Program-made: the position numbers and the translations under genes
Shown here: positions 1 through 48,353 of the stretch, one piece after another
How the letters are laid out: each line of letters starts with the position of its first letter
How positions within the stretch are numbered: the stretch's first letter is position 1
From: Asanoa siamensis
GTDB taxonomy: Bacteria > Actinomycetota > Actinomycetes > Mycobacteriales > Micromonosporaceae
Length of the DNA: 48,353 nucleotides
Assembly: GCF_016862555.1 (NCBI RefSeq)
Contig: NZ_BONE01000059.1
Location: 1-48,353, forward strand
Reading direction: 5' to 3'
The notes under the pieces: generated by a model
Databases searched by the model: none
Seen by the model: the letters and a program-made list of their open reading frames with translations, nothing else
Told to the model about the DNA's origin: nothing

Positions 1-182
1 CGTTAGGAACTCTAAGGCCCGTTCCCCCTCAGTGCCCGGTTCCTTCCGTTCTGGAGCGCATCGCCGGTTCTTGCAGGCGCCCCTCCAAGGGATCAACGAT
101 CGTCCATGTCGGTGTTAGCGTCCGCCGTACGCCGGGCGAAGGCACGGGGCCTATCCGCCGGCGCAACGGGGAGGAGCCCGCG

Positions 183-614
183 ATGGGTTTTCGATTCAGG
201 GCCGTAGCCGCGGCGGTGGCCATGGCTGTCCTGGCGAGTGGCGGCGTGCTCGCCGCGACCGCCGGACCGGCCGGCGCCGCCGTGCCGACCTGCAACGAGG
301 CGACCCGCAAGTACAGCGCGTCGAACAAGTACATGTTCATCCCGGTCTACTACTCGACGCTCAGCCCCCAGTGCAACATGCGCCGAGGCAACAAGAACAA
401 CGCCGTGAAGTACCTGCAGCAGGTCATGCGTGACCAGTACGACTACGCCATCGCGGTCGACGGCGACTTCGGCCCGGCGACGGAGAACGCGTTGAAGGCT
501 CTGCAGCGACGGCTCGGCATCAGCGCCGACGGGGTGTACGGGCCGCAGACCCGGGACTCGATCTGTTGGCCGCTCTGGGAGTACCCGAACTCCTGCTGGT
601 GGTACGACCAATAA
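183..614 (+). CDS. Secreted peptidoglycan-binding-like protein
   Basis: A 143-residue secreted protein. Residues 1 to about 33 form an Ala-rich signal peptide ending near AGAA. The mature part has one peptidoglycan-binding-1 type domain (about residues 75-130): it shows the VDGDFGPATENALKALQ helix pattern and the repeated G-x-DGVYGPQTR motif of that fold. Four Cys in the mature part (in TCNEA, QCNMR, ICWPL and SCWWY) could form disulfides. No catalytic domain is attached, so it probably only binds the wall or is a small cell-wall accessory protein. The ATG start is supported by a strong GGGGAGGAG ribosome site just upstream. A terminator hairpin follows. Binding specificity is inferred from family only. 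Confidence 0.85.
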   Translation: MGFRFRAVAAAVAMAVLASGGVLAATAGPAGAAVPTCNEATRKYSASNKYMFIPVYYSTLSPQCNMRRGNKNNAVKYLQQVMRDQYDYAIAVDGDFGPATENALKALQRRLGISADGVYGPQTRDSICWPLWEYPNSCWWYDQ

Positions 615-630
615 CGGCAGGGGTCCCGCG

Positions 631-663
631 AGGTCGGCCCGCCGCCGCGCGACGGGCCGACCT
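631..663 (+). terminator. Terminator hairpin after the peptidoglycan-binding gene
   Basis: Perfect 11-bp inverted repeat AGGTCGGCCCG / CGGGCCGACCT with an 11-nt loop, starting 17 nt after the stop codon. The 3' flank is only mildly T-rich, as is usual for actinomycete hairpin terminators. Confidence 0.65.
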
Positions 664-799
664 TCCGCCTTCCCGGTCGGCCACGGACCGGGTTTCGGGG
701 ACGACGCCGGCGGCGGCCACGACGCGCCCGGGAGACCCACGTCTGGACTTTGCTCTCACGCTCTGGGCGAAAGTCGGGGTCAGCCCTCGGCCTGGTCCG

Positions 800-1420
800 G
801 ACCTCGACCTCGACGCCGTCGTCGCCGCGGACCGAACCAGCGCCACCGCTTACGGCGCAAAGCGCCGCCGCGGGCGGTCAAAGCGCAACCGTGCGCCCGA
901 ACCACCCCGACCAAACGCGACCGCCCAAGGAAACGCCACCGCACGGTCAGGGCGCACCGCGGACATGAGCGCGAACCAGCCACCGCGCAAGACAGGCGCG
1001 ACCGCGGTCATCAGCCCGACCGCGCTCCCAGACGACCCCGGCCCAAGGCCACTGCCCACAACAGAAAAGCCACGGCACGGTCAAAGCCGAACCACAGGTA
1101 TGACCGCGACCAGCCCACGATCCAAAGTAGAGACGCGCCACCGCGTGATCGAGGCGCAACCACAGACACGGCAGCGAACCAGTGGAACCGCCCACAACAG
1201 ACCGTCACCGCACGATCAGGGCGCACCGCGGACTGACCGCGAACCAGCGCCATCCCAGGACAGGCGCGGCGGCGCGGTCATCAAGCCCAACATGCGCGCC
1301 CGAAGGACTCCGACCCAGCCCGACCGTCCACGACAGAACCGCCACCGCGCGGTCAAAGCCCAACCCTGGGCAAGACCGCGGCCAGCGCCACCGACTGCGA
1401 CAGAAACGCCGCCCACCCGG
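800..1420. repeat. Degenerate tandem array, ~67-bp half unit in ~135-bp dimers
   Basis: The gene-poor stretch 664-1489 is dominated by a decayed tandem array. The anchor GGTCA/GATCA, usually inside CACCGCxCGGTCA, recurs at 876, 945, 1006, 1079, 1147, 1214, 1276 and 1351 (spacings 69, 61, 73, 68, 67, 62, 75). Alternate units are most alike: the 945, 1079, 1214 and 1351 units carry a GACCGCGAACCAG-like segment, the others a GCCCACAACAGA- or GACCGTCC-like segment, giving a dimer period near 135 bp. Partial copies flank both ends. No unit has a convincing gene. Short minus-strand frames end repeatedly in RGAP-stop, but indels break any continuous frame. Confidence 0.7.
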
Positions 1421-1489
1421 CAGCGCGCACCCCGGCGCTCAACGACCGAGGGGCCCGCGCCGCTGACGCTGGCCGCGCGAAGGCCGGGG

Positions 1490-2098
1490 CTAGGAGTTGG
1501 TTTTGTGGAGCTTCAGGATGCGGCCCGTGATCGGGTTGGCGATCGCCCGTAGATAGGCCATGCCCACCTCGGCCGCCGTCACCGGCTCATAACCCGGGAA
1601 GTACGGGAAATAGTGTGGCGACTCCGCCAGGACCGTCGGGCTGACGCAGTTGATGCGCAAGCCCCGCGGCAGGTCCGTGGCCGCGGCCTTCACGAAACCC
1701 TCCACCATGTTGTTGACCGTCGCCCCGATGGCGCTGTGCCTGGTGAACTCCTCGGCCAGCACCCCCGAGATCAGGGTGAAGGAGCCGCCGTCGGTGATGT
1801 GGGGCAGCGCCGCGCGTACCAGATTGATCTGGCCCATGCCCTTCGACGCGATCGAGCTGGCCCACTGTTCGTCGGTCGCCTCCGCCAGCGGGCCCGGCTC
1901 GACGACGCCGACCGCGCTCGCCACCGCGTCGAACGGGGCCACCGACGCGAACAACGCGTCCAGGCTCGCCTTGTCGGTGATGTCGGCCCGCCCGTCTCCG
2001 GTCGTCCGAGAAACCGTGACCACCGCGTGGCCGGCCTGTTCCAGGGTCGATCGGACCGCCACCCCGATCGGACCGCCGCCGAACACGATCACCTTCAT
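1490..2098 (-). CDS. Short-chain dehydrogenase-like protein lacking YxxxK
   Basis: A 202-residue Rossmann-fold protein of the short-chain dehydrogenase type. It begins MKVIVFGGGPIGVA, a nucleotide-binding Gly motif, and has the ISG segment that carries the catalytic Ser in SDRs. The Tyr and Lys of the YxxxK motif are not at the expected distance: the aligned positions read Ile and Val. It therefore belongs to the small group of SDR-like proteins without a normal catalytic tetrad, and its reaction cannot be named. The start at 2098 is preceded by GGAGG at good spacing; a longer frame to 2224 would overlap the divergent gene and has no ribosome site. It is divergent from the serine hydrolase with 125 bp between. 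Confidence 0.75.
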   Translation of the reverse strand: MKVIVFGGGPIGVAVRSTLEQAGHAVVTVSRTTGDGRADITDKASLDALFASVAPFDAVASAVGVVEPGPLAEATDEQWASSIASKGMGQINLVRAALPHITDGGSFTLISGVLAEEFTRHSAIGATVNNMVEGFVKAAATDLPRGLRINCVSPTVLAESPHYFPYFPGYEPVTAAEVGMAYLRAIANPITGRILKLHKTNS

Positions 2099-2223
2099 CA
2101 CGGGCCTCCATCGTCGATCACGAGCACCGCTGCTGTGCTCCGGCTCACCGTTGCGGTTGACCTCGGGTCGGGGTCGAAGCTGGTCGCAGCCGACCGTACA
2201 AGACCAGAACCTCGGGAGCGACA

Positions 2224-3336
2224 ATGACCAACACCGACCGTCCAGCTTTGCGCAAGGCCATCGACGACATCGTCGACGCCGGCTTCCTCGGGGTTTCGCT
2301 GCGTGTCAACGACGAGCACGGCGAATGGGTCGGCGTCGCCGGCCTCGCCGAACTGGGCGGCACCACCCCGCCACCCGCGAACGGGCATCACCGGATCGGC
2401 AGCAACACCAAGACCTTCACCGCGGCGCTCGTGCTGGCGCTGGTGGCCGAGGGCCGGTTCGGGCTCGACGACCCCGTCGCCACGCACCTGCCGGACTTCG
2501 GCCTGGACGAGCGGATCACGGTACGCATGCTGCTGCGGCACACCAGCGGCCTGTTCAACTTCACCGGCGAGGTTCACGAGGACGGCTCCGTCACGCTGGG
2601 CATCCCCATCCCGTACGGCGCCACCGGGCCGGACTGGCTCGATGACCGCCTGAAGACCTACGCGCCGGTGGACCTGGTCCGGCTGGCGCTGTCGAAGCCG
2701 CCGCGGTTCGAGCCCGGGGCGGGCTGGAGCTACTCCAACACCAACTACGTCCTGGCCCGGCTGCTGATCGAGAAGATCACGGGCCGCGCGTACGCCGAGG
2801 AGATGCGCCGCCTGATCCTCGAACCCCTCGCCCTGACGGGCACCGTAGTGCCGGACGCCTCGCCGGAGCTTCCCGAGCCGTACGCGCACGCCTACTACCG
2901 CCACGACGACACGACCGTCGACGTCACCCGCCAGAACCCGTCCTGGATCTCCACCGGCGGCGACCTGATCTCCACCACCCGGGACCTGCACACCTTCATC
3001 TCGGCCCTGCTCGCCGGCACGCTGCTACCCGCGCCGCTGCTCGCCGAGATGTGCACCCCACACCCGACAGGCATCCCGAACATGGCGTACGGCCTGGGCC
3101 TCTTCGTCCTGACCACGCCCGGCGGCGGCACCGTCATCTGCCACAACGGCGCGGTCGTCGGCCACGCGGCGCTGATGTACAGCACCCCCGACGGCACCCG
3201 CACCCTGACCGCGGCCCTGAACTGCGTGGACGACGCCACCCTGTCGATCGGGGCCGCGTTCCAGCAGGCCCAGGACCGGCTGCTCGAGGAGGTCTTCGGG
3301 GGCGTGCGAAGCGATCCGGCACCTGCGGCAGGCTGA
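2224..3336 (+). CDS. Beta-lactamase-family serine hydrolase
   Basis: A 370-residue protein of the class C beta-lactamase / D-alanyl-D-alanine carboxypeptidase fold. The nucleophile motif SxxK is S60-N-T-K63, and the second motif Y170-S-N is present. Near the C-terminus a HNGAVVGH segment replaces the classic KTG box, as in many esterase-like members. There is no signal peptide, so it is probably cytoplasmic and more likely an esterase or peptidase than a wall enzyme or resistance enzyme. GGGAG precedes the ATG. It is followed 4 nt later by the MerR gene, so the two are very likely one transcript and the regulator may control it. Confidence 0.85.
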   Translation: MTNTDRPALRKAIDDIVDAGFLGVSLRVNDEHGEWVGVAGLAELGGTTPPPANGHHRIGSNTKTFTAALVLALVAEGRFGLDDPVATHLPDFGLDERITVRMLLRHTSGLFNFTGEVHEDGSVTLGIPIPYGATGPDWLDDRLKTYAPVDLVRLALSKPPRFEPGAGWSYSNTNYVLARLLIEKITGRAYAEEMRRLILEPLALTGTVVPDASPELPEPYAHAYYRHDDTTVDVTRQNPSWISTGGDLISTTRDLHTFISALLAGTLLPAPLLAEMCTPHPTGIPNMAYGLGLFVLTTPGGGTVICHNGAVVGHAALMYSTPDGTRTLTAALNCVDDATLSIGAAFQQAQDRLLEEVFGGVRSDPAPAAG

Positions 3337-3340
3337 GCGG

Positions 3341-4126
3341 ATGGAAAACGGGGTCACGATCGGCCAGGCGGCGACGTTCGTCGGCGTCACCGTCAAGACG
3401 GTGCGGCACTACCACAAGCTGGGCCTGGTCAAGGAGCCCGGGCGCGATAGGTCGGGATACCGCCGGTACGGGTCGGAAGACCTGCTGCGCCTCGTCCAGG
3501 TGCGGGCCCTGGCCGAGGCCGGCGTTCCGCTGGCCGAGATCGCACCCATGCTGGACGCCGACGCCGACCGGTTCGCCGCCGCCCTGGCCGACGTGGAGCG
3601 GCAGTTGACCGGGCGGATCGAGGAGCTGATCAGGCGGCGGGACACGCTGCACCGCCTCGCCGACGGCGACCGGGCCCTGCTGCCCGACCGCGCGGCGGCC
3701 CTCCTGGAACAGATGCCCGACCTGGGCTTCACCGCGGACGAGGTCGCCGCCACCAGGGAGGGTTGGGTGCTGGCGAAGGCCCTGGTCCCCGAAGGATTCG
3801 ACGACTACCTGACCCACTTCGAGCATGCGGTACGGGACCCCCGGCTGGTCGCCCTCACCAGGTCGGCGGCCGAGGCCCGGACGTGGGAACCGGACGACCC
3901 ACGCATCGAGGAGCTGGCGACGGCCGCCGCGGAGCACTACCTCGCCGACCCGGCACTGCTGAGCACGGTGACGGCGCTGCAGGCCCGCACGGACGCGACG
4001 GCCCGCTACACGCTGATCGCCCGCCACGGCGAGGAGCCGACGGCCGCCACCGCGCGGTTGACGGCGCTGTTCGAGAGCAGGCTCCGCGCGGCCGGCGTCC
4101 GAGTCCCCGTACTCGACCTCCACTGA
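3341..4126 (+). CDS. MerR-family transcriptional regulator
   Basis: A 261-residue MerR regulator. Residues 6-75 form the winged helix-turn-helix (IGQAATFVGVTVKTVRHYHK, then the wing with GYRRY), followed by a dimerisation coiled coil (about 80-115). The C-terminal half is helical and resembles the effector-binding region of TipA-like or multidrug-sensing MerR proteins, but no Cys or metal motif is seen. It sits immediately downstream of the serine hydrolase and probably regulates it and itself. The ligand is unknown. Confidence 0.85.
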   Translation: MENGVTIGQAATFVGVTVKTVRHYHKLGLVKEPGRDRSGYRRYGSEDLLRLVQVRALAEAGVPLAEIAPMLDADADRFAAALADVERQLTGRIEELIRRRDTLHRLADGDRALLPDRAAALLEQMPDLGFTADEVAATREGWVLAKALVPEGFDDYLTHFEHAVRDPRLVALTRSAAEARTWEPDDPRIEELATAAAEHYLADPALLSTVTALQARTDATARYTLIARHGEEPTAATARLTALFESRLRAAGVRVPVLDLH

Positions 4127-4193
4127 CGACCTGGCCGGCGGCGGGCGGTGGAAACCGGTGCGCCTCGGTGCTTCCGCTCTGCGATCATGGGGT

Positions 4194-4799
4194 ATGGACC
4201 TGCGACCGTTGCCGCGGTGTGTGGAGTGTGGGTGGCGGCGGCCGGGGCGGGCGCCGGCCTGTCGGGCCTGCTCGCGGTGGCTCGACGACGATGTCGCGGC
4301 CGCGTGGCGGGGCGCCCTGCGCGAGTACGAGGTGGATGACGTCGACGTCCCCGCCTTCGCCGCCACCGTCGTCGCCGATCCGCGGGGCGTCGGGTGGCGG
4401 GTGTTGGACGGCGCGCTCGACCATACGGCCTGCTCGACCTGCGGCGCGGCGCTCGGGTCCGGGGCCACGGGGTGCGCCGAGTGCGACACCGCGCACGGGT
4501 GGCGGTGGCTCGCCGCGGAGCCGGACCGGCCCGGGGTGCCGCCCGGCAACGAGCACGCGATCCGGGTCGCGACCGCGGTCGCGCGCGTTCCGTACCGTTT
4601 CCCGGCGCACATGGTGCCCCGCTACGCCGTCACGCTTCCGCTGTTGATCGCCGGAGGCCTGCCCAGCGGCGCCGACGCCCGCGCGGCCGACCGCTGGCTC
4701 GACAACGGCGGCAGCCTCGAAGCCCTCGATGCCGCGGCCGACACCGCGGAGATCACCGGCCTGATCCGGAGCCCCGCGACACCGCAGGGTTCCGTGTGA
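4194..4799 (+). CDS. Hypothetical protein with two zinc-ribbon-like Cys4 motifs
   Basis: About 201 residues. Two Cys4 clusters are visible: CVECG...CRAC at the N-terminus and CSTCG...CAEC near residue 85-105. These are typical structural zinc ribbons, separated by an acidic segment. The C-terminal half has no motif I recognise. The ATG at 4194 (MDLRPLPRC) is chosen because a GTG 36 nt upstream has no better ribosome site. The role is unknown; a nucleic-acid or protein-binding adaptor is one possibility. It follows the MerR gene by 67 bp. Confidence 0.6.
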   Translation: MDLRPLPRCVECGWRRPGRAPACRACSRWLDDDVAAAWRGALREYEVDDVDVPAFAATVVADPRGVGWRVLDGALDHTACSTCGAALGSGATGCAECDTAHGWRWLAAEPDRPGVPPGNEHAIRVATAVARVPYRFPAHMVPRYAVTLPLLIAGGLPSGADARAADRWLDNGGSLEALDAAADTAEITGLIRSPATPQGSV

Positions 4800-5179
4800 C
4801 ATCTGAGGACCATGGAGAGCGATCGATCGACGATGACCCTGCGGACGATGGGGCTCGATCCCTGGTCGCGGACCGCCACCCATGATCCGGGCCGTGTGCG
4901 CGACCCACCGCGGACCTGGCGAGTGAAGCGCAGCGAGCGATCTCCGGCGGGAGCGACGGTCGTGCCCACTGCGCACCCGGGACAGCCGATTGACCTTGAA
5001 GAACTGTCCTGATTGGCTCTTTGCGGTTGGGGCTGAAGGCCTTTCGTTCCAGCCAAAAGGCTTCCCAAAACGAATCCGGCCGACAAACGCGAAGAACAGT
5101 CACTTACTGCCGATCGATCCTGCTACAGTCGTGGTTCGCTGGGGAAACGTCGCCGGAAGTCCGCGCAGGGGGCGATGAA
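4800..5179. other. Non-coding interval before the GGDEF-EAL gene
   Basis: No convincing gene. The first part is GC-rich and contains GAGTGAAGCGCAGCGAGCGA. A weak hairpin (GGACAG at 4980-4985 / CTGTCC at 5004-5009) may end the upstream transcript. The stretch 5040-5130 is notably A/T-richer than its surroundings and is the likely promoter and 5' leader of the c-di-GMP gene. I looked for a GEMM-type c-di-GMP riboswitch and did not see its conserved core. Confidence 0.4.
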
Positions 5180-8100
5180 ATGCCACGTGCGGTCTCGGCC
5201 GGCGCTACGCCGCTGGCCACCGCAATTCCGGCCGGGCTCTTCGTCCTGGCCGGGCTGTTCGCCGCAATCGCATACATCGTCGTCGACAACGCCGTCGTCA
5301 GTGGAGTCGTGTTCGCGGTCGTCGGCGCGGGGGCGGCTGCCGCTCTCGTCACCGGCGCGCAATGGCATCGGGCTCGGCCGCGGTGGCCATGGTTTCTCCT
5401 CGGCGCGGCCTCGCTGTTCTTCGTCGTCGGCGCGATCATGCGACCGTGGGCGTCCGAGCAGAGCGGCACCGCCCAACTGACCGCCGACGCGTTCACCGTG
5501 CCCGGATACGTGCTGATGTTCGCGGCTCTGGTCGGCTTCCTCACCGTCAAGCACGGGCCCAAGCGGCACGCCGTCATCGACGGGCTGCTGATCGGGCTCG
5601 GCGCCGGGCTGATATTCGCGCTGTTCTTCTCGGTGCCGGCGGCCGGCATAGACGACCGGTCGGCGGCCGTGTCCACGGTGGCCGGGCTCTACCCGATCTT
5701 CGACCTGGTCCTCGTGCTGCTCGTCGCGAACGTCGCGTTCACCACCTCGATCCGCGGCCCCAGCTACCTCATGCTCATCGGCTCGATGGTGCTGTTGCTC
5801 GCGGGCGACATCGGCTACGCCATCATCGGGCTCAACGGCACCCTCAGCGGCAACCGCTGGGTCGACCTGCCGTTCCTGGTCGGTTTCGTGCTGATCGGGG
5901 CGTGCGCGCTGCATCCGTCCATGCGGGACATCGGGCGCCGATCGCCCTTGCCCGTCCAGGCCTGGTCGTGGCGCCGGCTCCTGCTGATCATCCCGGCGCT
6001 GGCGGTGCCGTTCGTCCTGATCGCGGTGATCCCCGACCTGAGCCTGCTCGACCGCGTCGTCCTCGCGGTGGGCGGCGCGCTGATGGTGGCGTTGCTGCTG
6101 TTGCGGTCGGTGTCGGCGGTGCAGGCGTACGCGGCCGCGCAGCGCGAGTACGAGTACCAGGCCACCCACGACCACCTGACCGCGCTGCCCAACCGGGCGC
6201 TGCTGGTCGACCACGTGGGCCAGACGCTCGCGAAGGGGCCCGATCCGGACCGTCCACTATGGTTGTTCTTCCTGGACCTGGACGGGTTCAAGTTGGTCAA
6301 CGACTCGTGGGGGCACTACGCGGGCGACCGGGTCATCGTCGAGGTGGCCCGCCGGCTGCGCCGCACCGTGCCCACCGGCGCCGCGATCGCCCGGGTCGGT
6401 GGCGACGAGTTCGTCATCGCGCACGTCTCGACCGAGGCCGACGCGATCGCGCTGGCCGAGCGCATCCTGGCGAGCCTCACGCTGCCGCTCAAGGCGACCG
6501 CGTCCGACGTGGTGGTGTCCGGCTCGATCGGCATCGCCGGTTCGACGGTGGCGGGCGAGCCGAGGACCGACGATGGCGTACGCGACCCGCACGCCGCCGG
6601 TTCCGCGCTCGTCACGGCCGAGGGGCTGCTGCGCGACGCGGACACCGCGATGTACCAGGCGAAGGCCGAGGGGCGCGGCCGGTGGGTGCTGTTCGACTCG
6701 ACCATGCACGACCGGGTACGCGACCGGATCGACATCGAGCTAGCCCTGCGCCACGCTCTCGCGCACGACCAGCTCCGCCTGGCGTACCAGCCGATCGTGC
6801 GCCTCGCCGGCGCCCGCCTGACCGGCGTCGAGGCGCTGCTGCGCTGGGAGCACCCGGTGAAGGGCACGATCCCGCCGACCAAGTTCATCCCGGTCGCCGA
6901 GGAGACGGGCCTGATCACCGACCTGGGCCGCTGGGTGATGCGCGAGGCGCTGCGCCAGCTCGCCGAGTGGCGCAAGGACGACGTGGTCGGCGAGGACTTC
7001 TGGCTGTCGATCAACGTCTCGCCGCGCCAGCTCCGCGACCCACGCCTGCCCGGCGAGCTGGCCGAGGCCCTGGTCGAACACGGCCTGGACGGCTCGTCGG
7101 TGATGCTGGAGATCACCGAGTCGGTCATGGTCGACGGCTCGCAGGTCACCGACCAGGTGATGGCCGAGCTGCGCGGCCTGGGCGTACGCCTGGTCGTCGA
7201 CGACTTCGGCACGGGCTTCTCGGCGCTGGGCTACCTCCGCCGCCACCCGGTCACGGGCGTCAAGATCGACCGCTCCTTCGTCGGCGGCCTGGGCACGAAC
7301 CCGGAGGACGAGGAGATCGTCCGCGCGGTGGTCGCGATGAGCTCGGCCCTGGGCCTGACCGTGGTGGCGGAGGGCGTCCAGACCCAGGCGCAACGCGACG
7401 TCCTGCAGGCGTTGGGCGTCGTGTACGGGCAGGGTTGGCTGTGGGGCCGCCCGCAGGACCCGGAGACCTTCGCGCGGCTACGCCAACCGGCCTCGATCGG
7501 GCGAGGGGCGGCGGCCCTGGAACGCGCGGCCCGGACGGTGCCGGACCGGCCGGTCCGGTCGTCGCCGCTGGAGTCGTTCCCGCGGCTGGGCCCGGAGCCG
7601 GCCCGCGTCAACGGCGACAGCGAGGCGACCCGCCGCCTGCTGGCGCCCCTCCCGGGCGAGCCGCCCACTCCCGCACCGGTGGTCAACGGGAACGGTGGTC
7701 GCGGTGACCGGGAGCAGGCGCCGGATCGGGTGACGAACGTGGCACCGGCCAACGCGGCTTTGAGCGACGCGGCGCAAGCCCGCGCGGCGCGAGACGACGC
7801 CGCGCCGGGCGATGCGGTGCAGGCTCACACCGCGCAAGCCGGCGCGGAGCCGGATGAGTCGTCGGAGCAGGACGGCCGTGATCGCCGGTCGCCCACGGAG
7901 GCGGACCTGGACGTGGCAGCCGATGCCGCGGCGGCGATCTCGCTGACGATGGGTGGCGAAACCGCCTCCGCCCGCCAGGGCGATGACGATGATGAGGCGG
8001 CGCGCGACCGGCCGCGACCGGTGCCCGGCAGCGCGCGGGACTCCAGGCCCGTCGGGATGATCTCGCTCGCCGCGGGCGGCGACCCCGCGGATTCGGCAGA

Positions 8101-8407
8101 GATCGCCGACTCCGGCGAGGTCAACGGTCGCGCGGTGCTCGCCGGCACAGATGCCGCCAACGGTCGTCCGTTGGACGCGATGACCAACCCGGCGGCAGGC
8201 CCGTCGAACGGCAACGCCGGCCCGGGGCACGAACCGGCAACGCCGACGGAGCCCGTGCCGCGTATCCCGGTCAGGAACCGCCGGCGGTCCGCCGGCGAGG
8301 CGACACCCGCTCCGCCCGCCGGGGACGCCCAGTCTCCTGACACGGTCGAGGTGGCGCGTCGTGCCGCGAGCGCCGACAGCGACTCCGACGACGACCCGCT
8401 TCGCTGA
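5180..8407 (+). CDS. Membrane GGDEF-EAL c-di-GMP turnover protein
   Basis: About 1075 residues. The N-terminal ~320 residues hold roughly ten hydrophobic segments, a membrane sensor module. A GGDEF domain follows (about 330-500) with HDHLTALPNR, DLDGFKLVND and an intact GGDEF near residue 406. The EAL domain (about 515-760) has intact EALLRWEHP near 550, DDFGTG near 673 and VAEGVQ near 729. Both catalytic signatures look intact, so it could make and degrade c-di-GMP; no RxxD inhibitory site precedes GGDEF. Residues ~780-1075 are Ala/Pro/Asp-rich and appear disordered. The start at 5180 has a CAGGGGG ribosome site; a frame opening to 5021 lacks one. It is single and convergent with the next gene. 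Confidence 0.9.
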   Translation: MPRAVSAGATPLATAIPAGLFVLAGLFAAIAYIVVDNAVVSGVVFAVVGAGAAAALVTGAQWHRARPRWPWFLLGAASLFFVVGAIMRPWASEQSGTAQLTADAFTVPGYVLMFAALVGFLTVKHGPKRHAVIDGLLIGLGAGLIFALFFSVPAAGIDDRSAAVSTVAGLYPIFDLVLVLLVANVAFTTSIRGPSYLMLIGSMVLLLAGDIGYAIIGLNGTLSGNRWVDLPFLVGFVLIGACALHPSMRDIGRRSPLPVQAWSWRRLLLIIPALAVPFVLIAVIPDLSLLDRVVLAVGGALMVALLLLRSVSAVQAYAAAQREYEYQATHDHLTALPNRALLVDHVGQTLAKGPDPDRPLWLFFLDLDGFKLVNDSWGHYAGDRVIVEVARRLRRTVPTGAAIARVGGDEFVIAHVSTEADAIALAERILASLTLPLKATASDVVVSGSIGIAGSTVAGEPRTDDGVRDPHAAGSALVTAEGLLRDADTAMYQAKAEGRGRWVLFDSTMHDRVRDRIDIELALRHALAHDQLRLAYQPIVRLAGARLTGVEALLRWEHPVKGTIPPTKFIPVAEETGLITDLGRWVMREALRQLAEWRKDDVVGEDFWLSINVSPRQLRDPRLPGELAEALVEHGLDGSSVMLEITESVMVDGSQVTDQVMAELRGLGVRLVVDDFGTGFSALGYLRRHPVTGVKIDRSFVGGLGTNPEDEEIVRAVVAMSSALGLTVVAEGVQTQAQRDVLQALGVVYGQGWLWGRPQDPETFARLRQPASIGRGAAALERAARTVPDRPVRSSPLESFPRLGPEPARVNGDSEATRRLLAPLPGEPPTPAPVVNGNGGRGDREQAPDRVTNVAPANAALSDAAQARAARDDAAPGDAVQAHTAQAGAEPDESSEQDGRDRRSPTEADLDVAADAAAAISLTMGGETASARQGDDDDEAARDRPRPVPGSARDSRPVGMISLAAGGDPADSAEIADSGEVNGRAVLAGTDAANGRPLDAMTNPAAGPSNGNAGPGHEPATPTEPVPRIPVRNRRRSAGEATPAPPAGDAQSPDTVEVARRAASADSDSDDDPLR

Positions 8408-8427
8408 TCCCCGGCGCCCTCGCGGCT

Positions 8428-8973
8428 TCAGGAGGCGGTGGGGAGTTCCCAGCACCAGAAGGCCTGCGTGTCCAGGCGGGTCGGGACCACGTCCGGGGTC
8501 AGCGCAGTCAACGTGCGGGTGATCGCCCCGTCCAGGTGGCGTGCCTCGTTGCGGGCGCAGATATCCATCGCCGCGATGCCGGCGTTGGCGCGCACGATCC
8601 GCCACATTCGTTCGATCATGGTTTCGAAGACGCCTGAGCCGCGTTGGGAGTCGGCGATGGCGAGGAAGCCCAGGTACCAGACGCGGTGTTCGGCGTAGTG
8701 GTCCGGCCAGCGGTGCGCGAAATAGTCCGGGGAGATCAACGGCATCGCGTCCAGGTCGTTCGTGAACGTCGACAGTGCACACAGCGTGCCCTCCGGCGTC
8801 AGGGCGACGTATTTCTCCACCCGGTCGTCGGCCATGACCTCGTCGAACTCCGAGCGGTGCATCACGTGTCTCTGCACCGCCGCCCTGCGGAGCTCCTCGA
8901 ACGCCGTCGTGTAGAGGTGCCAGGCCTCCTCGAGTCGTGTGCCGGTCAGGACCTTCTCGACCTCGACATGCAT
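8428..8973 (-). CDS. GNAT-like acyltransferase
   Basis: About 181 residues from the ATG at 8973 (MHVEVEKV); a further in-frame ATG at 9042 is possible but would add a low-quality extension. The core has a GNAT-like beta strand and acetyl-CoA loop (VWYLGFLAIADSQRGSGVFE), followed by an alpha helix. Similarity is recognised only at fold level and the substrate is unknown. It is convergent with the GGDEF-EAL gene, 20 bp away, and follows the multicopper oxidase in the same direction, so it may be read from that transcript at low level. Confidence 0.55.
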   Translation of the reverse strand: MHVEVEKVLTGTRLEEAWHLYTTAFEELRRAAVQRHVMHRSEFDEVMADDRVEKYVALTPEGTLCALSTFTNDLDAMPLISPDYFAHRWPDHYAEHRVWYLGFLAIADSQRGSGVFETMIERMWRIVRANAGIAAMDICARNEARHLDGAITRTLTALTPDVVPTRLDTQAFWCWELPTAS

Positions 8974-9059
8974 GAGCCCGCCCGATCTCGATCGACGACC
9001 AGCACCGAACGCTACCGAGAAAACCGAAAGATGCAAGGTCATTCACATTATCTGATTGA

Positions 9060-10628
9060 TCACTCAGGCTCGTTTTCCGCCTTTCCGCCGATCATGTACG
9101 GGGTCGTGTAGCCCTCATATGCCAGGTGGGCGACCATCCCGTCCGCGGCGTGCGGCAGGTTGTGGCAGTGGTCCATCCAGATGCCGGGATTGTCGGCCTT
9201 GAAGGCGATCACATACGTCTCGCCCTCGTCGACGTCCAGCGAGTCCGTCCACCACGGACTGCCCGTCGCCGGCACCCCGTCGCGGGAGAGCACCAGCGCG
9301 ACGTGCCCGTGCAGGTGCATCGGGTGCACCTCGCCCGAGTCGTTGGTGATGGTCATCCGCACCAGGTCGCCCGCGCGGAACATGAACATCGGCACGTCGG
9401 GATAGAGCCGCCCGTTCATCGTCCACCACAGCCCGGGCCGCCCGTCGAGGAAGCCCGGCCACCGGTCGATCGTCAGCGTGAAGTCGCGGTCGAACTGGCT
9501 GGTGTCGAGGTCGACGGGCGCCGGCGTGCCGTAGGAGAGCAGGTCCAGCACCGCACCGGCGGGGTCCGCCGCCGGGGCCGCGGCGCCCGGCGGCCCGAGC
9601 ACCAGCGACGACCCCGCGCCGAGGTCGACCCGGACCGCGGCGCCGGCCGGCGGCGTCACCGACAGGTCGGCCCGGCCCCCGGCCGCGATGACCAGGTCAC
9701 GGTCGGTCACGTCACCGGGCCCGTGCAGGTCGTGCCCGTCGATCGCCAGCACGCGGTAGGGCGCCCCCGCCACCGCCACCCGCAACGGCCCGTTGTCGGT
9801 GTTGACGACCCGGACCCGCGTCGGCACCCCGGCCGCGGCCGCGACCCGCCGCTCCCCCGTCGCCCCCTGCACCGTCCGCCGCCCGTCATAGGTGTGCACC
9901 TGGGCGACGACATCCGGCGAAGCGGCGCCGGGCAGCACCACCAACGCCCCGAACAGCCCACCTTTCACCTGTTCGTGGGACACCTGATGGGAGTGGTACC
10001 AGAAGGTCCCGGCATCGGTCACCCGGAACCGGTAGGTGTGGCGCCCGCCGACCGGCACCGCGTCCTGGGTCACCCCGGCCACGCCGTCCTCGGCGTTGGG
10101 CACCCGCACCCCGTGCCAGTGCAGGGCCACCCCGTCGGCCACCGACTCGTTGACCAGCGTCACCGCGACCACGTCACCGACGGTCGCCCGGATCTCGGGC
10201 CCCGGCGACCCACCGTTGAGCGTGTAACCGGTGACCTGCTCCCCGCTGGCCAGCGCGAACGACCCGGCCCGCGCGGTCAGCGTCATCGCCACCGCCGGCG
10301 CCACGTCGACCGGCCCGGTCAAGGTCGCGACCGAGACCCCGCCCCCGTGCTGGTGCCCGCCCCGCGGCACCGGCCCGCCCCCGTAGTCGGCGACACCCAT
10401 GTCCATGACGGAGTACGTGGACGGCAGCCGGCTGTCGTACCAGAGATAACCGAGCGTGCCGACCAGCACCAGCGACAACCCGATCGCGCCCCAGCGCAGC
10501 AACCGCCGGCCGAGAACCCGGGGCCCGGCAGCCTCCGCACCGCCGGTTGGTTCGACCGTATCCAGGGCAGCCTTGTCGGCCCCGGCCGAGCCAACTGCCT
10601 GCTCGGCCGGGTCGTGCAACGCCGTCAT
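9060..10628 (-). CDS. Membrane-anchored multicopper oxidase
   Basis: A 522-residue cupredoxin protein. One transmembrane helix (about 46-64) follows a 40-residue cytoplasmic tail, so the enzyme domain lies outside the cell. The copper ligands are clear: HWHG at 170-173, HSH at 212-214, HPMHLHGH from 435, and HCHNLPHAADGM from 487 with the type 1 copper Cys and axial Met. Multicopper oxidases couple one-electron oxidation of phenols or metal ions to reduction of oxygen to water; the substrate cannot be read from sequence. A GGHQHGGG segment after the helix may also bind metal. Its start overlaps the stop of the upstream membrane gene by 4 nt, so they are translationally coupled. Confidence 0.93.
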   Translation of the reverse strand: MTALHDPAEQAVGSAGADKAALDTVEPTGGAEAAGPRVLGRRLLRWGAIGLSLVLVGTLGYLWYDSRLPSTYSVMDMGVADYGGGPVPRGGHQHGGGVSVATLTGPVDVAPAVAMTLTARAGSFALASGEQVTGYTLNGGSPGPEIRATVGDVVAVTLVNESVADGVALHWHGVRVPNAEDGVAGVTQDAVPVGGRHTYRFRVTDAGTFWYHSHQVSHEQVKGGLFGALVVLPGAASPDVVAQVHTYDGRRTVQGATGERRVAAAAGVPTRVRVVNTDNGPLRVAVAGAPYRVLAIDGHDLHGPGDVTDRDLVIAAGGRADLSVTPPAGAAVRVDLGAGSSLVLGPPGAAAPAADPAGAVLDLLSYGTPAPVDLDTSQFDRDFTLTIDRWPGFLDGRPGLWWTMNGRLYPDVPMFMFRAGDLVRMTITNDSGEVHPMHLHGHVALVLSRDGVPATGSPWWTDSLDVDEGETYVIAFKADNPGIWMDHCHNLPHAADGMVAHLAYEGYTTPYMIGGKAENEPE

Positions 10629-11077
10629 GCGCCCGCGGGAACCCCGGGGTCACCCACCGGAGCGGCGGCGACGGGGGTCTCGGGCCGGTTGGCACGCGCG
10701 CCCGCCATGCCGGCGACACCCGCGATCGCGAACGCGTTGAGGGCGTGCAGCATGCCCACGACCGGCGCCCCGAAGGACGCGAACGCGAGCGCGATCTGTA
10801 GGACCACCAGCCCGACGACGGCCCAGGCCAGCGCCACGCCGCCGCGCACCCTGGCGAAGAACGAGACGATGCCGAAGAGCAGCGCGAGCACGGGAATGAC
10901 CATCATGCCGACGGCCGAGTGCACGACCGCGCCGGCGTTGGCCTCGGAGTCCTCGGTGAACGGGACGCCGTCACCGGCCTTGTTGATGATGTCGAACGCG
11001 CTCCAGGCGATGACCAGGACCTGCACCACCACACCGAGGGCGATCAACCGGGACAGCCAGACGTAGAGCGACCGCAT
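10625..11077 (-). CDS. Small four-helix membrane protein, partner of the oxidase
   Basis: A 150-residue protein with four hydrophobic segments (about 10-27, 55-75, 84-105, 108-125) and a short Pro/Ala tail. No characterised family is recognised. It is the first gene of a two-gene operon: its stop overlaps the multicopper oxidase start by 4 nt. This suggests a role in the same membrane process, such as electron delivery, copper handling or anchoring. That role is inference from context. The 107-bp gap upstream carries a short GTACG/CGTAC inverted repeat near 11133-11149 that could be part of its control region. Confidence 0.75.
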   Translation of the reverse strand: MRSLYVWLSRLIALGVVVQVLVIAWSAFDIINKAGDGVPFTEDSEANAGAVVHSAVGMMVIPVLALLFGIVSFFARVRGGVALAWAVVGLVVLQIALAFASFGAPVVGMLHALNAFAIAGVAGMAGARANRPETPVAAAPVGDPGVPAGA

Positions 11078-11184
11078 CGTGAACCCCGTCCGCAGAAGTC
11101 GAAGTTGGACGCGATGACTCTATGACCGGGGTACGACGGTTCCGTACTCGGCCGGGAGTATCCGGGTGTACGCCCGGCGACGTA

Positions 11185-11856
11185 TCACAACGCCTGCCGC
11201 AGCCACTCCTCCACGCCCGCGATGTGCACGGTCGCCCACGACCGGGCGAGCTCCGGCTCCCCCGCGGCGATCGCGTCGACGATCGCCTGATGCTGTTCGC
11301 GGGTCTTGTCGACGGCCCCCTCCTGGGTGAGCCCGCGCCAGATCCGGGCCCGCGTCGTCGGCCCCGACAACCCGTCGATCAACGAGCACAGGGCGGCGTT
11401 GCCGGACCCGGCCGCGATCGCACGGTGGAACTCGAGGTCGTTGGCGACCAGCGCCTCCACGGACGGCGCAGGACCGAGCTCATCGAGTACGCGCTGCAGC
11501 TTGGCCACCTCCGGCTCGGTCATCCGCCGGGCGGCCAGCGCCGTCGCCGCCGGTTCCAGGATCCGGCGGACCTCGAGGAACTGCAGCACCGTGTCGTCGC
11601 GGTGGAAGTCGACCACGAAGCTGAGCGACTCGAGCAGCAGGTCCGGCGAGAGGCTGGTGACGTACGTGCCGTCACCCTGGCGTACGTCGAGCACCTTGAT
11701 GATGGAGAGCGCCTTGACCGCCTCGCGCAACGAGTTGCGGGACAGCCCGAGCCGCTCGGCGAGGTCGGCCTCCTTGGGGAGACGGTCTCCGGGGCCCAGG
11801 GCCCCGGAGACGATCATCTCCTTGATCTTGTCGATCGCTTCGTCGGTCAGCGCCAC
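11185..11856 (-). CDS. GntR (FadR-type) regulator of the sugar-acid locus
   Basis: A 223-residue FadR/FCD-type GntR regulator. The N-terminal winged helix (about 5-70) contains GDRLPKEADLAERLGLSRNSLREAV; the C-terminal FCD ligand domain (about 90-215) has the D-x3-H pattern (NDLEFHRAI) and later His residues used for metal binding. It is the last gene of the FucD-ABC operon, 12 nt after the permease. Members of this family commonly sense sugar acids such as uronates and aldonates, so L-fuconate or a keto-deoxy derivative is a plausible ligand. The repeated ATYSGAT-type motifs in front of FucD and of the GH95-like gene are its candidate operators. Confidence 0.88.
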   Translation of the reverse strand: MALTDEAIDKIKEMIVSGALGPGDRLPKEADLAERLGLSRNSLREAVKALSIIKVLDVRQGDGTYVTSLSPDLLLESLSFVVDFHRDDTVLQFLEVRRILEPAATALAARRMTEPEVAKLQRVLDELGPAPSVEALVANDLEFHRAIAAGSGNAALCSLIDGLSGPTTRARIWRGLTQEGAVDKTREQHQAIVDAIAAGEPELARSWATVHIAGVEEWLRQAL

Positions 11857-11868
11857 CGCGCGGCCCCC

Positions 11869-12894
11869 TCAGTCCTGGGCCTTGCCCGTCGTCACCCGGG
11901 CCAGCATCAGCGCGACCAGGATGATCAGGCCGTAGATGGCCTGGATCCACTGCGCCGAGACGCCGGCGAGCGTGAGGATGTTGTTGATCAGGCCGAGCAC
12001 GACGACGCCGCAGAGCGCGCCGAACAGCGTGCCCTTGCCGCCCTCCATGCTCACCCCACCGATCACCGCCGCGGCGAACACCGTGAAGATCATGCCGTTG
12101 CCCTGCGCCGACGCGACCGAACCGAGCCGGCCGGTCATCAGCAGGCCCGCCAGCGCGGCGAGCAGGCCACCGACGATGAACACCACGAAGATCACGCGGT
12201 CGGCCCGGATGCCGGCCGCGCGGGCGGCGTCACGGTTGCCGCCGATGGCGTACACCGCACGCCCGTGCCGGAACCACCCGAGCACCGCGATCCCGATCGC
12301 GAACAGCACCGCGCAGATCCAGATCGAGGCCGGCAGGCCGAGCCAGACCGCGTTGCCCAGGTAGAGCACCGACGACGGCAGTTCGAACAGGTTCTGCCCG
12401 CCGGTGATGCCGATCTGCAGGCCGCGCAGCACGATCAGCATGCCGAGCGTGACGATGAACGCCGAGAGCCCGAACCGCAGGATCAGCATCCCGTTGAACG
12501 CGCCGATGGCCACGCCGACGAGGAGGCAGATCGGGATCGCCAGCGCCGCGGACCACTCGGTGCCCAGCCCGTTGCTGGCCGCCGGGATGACCAAGGCGAC
12601 GGCGAGCGCCGGTGCGAGACCGACGGTCGACTCGAGCGACAGGTCGAACCGGCCGCCGATCAGGATGATCGCCTCGGCCAGCACGAGCAGCGATAGTTCC
12701 GTCTGCTGCTGCAGCACGTTGATGATGTTGGCGCTGCTCAGGAACACCGGGTCGATCAGAGCACCGACCAGGACCAGAACGATGATCGCGGGTACGAGCG
12801 CCAGGTCCCGCATCCGCGCGAGCCGCGGCCCCCGCAACCGGCGCGCGGCAGGCGCATCCGGCGTAGCGACGGGCGCGGTCGTGGTGCCGCTCAT
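11869..12894 (-). CDS. ABC sugar transporter permease (RbsC type)
   Basis: A 341-residue inner-membrane permease with eight to ten hydrophobic segments. It has the features of the ribose/autoinducer-type permease family (BPD_transp_2), such as an AVIGGVSMEGGKGT loop and GGNRDAARAAGI. One permease gene is present, which suggests a homodimeric channel as in RbsC. Its start overlaps the 3' end of the ATPase gene by 4 nt. It works with the ATPase and the lipoprotein upstream. The substrate is inferred from the adjacent L-fuconate dehydratase: L-fucose, L-fuconate or a related sugar. Confidence 0.92.
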   Translation of the reverse strand: MSGTTTAPVATPDAPAARRLRGPRLARMRDLALVPAIIVLVLVGALIDPVFLSSANIINVLQQQTELSLLVLAEAIILIGGRFDLSLESTVGLAPALAVALVIPAASNGLGTEWSAALAIPICLLVGVAIGAFNGMLILRFGLSAFIVTLGMLIVLRGLQIGITGGQNLFELPSSVLYLGNAVWLGLPASIWICAVLFAIGIAVLGWFRHGRAVYAIGGNRDAARAAGIRADRVIFVVFIVGGLLAALAGLLMTGRLGSVASAQGNGMIFTVFAAAVIGGVSMEGGKGTLFGALCGVVVLGLINNILTLAGVSAQWIQAIYGLIILVALMLARVTTGKAQD

Positions 12895-14489
12895 GACTCC
12901 GCTCCTTCTGCTGAAACACCTTTGCCGGCCCGTGAGCCGCCTTCACCGGCGGCCGCCCCGCCGTCGTCGTCGACGCCCTCGACCGCGGCGACCACCTGTG
13001 CGTCGTCCCAGCCGTGGGCCAGGGTGGCCGTGATCCGGCCGTGGAACATGACCAGCACCCGGTCGCAGTGGCGCAGGTCGTCGAGTTCGTCCGAGATCAT
13101 CAGGACGCCCGTGCCACCGTCGGCCGCCGCGCGGACCGCGCCCAGCAGCGACTCCTTCGAGCGCACGTCGACACCGGCCGTCGGGTTGATCAGCACCAGC
13201 ACCTTCGGGTCCGTCGACAGCGCGCGGGCCAGCACCACCTTCTGCGCGTTGCCGCCCGACAGGCTCGACACCGGCGCGTGCGGGCTCTCGGTCCGGATGT
13301 CGTACTTCCGCACCATCTCCGCGGCCACCGCCGCCCGCCGCCGCGGCACGACGACGCCCGCCGGGCCCAGCCGGTCCGCGATCGGCAGCGTCGCGTTCTC
13401 CGCCACCGACAGCAGCGGCACCAGGCCCTCGCGGTGGCGGTCCTCGGGCACGAGCCCGATCCCGGCCCGCAACGCCGCCGGCACCCCCGCGCCAACCGGC
13501 GCGGAGCCCACCGACACCGTGCCCCCGTCGGCGCGACGCAACCCGCCGACGGTCTCGGCCAGCGACACCTTGCCGCTGCTCCCGGAGCCGGTCACCCCCA
13601 CGATCTCCCCGGCGCGCACCGACAGGTCGATCCCCGTGTACGCGCCGGCGAGGGTGAGGCCCGACAGCGTCAGCGCGGCCGCGGCCGACGACGGCACCGA
13701 CCGCGGCGCGACGGACGTGAGCCCGACCGCCTCGCCGGTCATGGCGGAGACCAGAGCGTCGTGCCCGACCGCCGACACCGGCTCGGTGAGCACCCACCGG
13801 GCGTCCCGCAGCACGGTGACCGTGTCGCACACCTCGTAGACCTCGCGCAGGTGGTGCGAGATGAACAGCATCGTCACGCCGGCCGCGGACAGTGCCCGCA
13901 TCCGGGTGAAGAGCCGCTCGATCGCGGTCGCGTCGAGCCGCGCGGTCGGCTCGTCGAGGATGATGAACCGCGCGCCGACGGAGAGCGCCCGGGCGATCTC
14001 GACGAGCTGTCGCTGCTCGACGTTGAGGTCCCCGGCCAGCGCGCCCGGATCGACCGCGACGCCGTACTCCTCCAGCAGCGACGCGGCCCGGCGGCGCACG
14101 GAACCCCAACGGATCACACCAAAACCGGCCTGCCGGTTGAGGAACAGGTTCTCCGCCACCGACAGGGTCGGGATGATGGTGGACCGCTGGTAGACGCAGG
14201 CCACCCGGCGGCGCCAGCCGTCGCGGTCGGACGGTGCCGGCGCCGGCTCGCCGCCGAACGACACCGTGCCCTCGTCGGCCCGCTGCAGCCCGGTGAGCAC
14301 CGACACCAGCGTCGACTTGCCGGCGCCGTTGCGGCCCACCAGGGCATGCGTCTCACCCGGGCGCACCGTGAGAGACACATCGGACAGTGCGGTGGTCGCG
14401 CCGAAGCGCTTGGTGATCTGGTTGGCCGAGACGGCCGGGGGCGGGGCGCCAGCCCCACTCCCGGCCGCGTCGGAGAGCACTGCGGTCAT
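12891..14489 (-). CDS. ABC sugar transporter ATPase, two NBDs (RbsA type)
   Basis: About 532 residues with two fused nucleotide-binding domains. NBD1 has Walker A GRNGAGKST at 52-60 and Walker B with catalytic Glu (IILDEPTARLD), but its signature LNVEQRQ departs from LSGGQ, as is common in RbsA. NBD2 has a clean signature LSGGNAQK, yet its P-loop is GSGSSGKV (no Ser/Thr after Lys) and its Walker B reads LINPTAGVD, with Asn where the catalytic Glu belongs. So probably only one composite site hydrolyses ATP. The ATG at 14489 overlaps the stop of the binding-protein gene (TGATG arrangement), indicating coupling; an upstream start at 14513 is less likely. Confidence 0.92.
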   Translation of the reverse strand: MTAVLSDAAGSGAGAPPPAVSANQITKRFGATTALSDVSLTVRPGETHALVGRNGAGKSTLVSVLTGLQRADEGTVSFGGEPAPAPSDRDGWRRRVACVYQRSTIIPTLSVAENLFLNRQAGFGVIRWGSVRRRAASLLEEYGVAVDPGALAGDLNVEQRQLVEIARALSVGARFIILDEPTARLDATAIERLFTRMRALSAAGVTMLFISHHLREVYEVCDTVTVLRDARWVLTEPVSAVGHDALVSAMTGEAVGLTSVAPRSVPSSAAAALTLSGLTLAGAYTGIDLSVRAGEIVGVTGSGSSGKVSLAETVGGLRRADGGTVSVGSAPVGAGVPAALRAGIGLVPEDRHREGLVPLLSVAENATLPIADRLGPAGVVVPRRRAAVAAEMVRKYDIRTESPHAPVSSLSGGNAQKVVLARALSTDPKVLVLINPTAGVDVRSKESLLGAVRAAADGGTGVLMISDELDDLRHCDRVLVMFHGRITATLAHGWDDAQVVAAVEGVDDDGGAAAGEGGSRAGKGVSAEGAES

Positions 14490-15547
14490 CACTTCCCGAT
14501 CTGGTTGCCCCACAACGACGCGTCGTCGACGTTGTCCTTCGTCACGAGCGGCGCCGGCAGCTGGTCCTCGAGCACGCCGTTGCCGACGTCGATGATGGTG
14601 CTGTCGTGGTCGGTAGGTCCAGGGGTGAACGTCTTCCCCTCGACCGCGGCCTTCGCGTAGAAGAGCGCGTACTTGGCGTAGAGGTCGGCCGGCTGCGAGA
14701 CGGTGGCGTCGATCTCGCCCTTGCGGATCGCCTCGAACTCCTGCGGGATGCCGTCGTTGGAGACGATGAAGATGTGCTTCGGGTCGGTCGGCGGCACCAG
14801 CAGGTTCTTGGACTTCAGCAGCTGCAGGGTCGGCGCCAGGAACACGCCGCCGGCCTGCATGTAGATGCCGTTGATGTCAGGGTGCTGGGCGAGCCGGGTC
14901 TGCAGGGCGGCGGACGCCTTGGCGCCCTCCCACTCGGTCGGCTCCTCGAAGACCGTGATGCCGGGGAACTTGCTCTTCATGCACTCGGCGAACGCCTCGG
15001 ACCGGTCGCGGCCGTTGACCGACGAGAGCGAGCCCTGGAACTCGACGACCTTGCCCTTGCCGCCGAGCTTCTCACCGAGGAACTCGCACGCCTTCTGGCC
15101 GTAGGCGCGGTTGTCGGCCCGCACCACCATGAAGACCTTGCCCTTGTCGGGCCGGGTGTCGACGGAGACGACGGGGATCTTCTTGCTCTCCAGCGTCGCC
15201 AGCGTCGAGGCGATCGCGCCCGTGTCCTGCGGCGCCATCACGATCGCCTTGGCGCCCTGGGCGGTGAGCGCCTGGGCGTTGGCGACCAGCTTCGCGATGT
15301 CGTTCTGCGAGTTGGTCGGCGTCATCAGGTTGATGCCGCTCTCCTGCGCGTACTGCGGAATGTACTTCGCGTAGGAGTTCCAGAAGTCGGAGTCGGCCCG
15401 GGGCAGGTCGACGGCGATCTGGGCGCTCGCGTTGCCGGTGCCACTGCCACCGGACGAGGCGGGCTCGGACGAGTTGCAACCGGCGGTCGCCGTGACGAGC
15501 GCGGCGGCGAACGCCACACCGACGACGGCGCGTCTCTTCAGGTTCAT
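14489..15547 (-). CDS. Sugar-binding lipoprotein (RbsB type)
   Basis: A 352-residue substrate-binding protein. Residues 1-23 are a lipoprotein signal peptide with the lipidated Cys at 24 (TATAGC), followed by a Gly/Ser-rich linker. The rest is a periplasmic-binding-protein type 1 fold of the sugar family (ADSDFWNSYAKYIPQYAQ, AKAIVMAPQD, PVVSVDTRPDK, FIVSNDGIPQ). It captures the ligand for the permease and ATPase encoded next. The start at 15547 has an AGAGGA site; the open frame continuing to 15940 lies inside the dehydratase gene and is discarded. The substrate is inferred from FucD to be fucose- or fuconate-like. Confidence 0.92.
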   Translation of the reverse strand: MNLKRRAVVGVAFAAALVTATAGCNSSEPASSGGSGTGNASAQIAVDLPRADSDFWNSYAKYIPQYAQESGINLMTPTNSQNDIAKLVANAQALTAQGAKAIVMAPQDTGAIASTLATLESKKIPVVSVDTRPDKGKVFMVVRADNRAYGQKACEFLGEKLGGKGKVVEFQGSLSSVNGRDRSEAFAECMKSKFPGITVFEEPTEWEGAKASAALQTRLAQHPDINGIYMQAGGVFLAPTLQLLKSKNLLVPPTDPKHIFIVSNDGIPQEFEAIRKGEIDATVSQPADLYAKYALFYAKAAVEGKTFTPGPTDHDSTIIDVGNGVLEDQLPAPLVTKDNVDDASLWGNQIGK

Positions 15548-15593
15548 CACTGTCCTCTGTGGTGGGGAGAGGGATGGGTAGGGGTGGTGCGGG

Positions 15594-16901
15594 TCAGACG
15601 GCGCGCGACCAGGCCGGCCCGTCGGGGAAGGCGAACCGGGCCCGGCTTTCGGGGCGCATCGTCGAACTGAAGCCGGGCGCCTGGGGTGCCAGGTAACGAC
15701 CGGCGCGGATCTGCACGGGATCGAGGAAATGCTCGTGGAGGTGGTCCACGTACTCGATGACACGGTTGTCCATGGAGCGGGACACCGCGACGTAGTCGAA
15801 CAGCGAGAGGTGCTGCACCAGCTCGCAGAGGCCGACGCCGCCGGCGTGCGGGCAGACGGGGACGCCGAACTTGGCCGCGAGCAGGAGGATCGCGATGTTC
15901 TCGTTGACGCCGGCCACCCGGGCGGCGTCGAGCTGCACATAGGACACCGCGCCGAGCTGGAGGAGCTGCTTGAAGACGACCCGGTTCTGCACGTGCTCGC
16001 CGGTGGCGACCGGGACAGGGGCGATGCCGCGGGCGATCGCCGCGTGCCCGACGACGTCGTCGGGGCTGGTCGGCTCCTCGACCCACCAGACGTCGTACGG
16101 AGCCAGCGCGCCGACCCAGTCGATGGCGTCGCCGACGTCCCACCGCTGGTTGGCGTCGACAGCGATCCGGATGTCGGGGCCGCACACCTCGCGGGCGATC
16201 CGCAGGCGGCGGACGTCGTCGGCCAGGTCGGCGCCGACCTTCAGCTTGATCTGGGCGAACCCGGCGTCGACGGCCTCCCGGCACAGCCGGCGCAGCTTGT
16301 CGTCGTCGTAGCCGAGCCAGCCCGGCGAGGTGGCGTAGGCCGGGTAGCCGTGCGCGAGCAGCTCGGCGACCCGCTCCTCACGTCCCGACGCGCCCGGCTG
16401 CAGCAGCGCGAGTGCCTCGCCCGGGGTCAGCGCGTCGGTCAGGTAGCGGAAGTCGACGAGGGAGACGAGCTCCTCGGGCGGCATCGAGCCCAGGAGCTGC
16501 CAGAGCGGCAGGCCCGCCTGCTTGGCCTTGAGGTCCCAGAGCGCGTTGACCACGGCCGAGATGGCCATGTGCATGACGCCCTTCTCCGGCCCCAGCCAGC
16601 GCAGCTGCGAGTCGTGCACCAGCTCGCGCCAGAACGCGCCCAGGTCGTCGAGGACGTTCTTGACGAGGCGGCCGGCCAGGTAGGGCCGCAGCGCGGCGAT
16701 CGCGGCCGTCTGCACCTCGTTGCCGCGCCCGATGGTGAACGCGAACCCGTGCCCTTCCGGCTCCACTGGCTGGTCGGTGCGCAGCACCACGTAGGCGGCG
16801 GAGTAGTCCGGGTCGGGGTTCATCGCGTCGGAGCCGTCGAGCTCGCGCGAGGTCGGGAACCGCACGTCGTAGGTGTCCAGCGACACGAAGCGGGCGGTCA
16901 T
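15594..16901 (-). CDS. L-fuconate dehydratase, enolase superfamily
   Basis: A 435-residue mandelate racemase/enolase-type enzyme that dehydrates L-fuconate to 2-keto-3-deoxy-L-fuconate in oxidative L-fucose catabolism. The active-site set is complete: K219-x-K221 (KLKVG), metal ligands D249, a Glu in VEEP (275/276) and E302, and catalytic H352. The spacing matches the characterised Xanthomonas enzyme (remembered as K218, K220, D248, E274, E301, H351), and stretches such as [14 protein letters not shown] and ATSPGWLGY are typical of FucD and human ENOSF1. GAGGA precedes the ATG. It is the first gene of the operon with the ABC importer and GntR regulator. Other fucose enzymes (dehydrogenase, lactonase, aldolase) are not in this operon. 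Confidence 0.92.
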
Positions 16902-16921
16902 CGATGATCCTCACGCGCATT

Positions 16922-16957
16922 CATAGATCCGATGTTTACCAGGTGGTCGGATGTATG
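16922..16957. promoter_or_regulatory. Inverted-repeat operator candidate in front of the FucD operon
   Basis: CATAGATCCGA (16922-16932) and TCGGATGTATG (16947-16957) form an imperfect 11-bp inverted repeat (10 of 11 pairs) with a 14-bp spacer, 21 bp upstream of the FucD start. Each half contains an AT(C/T)(C/G)GATG core. It is a good candidate site for the operon's GntR regulator. Confidence 0.5.
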
Positions 16958-16984
16958 GCAAGACCTTCGATCTCCACAAAGGAA

Positions 16985-17010
16985 GAATCGCCCCGTCACC
17001 GAGGCGATTC
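16985..17010 (-). terminator. Terminator hairpin after the GSDH-fascin gene
   Basis: Perfect 8-bp inverted repeat GAATCGCC / GGCGATTC with a 10-nt loop. Read on the minus strand it lies 24 nt after the stop of the GSDH gene and is followed by TTCCTTTG. It probably separates the secreted-enzyme transcript from the FucD operon. Confidence 0.55.
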
Positions 17011-17022
17011 ATCCAATCTATG
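17011..17022 (-). promoter_or_regulatory. Further copy of the ATYSGATG motif
   Basis: Read on the minus strand this is CATAGATTGGAT, sharing CATAGAT and the GGAT core with the site at 16922. It directly abuts the hairpin at 16985-17010. It may be a third binding site for the FucD-operon regulator or chance similarity. Confidence 0.3.
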
Positions 17023-17033
17023 CGTGAGCGACG

Positions 17034-17410
17034 TCAGACCAGGTCGAACTTCTCCCACGGCCCGATGGCGGCACGGTTGGCGATCAGCGAGGCCGCGCCC
17101 GCGTTCTCCGCGACCACGTACATGCCGTTGACGGTCGCCCGCAGGCTCTCACTGCCGTCGGAGTTGCGGACCAGCGTGAACGTCTCCCACGACCCGGCCG
17201 TGGCCCGGTTCGCGACGAGCGCGCCCGCGCCGGCGTTCTCCGCGCAGACGAACATGTTGTTGGCCCGCGACCGCAGCGCCACGTTGCCACCGCCCAGGTC
17301 GACCACGTCGAACCGCTCGGTCGCGCCCGCCGTCGCCTTGTTGGCGATCAGCGGTGTCGTGCTGTTCGCCGCGCTGACGAACTGGTTGTTGGCCAGCGCC
17401 TTCAGCGTCG
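17034..17410 (-). repeat. Fascin-like trefoil coding repeat, copy 1
   Basis: Encodes the C-terminal fascin-like beta-trefoil. The same module, very similar in DNA and protein, ends the genes at 25081 and 26347. Shared blocks include VDLGGGNVALRS and AIGPWEKF. Confidence 0.8.
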
Positions 17411-19865
17411 ACCCACCGGTCGGCGGCGTGCCGCCCGAGTTGATCGTGTACGCGTCCAGGTCGAACAGGTTGCCCGCCCCGCCCTTGAACACGAAGAACA
17501 GCTGGGTCGACCCGGACGGCACGTTCGTCAGGTTGGCCGTCACGTTGGCGTAGGTCTCCCAGCCACCGGTCGGGCCGACCGTCAGCGTGCCGTGCAGCGG
17601 GCCGGTCTGCGAGCCGCTGCGCACCTCGATCGTGCCGCCGATGGTGCCGGAGGCGACCCGCGCGGTGATGCTCGTGGCACCCGACAGGTGGTACGGCCGG
17701 AACGAGATCCAGTCGTTGTTGTCGATGTAGCCCGCCGTCGCGCCACCCTCGGCCGCCGCGTGGTTGGCGATCTGCACGCCACCGGACTGGGCCGCGAAGT
17801 GCTCGCCCTGGCGGTGCCGGGGCTGCAGGACCTTCTGGTTGGTCGTGGTCAGGCCGCCGTTGTCGGTGTACGACGCGACGAAGATGCCGAAGATGTTGGC
17901 TGCCGCGTCGTGCTCGCCGTCGGTGGGCACGGTGAGCGTCCCGGAGCAGCCGGTCTTCGAGGTGATCTGGTGCGAGTGGTTGTCGTGGCCGAGGAAGTAG
18001 GTCACCGACACCCGCGCGCAGTTGATGGTGCCGTCCTCAGGATCGGAGACGCTCACCGTGTACGGGATGGTGTCGCCGAAGTTGAACAGCGCGCCATCGG
18101 CCGGGGCGCTGAGGTTGACCGTCGGCGCCGAGTTGCCCACGGTGACGACCAGGCTCGCGGTGCCGGAGAGCCCCGTCGGGTCGGTGACCCGCAGCGTCGG
18201 CGTGAACGTGCCGTTGCTGTTGTAGGTCTTGGTCGGGTTCGCCGCCGTCGAGGTGGTGCCGTCGCCGAACGTCCAGAGGTACGACAGTGCGCCGCCCTCC
18301 GGGTCCGACGACCCCGCCGACGAGAAGGTGATCGTCAGCGGCGCCGGGCCCGACGTCCGGTTGGCCGAGGCCACCGCGACCGGGCTGCGGTTGCCGCCGC
18401 CGATGTACTCGATCCGGTACAGCGCCTGGTTGTTGGAGCCCGTGCCGTAGTCGAGCACGTAGAGGGCGCCGTCCGGCCCGAAGGCCATGTCCATGACCTG
18501 GGTGCCGTCCCACGGGAAGTCCGAGATCTCGCCGTACGTCCCGTTGCTGTTGACCGCGATGGCCTTGATCCACTGGCGGCCGTACTCGCCGGCGAAGTAG
18601 CGGCCGTCGAGCGACTGCGGGAACTTCACGGCCGAGTTCAGGGACGCGTTGTAGCGGTAGACCGGGCCGCCCATGGGCGACTCCGAGCCACCGCCGAACT
18701 CGGGCGGGGTCCCTTCGAAGCCGTACCGGATCCAGGCCGGCTTCGCGGCGGGCAGCGTCGTCAGGCCGGTGTTGCGGAACGAGTTGTTGGTCGGCCCGCC
18801 CGCGCAGTTGTATTTGGCCTGGGACGGCCCGCTCGGGAACGTGTACTCGTTGTAGGTCTCGGTCGTCGTGTTGTTGCCCGTGCAGTACGGCCAGCCGTAG
18901 AAGCCCGGACCGGTGATCCGGTTGAACTCGACCTGGCCGCCGGGGCCGCGGTTGGGGTCGGCGGCACCCGCGTCCGGGCCGTAGTCGCCGAGGTAGACGA
19001 TGCCGGTCGGCTTGTCGACGCTCATCCGGAACGGGTTCCGGAAGCCCATCGCGTAGATCTCCGGACGGGTGTTGGCCGTGCCCGGCGCGAACATGTTGCC
19101 GGCCGGGATCGTGTAGCCGCCCGCCGCCGTCGGCTTGATCCGCAGCACCTTGCCGCGCAGGTCGTTGGTGTTGGCCGACGAGCGCTGCGCGTCGAACTGC
19201 GGGTTGCGGTTGGTCCGTTCGTCGATCGGGGTGTACGCGCTGCTCTCGAACGGGTTCGTGTCGTCGCCGGTGGTCAGGTAGAGGTTGCCGGCCGCGTCGA
19301 AGTCGATGTCGCCACCGACGTGGCAGCACTGCCCGCGGTCGTTGGCGACGGTCAGCGTGACGACCTGGCTGCCCATGTTGAGCGTGTTGTCGGCGTTGAG
19401 GGTGAACCGCGACAGGTTGAGCTGGCCCTTCCACGCGTTGAAGTCGGCCGCGGTGCCGGTCGTCGGCGCGTCACCGCCCGGTGTCGACAGCGGCGGCGAG
19501 TAGTAGATCCAGACGTGCCGGTTGGTGGCGAAGTTCGGGTCGACGGCGACGCCCTGCAGGCCCTCCTCGTCGTGGGTGTAGACGGGGATGGTGCCGGCCA
19601 CCTTGGTGTTGCCGGCGGGGTCGGTGACGCGGACCGTGCCGTTGCGGGCGGTGTGGATGACCGTGCGGTCGGGCAGCACGGCCAGCGACATGGCCTCGCC
19701 GATCTCGGCCGAGCCGACGGCGAGCTGCACGGCCTGGTAGTCGGCCGGCGGGATGGGAGCCGCGGCGGCGGGTGCCGCGGCCGTGGTCACCGCCAGCGTG
19801 GAACTGGCGGCGCCGAGCAGGCCGACGGCGAGCAGCCGCGACCAGCGCCGGGGGTTGGGGCGCAT
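17034..19865 (-). CDS. Secreted GSDH-PKD-CBM protein with fascin-like trefoil
   Basis: About 943 residues. Domains in order: signal peptide (1 to ~36); glucose/sorbosone-dehydrogenase-type beta-propeller (~40-490; EEGLQGVAVDPNF, DIDFDAAGNLYLTTGD, TNDLRGKVLRIKP); PKD domain (~495-580); an Ig-like linker domain with LGHDNHSH (~590-690); a CBM6-like jelly roll (~700-805); and a fascin-like beta-trefoil (~815-943) with repeats of the form ANN(Q/M)FV...ANRA. GSDH proteins are usually PQQ-dependent sugar oxidoreductases; cofactor and substrate here are inferred. AAAGGAA sits 5 nt before the ATG at 19865, and the gene starts 11 nt after the ThuA-DUF1080 stop, so the two are co-transcribed. It is a paralogue of 22070-24943. 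Confidence 0.85.
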   Translation of the reverse strand: MRPNPRRWSRLLAVGLLGAASSTLAVTTAAAPAAAAPIPPADYQAVQLAVGSAEIGEAMSLAVLPDRTVIHTARNGTVRVTDPAGNTKVAGTIPVYTHDEEGLQGVAVDPNFATNRHVWIYYSPPLSTPGGDAPTTGTAADFNAWKGQLNLSRFTLNADNTLNMGSQVVTLTVANDRGQCCHVGGDIDFDAAGNLYLTTGDDTNPFESSAYTPIDERTNRNPQFDAQRSSANTNDLRGKVLRIKPTAAGGYTIPAGNMFAPGTANTRPEIYAMGFRNPFRMSVDKPTGIVYLGDYGPDAGAADPNRGPGGQVEFNRITGPGFYGWPYCTGNNTTTETYNEYTFPSGPSQAKYNCAGGPTNNSFRNTGLTTLPAAKPAWIRYGFEGTPPEFGGGSESPMGGPVYRYNASLNSAVKFPQSLDGRYFAGEYGRQWIKAIAVNSNGTYGEISDFPWDGTQVMDMAFGPDGALYVLDYGTGSNNQALYRIEYIGGGNRSPVAVASANRTSGPAPLTITFSSAGSSDPEGGALSYLWTFGDGTTSTAANPTKTYNSNGTFTPTLRVTDPTGLSGTASLVVTVGNSAPTVNLSAPADGALFNFGDTIPYTVSVSDPEDGTINCARVSVTYFLGHDNHSHQITSKTGCSGTLTVPTDGEHDAAANIFGIFVASYTDNGGLTTTNQKVLQPRHRQGEHFAAQSGGVQIANHAAAEGGATAGYIDNNDWISFRPYHLSGATSITARVASGTIGGTIEVRSGSQTGPLHGTLTVGPTGGWETYANVTANLTNVPSGSTQLFFVFKGGAGNLFDLDAYTINSGGTPPTGGSTLKALANNQFVSAANSTTPLIANKATAGATERFDVVDLGGGNVALRSRANNMFVCAENAGAGALVANRATAGSWETFTLVRNSDGSESLRATVNGMYVVAENAGAASLIANRAAIGPWEKFDLV

Positions 19866-19876
19866 GGGCGTTCCTT

Positions 19877-21988
19877 TCATGATCCGTAGACCTCGAGCTC
19901 CCACAGGGAGTAGCCGTACTGGGTGAGGGCCCGCTGGGTGCCGTTGACGCGGACGTAGCGGGCGGTGGGCGGGGTGGCGAGGGTGACGTCGTCGACGGCG
20001 CCGTCACCGGTCGTGGTGGCGTAGGCGGTGGTCCAGGTCGAGCCGTTGGTCGAGGTCTGGATCTGGTACGCCCGCGCGAAGGCGGCTTCCCACTGGAGCC
20101 GGACGCGGTTGACGGTCCGCGCCGAGCCGAGGTCGACCGTGATCGACTGCGGGTCGCTGTAGGCGGAGCCCCAGCGGGTGCCCGTGTTGCCGTCGACCGC
20201 GTTCGCGCCGGCGTGGGCCGATCCGGGCTCCACACTGGACACGCTCACCGGCTGGCTCCGGGAGAGAAGGGAAGGCCCGCCGCCCGGCGTGCCGTACACG
20301 TTGAAGTCCCACAGCGAGTAGCCCCACTGGGTGCCGCGCTGCGTCCCGTTCATCCGCACGTAGCGCCCGGTGCCGGAGAGCGTGAGGTCGTCGACCCCGC
20401 CGTCGCCGGTCGTGGTCGAGTAGACCGTCGTCCAGGTCGAGTTGTTCGGCGACGTCTGGATCTGGTACGCCCGGCCGTACGCGGTCTCCCAGTTGAGCCG
20501 CACGCGGGAGAGGTTGTAGGACTGCCCGAGGTCCACCGTGATCGACTGCGGGTCGGTGTAGAGGCTCCCCCACCGGGTGGCCGGGTTGCCGTCGGTGGCG
20601 TGAGCGGCGAGGTTCCCGCCCTCCACGCTGGACACGGCTACCGGCCTGCCCTGCGCGATGTCGGTGGCCGGCGGGTTGCCGCCGCCCGCCTTGATCCGGA
20701 TGTTCCGATAGTTGATGTCGAGCCCGGCGCCGTCGTTCTGCACGCCGATGTAGCCGTTGGCGATGGCCCGCGGCGACTGGTAGTCGTTTATCTTGACACC
20801 GTTGAGCCAGATCTCCACCCGCTGCCCGTGCACGCCGATCTCGTAGGTGTTCCACGACCCCGGCGGGTTCAGCGCCGCGTCCCGCAGCGCGTAGTTCGGC
20901 CCCTGGAAGCTGTAGACGCTGCCGGTGGTCCGGGTCGGGTCGGCGTCGGTGGCGTCGACCTGGATCTCGTGACCCTGGTTGACCGGGTTCCACGGGTCGC
21001 CCGCCGGGTCCGGGAACCCGATGAACACACCGCCGTTGTCGTCGCCCGGCATCATCCAGTCGACCTTCAGCGAGTAGTCGCTGAACGTCCGCACCGGATA
21101 CCAGAGCAGGCCCATCCCGCCGACCGAGCTGAGCGTGCCGTTGGCCAGGCTGAAGCTGCCGGCGCCGATCTGCCGCCAGTTGTTCAGGCTGGCCTGCGTG
21201 CCGTCGAACAGCGCCGTGTAGCCGGTCTCCGGGCGGCAGTCGGCCGGCCGGTTGTTGGCCGCGATCTGGATGCCGCCGAGCAGCATCCGGGTGAAGTTGG
21301 CGTCGGCGTAGGCCTCTTCGACGTGCCCGAGACCCGTGTACCAGGACCGTCCACTACCGACGTTCTTGCACCAGGTGATCGGGTGGTCACCACCCATCGA
21401 GCCACCGGAGTACGAGGACTCGTCGAGGCTGGCCAGCACCTTGGCGGTCGACCGGGGGTTGGTGCGGTAGTTGTACCACTCGTCGAGCCGGGACCAGGTC
21501 GCCGGCAGGTGCGCCGTCGAGGCGTTGCCCCGGTCCTCGACCCGGATCGTCGCGGTCTGGTTGGCCGGGTGCGACTGGAACCAGGCGCCGACGAGGTCGC
21601 CGTAGAACGCCCAGTCGTACTCGGTGTCGGCCGCGGCGTGCACGCCGACGAACCCACCGCCACCGGTGATGTAGCTCTGGAACGCCGTCTGCTGGGTCGC
21701 GTTCAGCACGTCGCCGGTGGTGGAGAGGAAGACCACCGCCTGGTACTGCGCGAGGTTCGCGGTGGTGAACTGGTTGGCGTCCTCGGTCGCGGTGACCGTG
21801 AAGCCGTTCTGCGACCCTAGTTGCTGGATGGCCGCGATGCCGTTGGGGATCGAGGAGTGCCGGAAACCGGCCGTCTTGGAGAACACCAGAACCCGGGTGA
21901 GCGGGCCGGCCGAGGCCGGTGCCACCACCGATAGCAGGCTCGCCACGAGGGCGACCACCACGGCGGCGGCGAAGGCGCGGATGCGCAT
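19877..21988 (-). CDS. Secreted ThuA-DUF1080 protein with two F5/8C domains
   Basis: A 703-residue secreted protein. Signal peptide 1 to ~27; ThuA domain (~29-245, beginning RVLVFSKTAGFRHSSIP); DUF1080 domain (~258-440, with GGVFIGFPDP, GHEIQVDA and PPGSWNTYEI), a family now known to include 3-keto-glycoside hydrolases; then two discoidin/F5-8C sugar-binding domains (~452-570 and ~575-703) that are clear internal duplicates (both contain DPQSITVDLG and RAYQIQTS). ThuA proteins act in 3-keto-disaccharide metabolism in rhizobia. The combination suggests cleavage of oxidised glycosides at a bound glycan surface; that is inference. AGGAG precedes the ATG. It lies in tandem with the downstream GSDH gene. 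Confidence 0.85.
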   Translation of the reverse strand: MRIRAFAAAVVVALVASLLSVVAPASAGPLTRVLVFSKTAGFRHSSIPNGIAAIQQLGSQNGFTVTATEDANQFTTANLAQYQAVVFLSTTGDVLNATQQTAFQSYITGGGGFVGVHAAADTEYDWAFYGDLVGAWFQSHPANQTATIRVEDRGNASTAHLPATWSRLDEWYNYRTNPRSTAKVLASLDESSYSGGSMGGDHPITWCKNVGSGRSWYTGLGHVEEAYADANFTRMLLGGIQIAANNRPADCRPETGYTALFDGTQASLNNWRQIGAGSFSLANGTLSSVGGMGLLWYPVRTFSDYSLKVDWMMPGDDNGGVFIGFPDPAGDPWNPVNQGHEIQVDATDADPTRTTGSVYSFQGPNYALRDAALNPPGSWNTYEIGVHGQRVEIWLNGVKINDYQSPRAIANGYIGVQNDGAGLDINYRNIRIKAGGGNPPATDIAQGRPVAVSSVEGGNLAAHATDGNPATRWGSLYTDPQSITVDLGQSYNLSRVRLNWETAYGRAYQIQTSPNNSTWTTVYSTTTGDGGVDDLTLSGTGRYVRMNGTQRGTQWGYSLWDFNVYGTPGGGPSLLSRSQPVSVSSVEPGSAHAGANAVDGNTGTRWGSAYSDPQSITVDLGSARTVNRVRLQWEAAFARAYQIQTSTNGSTWTTAYATTTGDGAVDDVTLATPPTARYVRVNGTQRALTQYGYSLWELEVYGS

Positions 21989-22014
21989 GCTGTTGGCTCC
22001 TAAAGGCGTTGAGG

Positions 22015-22052
22015 GCGTGGGGCCCGGCCGTCGGCGCGACCGGACCCCACGC
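22015..22052 (-). terminator. Hairpin between GSDH-ricin and ThuA-DUF1080 genes
   Basis: GCGTGGGG (22015-22022) pairs with CCCCACGC (22045-22052), and the stem extends inward through CCGG/CCGG across one mismatch. It lies 18 nt after the GSDH-ricin stop on the minus strand. There is no T-run, so it may be a partial terminator or an mRNA processing/stability element. Confidence 0.5.
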
Positions 22053-22069
22053 GGCTGGGTGCTCCGGCC

Positions 22070-24943
22070 TTACGGCAGCGTCCAGTTCTGGGCGCCGGTG
22101 CCGTTGCAGTCGTAGATCTGCAGCTGGGTTCCGTTGGTGGTGTTCGAGCCGGGGATGTCGAGGCACTTGTTGGACTGCGGGTTGCGCAGGCCGCCGTTGG
22201 CGGCGGTCACCCACTGCTGGGCGCCCGTCCCGTTGCACGTATAGAGGTGGATCTTCGTGCCGTTGGTCAGGCCGCTGGACTGGACGTCCATGCACTTGCC
22301 GAGTGAGCGGATCGTGCCGTCGGTGCCCACTGTCCAGGTCTGGTTCGTCGCGCCGTTGCAGTCCCAGATCTGGATCTTCGTGCCGTCGGCGGTGGCGCCG
22401 CCGTTGACGTCGGCGCACTTCCCGAGCGCCCGGATGGCACCCGTGCGCGGCCCGCCGCCACCGACCGGCGTCGAGACACCGGCGCCGAGGAACGTGTAGC
22501 TGTCGAGGTCGAGGAACGCACCGCTGCCGCCCGTGAACACGATGTAGAGGTCGTGCGTGTTGTCGTCGGGCTTGGTCACCGGCACGGTGATGTCGCGGTA
22601 GGTGTCCCACGAACCGGTGCCGGGCACCGCGACCCGCGCGACCTCCGGCCCCGTGGTCGAGTCGTAGCGGAACGAGACCGTGCCGCCCGCGCCGCCCGAG
22701 GAGACCCGGGCCCGGACCTGGGTGATCCCCTTGAGGCTGACGGCGTGGTGCCGCACGTACTCGCCGTTCTGGATGTCACCGAGCCGCTTGCCACCCTCGG
22801 CCCCGGAGGCGTTGATGACCTGCGGGCCGTTGAGCGTCGTGTAGTGCTCGGCCTGCCATTGCTTGGGCCAGAGGGTGATCTCCTTCTCGCCGGTCAGCGG
22901 CACCGTCCCGGTCGCGCCCCGGTCGGTGTAGCTGGACCGCAGCACGAAGAACAGCGTCGAGTCGGGGCCGGCGTGCACCGGGCCGGTGTTGACGGTGAAC
23001 CCGCAGCCGGTGCCCTGACCCTCCTCGTGCGCGTGCTCCTGGTGGCCGAGCGCGGCCCGGATCACCACGTTGCCGCAGGCGATCGTGCCGTCCTGCGGGT
23101 CGGTCGCCGTGGCGGTGGTGGTGACGTTCTCGTCCCACGAGATCATGCCGCCGGCCGGCACGCCGTTCAGCGTGACCGTGGGGCGGTTGTTGCCGACGAC
23201 GATCGGCAGCAGCGTGGTGCCGCTGCGGCCGGTGCCGTCGTTGACCGTCAGCCGCGCCCGCTTGTCGCCGACCGTGGTGTAGGTGTAGGTCGGGTTGGCC
23301 GCGGTCGAGTCGACCGTGCCGTTGTTGTCGAAGTCCCACTGGTAGGTCAGCGGGTTGCCGTCGGGGTCGGTGCTGCCCGCGCTGGAGAAGGTGACCTGCA
23401 GCGGGGCGAGGCCGTTGTCCCGGTTGGCCGACGCGACGGCGACCGGTGCCCGCCCGCCGGCGACGTAGTTGATCTTGTAGAGGCCGGCCGCCACGTCACC
23501 GGAGAAGTAGCCGTTGCCGTACTCGAGCAGGTAGAGCGACCCGTCCGGGCCGAACTCCATGTCGATCGGGTGCACGAGTTGCATGCCGGCCAGCACCGGC
23601 TCGATCACCGTCGGGTTGCCGGTGACGGGGTTGCCGTTGTCGAACTGGACCTCCTTGATCCAGTTGCGGCAGTACTCGGAGATCAGCCACTTGTTGTCGT
23701 AGTACTGCGGCCATTTCACGTCCGAGACGAGGTTCGGGTCGTAGTGGTAGACCTCGGTGTGGTTCGGCGAGCCGCAGCCGCCCGGGTTGTCCAGGGCCGG
23801 CCACTCGCGGCTGCCGCCGTGCTGCTCCCAGACCAGCGCCGGCTTCGTCGGCGGGAGTTGCTGCAGGCCGGTGTTGCGCGGCGAGTTGTTGACCGGGCCG
23901 GTCGAGCCGCCGCACGGGAACCAGCCGCGCGGCGCGTTGGCGGCGAAGTCCCAGTCGTTGTAGGCGACGTTCGGCCCACCGCAGTACGGCCAGCCGTAGT
24001 TGCCGGGCGCGGTGGCGCGGTTGAACTCGTCGTAGGCCGCCGGGCCGCGGTTGGCGACCGTCGCACCGGCGTCGGGCCCGACCTCGCCCCAGTAGAGGGT
24101 GTTGTTGGCCTTCTTGTCGACCCAGATCCGGTACGGGTTCCGCGTGCCCATGATGTAGATCTCGGGGCGTGTCCCGGCCGTGCCCTGCGCGAACAGGTTG
24201 CCGCTCGGGATCGTGTAGGTGCCGTTCGCCTGCGGCTTGATCCGGTTGATCTTGCCACGCAGGTCGTTGGTGTTGCCGCTCGTCCGCTGGGCGTCGTACT
24301 GCGCGTCGCGGTTCGTGCGCTCGTCGATCGGCGCCATGCCGGCCGAGTCGCCGCCGGAGTTGGTGTTGTCGCCGACCGCGAAGTAGAGGTTGCCGGCGGT
24401 GTCCCAGGTCATCGAGCCTGCGCTGTGGCAGCAGAGCCGCCGCTCCGTGGGCCACTCGATGATCATGTCCTCGGACGCCGGGTCGATGGCATTCGTGCCC
24501 GCGTTGAAGGTGAACCGGGAGATCCGGTTGACCAGTGTGGACTGGGCCGGCGAGTAGAAGAGGTAGAGCCAGCGGTTCGTGGCGAAGCCGGGATCGAGCG
24601 TGATGCCGATCAGGCCGTCCTCGAACCGGGCGTCCAGCGCCAGCGTGAGCGCGACCGTCGTCGTCCGGGTGGTGGGGTTGTAGAGGCGGACCTGGCCGCC
24701 GCCGGACGACGTGCCGCGGTTGATGTAGAAGACCTTCTGGTCGGGCGCCACCGCGAGCTCGATGGGCTCGCCCATCGAGGTGCCGCCGTCGAGCTTGACC
24801 TTCTCGAACAGGTTGGTCGCGGGCGGCGCGGCGGCTGCGGGCGTCTGGGTGACGGTCAGCGCCGCCAGGCTGGCGGCCATGAGCATGGCGGCGAAGAGCG
24901 CGCCCAGGAGGCGCGGTCTGCGGCGCAGGGACGTACGTCGCAT
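22070..24943 (-). CDS. Secreted GSDH-PKD-CBM protein with ricin-type lectin
   Basis: A 957-residue paralogue of the protein at 17034. Signal peptide (1 to ~39), GSDH beta-propeller (~45-500; DGLIGITLDPGFATNRW, GDNTNSGGDS, TNDLRGKINRIKP), PKD domain (~505-595), an Ig-like linker with LGHQEHAHEE (~600-725), a CBM6-like jelly roll (~727-830, QAEHYT...GEYVRHH) and a ricin-type beta-trefoil (~840-957) with three QxW-type repeats (CNGATNQTW, CNGTGAQQW, CNGTGAQNW). It differs from its paralogue mainly in the C-terminal lectin, which suggests the same chemistry aimed at a different glycan. PQQ dependence is presumed from family, not shown. Confidence 0.85.
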   Translation of the reverse strand: MRRTSLRRRPRLLGALFAAMLMAASLAALTVTQTPAAAAPPATNLFEKVKLDGGTSMGEPIELAVAPDQKVFYINRGTSSGGGQVRLYNPTTRTTTVALTLALDARFEDGLIGITLDPGFATNRWLYLFYSPAQSTLVNRISRFTFNAGTNAIDPASEDMIIEWPTERRLCCHSAGSMTWDTAGNLYFAVGDNTNSGGDSAGMAPIDERTNRDAQYDAQRTSGNTNDLRGKINRIKPQANGTYTIPSGNLFAQGTAGTRPEIYIMGTRNPYRIWVDKKANNTLYWGEVGPDAGATVANRGPAAYDEFNRATAPGNYGWPYCGGPNVAYNDWDFAANAPRGWFPCGGSTGPVNNSPRNTGLQQLPPTKPALVWEQHGGSREWPALDNPGGCGSPNHTEVYHYDPNLVSDVKWPQYYDNKWLISEYCRNWIKEVQFDNGNPVTGNPTVIEPVLAGMQLVHPIDMEFGPDGSLYLLEYGNGYFSGDVAAGLYKINYVAGGRAPVAVASANRDNGLAPLQVTFSSAGSTDPDGNPLTYQWDFDNNGTVDSTAANPTYTYTTVGDKRARLTVNDGTGRSGTTLLPIVVGNNRPTVTLNGVPAGGMISWDENVTTTATATDPQDGTIACGNVVIRAALGHQEHAHEEGQGTGCGFTVNTGPVHAGPDSTLFFVLRSSYTDRGATGTVPLTGEKEITLWPKQWQAEHYTTLNGPQVINASGAEGGKRLGDIQNGEYVRHHAVSLKGITQVRARVSSGGAGGTVSFRYDSTTGPEVARVAVPGTGSWDTYRDITVPVTKPDDNTHDLYIVFTGGSGAFLDLDSYTFLGAGVSTPVGGGGPRTGAIRALGKCADVNGGATADGTKIQIWDCNGATNQTWTVGTDGTIRSLGKCMDVQSSGLTNGTKIHLYTCNGTGAQQWVTAANGGLRNPQSNKCLDIPGSNTTNGTQLQIYDCNGTGAQNWTLP

Positions 24944-25034
24944 GTGGATGCTCCCGTGGTGGGTAGGGGTTGCGGAGCATGGGCGAGACCGTTGCCCGCA
25001 CGGCCGACGCGGCCGTGCGGGACGACGGACGATT

Positions 25035-25080
25035 GGAACGGTCCGTTGTTATACGGAAACCGTTAACAACGGACCGTTCC
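25035..25080 (-). terminator. Long perfect hairpin, GGAACGGTCCGTT family, copy 1
   Basis: GGAACGGTCCGTTGTTA (25035-25051) and its exact complement (25064-25080) form a 17-bp stem with a 12-nt loop, starting right after the TAA stop of the ThuA-fascin gene. Each arm is itself near-palindromic (AACGG-T-CCGTT). It is almost the same element as that at 33946-34003, so it belongs to a repeated terminator family. Confidence 0.75.
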
Positions 25081-25450
25081 TTAGCTCAGGGCGAACTTCT
25101 CCCAGGGGCCGATGGCGGTGCGGTTGGCGATCAGGGCCGCGGCGCCGGCGTTCTCGGCCACCACGTAGCGGCCGTTCGCCTGTGCGCGGAAGCTGACCGT
25201 GCCGTCGGAGTTGTTGACGCGCGCAAAGGTCTCCCAGCCGCCCACGGCCGCCCGGTTGGCGATCAGCGGGTTGGCGCCCGCGTTCTCCGCGCAGACGTAC
25301 ATGCCGTTGGCCTTCGAGCGGAGTGCGACGTTGCCCCCGCCGAGGTCGATGACGTCGAAGCGCTGCGCGGTGGTGGACGCCGCGGTCGCGTTCGCGATCA
25401 GGTTGCCGGAGCCGGCGGTGACGAACCGGTTGTTGGCCAGCGCGCGCACC
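25081..25450 (-). repeat. Fascin-like trefoil coding repeat, copy 2
   Basis: Second of three near-identical trefoil-coding segments, ending the ThuA gene. It shares FDVIDLGGGNVALRSKA and AIGPWEKF-type blocks with the copies at 17034 and 26347. Confidence 0.8.
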
Positions 25451-26235
25451 GCCGTGCCGGTCACCGGTGGCGTCGTGCCCGGCGTGCAGGTGGCCGTCAC
25501 CGCGCCGCCCGCCCACTGGATGCCGCCGAGCAGCATCCGGGTGAAGTTCGACTCGGTGTACGAGGCCTCGGTGTGCCCGAGTCCGGTGTAGAACGACCGG
25601 CCGCCGCCGTAGTTCTGGCACCAGGTGATCGGGTGGTCACCCATCGAGCCACCGCTGTAGGTGGCCTCGTCGAGCCGCACGAGCACGCGTACGTTCGGCC
25701 GGGGGTTGGTCCGGTAGTTGTACCACTCGTCCGAGCGGGTCCAGTTGGCCGGCAGGTGCGCCGACGCCGGGTTGGTGGTGTCCTCGACGCGCAGCGTCGC
25801 CTGCTGGATCGCCGGGTGCGACTGGAAGTAGGCGCCCACGAGGCCGCCGTACCAGGCCCAGTCGTACTCGGTGTCCGCGGCCGCGTGCACGCCGACGTAG
25901 CCCTTGCCGCTGGCGATGTAGGACTGGAACGCGGTCTGCTGCGTCGCGTTCAGCACGTCGCCGGTCGTCGAGAGGAAGACCACGACCTGGTACTGCGCCA
26001 GGTTCGCGGTCGTGAACTGGTTGGCGTCCTCGGTCGCCGTGACCGTGAAGCCGTTCTGCGACCCGAGTTGCTGGATGGCCGCGATGCCGTTGGGGATCGA
26101 CGAGTGCCGGAAACCGGCCGTCTTCGAGAACACCAGGACCCTGGTCACTGGCGCCGCCGATGCCGGTGCCGCGTACAGCGCGGCCACCAGCACCACGGCG
26201 AGCCCGACCAGGGCTGCCGCCAAACGTCTCAACAC
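25081..26235 (-). CDS. Secreted ThuA protein with fascin-like trefoil
   Basis: A 384-residue protein: signal peptide (1 to ~27), ThuA domain (~29-245) and a fascin-like beta-trefoil (~255-384). The first ~50 mature residues (VLVFSKTAGFRHSSIPNG and onward) are identical to the ThuA domain of the gene at 19877, and the DNA matches closely too, so one arose by recent duplication or they are kept alike by gene conversion. Here the trefoil replaces the DUF1080 and F5/8C domains. Start is GTG at 26235 behind GGAGGAG. It lies downstream of the GH95-like gene on the same strand, with a strong hairpin between them. Confidence 0.85.
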   Translation of the reverse strand: MLRRLAAALVGLAVVLVAALYAAPASAAPVTRVLVFSKTAGFRHSSIPNGIAAIQQLGSQNGFTVTATEDANQFTTANLAQYQVVVFLSTTGDVLNATQQTAFQSYIASGKGYVGVHAAADTEYDWAWYGGLVGAYFQSHPAIQQATLRVEDTTNPASAHLPANWTRSDEWYNYRTNPRPNVRVLVRLDEATYSGGSMGDHPITWCQNYGGGRSFYTGLGHTEASYTESNFTRMLLGGIQWAGGAVTATCTPGTTPPVTGTAVRALANNRFVTAGSGNLIANATAASTTAQRFDVIDLGGGNVALRSKANGMYVCAENAGANPLIANRAAVGGWETFARVNNSDGTVSFRAQANGRYVVAENAGAAALIANRTAIGPWEKFALS

Positions 26236-26303
26236 TGCGCTCCTCCGATGGGGGTTGGATCGGAGCCGGGCCGCCGACGCTCGGCATGGGACGGGGGTGG
26301 TGC

Positions 26304-26333
26304 GGGGCCAGGGTGTGCCACTCCCCTGGCCCC
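26304..26333 (-). terminator. Hairpin between GH95-like and ThuA-fascin genes
   Basis: Perfect 10-bp inverted repeat GGGGCCAGGG / CCCTGGCCCC with a 10-nt loop, 13 nt downstream of the GH95-like stop on the minus strand. No T-run follows. Likely a terminator or an element that lowers read-through into the ThuA gene. Confidence 0.6.
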
Positions 26334-26346
26334 CGTTGCGGTGGGT

Positions 26347-26740
26347 TCAGCCCGCGACGAGCGTGAACTTCTCCCACGGTCCGATGGCGTCGCGGTTGGC
26401 GATGAGGTTGCCCGCACCGCCGTTCTCCGCGACGACGTACTTGTTGTTGACGGTGGCTCGCAGGCTGATCGTGCCGTCCGAGTTGTTGACCCGGGCGAAC
26501 GTCTCCCAGGCTCCGGCGCTCGCGCGGTTGGCGACCAGCGCCTGCGCGCCGGCGCCCTCCGCGCAGACGAACTGGTTGTTGGCCCGCGATCGCAGCGCCA
26601 CGTTGCCGCCGCCGAGGTCGACCACGTCGAACCGTTGCGTCCCGCCGATCGTCGTGCCGTTGGCGATCAGCGGTGTGGTGGCGGACGCGGCCGTCACGTA
26701 CAGGTTGTTGGCCCCGGCCCGCAGCGCGGTGCCGCCCGTG
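26347..26740 (-). repeat. Fascin-like trefoil coding repeat, copy 3
   Basis: Third trefoil-coding segment, ending the GH95-like gene. It shares the VDLGGGNVALRSRANN block and the AIGPWEKF ending with copies 1 and 2. Confidence 0.8.
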
Positions 26741-29481
26741 CCCGGATTGCCGCCGCCGGTGAGGATCCGCAGCGCGTCGATCATGCCGACCGAGGTCGTC
26801 TTGTTGACGATGCGGATCGTGTGCTGGCCGTTGGTCAACCCCGTCCGGCTCCAGACCACCTGTTGCGCCTGGCGCGCGCCGCTGACGTTGAGGTTGACGT
26901 TGGCCTGGAACGCGCCGTCGAGGTAGACGTCGACGTTGCCCATGTCGCTGAACCGCTCGGAGAGATATTCCACGCCCGTGCCGGTGAACGTGTAGGACGC
27001 CTCCGCGTTGACGGTGGTGCTGTGGTGGGTGTCGTCGTTGTAGTCGCCGTAGCCGCGGGCCGTGGTCAGGTGCCAGTTCGGGCCGTAGGTCAGGTCGGTG
27101 TTGTTGACCAGCCCGCCCTGACCGGCCGGGCCGAGGCCGAACGTGGAGGCGGTGCCGGAGAGCGACTTGACGCCCTGGTTGGCCGTGCCGGTCAGGGTGG
27201 TCGCGGAGTAGGAGGTCAGCGGCTTGGCCACCCGCTCCACCACGTAGCTGGTGTTCGCCGCCGTCGCCCAGGTCACCTCGGCCGCCGAGACCGTGGTGAG
27301 GATGGCGTTGTCGCTGGTGCGGCGCACCCGGATCTGCTGGGTGCCCCACGGGTTGACGACCCGGGCCTGCTTGCCGTGCAGGCTGCGGACGCCTACATAT
27401 TTGGTCTCCTGGGCCTCGCGCTCCGCGCTGACCAGGAAGCCGTCCTTGGCCAGCAACGTGAACTTGCCGACGAAGCCGGAGTCCGACGGGATCGCGGGGA
27501 ACACCCGGATCTTGTCGTTGTACGACTGCATCAGGGACTCGTTCATCGCCGCGAGGTGGATGCCGATGTACTCGTACACCCCGTTGGTGTTGTTGGTCAT
27601 GCCGTTGGGGTAGTTCTGGTACTTCTGCAGCATCGTCTTCATGCCGGCCTGTGCCTGCGGGCCGAGCCCGAGCCGGGCCGCGTGCACGTGGTCGTTGGCC
27701 CAGACGTTGCCGTAGGGGTGCGGCCGCACGTTCCACGTGGTGATGCTGGTCTGGTGGTCAGGGAAGCCGATGCCGCTCTGGTCGTAGGGCCAGACGAGCT
27801 CCAGCGCGACGTTCTCGCCGTTGCGGGTCGGTGACGTCGGTGGGTCGTGCGGCAGGTAGGCGCCGTTGGAGATCTGGTAGGGAGCCAGGTTGTTCAGCAC
27901 GTCCTGCCAGCCGGCCCGCAGTCCACTGTCGAGCCCGAGCTGCGTCGACACCTGGATCGTCAACGGGTAGAGCAACCGGATCGCGGCCAGGTCGGTGAGC
28001 GCGTTCTTCACGTCCCAGTAGGTCTCGTGCGCGTTGGAGCTCGCCATGTAGTACTGCGCCCCGTTGCGGGACAGCCGGTTCTGGTAGAACCGCGCCGCGT
28101 CCCGCATGAACGGGTAGGCGACGTCCCGCAGGTAGGCCGCGTCGTTCGTGTACCGGTAGTAGAGGTACATGTTGTAGGCGGCCTCGGTGCCCGTCGAGTA
28201 GGTGTCGTTGACGAAGTCGCTGTTGATGGTGCCGCGGGCGTTGCCGTCCCAGCCCATCGTCTCGGGCACCCAGAGCGAGTCGGTGCCGTACCGCGTCTGC
28301 GTGTAGCTCTTCATCGCGGCGTAGTTGCGGGAGTAGAGGTTGTTGAACGTCCGCATCAGCTCCGTATGGTTCGAGCTGTAGAACGAGTTGTAGACGTCGC
28401 GTTGGTTCCAGTACCAGTAGCCGTTGGACCACTTGGAGTTGTCCTGGGTGGCCCGGAAGTTGCCGTTGATGAAGTGCAACGGGTAGTTGCCGTAGCCGCC
28501 GGCCGCGATCATGTAGGTGAACAGGTAGTAGGCGTTCTCCAGGTAGTCGTTGTCGGCGCTGCCGCCGTACTGCACGAACGACTTGGCCCAGAACGCGTGC
28601 CACCAGTTCTTGTAGGCGTTCAGCGTGCTGGTGTAGCCGGCCGCCTTGACCGCCGCGAGTTGGTTGCGGGCCTGCTGCACCGAGTTCTGCCCGGGCGAGT
28701 TGACCCGACTGGCAGCGGTGAACCAGATCGTGTAGCTCGAGGTCGGCGTGATGTTCAGCCGCACCCGGGTGCCGTTGACGGTCTGCGCCGTGTAGCTCGC
28801 GCCCTCGACGGTCGCGGCGAACGTGTAGCCGAAGTTGTTGGGGTCGGCCTGGCCGCGGGACAGGCCCACGCCGGTCGAGTCGGCGAACGTGCTCACCGTG
28901 CGCCAGGTCGTCAGGTTCGGCACGTCGGCGATGTTCTGGACGGTGTTCATGTCCCAGAGCGACAGGTCGAGCCCGATGCTGGACACGCCCGGCCGGGAGT
29001 CCTCGACGTGGATGCCCATCACCTCGGAGTTGGGCGCGCCGAAGACGGTCACCGTGCGGTTGCTGTCGTACTTGGTGGTCAGCGTGCCGTCGTAGAGCGA
29101 CAGCCGCTGCTGGAACGTGCTGTAGCCGGTGTCCATCTGCGGCGACGTGGAGAGGTTCAGGTTGCCGGCCGCGTAGGTCGACTGCTGCGCCAGGTCCACA
29201 CCGGACACCTGGGCGGTCAGCCCGTTCTGGTTCCACACCATCGCGCCCGTGCGGCCGTTGCCGACGGTCAGCCCGTGCAGCGGGTTGGTGTTGGGGCGGT
29301 TGTAGACGACGTCGTGCTTCGACAGGTAGTTGGCGTAGTCGACGTTGAGCGCGCCGGTGCCCGCGTTGTAGGCGGCATCGGTGGGTGCCGCACCGGCCGG
29401 GTTCGACGCGACGGCGACGAGGCCGCCCGTCGCTAGGAGGACGAGCACGCTGGCCCGCACAATCGGCGAACGCACCTTCAT
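26347..29481 (-). CDS. Secreted GH95-like glycoside hydrolase with fascin-like trefoil
   Basis: A 1044-residue secreted protein. Signal peptide 1 to ~31. An N-terminal beta-sandwich (~45-290; HDVVYNRPNTNPLHGLTVGN, then GRTGAMVW) resembles the GH95/DUF5703 N-domain. A large alpha-helical barrel follows (~300-700; WSNGYWYWNQRDVYNSFYSS, then the WGNA-like MGWDGNARGT region), consistent with an (alpha/alpha)6 GH95-type catalytic domain. Then come a beta domain, a jelly-roll module (~790-910, SYTFTGTGVEYL) and a fascin-like trefoil (~915-1044). GH95 enzymes are alpha-L-fucosidases or galactosidases, which fits FucD nearby, but the exact family and catalytic residues were not proved here. It is first in the secreted-enzyme series; the ATG has AAGGGA upstream. 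Confidence 0.75.
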   Translation of the reverse strand: MKVRSPIVRASVLVLLATGGLVAVASNPAGAAPTDAAYNAGTGALNVDYANYLSKHDVVYNRPNTNPLHGLTVGNGRTGAMVWNQNGLTAQVSGVDLAQQSTYAAGNLNLSTSPQMDTGYSTFQQRLSLYDGTLTTKYDSNRTVTVFGAPNSEVMGIHVEDSRPGVSSIGLDLSLWDMNTVQNIADVPNLTTWRTVSTFADSTGVGLSRGQADPNNFGYTFAATVEGASYTAQTVNGTRVRLNITPTSSYTIWFTAASRVNSPGQNSVQQARNQLAAVKAAGYTSTLNAYKNWWHAFWAKSFVQYGGSADNDYLENAYYLFTYMIAAGGYGNYPLHFINGNFRATQDNSKWSNGYWYWNQRDVYNSFYSSNHTELMRTFNNLYSRNYAAMKSYTQTRYGTDSLWVPETMGWDGNARGTINSDFVNDTYSTGTEAAYNMYLYYRYTNDAAYLRDVAYPFMRDAARFYQNRLSRNGAQYYMASSNAHETYWDVKNALTDLAAIRLLYPLTIQVSTQLGLDSGLRAGWQDVLNNLAPYQISNGAYLPHDPPTSPTRNGENVALELVWPYDQSGIGFPDHQTSITTWNVRPHPYGNVWANDHVHAARLGLGPQAQAGMKTMLQKYQNYPNGMTNNTNGVYEYIGIHLAAMNESLMQSYNDKIRVFPAIPSDSGFVGKFTLLAKDGFLVSAEREAQETKYVGVRSLHGKQARVVNPWGTQQIRVRRTSDNAILTTVSAAEVTWATAANTSYVVERVAKPLTSYSATTLTGTANQGVKSLSGTASTFGLGPAGQGGLVNNTDLTYGPNWHLTTARGYGDYNDDTHHSTTVNAEASYTFTGTGVEYLSERFSDMGNVDVYLDGAFQANVNLNVSGARQAQQVVWSRTGLTNGQHTIRIVNKTTSVGMIDALRILTGGGNPGTGGTALRAGANNLYVTAASATTPLIANGTTIGGTQRFDVVDLGGGNVALRSRANNQFVCAEGAGAQALVANRASAGAWETFARVNNSDGTISLRATVNNKYVVAENGGAGNLIANRDAIGPWEKFTLVAG

Positions 29482-29514
29482 CCGACACGATCCCTTCTAG
29501 ATCGTTTCGTCCGG

Positions 29515-29536
29515 TGCCCATCCGCCGAAATGGGCA
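29515..29536 (-). promoter_or_regulatory. Small hairpin in the GH95-like 5' leader
   Basis: TGCCCAT (29515-29521) / ATGGGCA (29530-29536), 7-bp stem with 8-nt loop, 33 bp upstream of the GH95-like start. It could be an operator or a leader hairpin; function unknown. Confidence 0.3.
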
Positions 29537-29563
29537 TCGACCTTCATCTGTGACGTGTAGTCA

Positions 29564-29574
29564 ACATTGGATGT
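29564..29574. promoter_or_regulatory. ACATTGGATGT operator-like motif upstream of the GH95-like gene
   Basis: ACAT-TGG-ATGT is a small palindrome 82 bp upstream of the GH95-like start. Its ATTGGATGT core matches the ATCCGATGT and TCGGATGT cores in front of the FucD operon. It is a candidate shared site for the locus GntR regulator. Confidence 0.4.
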
Positions 29575-29715
29575 CTCGCGCCGTCAATCCCCGAACTTCG
29601 ATGCCTGGCCCCCAGGTTCTTCCCTAGCAGGTCGGAAGACATCGGAGGTATGGTCGCGCCGACGATTTGGGCACATAGCGTGCCGGACACCCCAGATCGC
29701 ACTAACGTGAGAGGC

Positions 29716-31032
29716 ATGGCTCGTCCCAGGGTGGTCATCGTCGGCGGCGGCTTCGCCGGTTTCCATGCCGCGCACAAACTGACCCGGCTCGCCCGCGGGC
29801 GGGCGGACATCACGCTGATCAACCCGACGGACTATCTCCTCTACGTCCCGCTGCTGCCCGAGGTGGCGGTCGGGGTGCTGGAGCCGCCGCAGATCGCGGT
29901 CTCGCTCACCTCGTCACTGCCCCGCGTGCGGCTGGTGCTCGGGGAGGCACACTCCCTCGACCTCGAGCAGAACCGGGTCCACTTCAAGAACCCCGAGGGT
30001 CGCGACGGGCACGTCCCGTACGACCGCCTGGTCATCGCCCTGGGCAGCGTCAACAAGCTCCTGCCGATCCCCGGGGTCGCCGACCACGCGCACGGCTTCC
30101 GCGGCATCCCGGAGGCACTGTTCCTGCACGACCACATGGTCCGCCAGATCGAGTTGGCGTTGACCGAGCCCGATCCGGGCGAGTGCGCGGCCCGGTGCAC
30201 CTTCGTCGTCGTGGGCGCCGGCTACACCGGCACCGAGGTCGCGGCGCACGGCGTGCAGTTCACCGACATGGTGGCCAAGCAGAAGAAGGCGCCGATCAAG
30301 CCCAAGTGGGTGCTGCTCGACCTGGCCAAGCGGGTGCTGCCGGAGCTCGACGAGCGGATGTCCAAGGACGCCGACCGGGTGCTGCGCGAGCGCGGCGTCG
30401 AGGTGCTGATGGGCACCTCGGTGGAGGAGGCCATGTACGACGGCGTCCGGCTGACCGACGGCCGCTACATCCCGACCCGCACGCTCGTCTGGTGCGTCGG
30501 CGTCCGCCCCGACCCGGTCGTCGAGGACCTGGGCCTGCCCACGAACCACGGCCGCATAGTGGTCGACGAATACCTGAACGTGCCGGGCCATCCCCGGGTC
30601 TACGCGATCGGGGACGCGGCGGCGGTGCCCGACCCGGAGAACCCGGGGCGGGCCACCCCGATGACCGCCCAGCACGCGGTGCGGCACGGCAAGCAGGTCG
30701 CGAAGAACATCGCCGCCGAATATGGCACGGGCAGGCGCAAGCCCTACCGGCACCGCGACCTGGGCTTCGTGGTCGACCTCGGCGGGCTGGACGCGACCGC
30801 CAACCCGCTCGGCGTCCATCTCTCGGGCCTGCCGGGCATGGCCGCGACCCGCGGCTATCACCTGCTCTCGCTGCCCCGCAACCGGATCCGGGTGGTCGGC
30901 GACTGGCTCCTGCACGCGTTCCTGCCGCGGCACGCGGTGCAGCTCGGCCTGATCCGCGCGCCCGAGGTGCCGCTCGACAACGCGGCCCCGGAGCTGCCGG
31001 TGCGCCGGCCGGTGCCGAGCCGGTCCCAGTAG
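29716..31032 (+). CDS. Type II NADH dehydrogenase
   Basis: A 438-residue flavoprotein of the Ndh family, which passes electrons from NADH to quinone at the inner face of the membrane without pumping protons. FAD-binding motif VVIVGGGFAGFHAA at the N-terminus; a second Rossmann motif VVVGAGYTGTEVAA for NADH near residue 165; the FAD-contacting YAIGDAAAVPDPE near residue 295. The C-terminal region with LLHAFLPRHAVQL fits the membrane-contact segment. Start ATG 29716 is chosen because MARPRVVIVGGG begins the domain directly; an ATG at 29650 would add 22 residues with a ribosome site only 1 nt away. It is divergent from the GH95-like gene and convergent with the acyl-CoA synthetase. Confidence 0.9.
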   Translation: MARPRVVIVGGGFAGFHAAHKLTRLARGRADITLINPTDYLLYVPLLPEVAVGVLEPPQIAVSLTSSLPRVRLVLGEAHSLDLEQNRVHFKNPEGRDGHVPYDRLVIALGSVNKLLPIPGVADHAHGFRGIPEALFLHDHMVRQIELALTEPDPGECAARCTFVVVGAGYTGTEVAAHGVQFTDMVAKQKKAPIKPKWVLLDLAKRVLPELDERMSKDADRVLRERGVEVLMGTSVEEAMYDGVRLTDGRYIPTRTLVWCVGVRPDPVVEDLGLPTNHGRIVVDEYLNVPGHPRVYAIGDAAAVPDPENPGRATPMTAQHAVRHGKQVAKNIAAEYGTGRRKPYRHRDLGFVVDLGGLDATANPLGVHLSGLPGMAATRGYHLLSLPRNRIRVVGDWLLHAFLPRHAVQLGLIRAPEVPLDNAAPELPVRRPVPSRSQ

Positions 31033-31036
31033 CGTC

Positions 31037-32902
31037 TCACGGCGCCAGCAGCGGGCGCAGGGCGTCCAGCACGGTCGGGTCCTCGATCGTCGACGGGACG
31101 GGCTCGTCGGTGTTGCCCGCGGCGAGCCCGCGCATCGTCTTGCGGAGGATCTTGCCCGAGCGGGTCTTCGGCAGCGCGGTCACGACGTCCACGCGGCGCA
31201 GCGCGGCGATCCCGCCGATCCGCTCGCGGACCAGCGCCTTCAGCTCGGCCTCGAGGTCGCCGGGCTCGGCGCCGGCCTTGAGCACGACCAGCGCCCGCGG
31301 CACCTGGCCCTTGAGGTCGTCGGCGACGCCGATCACGGCGCACTCGGCGACCGCCGGGTGGGCGGCCAGGACCTGCTCGATCGCGCCCGTGGAGAGGCGG
31401 TGGCCGGCCACGTTGATCACGTCGTCGGTGCGGCCCATGACGAACAGGTAGCCGTCCTCGTCGAGGTAGCCACCGTCGCCGGTCAGGTAGTGCCCGGGAT
31501 GGGCGCTCAGGTAGGACGCCACGTAGCGCTCGTCGTCCTGCCAGAGCGTGGGCAGCGTGCCCGGCGGCAGGGGCAGCCTGATCACGATCTGCCCCTCGCG
31601 GGCCGGCTCGCCGTCGTCGTCGACGACGCGGACGTCGTAGCCGGGCATCGGCACGGTCGCGGAGCCCGGCCGCGGCGGGTGCGGCTCGAGGCCCATCGGG
31701 TTGGCCGCCACGGGCCAGCCCGTCTCTGTCTGCCACCAGTGGTCGACGACCGGGATGCCCAGCCGGTCGCCGGCCCAGGCGTACGTCTCCGGGTCGAGCC
31801 GCTCGCCGGCCAGGAACAGGTAGCGCAGCTTCCGCAGGTCGTACCGGTCGAGGTGGGCGCCGGTCGGGTCGTCGCGGCGGATCGCCCGGAACGCGGTCGG
31901 CGCCGTGAACATGGTCTTGACCTCGTGCTCCGCCGCCACGCGCCAGAACGCACCGGCGTCGGGGGTGCCGACCGGCTTGCCCTCGTAGAGCACCGAGGTG
32001 CAGCCGGTGAGCAGCGGCCCGTACACGATGTAGGAATGCCCGACGACCCATCCGATGTCTGAGGCGGTCCACATCGTCTCGCCCGGATGCGTGTCGTAGA
32101 CGTGCCGCATGCTCCACCGCAGCGCGACCGCGTGGCCGCCGTTGTCGCGCACCACGCCCTTGGGCCGGGCCGTCGTGCCCGAGGTGTAGAGGATGTAGAG
32201 CGGGTCGGTCGCCGCCACCGGCACGCACGCGACGGGCTCCGCCTCGCCGAGCGCCGCGTCCCAGTCGACGTCGCGGCCGGCCCGCGGGGTGGCCGGCGCC
32301 TGCGGGCGCTGCAGCACCACCACGCTGCGGGGTCGGTGCTCGGCCTGGGCCAGCGCCTCGTCGACGATCGGCAGGTACTCCACGATCCGCTTGACCTCGA
32401 TGCCGCAGGACGCGGTGACCAGCACGGTCGGCCGGGCGTGGTCGATCCGGGCGGCGAGCTCGCGCGGCGCGAAGCCCCCGAACACCACCGAGTGCACGGC
32501 GCCGAGCCGGGCGCAGGCCAGCATCGCCACGACCGCCTCCGGCACCATCGGCATGTAGATCACCACGCGGTCGCCGCGGCCGACGCCGAGATGCCGGAGC
32601 ACGCCGGCGAAGCGCGCGGTGCGGTCCAGCAGCTCGCGGTAGGTCAGGGTGCGCCGGCTGTCGGTGACCGGGCTGTCGTACTCGATCGCGGCCTGCTCGC
32701 CCCGCCCGTCCCGGACGTGCCGGTCGAGCGCGTTGAAGCAGGTGTTCAGCTCGCCGTCCGGGAACCACCGGTAGAACGGCGCCGCGCTGTCGTCGAGCAC
32801 GGTGCGGGGCGGGCGGTGCCACTCGATCTCGCGGGCGGCGGCGCCCCAGAAGGCGGCCGGGTCGGTCAGGCTCGTCCGGTACGCGTCGGCATAGGCACCC
32901 AT
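31037..32902 (-). CDS. Propionyl-CoA synthetase-like acyl-CoA ligase
   Basis: A 621-residue ATP-dependent acyl-CoA ligase of the acetyl/propionyl-CoA synthetase group. It follows E. coli PrpE nearly end to end: N-terminal AYRTSLTDPAAFW, SVVFGGFA, ILYTSGTTARPKGVVRD, ASDIGWVVGHSYIVYGPLL, GRTDDVINVAGHRLS and the C-terminal PKTRSGKILRKT, whose Lys is the acylation-regulated residue. The P-loop has A-R where G-K is usual. It probably activates propionate to propionyl-CoA. The start at 32902 matches the PrpE N-terminus; upstream in-frame ATGs at 32992 and 33097 would add unrelated sequence. It is divergent from the TauE gene and convergent with the NADH dehydrogenase, 4 bp away. Confidence 0.88.
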   Translation of the reverse strand: MGAYADAYRTSLTDPAAFWGAAAREIEWHRPPRTVLDDSAAPFYRWFPDGELNTCFNALDRHVRDGRGEQAAIEYDSPVTDSRRTLTYRELLDRTARFAGVLRHLGVGRGDRVVIYMPMVPEAVVAMLACARLGAVHSVVFGGFAPRELAARIDHARPTVLVTASCGIEVKRIVEYLPIVDEALAQAEHRPRSVVVLQRPQAPATPRAGRDVDWDAALGEAEPVACVPVAATDPLYILYTSGTTARPKGVVRDNGGHAVALRWSMRHVYDTHPGETMWTASDIGWVVGHSYIVYGPLLTGCTSVLYEGKPVGTPDAGAFWRVAAEHEVKTMFTAPTAFRAIRRDDPTGAHLDRYDLRKLRYLFLAGERLDPETYAWAGDRLGIPVVDHWWQTETGWPVAANPMGLEPHPPRPGSATVPMPGYDVRVVDDDGEPAREGQIVIRLPLPPGTLPTLWQDDERYVASYLSAHPGHYLTGDGGYLDEDGYLFVMGRTDDVINVAGHRLSTGAIEQVLAAHPAVAECAVIGVADDLKGQVPRALVVLKAGAEPGDLEAELKALVRERIGGIAALRRVDVVTALPKTRSGKILRKTMRGLAAGNTDEPVPSTIEDPTVLDALRPLLAP

Positions 32903-32956
32903 CCGCCCATCATCGGCCCTTCGCGGCGTTTCGGCGCGCTCGTGGTTCCTGGGTTT

Positions 32957-32997
32957 TGAGACAGTACTTGCTCCTTCACCGACCGGATACATATTCT
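32957..32997 (+). promoter_or_regulatory. Possible promoter region for the TauE gene
   Basis: A/T-rich patch between the divergent PrpE and TauE genes. TTGCTC (32968-32973) and TATTCT (32992-32997) are spaced 18 bp, a possible vegetative promoter 33 bp upstream of the GTG start. Weak match only. Confidence 0.25.
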
Positions 32998-33029
32998 CTA
33001 CCGACAAACTAGGGAAAGGCGGTGGCACG

Positions 33030-33941
33030 GTGCGCAAGCTGGTTCTCCTGGCACTCGTCGGGCTCGGCGCCCAGCTCGTCGACGGCAGCCTGGGCATGGC
33101 CTACGGCGTCACGTCGACGACGCTCCTGCTCGCGATCGGCACCAACCCGGCCGCCGCGTCGGCCACGGTCCACCTGGCCGAGATCGGCACCACCCTGGTC
33201 TCCGGCGCCTCCCACTGGCGCTTCGGCAACGTCGACTGGAAGGTCGTCGCCAAGATCGGCATCCCGGGCGCGATCGGCGCCTTCGCCGGCGCGACGTTCC
33301 TGTCGAACCTGTCCACCGAGACGGCCGCGCCGCTGATGTCGATCATCCTGCTGGCGCTCGGTCTCTACATCCTGACCCGGTTCACCGTCTCCGGCCTGCC
33401 CAAGGGCAACCTCGGCAAGCCGCTGCGCAAGCGGTTCCTCACCCCGCTCGGCCTGGTCGCCGGCTTCGTCGACTCCACCGGTGGCGGCGGCTGGGGCCCC
33501 GTGGGCACCCCGGCGATCCTCGCCAGCGGGCGGCTGGAGCCGCGCAAGACGATCGGCTCGATCGACACGAGCGAGTTCCTGGTCGCGATCGCGGCCAGCA
33601 TCGGCTTCATCGTCGGCATCGGCTCCGAGCAGATCAACTTCGGCTGGGTCCTCGCGCTGCTGGCCGGTGGCGTGATCGCCGCGCCGATCGCCGCCTGGCT
33701 GGTCCGGCACATCCCGCCGCGGGTGCTCGGCTCCGCCGTCGGCGGCGTCATCATCCTGACGAACAGCCGGACGCTGCTGCGCAGCGACTGGATCGACGCC
33801 TCGGACGGCGTGCGCTACACGGTGTACGCGGTGATCTACGCGGCCTGGGCCGCGGCGGTGGCCTATTCGGTGCGGGCGCACCTGGCCGCCAACCGCGCGG
33901 CCGCCGCGGAAGCCCCCGCCCCGCAGGCGGCCCGCGTCTAA
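33030..33941 (+). CDS. TauE/SafE-family membrane transporter
   Basis: A 303-residue membrane protein with about eight hydrophobic segments. The two TauE/SafE half-repeats are visible: LGAQLVDGSLGMAYGVTSTT near the start and LGLVAGFVDSTGGGGWGPVGTP near residue 140. Family members move sulfite, sulfoacetate, taurine-derived or other organic anions across the membrane; the substrate here is unknown. Start is GTG with AAGGCGG upstream. It ends in an Ala/Pro-rich cytoplasmic tail. A long hairpin terminator follows directly. Confidence 0.88.
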   Translation: MRKLVLLALVGLGAQLVDGSLGMAYGVTSTTLLLAIGTNPAAASATVHLAEIGTTLVSGASHWRFGNVDWKVVAKIGIPGAIGAFAGATFLSNLSTETAAPLMSIILLALGLYILTRFTVSGLPKGNLGKPLRKRFLTPLGLVAGFVDSTGGGGWGPVGTPAILASGRLEPRKTIGSIDTSEFLVAIAASIGFIVGIGSEQINFGWVLALLAGGVIAAPIAAWLVRHIPPRVLGSAVGGVIILTNSRTLLRSDWIDASDGVRYTVYAVIYAAWAAAVAYSVRAHLAANRAAAAEAPAPQAARV

Positions 33942-33945
33942 GGCG

Positions 33946-34003
33946 AAGGAACGGTCCGTTATTAACGCTGCTGAGCGGCGATGTTAATAACGGACCGTTC
34001 CTT
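33946..34003. terminator. Long perfect hairpin, GGAACGGTCCGTT family, copy 2
   Basis: A perfect 21-bp inverted repeat (33946-33966 / 33983-34003, arm beginning AAGGAACGGTCCGTTATT) with a 16-nt loop, filling the gap between two convergent stop codons. It serves both TauE and the endonuclease-like gene as a bidirectional terminator. It shares GGAACGGTCCGTT with the hairpin at 25035-25080. Confidence 0.85.
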
Positions 34004-35194
34004 TCACAGGTCGAGGTCGACCCAGACGGCGCCATGGTCGGAGGCGCCGTGCCGGCCCGCGGTGATCTCGTCGTAGACGGTCCACAGCTTCGGCGGCTTG
34101 ATGTTGCTCGGCGTGCCCCACAGCCCCTTGCGGAAGACGCCGCCGTCGACCACCCGCTCGGCCAGTTCCGGCGAGAGCAGGATGTAGTCGAGGCGGTTCT
34201 TCAGCGAGCACGACTGGAAGCTGCCGGGGCGCTCGTGGTCGACGTCCTTGTCACCGAAGAGCTGCGAGAACCTCTCGTGCCCGTACGCGTCGACCAGCGG
34301 CGAGCCCGGCCCGATCAGCGCCTCCAGGGTCGGGTGCCGGTCGCCGACGGGCCCCTTGTTGAGGTCGCCGAGCACCGCGACGAAGTCGGCGCCCTCGGCC
34401 CGCAGCCCGTCGTAGATCGCGCGGACCTCCTCGGCCTGCCGGGTGCGCAGCGGGTCCGGGTCGCCGCTGCTGAACGACTGGCTCTTGAGGTGGTTGAGCA
34501 GCAGGAACAGGTCCTGCCCGCCCGGCATCCGGAGCTGGTAGACCGGGCAGTCCCGGCTGAACAGCCGCTTGCCCTTGCGCTTGGGGTCGGGCACGTCGAC
34601 GTTGCTGCGCACCCAGCGCACCGTGACCCGGTCGGTGCAGAACAGCCCGACGTCGATGCCGCGCGGGTCGTTGCCGTCGACCAGCATGCAGTGCGCGAAC
34701 CGGTTGTCGAGCAGCTCCTCGTTGAACCGGGCGAGCGCGGGCCGGTTCTCGGCCTCGACGACGCAGAGCATGTCGGGGGCCAGGTCCTGGATCACCTTGG
34801 CGGTCATCCGGGTCGAGGTCTCGTCGACGGGCTCGACGGTCAGCTCGACCCAGCCGAGCCAGTCACCGCGCCCCTTCGCGACGATCCGCGGCGGTGCGTT
34901 GCCCGGCGCCGCGAGGAAGTCGCCGCGGTTCTCCCGCAGCAGCGCCCAGGCGTTGTCGAACTGGGCGGGGTTGAGGCGCAGGCCCTGCTCCGTCTCGACG
35001 AGCACGCGCAGGGTCGTCAGCGCCGTGAGCATCTCGGCCTTGTCCGGGTCGGAGTAGACCGGCTTGCTCGCGATGCGGTTGAAGGTCTCGAACGCGGAGA
35101 GGGCCGGCTGGCCCTCGTCACGGTCCTCGGTGTCGAGCGCCTTGGCGCGCGCGAACAGGTTCTCGACGTTGAACGTCGCCAGCCGGAGGGTCAC
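34004..35194 (-). CDS. Endonuclease/exonuclease/phosphatase-fold protein
   Basis: A 396-residue metal-dependent phosphoesterase fold protein. It starts RLATFNVENLF (Asn and Glu for Mg binding), has a central VVEAEN segment, NHLKSQ, GDLNKGP with catalytic Asp/Asn, and ends SDHGAVWVDLDL with the Asp-His pair. The substrate could be nucleic acid, a phosphoinositide-like ester or another phosphodiester; sequence does not decide. There is no signal peptide, so it acts inside the cell. Start is GTG. It is monocistronic and ends within the shared hairpin. Confidence 0.85.
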   Translation of the reverse strand: MTLRLATFNVENLFARAKALDTEDRDEGQPALSAFETFNRIASKPVYSDPDKAEMLTALTTLRVLVETEQGLRLNPAQFDNAWALLRENRGDFLAAPGNAPPRIVAKGRGDWLGWVELTVEPVDETSTRMTAKVIQDLAPDMLCVVEAENRPALARFNEELLDNRFAHCMLVDGNDPRGIDVGLFCTDRVTVRWVRSNVDVPDPKRKGKRLFSRDCPVYQLRMPGGQDLFLLLNHLKSQSFSSGDPDPLRTRQAEEVRAIYDGLRAEGADFVAVLGDLNKGPVGDRHPTLEALIGPGSPLVDAYGHERFSQLFGDKDVDHERPGSFQSCSLKNRLDYILLSPELAERVVDGGVFRKGLWGTPSNIKPPKLWTVYDEITAGRHGASDHGAVWVDLDL

Positions 35195-35289
35195 GCCCGC
35201 ACCGTACGACCGGGTTCGCCGCCGAAGTGTCGGCCGCCCGACGCGACCCTCGAAAGTGGCCTGTCAGCTCGCGGACGATGGCCACCCGG

Positions 35290-36015
35290 TCATTCCGCGT
35301 ACGGCGAGGCACCGTCGGCGATCGCGGCGAGCATCCGCGCGTGCCGGGCGGTGAGCGCCTCGTGGATGCCGTCGCCGAAGCTGATCCGCGCCACGTTCAG
35401 GGCGGCGAGGTCCGGCAGGCTCGGCGTGTGCGGGGTGAACAGGACGTTGACGGGGCCCAGAGCGGCCAGCGCGGCGATGTCGGTGGCCATGATCGGGTAC
35501 GCGCAGTCCGCGCCGGCCGCCAGGAAGCGGCGGACCCGTTCCTCGGCCACGCCCAGCGGATCCTCGACTCCCCGGATGTACGCGTCCACCCGGGCGTTGA
35601 GGACCACGTCCGGGCCGGCCGCCGCGCGCACCGCCGCCAGGAAGTCGGCCTGTCCGTCCACATCGACCAGTTCCTTGGTACGCGGGTCGGAGTCCTCCAG
35701 GTTGCAGCCGACCGCGCCGGTGGCGAGCAGCCGCTCGACGAGCTGCGCGGGCGGCAGGCCGTACCCCCGTTCGAGGTCGGCCGTGACCGGCACGTCGACC
35801 GCGCGGGCGATCCGCGCCACCGCGTCGAGCATCTCCTCGACCGGGGTGGCCTCGCCGTCGGCGTAGCCGAGGCTGAGCGCCACCGCGGCGCTGCTCGTCG
35901 CGACGGCGGGGAAGCCCGCCGCCTCGACGGCCCGGGCGGAGGCGGCGTCCCAGGCGTTGGCCAGCACGACGGGGTGGCCGGGGCGGTGCAGCGCGCGCAG
36001 CTGCTCGGCGCTCAC
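35290..36015 (-). CDS. Isocitrate lyase / PEP mutase-superfamily protein
   Basis: A 241-residue TIM-barrel of the isocitrate lyase/PEP mutase superfamily. Motifs include PVVLANAWDAASAR, TSSAAVALSLGY, the metal-loop variant ADLERGYG and NLEDSD. The catalytic Cys loop of true isocitrate lyase (KKCGH) is absent, so it is one of the uncharacterised C-C or P-C bond lyases often annotated as oxaloacetate decarboxylase-like or PEP-mutase-like. The GTG start overlaps the stop of the AhpD-like gene by 4 nt, so the two are translationally coupled and face a MocR regulator. Confidence 0.85.
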   Translation of the reverse strand: MSAEQLRALHRPGHPVVLANAWDAASARAVEAAGFPAVATSSAAVALSLGYADGEATPVEEMLDAVARIARAVDVPVTADLERGYGLPPAQLVERLLATGAVGCNLEDSDPRTKELVDVDGQADFLAAVRAAAGPDVVLNARVDAYIRGVEDPLGVAEERVRRFLAAGADCAYPIMATDIAALAALGPVNVLFTPHTPSLPDLAALNVARISFGDGIHEALTARHARMLAAIADGASPYAE

Positions 36016-36461
36016 GACAGCGGCCAGGCGTGCGTGGTGACGGCGACCCGGTTCCAGGCGTTGATCACCGTGATCGACCAGACCAGCTCCGCGAGCTCGG
36101 TCTCGTCGAACTGGGCCCGCGCCGCCGCGAAGACCGGGTCCGGGACCGGCCCGTCGGTCAGCCGGGTCATCGCCTCGGTGAGCGCGAGGGCGGCCCGCTC
36201 CCGCTCCGTGAAGAACGGCGTCTGCGACCAGACCGGCAGCGCGTAGAGCCGGCGCTCGGTCTCGCCGCCCGCCCGGGCGTCGGCGTTATGGGTGTCGACG
36301 CAGTAGGCGCAGCCGTTGAGCTGCGAGGCGCGGGCCCGGACGAGCTCCAGCAGGGGTGCCTCGAGCGTGGTCCTGCGGGAGGCGGCGTCGAAGGCATTCA
36401 TGGCCTTGTTCATGTGCGGCGCGAGCTTGTCGGCCGCGAGGCGGATGGTCGAGGTCGTCAT
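36012..36461 (-). CDS. Carboxymuconolactone decarboxylase / AhpD-like protein
   Basis: A 149-residue CMD-family helical protein. The redox motif C51-A-Y-C54 with H58 (CAYCVDTH) is the AhpD signature, so it is likely a peroxidase-like or disulfide-reductase member and not a true carboxymuconolactone decarboxylase. The start is ATG 36461 (MTTSTIRL); the long open frame to 36782 runs antisense through the MocR gene and is discarded. It is coupled to the PEP-mutase-like gene and lies 47 bp from the divergent MocR start, the usual arrangement for a MocR target. Confidence 0.85.
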   Translation of the reverse strand: MTTSTIRLAADKLAPHMNKAMNAFDAASRRTTLEAPLLELVRARASQLNGCAYCVDTHNADARAGGETERRLYALPVWSQTPFFTERERAALALTEAMTRLTDGPVPDPVFAAARAQFDETELAELVWSITVINAWNRVAVTTHAWPLS

Positions 36462-36508
36462 GCCCACCACGCTAGGGCGCGAATGGCCTGACGCTAAGGT
36501 CCAATACC

Positions 36509-37870
36509 GTGGCGTTTGATTGGGCCGATTTTGGTGTCGATCTCCATCTCGACCTGCCCGCCGGTGAGCGGCGGGCCGGGCTCGAGCAGGCCCTGCGCGC
36601 GGCGATCCGGTCGCGGCGGCTGGCGCCGGGCAGCCGCCTGCCGGCGACCCGGACGCTCGCCGCCGAGCTCGGGGTTGCCCGGGGCACCGTCGCGGCCGCC
36701 TACGACCAACTCGTCGCGGAGGGCTACCTGACGGCGCGGACCGGTTCGGGCACCACCGTGGCGCTGCTGCCGCCCGCGTCACCGGTCCCGGCCGCCGCCG
36801 CGGCGCCCCCGGCGCCTCGATTCGACCTGCGGCCCGGCGCGCCCGACGTGACCTCGTTCCCGACGTCGGCCTGGCTGCGGGCGACGCGGCGGGCGTTGTC
36901 GCGGGCGCCGGCGGCGGCCTTCGACTACGGCGACCCGCGCGGCCACCCGGCGCTGCGCGCGGCGCTGGCCGAGTACCTGGGCCGCGCCCGCGGTGTGCTG
37001 GCCCATCCCGACCGGATCGTGGTCACGTCGGGCTACGTGCAGGCGCTGGCGCTGCTGGCCGGGCTGCACCGGGTGGTGGCGATGGAGGACCCGGGCCTCG
37101 CGTTCCACCGCGAGGTGGTGCGGCGGGCCGGCGCCCGGGTGGTCCCGGTGCCGGTCGACGCGGCCGGCGCTCGCACGGACCTGCTGGAGTCCACGGTGGA
37201 CGCGGTGGTGCTCACGCCGGCGCACCAGTACCCGACCGGGGTCACGCTGGCGCCGGCCCGCCGCCGTCTGGTGGCCGACTGGGCGCGGGAGCACGGCGCG
37301 CTGGTGATCGAGGACGACTACGACGGGGAGTTCCGCTACGACAGGCAGCCGGTGGGTGCCGTGCAGGGCGTGGCGGCGGAGCAGGTCGCCTATGTCGGCT
37401 CGGCGGCCAAGACGCTGGGCCCAGGACTGCGGCTGGGGTGGGTGGTGCTGCCCGAGCGGCTCGTCGAGCCGGTGGTGGAGGCCAAGCGGCACAGCGACTA
37501 CCACACCGAGGTGGTCGGCCAGCTCACGCTGGCGGAGTTGATCACGAGCCACGGGTACGACCGGCACGTGCGGGCGGTCCGGTCCCGCTACCGGGCGCGC
37601 CGCGATCTGCTGCTGGCCCGGCTGCGGGGCGCGGCGCTGGGCGGGGTCGCGGCGGGGTTGCACGCGCTGTTCCCGCTGCCGCCGGGCGGGCCGCTCGAGC
37701 GGGACGTGTTGGCCGCGGCGGCGTCGCGTGGGCTGGCGCTGGGCGACCTCGGCAGTCACTGGCACGCGCCGGGTGACCATCCACAAGGGCTGATCATCGG
37801 GTACGGCACGCCGAGCGAGAGCCGGTATCCGGCGGCGCTCGACGTGCTCGCCCGGGTGCTGCGTGCTTAG
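36509..37870 (+). CDS. MocR-type GntR/aminotransferase regulator
   Basis: A 453-residue MocR protein: an N-terminal GntR winged helix (about 20-90; GSRLPATRTLAAELGVARGTVAAAY) joined to a fold-type I aminotransferase domain (about 105-450). The PLP-binding Lys lies in YVGSAAKTLGPGLRLGW at about residue 301, and the IEDDYDGEFRYD motif is typical. Such proteins use PLP as a sensor. The start is GTG at 36509 with no clear ribosome site, possibly leaderless. It is divergent from the CMD/PEP-mutase pair and probably controls it. Its stop codon overlaps the stop of the convergent SMP-30 gene by 4 nt. Confidence 0.88.
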   Translation: MAFDWADFGVDLHLDLPAGERRAGLEQALRAAIRSRRLAPGSRLPATRTLAAELGVARGTVAAAYDQLVAEGYLTARTGSGTTVALLPPASPVPAAAAAPPAPRFDLRPGAPDVTSFPTSAWLRATRRALSRAPAAAFDYGDPRGHPALRAALAEYLGRARGVLAHPDRIVVTSGYVQALALLAGLHRVVAMEDPGLAFHREVVRRAGARVVPVPVDAAGARTDLLESTVDAVVLTPAHQYPTGVTLAPARRRLVADWAREHGALVIEDDYDGEFRYDRQPVGAVQGVAAEQVAYVGSAAKTLGPGLRLGWVVLPERLVEPVVEAKRHSDYHTEVVGQLTLAELITSHGYDRHVRAVRSRYRARRDLLLARLRGAALGGVAAGLHALFPLPPGGPLERDVLAAAASRGLALGDLGSHWHAPGDHPQGLIIGYGTPSESRYPAALDVLARVLRA

Positions 37871-38661
37871 AGCGTTGCCGCGAAGACGACACCGTCGCCG
37901 ACGCCCTGGTCGCTCCACCGGTTGGCGGTGATGTAGAGGGTTTCGTCGCCCAGGGCGCAGGAGAAGCAGCCGCGGTCGGCGTCCACGGTGGACAGGATCT
38001 CGCCGCCTTCGGCCACGCGGACGCAGCGCTGGTTGGGGACGTCGGCGAACCAGACGGCGGCGTCGTCGTTGTCTACGTCGAGGCAGATGCCGTCCGGCGC
38101 CGAGCCGTCGACGGCCGCGAACACCCGTTGGTTCTCGAGGGCGCCGTCGGGGGCGATGTCGAAGGCGGTGAGGCGGCCGGCGTACGACTCGGCGACGATC
38201 AGCGTGTCGCCGCGTACCACCATGCCGTTCGGGAAGGCCAGCCCACCGGCGACCTCGCGCGGCCCGTCCGCACCCGGGGTGAGCACGCAGATCCGGCCGG
38301 GCCGGAACTCGCCACCCGGGAACTCGAACCCGATGTCGTTGACGAAGACGTTGCCGCGCCGGTCGACGGCGATCTCGTTCCACTGCCCGGCGCCGAGCGC
38401 GGCGTGCCGCTCCAGGGTGCCGTCGTCGCCGACCCGCAGCAGCATCCCCTTTTGGCTGGAGACGGCGAGCAGCCGGCCGTCGGGCAGCCAGTCGATGCAG
38501 AGCGGCATGTCACCGACCTCGGCGACGACGGTCGCGGCGCCGTCGGACTCGACCCGGACGATCTGACCGGCGCCCCAGTCGCAGAACCACAACCGCCCGG
38601 CGTGCCAGCGGGGCGACTCACCCATCGCGATACCGGACACCAACGTACGAAGCTCGCTCAT
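37867..38661 (-). CDS. SMP-30/gluconolactonase-family protein
   Basis: A 264-residue six-bladed beta-propeller of the SMP-30/gluconolaconase/LRE group. Metal ligands appear in GESPRW (Glu), in the Asn/Asp of FVNDIG, in FPNGMV and in PDGICLD. Members hydrolyse sugar lactones or other esters. A lactonase would be needed between fucose oxidation and FucD, but this gene is 20 kb from that operon, so the link is speculative. GAGGAGG precedes the ATG at 38661; the frame running on to 39180 is antisense to the NUDIX gene. Confidence 0.85.
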   Translation of the reverse strand: MSELRTLVSGIAMGESPRWHAGRLWFCDWGAGQIVRVESDGAATVVAEVGDMPLCIDWLPDGRLLAVSSQKGMLLRVGDDGTLERHAALGAGQWNEIAVDRRGNVFVNDIGFEFPGGEFRPGRICVLTPGADGPREVAGGLAFPNGMVVRGDTLIVAESYAGRLTAFDIAPDGALENQRVFAAVDGSAPDGICLDVDNDDAAVWFADVPNQRCVRVAEGGEILSTVDADRGCFSCALGDETLYITANRWSDQGVGDGVVFAATL

Positions 38662-38743
38662 CTCGTCCTCCTCGAATGCTGCCTTCACCTGGTACGTGCC
38701 ACCCGGCGCCGGATTCTCGACATCCCTCGGGAAGAATTTCCGG

Positions 38744-39367
38744 GTGAGTTTCGACCTGCTGGCCCACATCGCCGGCCTACCCCGCCTCCGATCGGCCGCG
38801 GGCGTGCTCTTCCGCGACGCGGCGGGCGGGGTGCTCCTGGTCCGCCCGACGTACAAGGACGGCTGGGAGGTGCCGGGCGGCGGCATCGAGGCCGACGAGT
38901 CGCCGTTGGCGGCAGCACACCGGGAGGTCCGGGAGGAGTTGGGCGTGACCGCCCCGATCGGCCGCCTCCTGGTGCTGGACTGGATCGCCGCGACACCCCC
39001 ATGGGACGCCGGCCTGATGTTCATCTTCGACGGCGGCGTCCTGGACCCCGAGGTCACCGCCCGGATCGTGCTGCCGGCCGACGAGCTGTCGGAGTTCCGC
39101 TTCGTGCCACCGACGGACCTGCCATCGTTCCTCCCGCCCCGCCTGTCCCGCCGGGTCGTGGCGGCGCTGGACCCGAACACGCCGGTCTACCTGGAGGAGG
39201 GCTACGAGCCCGCTCCGTCGCGCGGGTCGGGGGTCGAGGCGGCGCTCACGACGAGCGACCTCGCGCCCGGGAACGGCCAGCCCGTCGGTTACCAGACGTC
39301 GCCGTCGCGCCAGTCGCAGGTCAACGGGGCCGTCAGGTCCAGGGGGAGCACGCCCGGGAAGACGTAG
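38744..39367 (+). CDS. NUDIX hydrolase
   Basis: A 207-residue NUDIX protein that likely hydrolyses a nucleoside diphosphate derivative. The full box is present: GGGIEADESPLAAAHREVRE followed by ELGV, fitting G-x5-E-x7-REUxEExGU. GTG 38744 has GGGAAG upstream; an ATG at 38696 is less likely. The C-terminal ~25 residues overlap the 3' end of the AAC(2') gene on the other strand (39289-39367), an unusually long convergent overlap. That tail is low-complexity and may not be functional. Confidence 0.85.
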   Translation: MSFDLLAHIAGLPRLRSAAGVLFRDAAGGVLLVRPTYKDGWEVPGGGIEADESPLAAAHREVREELGVTAPIGRLLVLDWIAATPPWDAGLMFIFDGGVLDPEVTARIVLPADELSEFRFVPPTDLPSFLPPRLSRRVVAALDPNTPVYLEEGYEPAPSRGSGVEAALTTSDLAPGNGQPVGYQTSPSRQSQVNGAVRSRGSTPGKT

Positions 39368-39816
39368 ACCGCGCCTTCCTCCTCCGGGGTTGGGGTCAGG
39401 CCCGTGGGGGTCAGGGCCGAGAGTCGGCCCGTCCAGGGCAGCCAGCCGCGGGCGCGGTACAGAGGCTCGCCCTCGTCCGTCGTGCCGAGCGCGCCCAGGT
39501 CGTAAGCCCCGCGGATGACGCCCTCCAGTGCCGCCATCACCGCCGCTCCGTAGCCGCGGCGGCGGTGGTCCGGGTGGACGCCGACGCCCTCGACGTAGCC
39601 GCAGCGTAGCGCCCGTCCGTTGTGGAGCAGCCGGCGTTGGACGACGCTGCCGTGTGCCACCAGCGTGTCGCCCTCCCAGGCGAGGGCGTGCATGCCGCCG
39701 AGCGAGTGCTCCCAGTCCTCGGCGCCGAAGTCGCCTTCGAAGACCAGTTCGAGCAGGCGGTACGCGGCGCCCAGCGCGGCCGGCGCCGCGGCGCTCGTGT
39801 GGATCAGCTCGATCAC
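39289..39816 (-). CDS. Aminoglycoside 2'-N-acetyltransferase, AAC(2')-I type
   Basis: A 175-residue GNAT enzyme. It follows mycobacterial AAC(2')-I closely: DWEHSLGGMHALAWEGDTLV, VVQRRLLHNGRALRCGYVEG, the acetyl-CoA loop HPDHRRRGYG, RGAYDLGALGTT, GWLPWTG and the C-terminal CDWRDGDVW. It acetylates the 2'-amino group of aminoglycosides such as gentamicin or tobramycin; in mycobacteria a native cell-wall role has also been proposed. Start is GTG 39816, with GGAGG upstream, overlapping the ArsR stop by 4 nt, so it is coupled to its probable regulator. Activity is inferred from similarity. Confidence 0.9.
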   Translation of the reverse strand: MIELIHTSAAAPAALGAAYRLLELVFEGDFGAEDWEHSLGGMHALAWEGDTLVAHGSVVQRRLLHNGRALRCGYVEGVGVHPDHRRRGYGAAVMAALEGVIRGAYDLGALGTTDEGEPLYRARGWLPWTGRLSALTPTGLTPTPEEEGAVYVFPGVLPLDLTAPLTCDWRDGDVW

Positions 39817-40328
39817 GCGTCCGCCTCCGGGAGCAGCGGGAAGACGCGGGCGACGACGCCGACCGGAGCGCTGCCCCGGGGTGCGCGGCGGCGGGCGTAG
39901 GGGGCCAGCACCGCCCGGATCTCGTCGGCCACCGTCGTCAGCTCGGCGGGGGTCAGGTGCAGCACCTCGCTGAACGCCTCGTCGCGCTGCCACCGCTCCG
40001 GCGCCGTCGCCCGGCGGGCCAGCCAGCGGTGGTAGCCCTCGTCCTCCAGCTCGCGGGCCAGCGGACCGAGGTCGGCGCCGGGCCGCGGCGGGGTGGGTGC
40101 CCGCAGCCGCCACGGGCGGGCGCGGCCGTGCGCGCCGGCGACCGGCTCGACGTAGCCGTAGCGCTCCAACTGTCGCAGGTGGAACGAGCACGCCCCGGAG
40201 CTCTCCCCCAACCGCCGGGCGGCCTCGTTGGCGGTCACGGAGCCGGCGTCCGCGAGGAGGTCGAGCAGCGCCACCCGCAGCGGGTGCCGCAGCGCCATCT
40301 CCGACTCTTGCCCGATCACGCCTCGCAT
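39813..40328 (-). CDS. ArsR-family regulator upstream of AAC(2')
   Basis: A 171-residue winged-helix repressor of the ArsR type. The DNA-binding part (about 10-70) has MALRHPLRVALLDLLADAG and ANEAARRLGESSGACSFHLRQLE. No metal-binding Cys motif of classic ArsR is seen; the C-terminal 90 residues are a different helical domain, so the ligand is probably organic. It is first in a two-gene operon with AAC(2') and divergent from peptide deformylase; the perfect palindrome between them is its likely operator. Confidence 0.85.
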   Translation of the reverse strand: MRGVIGQESEMALRHPLRVALLDLLADAGSVTANEAARRLGESSGACSFHLRQLERYGYVEPVAGAHGRARPWRLRAPTPPRPGADLGPLARELEDEGYHRWLARRATAPERWQRDEAFSEVLHLTPAELTTVADEIRAVLAPYARRRAPRGSAPVGVVARVFPLLPEADA

Positions 40329-40340
40329 CGTACCCTCTGA

Positions 40341-40358
40341 TTTGCAAAGCTTTGCAAA
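40341..40358. promoter_or_regulatory. Perfect 18-bp palindrome, probable ArsR operator
   Basis: TTTGCAAAGCTTTGCAAA is a perfect palindrome and also a tandem TTTGCAAAG repeat. It is very A/T-rich for this genome and sits in the 50-bp gap between the divergent ArsR and deformylase starts, so one site could control both directions. It lies 12 bp from the ArsR start and 20 bp from the deformylase start. Confidence 0.7.
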
Positions 40359-40378
40359 GTCTTGCGAGGAGGTCAGCG

Positions 40379-40915
40379 GTGACGGTCCGGCCGGTGCGGC
40401 TCTTCGGCGATCCCGTGTTGACGATGACGGCCGAGCCGGTCACGGAGTTCGACAAGTCCTTGCGGACGCTGGTCAAGGACCTCACGGAGACGTTGCGCGA
40501 CCAGCGGGGGTCGGGGCTCGCCGCACCGCAGATCGGCGTGCCGCTGCGGGTGTTCGTGTTCGACGTCGACGGCGTACGCGGGCATCTCGTCAACCCTGCC
40601 CTGGACTTCCCGTCCGACGAGGAACAGGTCGGGCCGGAGGGATGCCTGTCGATTCCGGGGCTCTACTACGACACGCGACGGCGGATGCACGCGGTCGGGC
40701 GCGGCGTCGACGAGCACGGGCGGGCCGCCCAGGTGGTCGGGACGGCCGAGGTGGCGCGCTGCCTGCAGCACGAGACCGACCATCTCGACGGCGTGCTGTT
40801 CCTGGACCGGCTCGACCCGGCGACGCGGCGCGTGGCGATGCGGGACATCCGGGACGCCCCGTGGGGCGGCGCGGTGAAGGTCAGTCCACACCCGATCCGG
40901 GGGCTGCTGCGGTGA
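40379..40915 (+). CDS. def: Peptide deformylase
   Basis: A 178-residue peptide deformylase, which removes the formyl group from nascent proteins. All three motifs are present: GSGLAAPQIG (motif 1), EGCLS with the metal Cys (motif 2) and QHETDHLDG with the HExxH metal site (motif 3). GTG 40379 has a GAGGAGGT site. It is probably a second, regulated copy and not the housekeeping enzyme, because it is paired with an ArsR regulator and AAC(2') and has no fmt neighbour. Its 3' end overlaps the convergent ComB-like gene by 35 bp. Confidence 0.9.
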   Translation: MTVRPVRLFGDPVLTMTAEPVTEFDKSLRTLVKDLTETLRDQRGSGLAAPQIGVPLRVFVFDVDGVRGHLVNPALDFPSDEEQVGPEGCLSIPGLYYDTRRRMHAVGRGVDEHGRAAQVVGTAEVARCLQHETDHLDGVLFLDRLDPATRRVAMRDIRDAPWGGAVKVSPHPIRGLLR

Positions 40916-41630
40916 ACGCGCCGTCGCGCAGGACCGGGACGGCGTCGCTCGCGTCCGTCTCGACGGCGATCGCGACGTCCTCGGCGAAGCCTTGCGCGGC
41001 GAGTTCGCGTCCGGATGCGCTGTCGACGACGGCGCGGGCGATGTCGTCGATTCCCTTGTAGACGCTCGCGGCGGCGCGGGCCTCCGGCGAGAGGTCCGTC
41101 GCGCCCGTCGCGGCGATGACCGCGCCCGCGCCCAGGAGGTCCTCCAGGGCCGGGCGCAGGGTGTCGTCGGGCCAGCGCTCCCCCGCCGCGATGACGGTCA
41201 GCGGGCGGTCGGGCGTACCCACGCCCTGCTCTCGCAACCACCGACCGACCGCGCCGGCGTTGCGGAGGCTCGCGGCGACGAGGCCGCAGTAATCCTTGAC
41301 GGCGGCCGCGATGGCCGAGCCGTTCGGGGACGGCAGCACCAGGTCCGGGACGCGCGGCGCGCGGCGCAAAGCCGCCGGCGAGAGCGACCACGGCCGATCG
41401 GCGGTCACGGCGCGGCGGCCGACCGCGACCGGTGGGCCGCCTTCTGTCCGGGTTTCGCTCCAGGCGCGCGGGTGGACCCGGGTGCCGGCGTCGACGAGCA
41501 CCGACACCGAGGTGGTGAACGAGAGGACGTCGACGATCACGGCGTACGCGCTGCCCGGTGCGAGCCGGCGCGCGCCTTCCGGGCCCCAGTCGAACCGCAC
41601 GCCGTACCCGTGCTGCAGCCACTCCTCCAC
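40881..41630 (-). CDS. 2-phosphosulfolactate phosphatase (ComB)-like protein
   Basis: About 249 residues of the ComB family. Recognisable segments are YAVIVDVLSFTTSVSVLVDAG, VLPSPNGSAIA and IAAGERWPDD, all typical of Mg-dependent ComB phosphatases. Real coenzyme M synthesis is not expected in this organism, so the actual substrate is likely another phosphorylated acid. The start is uncertain: GTG 41630 (VEEWLQHG) is chosen because upstream codons run antisense into the DHFR-like gene. No strong ribosome site is seen. Confidence 0.75.
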   Translation of the reverse strand: MEEWLQHGYGVRFDWGPEGARRLAPGSAYAVIVDVLSFTTSVSVLVDAGTRVHPRAWSETRTEGGPPVAVGRRAVTADRPWSLSPAALRRAPRVPDLVLPSPNGSAIAAAVKDYCGLVAASLRNAGAVGRWLREQGVGTPDRPLTVIAAGERWPDDTLRPALEDLLGAGAVIAATGATDLSPEARAAASVYKGIDDIARAVVDSASGRELAAQGFAEDVAIAVETDASDAVPVLRDGAFTAAAPGSGVD

Positions 41631-41702
41631 GCCGCGAGGGTCACACAGCCCTGGCGCGGCAGCCTCTGATTTTCTGTCGTACCCCCGTGGTCTCGTTGTC
41701 GC

Positions 41703-42251
41703 ATGGCTACCCGCTACTACACCGCGACCTCGCTCGACGGCTTCATCGCCGATGCTGACAACTCGCTCGACTGGCTCTTCGAGGTCAGCGAGCGCGACGA
41801 CAAGTTCAGCCCGTTCTTCGCGTCGATCGGCGCGATGGCGATGGGCGCCACGACCTACGAGTGGGTGCTCGATCACGAGAAGCTGCTGGAGCAGCCGGCC
41901 AAATGGCAGGAGTGGTATGCGGACCGCCCGGCCTGGGTGTTCACGCACCGTGAGCTACCCCGGATCCCGGGCGCGGCGATCACGTTCGTCTCGGGTGACG
42001 TCCGGCCGGTGCACGCCGCGATGACCGAGGCGGCGGGCGACCGCGACATCTGGCTGCTCGGCGGCGGCGAGTTGGTCGGCTCGTTCGCCGACGCGGGCCT
42101 CCTCGACGAGATCATCGTGGGCGTGGCACCGGTGACGCTGGGCTCGGGCGCCCCACTCCTACCCCGCCGCCTGACCTCGGCCAGGCTGGCGTTGACCGGG
42201 GTCGAGCAGTCGGGCCCGTTCGCCTACCTGACCTACCGGGTGTCGTCCTGA
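41703..42251 (+). CDS. Dihydrofolate reductase-family protein
   Basis: A 182-residue RibD-C/DHFR-fold protein. It has the YTATSLDGFIA opening, MAMGATTYEW and the nucleotide-binding WLLGGGELVGSF. This group reduces pteridine-like or pyrimidine substrates with NADPH; it is not classic FolA. The gene is monocistronic, divergent from ComB-like and convergent with the PanE-like gene, 7 bp away. The substrate is unknown. Confidence 0.85.
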   Translation: MATRYYTATSLDGFIADADNSLDWLFEVSERDDKFSPFFASIGAMAMGATTYEWVLDHEKLLEQPAKWQEWYADRPAWVFTHRELPRIPGAAITFVSGDVRPVHAAMTEAAGDRDIWLLGGGELVGSFADAGLLDEIIVGVAPVTLGSGAPLLPRRLTSARLALTGVEQSGPFAYLTYRVSS

Positions 42252-42258
42252 CGCCGCG

Positions 42259-43227
42259 TCACGGCACCATCGCGAGGAAGGCATCGGGGGTGAGGGCGCC
42301 TGGGCGCGCCTGGTCGCGGGCCGCGCGGTTGACGATGCGGCGGACGAGTTCGTTGGCCGGCGTCGGCACGCCGTGCAGGCGGCCGAGCAGCACGATCTCG
42401 CCGTTGAGATAGTCGGCCTCGACCGAGCCCGTGCCGCGGGTGAGGCTCTGCCAGGTCGAGCCGCCGCCCCGGGCGGTGCCGTCGACCGGCTTGATCGTGA
42501 GCAGGCCGGCACGGCGGGCCGCGTCCTCGGCCGGGCTGGCCACGTCGATGCCCGCCGCGTCGAGCACGGCCGTGGCCTCCGCGCGCAGGAGGGCGTCGAC
42601 CTTGTCGATCCCGTCGGCGTCCGGGCCGCACAGGGCCTGGATGGCATTGCCGAGGTTCATCAGCAGCTTCGCGTACTTCCAGCGCATGATGTCCGCCCGC
42701 GCCTCGCTGGCGAACCCGGCCTCCCGCAACCCGGCGGCCAGCGTCCTGGCGGTCTCGTCGACGCCGCCCGGGTAGGGGCCCAGGTCCAGGCCGCCGGGGG
42801 TCGGCGCGCTGTGCGCGACCACGACACCGGGAGCGAGGTGGGTGGCGGGCAGGATGACGTGCACGCCGTACACGTTGGCGAACTGCCGCAGTGCGGCCCG
42901 CTCGTTGGCGACGCCGTTCTGCAGGCAGAGCACCGGCGTCTCGGGCGGCGCGACGGCCGCGAGCGGGCGCAGCACGCCGTCGGTGTCCATGCCCTTCACG
43001 GCCAGCACCGCGACGTCGCCGGCCCGCCACTCGTGCGCGTCGACGGCGCCGACGGCCGGCAGCCGCAGGGTCCGGCGGCCCTCCGGCGAGTGCAGCGCGA
43101 GCCCGTCTCGCCGGATCGCGTCGAGGTGCGCACCGCGCGCGACCAGCACGACCTCGTGTCCCGCGAGGGCCAACCGCCCACCGACCACACCACCGACAGC
43201 GCCCGCACCCACGATCACCCATCGCAC
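42259..43227 (-). CDS. Ketopantoate reductase-family oxidoreductase
   Basis: A 322-residue PanE/ApbA-type NADPH-dependent 2-keto acid reductase. N-terminal VIVGAGAVGGVVGGRLALAG is the cofactor motif; VKGMDTDGVL and LQNGVANE follow; the catalytic Lys lies in MRWKYAKLLMNLGNA, and the C-terminal domain has the usual STWQSL and VEADYLNGEIV. It may make pantoate or reduce another branched keto acid. No pantothenate genes are adjacent, so a gene symbol is withheld. Confidence 0.87.
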   Translation of the reverse strand: MRWVIVGAGAVGGVVGGRLALAGHEVVLVARGAHLDAIRRDGLALHSPEGRRTLRLPAVGAVDAHEWRAGDVAVLAVKGMDTDGVLRPLAAVAPPETPVLCLQNGVANERAALRQFANVYGVHVILPATHLAPGVVVAHSAPTPGGLDLGPYPGGVDETARTLAAGLREAGFASEARADIMRWKYAKLLMNLGNAIQALCGPDADGIDKVDALLRAEATAVLDAAGIDVASPAEDAARRAGLLTIKPVDGTARGGGSTWQSLTRGTGSVEADYLNGEIVLLGRLHGVPTPANELVRRIVNRAARDQARPGALTPDAFLAMVP

Positions 43228-43275
43228 GCCGTCGAACCTATGTCACGTCCCGCATGGTCATCCCGTCCTGTGACC

Positions 43276-43626
43276 ATGCCCATCCTCGCTGACCCGATCT
43301 GGCCGGTGGCGCTCCTGGCGACGATCCAGTACGTGGACGCGGCCGTCTGCTGGCGCCCCGTCGACGCGGTCCGCCGCTGCCTGGACGACGTGCACGCCCC
43401 GCCGCTGGTCCGCCGCCTGCTCACCCCGATCAAGATCGCGGCGGGCTCGGGGCTCCTGCTGGGCCTGGTCGTCCCGTACCTGGGCGTGCTCACCTGCGCG
43501 GCCCTGGTCGCCTACTTCGCCATCGCGGTCACGATGCACATCCGCGCCCGCGACCTCGGCCGCAACTTCCGCAACGCGGCGGCGCTCGGCCTCACCTCGG
43601 CGCTGGTCAGCCTCTGCTACCTGTGA
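43276..43626 (+). CDS. DoxX-like small membrane protein
   Basis: About 116 residues with three or four hydrophobic segments, resembling DoxX-like proteins (LTPIKIAAGSGLLLGL, RARDLGRNFRNA). Role unknown; relatives are often linked to redox stress. The start is ambiguous: ATG 43276, GTG 43270 or ATG 43240 are all in frame and none has a ribosome site, so it may be leaderless. Its last codons and stop lie in a 25-bp tandem duplication that also contains the end of the convergent hydratase gene. Confidence 0.7.
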   Translation: MPILADPIWPVALLATIQYVDAAVCWRPVDAVRRCLDDVHAPPLVRRLLTPIKIAAGSGLLLGLVVPYLGVLTCAALVAYFAIAVTMHIRARDLGRNFRNAAALGLTSALVSLCYL

Positions 43627-43654
43627 TCAGGTCAGCCTCCGCTGCCTGTGGTCA
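43605..43654. repeat. 25-bp tandem duplication spanning two convergent stop codons
   Basis: GGTCAGCCTCTGCTACCTGTGATCA-type unit (positions 43605-43629) is followed at once by a second copy (43630-43654) with three substitutions. Copy 1 holds the last codons and stop of the DoxX-like gene; copy 2 holds the last codons and stop of the hydratase on the other strand. Confidence 0.8.
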
Positions 43655-44642
43655 AGCGGGGATAGACCCGGCGGGCGTTGCGCTCGTAGACCGCGGCGGC
43701 GTCGGCCGGCGCCAGCGCCAGCGCGTCCACGTACCGGCGGGTGTCGTCGAAGTGGTCGCCGGTCCGGGGGTCGATGCCGCGAACCGCGCCGATCATCTCC
43801 GAGCCGAACAGCAGGTTCTCGACGGGCAGCACGGCGAACAGCAGGTCGATGCCCGGCTGGTGATACACGCAGGTGTCGAAGAAGACGTTGCCCAGCAGCG
43901 CGTCCTCCGGCGCCGGGCGCGCGAGCATGTCGGCCAGGCCACGGAAACGACCCCAGTGGTACGGAACCGCGCCGCCGCCGTGCGGGATCACCAGCCGCAG
44001 TGTCGGGAAGTCGTGGAACAGGACCGCCTGGAGCAACTGCATGAACGCCGTCGTGTCCGCGTTCAGGTAGTGGGAGCCCGTCGCGTGGAAGTTGGGGTTG
44101 GTCACCGCGGACACGTGCACCATCGCCGGCACGTCCAGCTCGACCAGCGCCTCGTAGAGCGGATACCAGGCACGGTCGGTCAGCGGCGGCGACGTCCAGT
44201 GCCCGCCGCTCGGGTCCGGGTTGAGGTTGCAGCCCACGAAGCCGAGCTGCTCGACACAGCGCCGCAGCTCGCCCACCGACCGCGCGATCGGCACCCCCGG
44301 CGACTGCGGGAGCTGGGCCACGCCCGCGAACGACTCCGGGAACAACCCGACCACCCGCGCGATCAGGTCGTTGCAGGCCGTGGTCCAGGCCACGCTGACC
44401 GACTCGTCACCGGCGTGGTGGCCCATCGCCGACGCCCGCGGCGAGAACAGCGTCAGGTCGACGCCCCGCGCCCGCATCAGCGCGAGCTGACTGTCCACGA
44501 CGGACGCTCGCAGGTCCTCATCGGACAACACCGGGTACGGCGGCGGCGCGACCCCCGCGTCGTAGGCGGCGAGCTGGGCGGCCCGCCACCGCGTGTGGGC
44601 CGCCGGCGCCGTCGTGTAGTGGCCGTGGCAGTCGATGATCAC
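43632..44642 (-). CDS. ligJ: 4-oxalomesaconate hydratase (LigJ-type amidohydrolase)
   Basis: A 336-residue amidohydrolase-2 protein. It follows LigJ closely: IIDCHGHYTTAP metal motif at the N-terminus, LTLFSPRASAMGHH, LPQSPGV, GFVGCNLNPDPSGGHWTSPP, HYLNADTTAFMQ, RLVIPHGGGAVPYHWGRFRG, VFFDTCVYHQPGIDLL and SEMIGAVRGIDP. LigJ hydrates the enol form of 4-oxalomesaconate to 4-carboxy-4-hydroxy-2-oxoadipate in the protocatechuate/gallate 4,5-cleavage pathway. The GTG start overlaps the stop of the dioxygenase gene by 4 nt. It is last in the operon. Confidence 0.88.
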   Translation of the reverse strand: MIIDCHGHYTTAPAAHTRWRAAQLAAYDAGVAPPPYPVLSDEDLRASVVDSQLALMRARGVDLTLFSPRASAMGHHAGDESVSVAWTTACNDLIARVVGLFPESFAGVAQLPQSPGVPIARSVGELRRCVEQLGFVGCNLNPDPSGGHWTSPPLTDRAWYPLYEALVELDVPAMVHVSAVTNPNFHATGSHYLNADTTAFMQLLQAVLFHDFPTLRLVIPHGGGAVPYHWGRFRGLADMLARPAPEDALLGNVFFDTCVYHQPGIDLLFAVLPVENLLFGSEMIGAVRGIDPRTGDHFDDTRRYVDALALAPADAAAVYERNARRVYPRLTTGSGG

Positions 44643-45589
44643 GGGGTCACCGGCGGCGTGCCGTGCGTGTGGAACGACGGGATCGTCTTCAGGCCCCACG
44701 CCTGACCCTTGGCCCGTTCCGCCTCCGTCCAGTCGACCGGCTGCCAGTCCGGCGCCAGGACCAGCCGCGCGCCGGCGTTGCACAGCTCGATGCGGTTGCC
44801 GCCGGGCTCGTAGACGTACAGGAAGAAGGTCTGCTGGATCGCGTGCTTGTGCGGCCCGGTCTCGATGAACACGCCCTGCTCCAGCGCGATGTCGGCCGCC
44901 CGCAGGATGTCCTCGCGGGTGTCCGCCGCGAACGCCAGGTGGTGCAGCCGCCCCGCCGTGCCGGTGCCGTCCCGCGTGTAGACCGCGTCGTACCCCTTGT
45001 TGGTGAACGTCGTCCAGCTTCCGGCCACGGCGCCGCCGTCGAGCACGATCTGCTCGGTCACCATCGCGCCGAGCGTGTCGCGCAGGTAGTCGCGGTTGGG
45101 CTCGACCGCCACGCCGAGGAAGTTGACGTGGTCCAGGCGGCGGACGCTGACCCCGCGACCCGGGTACGCCGAGGCCTGGTTCTTCAACGCCGGCCGCAAC
45201 TCGGCGGGCGGCTCGTACCAGGCGCTCTCGTGGTAGAGGCCGAACTCGTGCCCGTCGGGGTCGGTGAACACATAGGTCGGTCCGTAGCCCGGATCCCCGT
45301 CCTGCCAACCGATCCCCCGCCCGGTCGACTCCACCGCGGCGACCCGTCGCGCCAGCGCCGCGGGACTCGACGCGCGCAGGTTCGTGCGCCCCACGCCGGA
45401 GGTGGTGTGCGCCGTCAGCTTGACGGTGATGTTCTCGTAGTCGTCGAACGCCCGCAGGAAGACCGAGTCGCCGGCCGCGCCGTTCTCGTGCAGCCCGAGA
45501 AACCGCGTGAAGAACAGCAGACTCTCCTCGGGTACGGGCGTGCGAAGCTCCACATGGGCCAGATGGGCGACGTCGTGCAAGGGTGGCAT
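44639..45589 (-). CDS. XylE-type (VOC) extradiol ring-cleavage dioxygenase
   Basis: A 316-residue two-domain VOC dioxygenase alignable with catechol 2,3-dioxygenase XylE along its length. The iron ligands are H154, H217 and E268 (XylE H153, H214, E265); second-shell H249 and Y258 match XylE H246 and Y255. The XylE acid-base residue H199 (in TKAHD) is replaced by Y200 (NKGYD). The enzyme probably opens a catecholic ring. Because every other enzyme of the operon processes 4-oxalomesaconate, its substrate may be gallate or a related acid; this is inference, as gallate dioxygenases known to me are LigB-type. GGAG precedes the ATG. Confidence 0.85.
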   Translation of the reverse strand: MPPLHDVAHLAHVELRTPVPEESLLFFTRFLGLHENGAAGDSVFLRAFDDYENITVKLTAHTTSGVGRTNLRASSPAALARRVAAVESTGRGIGWQDGDPGYGPTYVFTDPDGHEFGLYHESAWYEPPAELRPALKNQASAYPGRGVSVRRLDHVNFLGVAVEPNRDYLRDTLGAMVTEQIVLDGGAVAGSWTTFTNKGYDAVYTRDGTGTAGRLHHLAFAADTREDILRAADIALEQGVFIETGPHKHAIQQTFFLYVYEPGGNRIELCNAGARLVLAPDWQPVDWTEAERAKGQAWGLKTIPSFHTHGTPPVTP

Positions 45590-45598
45590 GGGTCTCCT

Positions 45599-46651
45599 TC
45601 AGCGGGGGTACGCGACTCCGTCGAAGAGCTTGCGGACGGTACGCACGACGCCGGAGCGGACGGCGCGGGGCGGATCGGTGGCCGTGTCCACGACGACGTC
45701 GACGAGCATCGAGCCGGTCGGGTGCTCGACCTCGACCCGCGGCCCGGCCCAACCGGCGGTCAGCGCGTGGCCGACCGCACCCGGCAATCGCATCCCGGTC
45801 ACCGTGCTGACGGCGGCGAGCACCCCGATCGCGGTATGCGGCCGCACGGGGATGAACGACCGCGTGCACACCTGCCCACCGGCGCGGGGCGGCGCGAGCA
45901 GCACGGTCTTGGGGACGGGCGCGGCGGCGACGTCGCCGAGTCCCATCAGGACGGCGGCCGCCCGCCGCACGACGTCGATCCGCGCACCGCTAGCCTCCAA
46001 AGTGGATGGTGATTCATACCCCGTCAGCCCGAACGACGACGCCAGCGCCAGCACGACCGGCATCCCGTTGTCGACGCAGGTCACCTCGATCCCCTCGACG
46101 ACGTCGCGCACCCGGCCGGTCGGCAGCAACCCGCGCGCGCCGGCCGTGTCCTCGAAGGCCACCAGCACAGGCGCCGCCGTCCCCGGCACGCCGGCGATCG
46201 CGACGTCGCCGCGGTACTCGACCCGACCGCCCGGCGTCGGGAAGGTGGTCACGGCGACGGCTCCGCTGTTCACCATCCGTACCCGGACGCTGGTCTCCGA
46301 GGGGTCGGCGGCGACCAGGCCGCGCTCCACCGCGAACGGCCCGACCCCGGCGAGCAGGTTGCCGCAGTTCTGCCGGTCGCTGACCGTCGCCTCCTCGACG
46401 CCCACCTGCAGGAACAGGTAGTCGACGCCGTCGGCGCCCGCCGAGACGACCGCGACCTTGCTGGTCAGCGACGTCGCGCCGCCAAGGCCGTCGATCTGCC
46501 GGGGATCGGGCGAACCCATCAGCCGCAGCAGCAGGTCGTCGCGCTCGTCGGGCGGGTCGGGCAGGTCGTCGGCGAGGAAGTAGAGGCCCCGGGACGTCCC
46601 ACCGCGCAGCATCATGCACCGCACCCCGGTGGCGTCGTAGTCACCCGCCAT
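45599..46651 (-). CDS. 4-oxalomesaconate tautomerase (GalD/PrpF family)
   Basis: A 350-residue PrpF-fold isomerase. It carries MLRGGTSRGLYFLADDLP, MGSPDPRQIDGLGGATSLTSKVA and the QNCGN active-site Cys motif with FAVERGLV, the pattern of GalD. GalD converts the keto form of 4-oxalomesaconate to its enol form, the LigJ substrate. The start at 46651 overlaps the aldolase 3' end by 11 nt; the frame to 46960 is an antisense artefact. It lies between the aldolase and the dioxygenase in one operon. Confidence 0.87.
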   Translation of the reverse strand: MAGDYDATGVRCMMLRGGTSRGLYFLADDLPDPPDERDDLLLRLMGSPDPRQIDGLGGATSLTSKVAVVSAGADGVDYLFLQVGVEEATVSDRQNCGNLLAGVGPFAVERGLVAADPSETSVRVRMVNSGAVAVTTFPTPGGRVEYRGDVAIAGVPGTAAPVLVAFEDTAGARGLLPTGRVRDVVEGIEVTCVDNGMPVVLALASSFGLTGYESPSTLEASGARIDVVRRAAAVLMGLGDVAAAPVPKTVLLAPPRAGGQVCTRSFIPVRPHTAIGVLAAVSTVTGMRLPGAVGHALTAGWAGPRVEVEHPTGSMLVDVVVDTATDPPRAVRSGVVRTVRKLFDGVAYPR

Positions 46652-47327
46652 GGCGCTCGTACTCGATGCCCAGCGCGGCGAGGCGCTCCCGCAGCCCGTA
46701 CCGGTCGAGGCCCACCTCCCCCGCCGCGAACGCGGCCCGGGTCGCGGCCTCCTTCTCGGTGCGCGCGCGGGCGGCGGCCAGGGCCCGCGGCACGTCCAGG
46801 CGTGGCACCACCAGCACCCCGTCGTCGTCGCCGAGCACCACGTCGCCGGGGTGCACGGTCTGGCCGCCGAGCACAATCGGCACGTTGACGGCGCCGGCGG
46901 TGGCCTTGACGGTCCCCTGCGCGCTGACCGCCCGCGACCAGACGGGAAATTCCATCTCACGCAGCGCCGCGACGTCCCGCACCCCGGTCGCCAGGACCGC
47001 CCCGCGTACGCCGCGCCGGCGCAGCGACACCGCGAACAGTTCGCCGAACAGCCCGTCGGTGGACGGCGAGGTCGTCGCCACGACCAGCACGTCGCCGGGG
47101 CGGCACTGCTCCACCGCGACGTGGATCATCAGGTTGTCGCCGGGCCAGCAGAGCACGGTGACCGCGGTGCCGCCGGTTCGGGCGCCGGCCCAGGCGGGCC
47201 GGAACTCCGGGCCGAGATAGCCGACCCGGCCGAGGGCCTCGTGCACGGTCGCCACCCCGTGCCCGGCCAGGTCCGCGGCGACGGCGACGTCCGCGCGGGG
47301 CGGGTCGGTGATCACGACGGTACGCAC
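46641..47327 (-). CDS. ligK: 4-carboxy-4-hydroxy-2-oxoadipate aldolase (LigK/RraA fold)
   Basis: A 228-residue class II pyruvate aldolase of the RraA-like fold. Motifs follow the CHA/HMG aldolases: GRVGYLGPEFRPAWAGAR, TAVTVLCWPGDNLMIHVAVE, TTSPSTDGLFGELFA, ATGVRDVAALREM and GDDDGVLVVPR with the acidic metal site. It splits 4-carboxy-4-hydroxy-2-oxoadipate into pyruvate and oxaloacetate, the last step of the pathway. GTG 47327 has an AAGGGGG site; an ATG at 47399 would run through the operator. It is the first gene of the operon. Confidence 0.9.
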   Translation of the reverse strand: MRTVVITDPPRADVAVAADLAGHGVATVHEALGRVGYLGPEFRPAWAGARTGGTAVTVLCWPGDNLMIHVAVEQCRPGDVLVVATTSPSTDGLFGELFAVSLRRRGVRGAVLATGVRDVAALREMEFPVWSRAVSAQGTVKATAGAVNVPIVLGGQTVHPGDVVLGDDDGVLVVPRLDVPRALAAARARTEKEAATRAAFAAGEVGLDRYGLRERLAALGIEYERHGG

Positions 47328-47383
47328 GGCGCCCCCTTTCCCATTCACGGGCCACGATGCGCGCTCGGGCGGCGGATTGTCAA

Positions 47384-47399
47384 CAATCCTGTCGACCAT
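47384..47399. promoter_or_regulatory. GGATTGT-CA-ACAATCC palindrome, probable GntR operator
   Basis: Perfect 7-2-7 inverted repeat between the divergent LigK operon and the GntR gene, 56 bp from the aldolase start and 37 bp from the regulator start. The TTGT-N2-ACAA core is typical of FCD-type GntR operators. Confidence 0.65.
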
Positions 47400-47436
47400 C
47401 TTGTCCCGTCGATGCGTTCCGGCTTACCGTCGCGCC

Positions 47437-48069
47437 ATGACCCCCGCACAGACCCGCACGGCGCTGCGCGCGGCGATCCTGGGCGGCACCTACCTGCCCG
47501 GCGAGCGACTGGTCGAGGCGCAGCTCACGGCGCACTTCCAGACGAGCCGGTCCGCGGTACGGGCGGCGCTGCGCGACCTGGCCGGCGAGGGCCTCGTGGT
47601 GGCCGAGCCCCACCGCGGAGCGCACGTCCGCAAGGTCTCCCTGGCGGAGGCCATCGAGATCACCGAGGTACGGATGGTCCTCGAAGGCCTGGTCGCGTCC
47701 CGGGCGGCGGCCACCGTCGACGACGCCGGCGCGGCCGAGTTGGCGGAGGTCGGCGGGTTGATGCGGGCGGCGGTCGAGGCGGGCGAGTTCCGCCGCTACA
47801 GCGACCTCAACCAGCGGCTGCACGCGCTGATCCGGCGGATCGCGGGGCACCGCACGGCCGACGACCTGATCGGCCGGCTGCACGGGCAACTGGTCCGGCA
47901 CCAGTTCATGCTCTCGCTCCTGCCCGGGCGACCGGCGGTCTCGCTCGCGCAACACGAACACGTCATCACGGCGATCCTGGCCCGCGACCCGGCGGCGGCG
48001 GAGGCGGCGATGCGCGCCCACATCGCCAGCGTCATCGACGCCTTGCACACCCTGGACGGCACGCCATGA
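47437..48069 (+). CDS. GntR (FCD-type) regulator of the ring-cleavage operon
   Basis: A 210-residue GntR regulator. N-terminal winged helix (about 5-65; GERLVEAQLTAHFQTSRSAVRAAL) and C-terminal FCD domain (about 75-205) with SDLNQRLHALI and later His-containing helices (QHEHVITAI, MRAHI) suited to metal and acid binding. It is divergent from the aromatic operon across a perfect palindrome, so it probably represses it until a pathway intermediate binds. Start is ATG 47437; an upstream frame start at 47308 overlaps the aldolase gene and is discarded. Confidence 0.87.
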   Translation: MTPAQTRTALRAAILGGTYLPGERLVEAQLTAHFQTSRSAVRAALRDLAGEGLVVAEPHRGAHVRKVSLAEAIEITEVRMVLEGLVASRAAATVDDAGAAELAEVGGLMRAAVEAGEFRRYSDLNQRLHALIRRIAGHRTADDLIGRLHGQLVRHQFMLSLLPGRPAVSLAQHEHVITAILARDPAAAEAAMRAHIASVIDALHTLDGTP

Positions 48070-48151
48070 CGGGCCGGCGCCCACGCCGCGAGGCCGAGCC
48101 GGGCACCTGCGCGCGACCGGCGTCGCCGTGCGTCGCGGGCGAGGAGTCGGC

Positions 48152-48353
48152 ATGACCGCGTTCGCGGTGCTGGGGCTCGGTGAGGCGGGTGGGCGGTTCG
48201 CGGCCGATCTGGTGCGGGCCGGTGCGGAGGTGAGCGGCTACGACCCGCGGCCCGCGGCGCCGGCCGGCGAGCGGGAGCCGGCGCCACGCGGCGAGCGGGA
48301 GCCGGCGCCACGCGGCGAGCGGGAGCCGGCGCCACGCGGCGAGCGGGAGCCGG
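48152..48353 (+). CDS. NAD(P)-binding oxidoreductase, N-terminal fragment (cut by window end)
   Basis: The first 67 codons of a gene that runs off the window. It begins MTAFAVLGLGEAGGRFAADL, a G-x-G-x-x-G Rossmann motif as in 6-phosphogluconate / 3-hydroxyisobutyrate dehydrogenase-like enzymes. GAGGAG precedes the ATG. After the second beta strand (GYDPRP) the frame enters in-phase 8-residue repeats (GEREPAPR), which is unusual inside a Rossmann domain. It follows the GntR gene and may belong to the aromatic pathway, but the visible part is too short to assign a substrate. Confidence 0.6.
   Translation, partial: MTAFAVLGLGEAGGRFAADLVRAGAEVSGYDPRPAAPAGEREPAPRGEREPAPRGEREPAPRGEREP
48266..48353 (+). 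repeat. 24-bp in-frame tandem repeat, at least 3.7 copies
   Basis: Unit GGCGAGCGGGAGCCGGCGCC + ACGC repeats exactly at 48266, 48290 and 48314, with a fourth partial copy from 48338 cut by the window end. Each unit encodes GEREPAPR. Copies are identical, so the array is young or actively homogenised. Confidence 0.9.

What the first reader, a model, noticed from the sequence alone, without database searches (positions are those of the whole stretch)
11185..29574. An 18-kb extracellular glycan oxidation/hydrolysis plus sugar-acid uptake locus
All ten genes lie on one strand. Five encode secreted proteins: a GH95-like hydrolase, two ThuA proteins (one with DUF1080, a family including 3-keto-glycoside hydrolases) and two GSDH-type putative oxidoreductases, all carrying sugar-binding modules. 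They adjoin L-fuconate dehydratase and a one-substrate ABC importer. Known pathways put 3-keto chemistry in the periplasm of Gram-negatives; a secreted, lectin-tethered version in an actinomycete, linked to oxidised-sugar import, would be a distinct system. The linkage is inference from gene order and domains.
Basis: partly seen in the sequence, partly recalled or inferred. Interest (0 to 1): 0.72.

Follow-up and report, generated by a model that had tools for sequence, protein, structure and literature searches.

The report
Fucose-harvesting gene cluster of an actinomycete
A soil actinomycete carries a conserved set of ten genes that probably frees the sugar L-fucose from a polysaccharide outside the cell, imports it and breaks it down, with five secreted sugar-binding proteins, two of them resembling sugar-oxidising enzymes whose part in the process is still unknown.

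Summary
The ten genes are real, on one strand, and belong together. The genome is an Asanoa (Micromonosporaceae); 5 of 5 genus mates found keep all ten. They form two units: [GH95-like, ThuA, GSDH2, ThuA-DUF1080, GSDH1] and [L-fuconate dehydratase (FucD), ABC importer, GntR]. Both units, and a separate operon for L-fucose oxidation on another contig, carry one palindromic operator, ACATCSGATGT. With at most 1 mismatch it lies upstream of the GH95-like gene in 49 of 80 named loci (about 1 expected) and of FucD in 14 of 15. Two of its inferences lack support. Close relatives of the importer sit beside aldose-dehydrogenase and lactonase genes in one other genus, and more distant ones elsewhere, so free L-fucose is the likelier cargo, not a sugar acid. 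Nothing in the locus is known to make 3-keto sugars, and no PqqC was found in the genome. The modules (CBM92, CBM32-type) point to fungal glucans rather than fucoidan or mucin. What GSDH/ThuA/DUF1080 contribute stays open; extracellular oxidation of fucose is possible and testable.

The parts
26347..29481 (-). secreted GH95-like/DUF5703 hydrolase with C-terminal CBM92-like module
   Evidence: Pfam Glyco_hydro_95_cat 36.9 bits (cut-off 27), DUF5703_N 38.9 (26.7), DUF7910; 7zoh match, which is CpCBM92B; WExF at residues 992 and 1036
29564..29574 (.). operator-like site 1 upstream of GH95-like (ACATTGGATGT, 1 mismatch)
29639..29649 (.). operator-like site 2 upstream of GH95-like (ACATCGGAGGT, 1 mismatch); it also abuts the start codon of the divergent gene at 29650
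   Evidence: 75 bp from site 1, one of only two such close pairs in the genome
25081..26235 (-). secreted ThuA protein with CBM92-like module
   Evidence: ThuA 278.5 bits, DUF7910; WExF at 334 and 378
22070..24943 (-). secreted GSDH2: GSDH propeller, PKD, CBM6, ricin lectin
   Evidence: Pfam; H, R, N equivalents conserved
19877..21988 (-). secreted ThuA-DUF1080 (3keto-disac_hyd) with two F5/8C modules of CBM32 type
   Evidence: Pfam; best PDB hits of the modules 4zy9/2rv9/2rva glucanase/chitosanase
17034..19904 (-). secreted GSDH1: GSDH propeller, PKD, CBM6, CBM92-like module
16985..17010 (-). terminator-like hairpin (11 pairs, T-rich tail) between the two units
   Evidence: scan total 6 against 7.3 expected, so weak on its own
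16925..16935 (.). operator-like site 24 bp upstream of FucD (AGATCCGATGT, 1 mismatch)
15594..16901 (-). L-fuconate dehydratase (FucD)
   Evidence: 1yey 660 bits, residues 5-432 aligned
14489..15547 (-). lipoprotein-type sugar-binding protein Peripla_BP_4 of the ABC importer
   Evidence: Pfam; leader with TAGC
12891..14513 (-). double ABC ATPase of the importer
   Evidence: Pfam
11869..12894 (-). importer permease BPD_transp_2
   Evidence: Pfam
11185..11856 (-). GntR-FCD regulator, likely repressor of the regulon
   Evidence: Pfam; 78% identical paralogue in the C21 fucose operon (L090)

Best explanation
An L-fucose harvesting and catabolic locus. The tethered, secreted GH95-like enzyme removes L-fucose (or another L-galacto-configured sugar such as L-galactose or D-arabinose) from a glycan held by glucan-binding modules, probably a fungal-wall heteroglycan. 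The ABC importer takes up the free sugar. Inside, an AKR aldose dehydrogenase and a lactonase (encoded on contig C21) make L-fuconate, FucD dehydrates it and an SDR oxidises it on. A GntR-FCD repressor binding ACATCSGATGT controls the secreted unit, the FucD-importer unit and the C21 operon together. GSDH1, GSDH2, ThuA and ThuA-DUF1080 are a co-transcribed accessory module: the GSDH proteins most likely oxidise reducing sugars at C1 with scavenged PQQ; ThuA and DUF1080 roles are unknown. Shown: gene content, conservation, shared operator-like sites, neighbours. Inferred: substrate, regulator-operator pairing, co-transcription, every catalytic step.
For: Operator: 4 sites with at most 1 mismatch in the window against 0.45 expected, 0 of 100 shuffles reaching 4; 3 of the 4 lie just upstream of GH95-like and FucD. 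Genome-wide 45 such places (reversed control 4); the only pairs within 100 bp are at the C21 FucD operon and at the GH95-like gene. Upstream of GH95-like in 49 of 80 named loci, about 0.0115 expected per stretch. Within about 320 bp of the start, named loci: GH95 47 of 80, FucD 14 of 15, GSDH1 0 of 18, GSDH2 0 of 24; unnamed-genome loci plus window: GH95 24 of 42, FucD 16 of 30, GSDH1 0 of 35, GSDH2 0 of 28. Neighbours: FucD lies in the flank of GH95-like in 15 of 80 named loci, each time with the importer's binding protein, and in 15 of 42 unnamed-genome loci of five genera. Actinoplanes italicus has GH95-like beside AKR, lactonase, FAH, FucD, SDR and an importer (L075). Own C21: GntR, lactonase, AKR, SDR, FucD (L090). 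Cohnella WQ127256: GH95-like beside a Peripla_BP_4 importer and an FGGY kinase closest to rhamnulokinase, 496 bits, below its cut-off of 528.
Against: 38 of 80 named GH95-like loci show none of the partner genes within the flank at the thresholds used, and 31 of 80 lack an operator-like site, among them 8 of 8 Catellatospora and 6 of 6 Firmicutes loci. The GH95 assignment is distant: a Glu is invariant, but the remaining catalytic residues of GH95 were not all located, and the model of this domain was poor (pLDDT 58.7). Lactonase and FAH matches of the relatives are below NCBIfam cut-offs. The evidence that the importer carries the sugar rests, for close relatives, on two genomes of one genus. 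No binding or enzyme data were found for these proteins.
Confidence: 0.63

Rival explanations
1. Extracellular oxidation and acid import: GSDH1/2 oxidise released L-fucose at C1 to L-fuconolactone outside; L-fuconate is imported and goes straight to FucD.
For: In Asanoa, Acrocarpospora, three Dactylosporangium loci and Herbidospora, FucD and the importer stand without any AKR, lactonase, FAH or SDR match of the kinds I searched for in the flank (other enzymes were not searched for there). Fungal PQQ enzymes of the same fold (AA12) use L-fucose among their best substrates (passages of PMC4332668 and PMC6881810). His145, Arg239, Asn240 invariant in 20 of 20 aligned GSDH domains. In G058 ThuA-DUF1080 and GSDH2 lie downstream of GntR, on the same strand as the FucD operon (L111).
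Against: Importer relatives sit with AKR and lactonase genes: close ones in L097 and L117 (binding protein 83%, permease 82-85%, ATPase 69%; one genus), distant ones (57-68%) in L113, L118 and the own L091. Acrocarpospora and Dactylosporangium keep GH95-FucD-importer without GSDH or ThuA in the flank: 8 loci. No PqqC match in the own genome or the four genus mates searched; 11 of 101 family genomes pass the cut-off. The same regulon already encodes intracellular oxidation (L090).
Confidence: 0.22
2. 3-keto-glycoside route: the secreted oxidoreductases make 3-keto sugars that the DUF1080 domain cleaves.
For: DUF1080 is present at 131.5 bits; DUF1080 proteins BT2157 and CCNA_01705 are linked to 3-keto-disaccharides (passages of PMC9007349).
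Against: No LacABC-type or Gfo/Idh-type 3-dehydrogenase among the ten genes; the rest of the genome was not searched for one. GSDH-fold enzymes described in the passages act at C1; another DUF1080 protein is an endo-xanthanase/lichenase; no NCBIfam model matches the ThuA-DUF1080 protein at E 0.001.
Confidence: 0.1
3. Two unrelated loci that are neighbours by accident, the secreted half being a general polysaccharide kit.
For: The two halves occur apart in several genera (Catellatospora, Acrocarpospora); ThuA/GSDH paralogues are scattered over the genome.
Against: Shared operator-like sites and repeated, differently arranged linkage: Herbidospora, Virgisporangium, Actinoplanes NBRC 103695, G058.
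Confidence: 0.05

Closest known systems
Non-phosphorylating L-fucose pathway (Xanthomonas-type: fucose dehydrogenase, fuconolactonase, FucD, KDF dehydrogenase/hydrolase; scheme recalled)
   Same: FucD here and lactonase, AKR, SDR matches on C21 of the same genome, same operator
   Different: Linked here to a secreted, lectin-bearing hydrolase/oxidoreductase unit; the first steps lie on another contig
GH95 / DUF5703 hydrolases (solved: 9hmb, 9hyq, 8zbv, 2rdy)
   Same: Domain matches above Pfam cut-offs; an invariant Glu
   Different: Remote (best phmmer to a solved catalytic domain E 2e-10); forms its own well-conserved group, 60-97% identical in the 80 loci kept
PQQ aldose sugar dehydrogenases and AA12 pyranose dehydrogenases
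   Different: Secreted multi-module proteins with PKD, CBM6 and lectin; a Cys-Cys pair before the catalytic His in 18 of 20 domains; no PqqC found in the genome
LacABC-DUF1080 and BT2157-2160 3-keto-glycoside systems
   Same: DUF1080 domain, secreted
   Different: No 3-dehydrogenase in the locus; DUF1080 fused to ThuA and CBM32-type modules
CBM92 modules of Chitinophaga pinensis (7zoh, CpCBM92B)
   Same: phmmer match and WExF in two of three sites
   Different: Attached here to three different proteins of one locus

Membership tests
L-fuconate dehydratase (enolase superfamily) | full-length similarity to characterised FucD with enolase-superfamily motifs | tested here: met
   1yey, residues 5-432, 660 bits, with the KxK, D, E, E and H stretches aligned (motif roles recalled)
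L-fuconate dehydratase (enolase superfamily) | turnover of L-fuconate | not testable with these tools
   needs assay
GH95 | GH95 catalytic domain above curated cut-off | tested here: met
   PF22124 36.9 bits against 27
GH95 | general acid Glu plus Asn/Asp base network (residues recalled) | tested here: inconclusive
   Glu at domain position 451 invariant in 23 of 23; base network not aligned fully; model too poor
PQQ sugar dehydrogenase (sGDH/ASD/AA12) | GSDH propeller fold | tested here: met
PQQ sugar dehydrogenase (sGDH/ASD/AA12) | catalytic His and PQQ-flanking Arg-Asn | tested here: met
   invariant in 20 of 20, aligned with solved relatives
PQQ sugar dehydrogenase (sGDH/ASD/AA12) | PQQ bound and used | not testable with these tools
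   no PqqC match in the genome, so PQQ would have to be scavenged
3-keto-glycoside degradation system | DUF1080 hydrolase | tested here: met
   PF06439 131.5 bits
3-keto-glycoside degradation system | glycoside 3-dehydrogenase in the locus | tested here: not met
   no LacABC or Gfo/Idh/MocA domain among the ten genes
CBM92 | beta-trefoil with WExF sugar sites | tested here: met
   7zoh (CpCBM92B) match; two WExF sites in each of three proteins, third site altered
Sugar-acid importer | binds and carries L-fuconate rather than L-fucose | tested here: inconclusive
   neighbours of relatives favour the sugar; no ligand test possible

The most novel reading that the evidence does not exclude
A Gram-positive, lectin-tethered outer head of the fucose pathway: hydrolase and PQQ dehydrogenases held on fungal glucan free L-fucose and oxidise it on the spot to fuconolactone/fuconate, ThuA and ThuA-DUF1080 process oxidised or lactone ends, and a fuconate importer feeds FucD directly.
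Probability: 0.2. Interest if true: 0.75.

Novelty: new variant of a known kind. Interest (0 to 1): 0.5.

Why it matters
It ties two poorly understood protein families that recur in this genome and its relatives (secreted ThuA and GSDH-PKD-CBM proteins) to one definite sugar pathway and one candidate regulator, so their function becomes testable with a single inducer, L-fucose. It also gives a group of GH95-like/DUF5703 enzymes, found from Micromonosporaceae to Cohnella, a probable substrate class.

Tried and rejected
Sugar-acid importer: set aside, not excluded, after importer relatives were found with AKR and lactonase. On recount the close relatives of that kind come from one genus only, so I lowered the main reading from 0.65 to 0.63 and raised this rival to 0.22 and the novel case to 0.20. 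3-keto chemistry: no dehydrogenase partner in the locus. Literature: ThuA with 3-keto, 26 papers, none of the 20 listed on this topic by title; DUF1080 with 3-keto, one paper; DUF5703, 0 papers; ThuA + PQQ-dependent + carbohydrate-binding, fucose + GntR + Streptomyces + GH95, and fuconate dehydratase + operator + GntR, 0 papers each, 56 papers, 10 listed, none on DUF1080 in actinomycetes by title. All in the held open-licence library only. Papers were seen as search listings and as passages; none was read whole.

The GH95-like structure prediction was too poor (pLDDT 58.7) and was not searched. Of 22 operator-like sites elsewhere in the genome that I placed (of 45 in all), 13 lie inside predicted ORFs and 9 between them; of the intergenic ones I scanned neighbours of only some: an ABC ATPase, a glucosaminidase, an NAD kinase and, downstream of its 3' end, an FAA hydrolase. 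I treat them as chance, but did not place the other sites. Two exact sites outside the C21 operon (C17 inside an ORF, C57 between genes) are unexplained. With up to 2 mismatches the window is at chance (5 found, 6.94 expected). The terminator scan as a whole is at chance (6 found, 7.3 expected) and no sigma-70-like promoter was found in 11000-30000. Neighbours of GH95-like in Cohnella are mixed: L190 has four Gfo/Idh-type or LacI-type regulator and dehydrogenase genes rather than a fucose pathway.
Full report
What is there. The ten genes exist on one strand as described. FucD is convincing: it matches the solved L-fuconate dehydratase 1yey over residues 5-432 with 660 bits. The five secreted proteins carry CBM6, CBM32-type, ricin or CBM92-like modules. 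The C-terminal module called DUF7910 by Pfam in GH95-like, ThuA and GSDH1 matches 7zoh, which its paper names CpCBM92B (passage), and each copy keeps two of the three WExF sugar sites. The CBM92 modules studied there bind beta-1,6-glucan and beta-glucans with beta-1,6 branches; one related protein binds carrageenan (passages of PMC11039641). The two F5/8C modules are closest to those of a glucanase/chitosanase.

Where it is from. The own genome holds 8.78 Mb in 219 contigs.

Conservation. The 5 genus mates among the 200 family genomes drawn have all ten genes in order; no other of 42 fetched loci has all ten. Of 80 named loci (the best 80 of 122 found, from 77 genomes; flanks of 10 kb at most, some cut short), 31 have ThuA, 27 GSDH, 15 FucD (each with the binding protein), 7 FucD together with GSDH/ThuA, 8 FucD without them, and 38 none of the partners. 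The Asanoa loci count as lacking FucD there only because it lies beyond the flank. Arrangements differ: Virgisporangium has all but an adjacent GntR; Herbidospora has ThuA-DUF1080 divergent from GH95-GSDH2-FucD-importer; Acrocarpospora and three Dactylosporangium loci have GH95-FucD-importer without GSDH or ThuA; Catellatospora has the secreted set, and an unrelated importer where the stretch reaches far enough. Several genera add a secreted GH99-CBM92 protein. In G058 ThuA-DUF1080 and GSDH2 lie downstream of GntR on the strand of the FucD operon (L111). Repeated linkage in different orders argues for a working unit; the many loci without partners argue that GH95-like also works alone.

Regulation. 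Upstream stretches of fucose operons showed a palindrome, ACATCSGATGT. In the window, at most one mismatch gives 4 sites (0.45 expected; none of 100 shuffles reached 4): two before GH95-like, one before FucD, one inside the acetyl-CoA synthetase gene. The site at 29639 also abuts the divergent gene at 29650. In the whole genome there are 45 such places, reversed control 4, and only two pairs closer than 100 bp: at the FucD operon of C21 and at the GH95-like gene. The pattern was noticed partly on the window itself, so the fairer test is elsewhere: 49 of 80 named GH95-like upstream stretches have a site, about 0.0115 expected per stretch; three of the 80 are Asanoa. In a tighter stretch the named loci give GH95 47 of 80, FucD 14 of 15, binding protein 2 of 16, ThuA 9 of 43, GSDH1 0 of 18, GSDH2 0 of 24, GH99 0 of 7; the unnamed-genome loci with the window give GH95 24 of 42, FucD 16 of 30, binding protein 7 of 23, FAH 4 of 5, ThuA 1 of 44, GSDH1 0 of 35, GSDH2 0 of 28; random stretches of that second set 1.7%. 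The genomes are related and the two sets overlap, so these are not independent trials; 31 of 80 have no site. The sites mark the first genes of the two units, and a terminator-like hairpin at 16985-17010 lies between them. The GntR-FCD protein is the natural candidate because its 78% identical paralogue sits in the C21 operon; binding is inferred.

What is imported. Close relatives of the importer sit in operons with FucD in L097, L110, L111 and L117 (binding protein 83-87%, permease 82-85%, ATPase 69-74%); L097 and L117, both of one genus, also hold AKR and lactonase genes. More distant importers (57-68%) accompany FucD, AKR and lactonase matches in L113, L118 and the own paralogue L091. The AKR of A. 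italicus is nearest to L-galactose dehydrogenases, its lactonase to L-fuconolactonase (179 bits, below the cut-off of 400). Oxidation inside implies import of the free sugar. This is an argument from neighbours, not a test of the binding protein.

Target. CBM92 and CBM32-type relatives bind fungal-type glucans; GH99-like neighbours suggest alpha-mannan (one search names GH99 alpha-mannanases among CBM92 carriers); Mucoromycota walls contain mucoran (glucuronic acid, L-fucose, mannose) and up to 25% fucose in Umbelopsis (passages of PMC10481521). A fungal-wall glycan is therefore a better first substrate than fucoidan, xyloglucan or mucin. This is inference.

Verdict. I read it as an L-fucose regulon with a tethered extracellular unit: a new variant of a known kind.

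Noticed in passing
window 17034-24943 (GSDH1, GSDH2) and paralogues: A Cys-Cys pair directly precedes the catalytic His in 18 of 20 GSDH domains aligned (absent in the C106 and C1 paralogues); a vicinal disulfide near the PQQ site is possible.
   Followed up: partly
window 24944-25080: A perfect 17-bp inverted repeat lies between the ThuA gene and GSDH2 (seen), perhaps an internal attenuator.
   Followed up: no
window ThuA domains 21255-21904, 25501-26151: 13 of 13 aligned ThuA domains share His89, Glu142, His174 and His194, which might suit a metal site.
   Followed up: no
G000 contigs C57, C24, C38, C106, C1: Five ThuA-GSDH fusion frames elsewhere in the genome: a recurring module of unknown function.
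   Followed up: partly
window 37867-39180: SMP-30/gluconolactonase-like protein 8 kb beyond the cluster; no sign that it belongs to it.
   Followed up: no
L075 12239-13324 and L145: A second enolase-superfamily dehydratase is paired with an unrelated importer beside GH95-like in Actinoplanes italicus and Hamadaea.
   Followed up: no
L095 14163-14957: Erm-type 23S rRNA methyltransferase gene beside the chromosomal fucose operon of an Asanoa (252 bits, cut-off 212).
   Followed up: no
L189, L190, L192, L194-L196: GH95-like relatives 60-66% identical in Cohnella and Paenibacillus, so the group crosses phyla.
   Followed up: partly
G000:C17:124684, C57:24707, C145:1162: Two further exact operator matches, one inside an ORF and one between genes about 4 kb from a ThuA-GSDH fusion, and a one-mismatch site beyond the 3' end of an FAA hydrolase gene.
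   Followed up: partly
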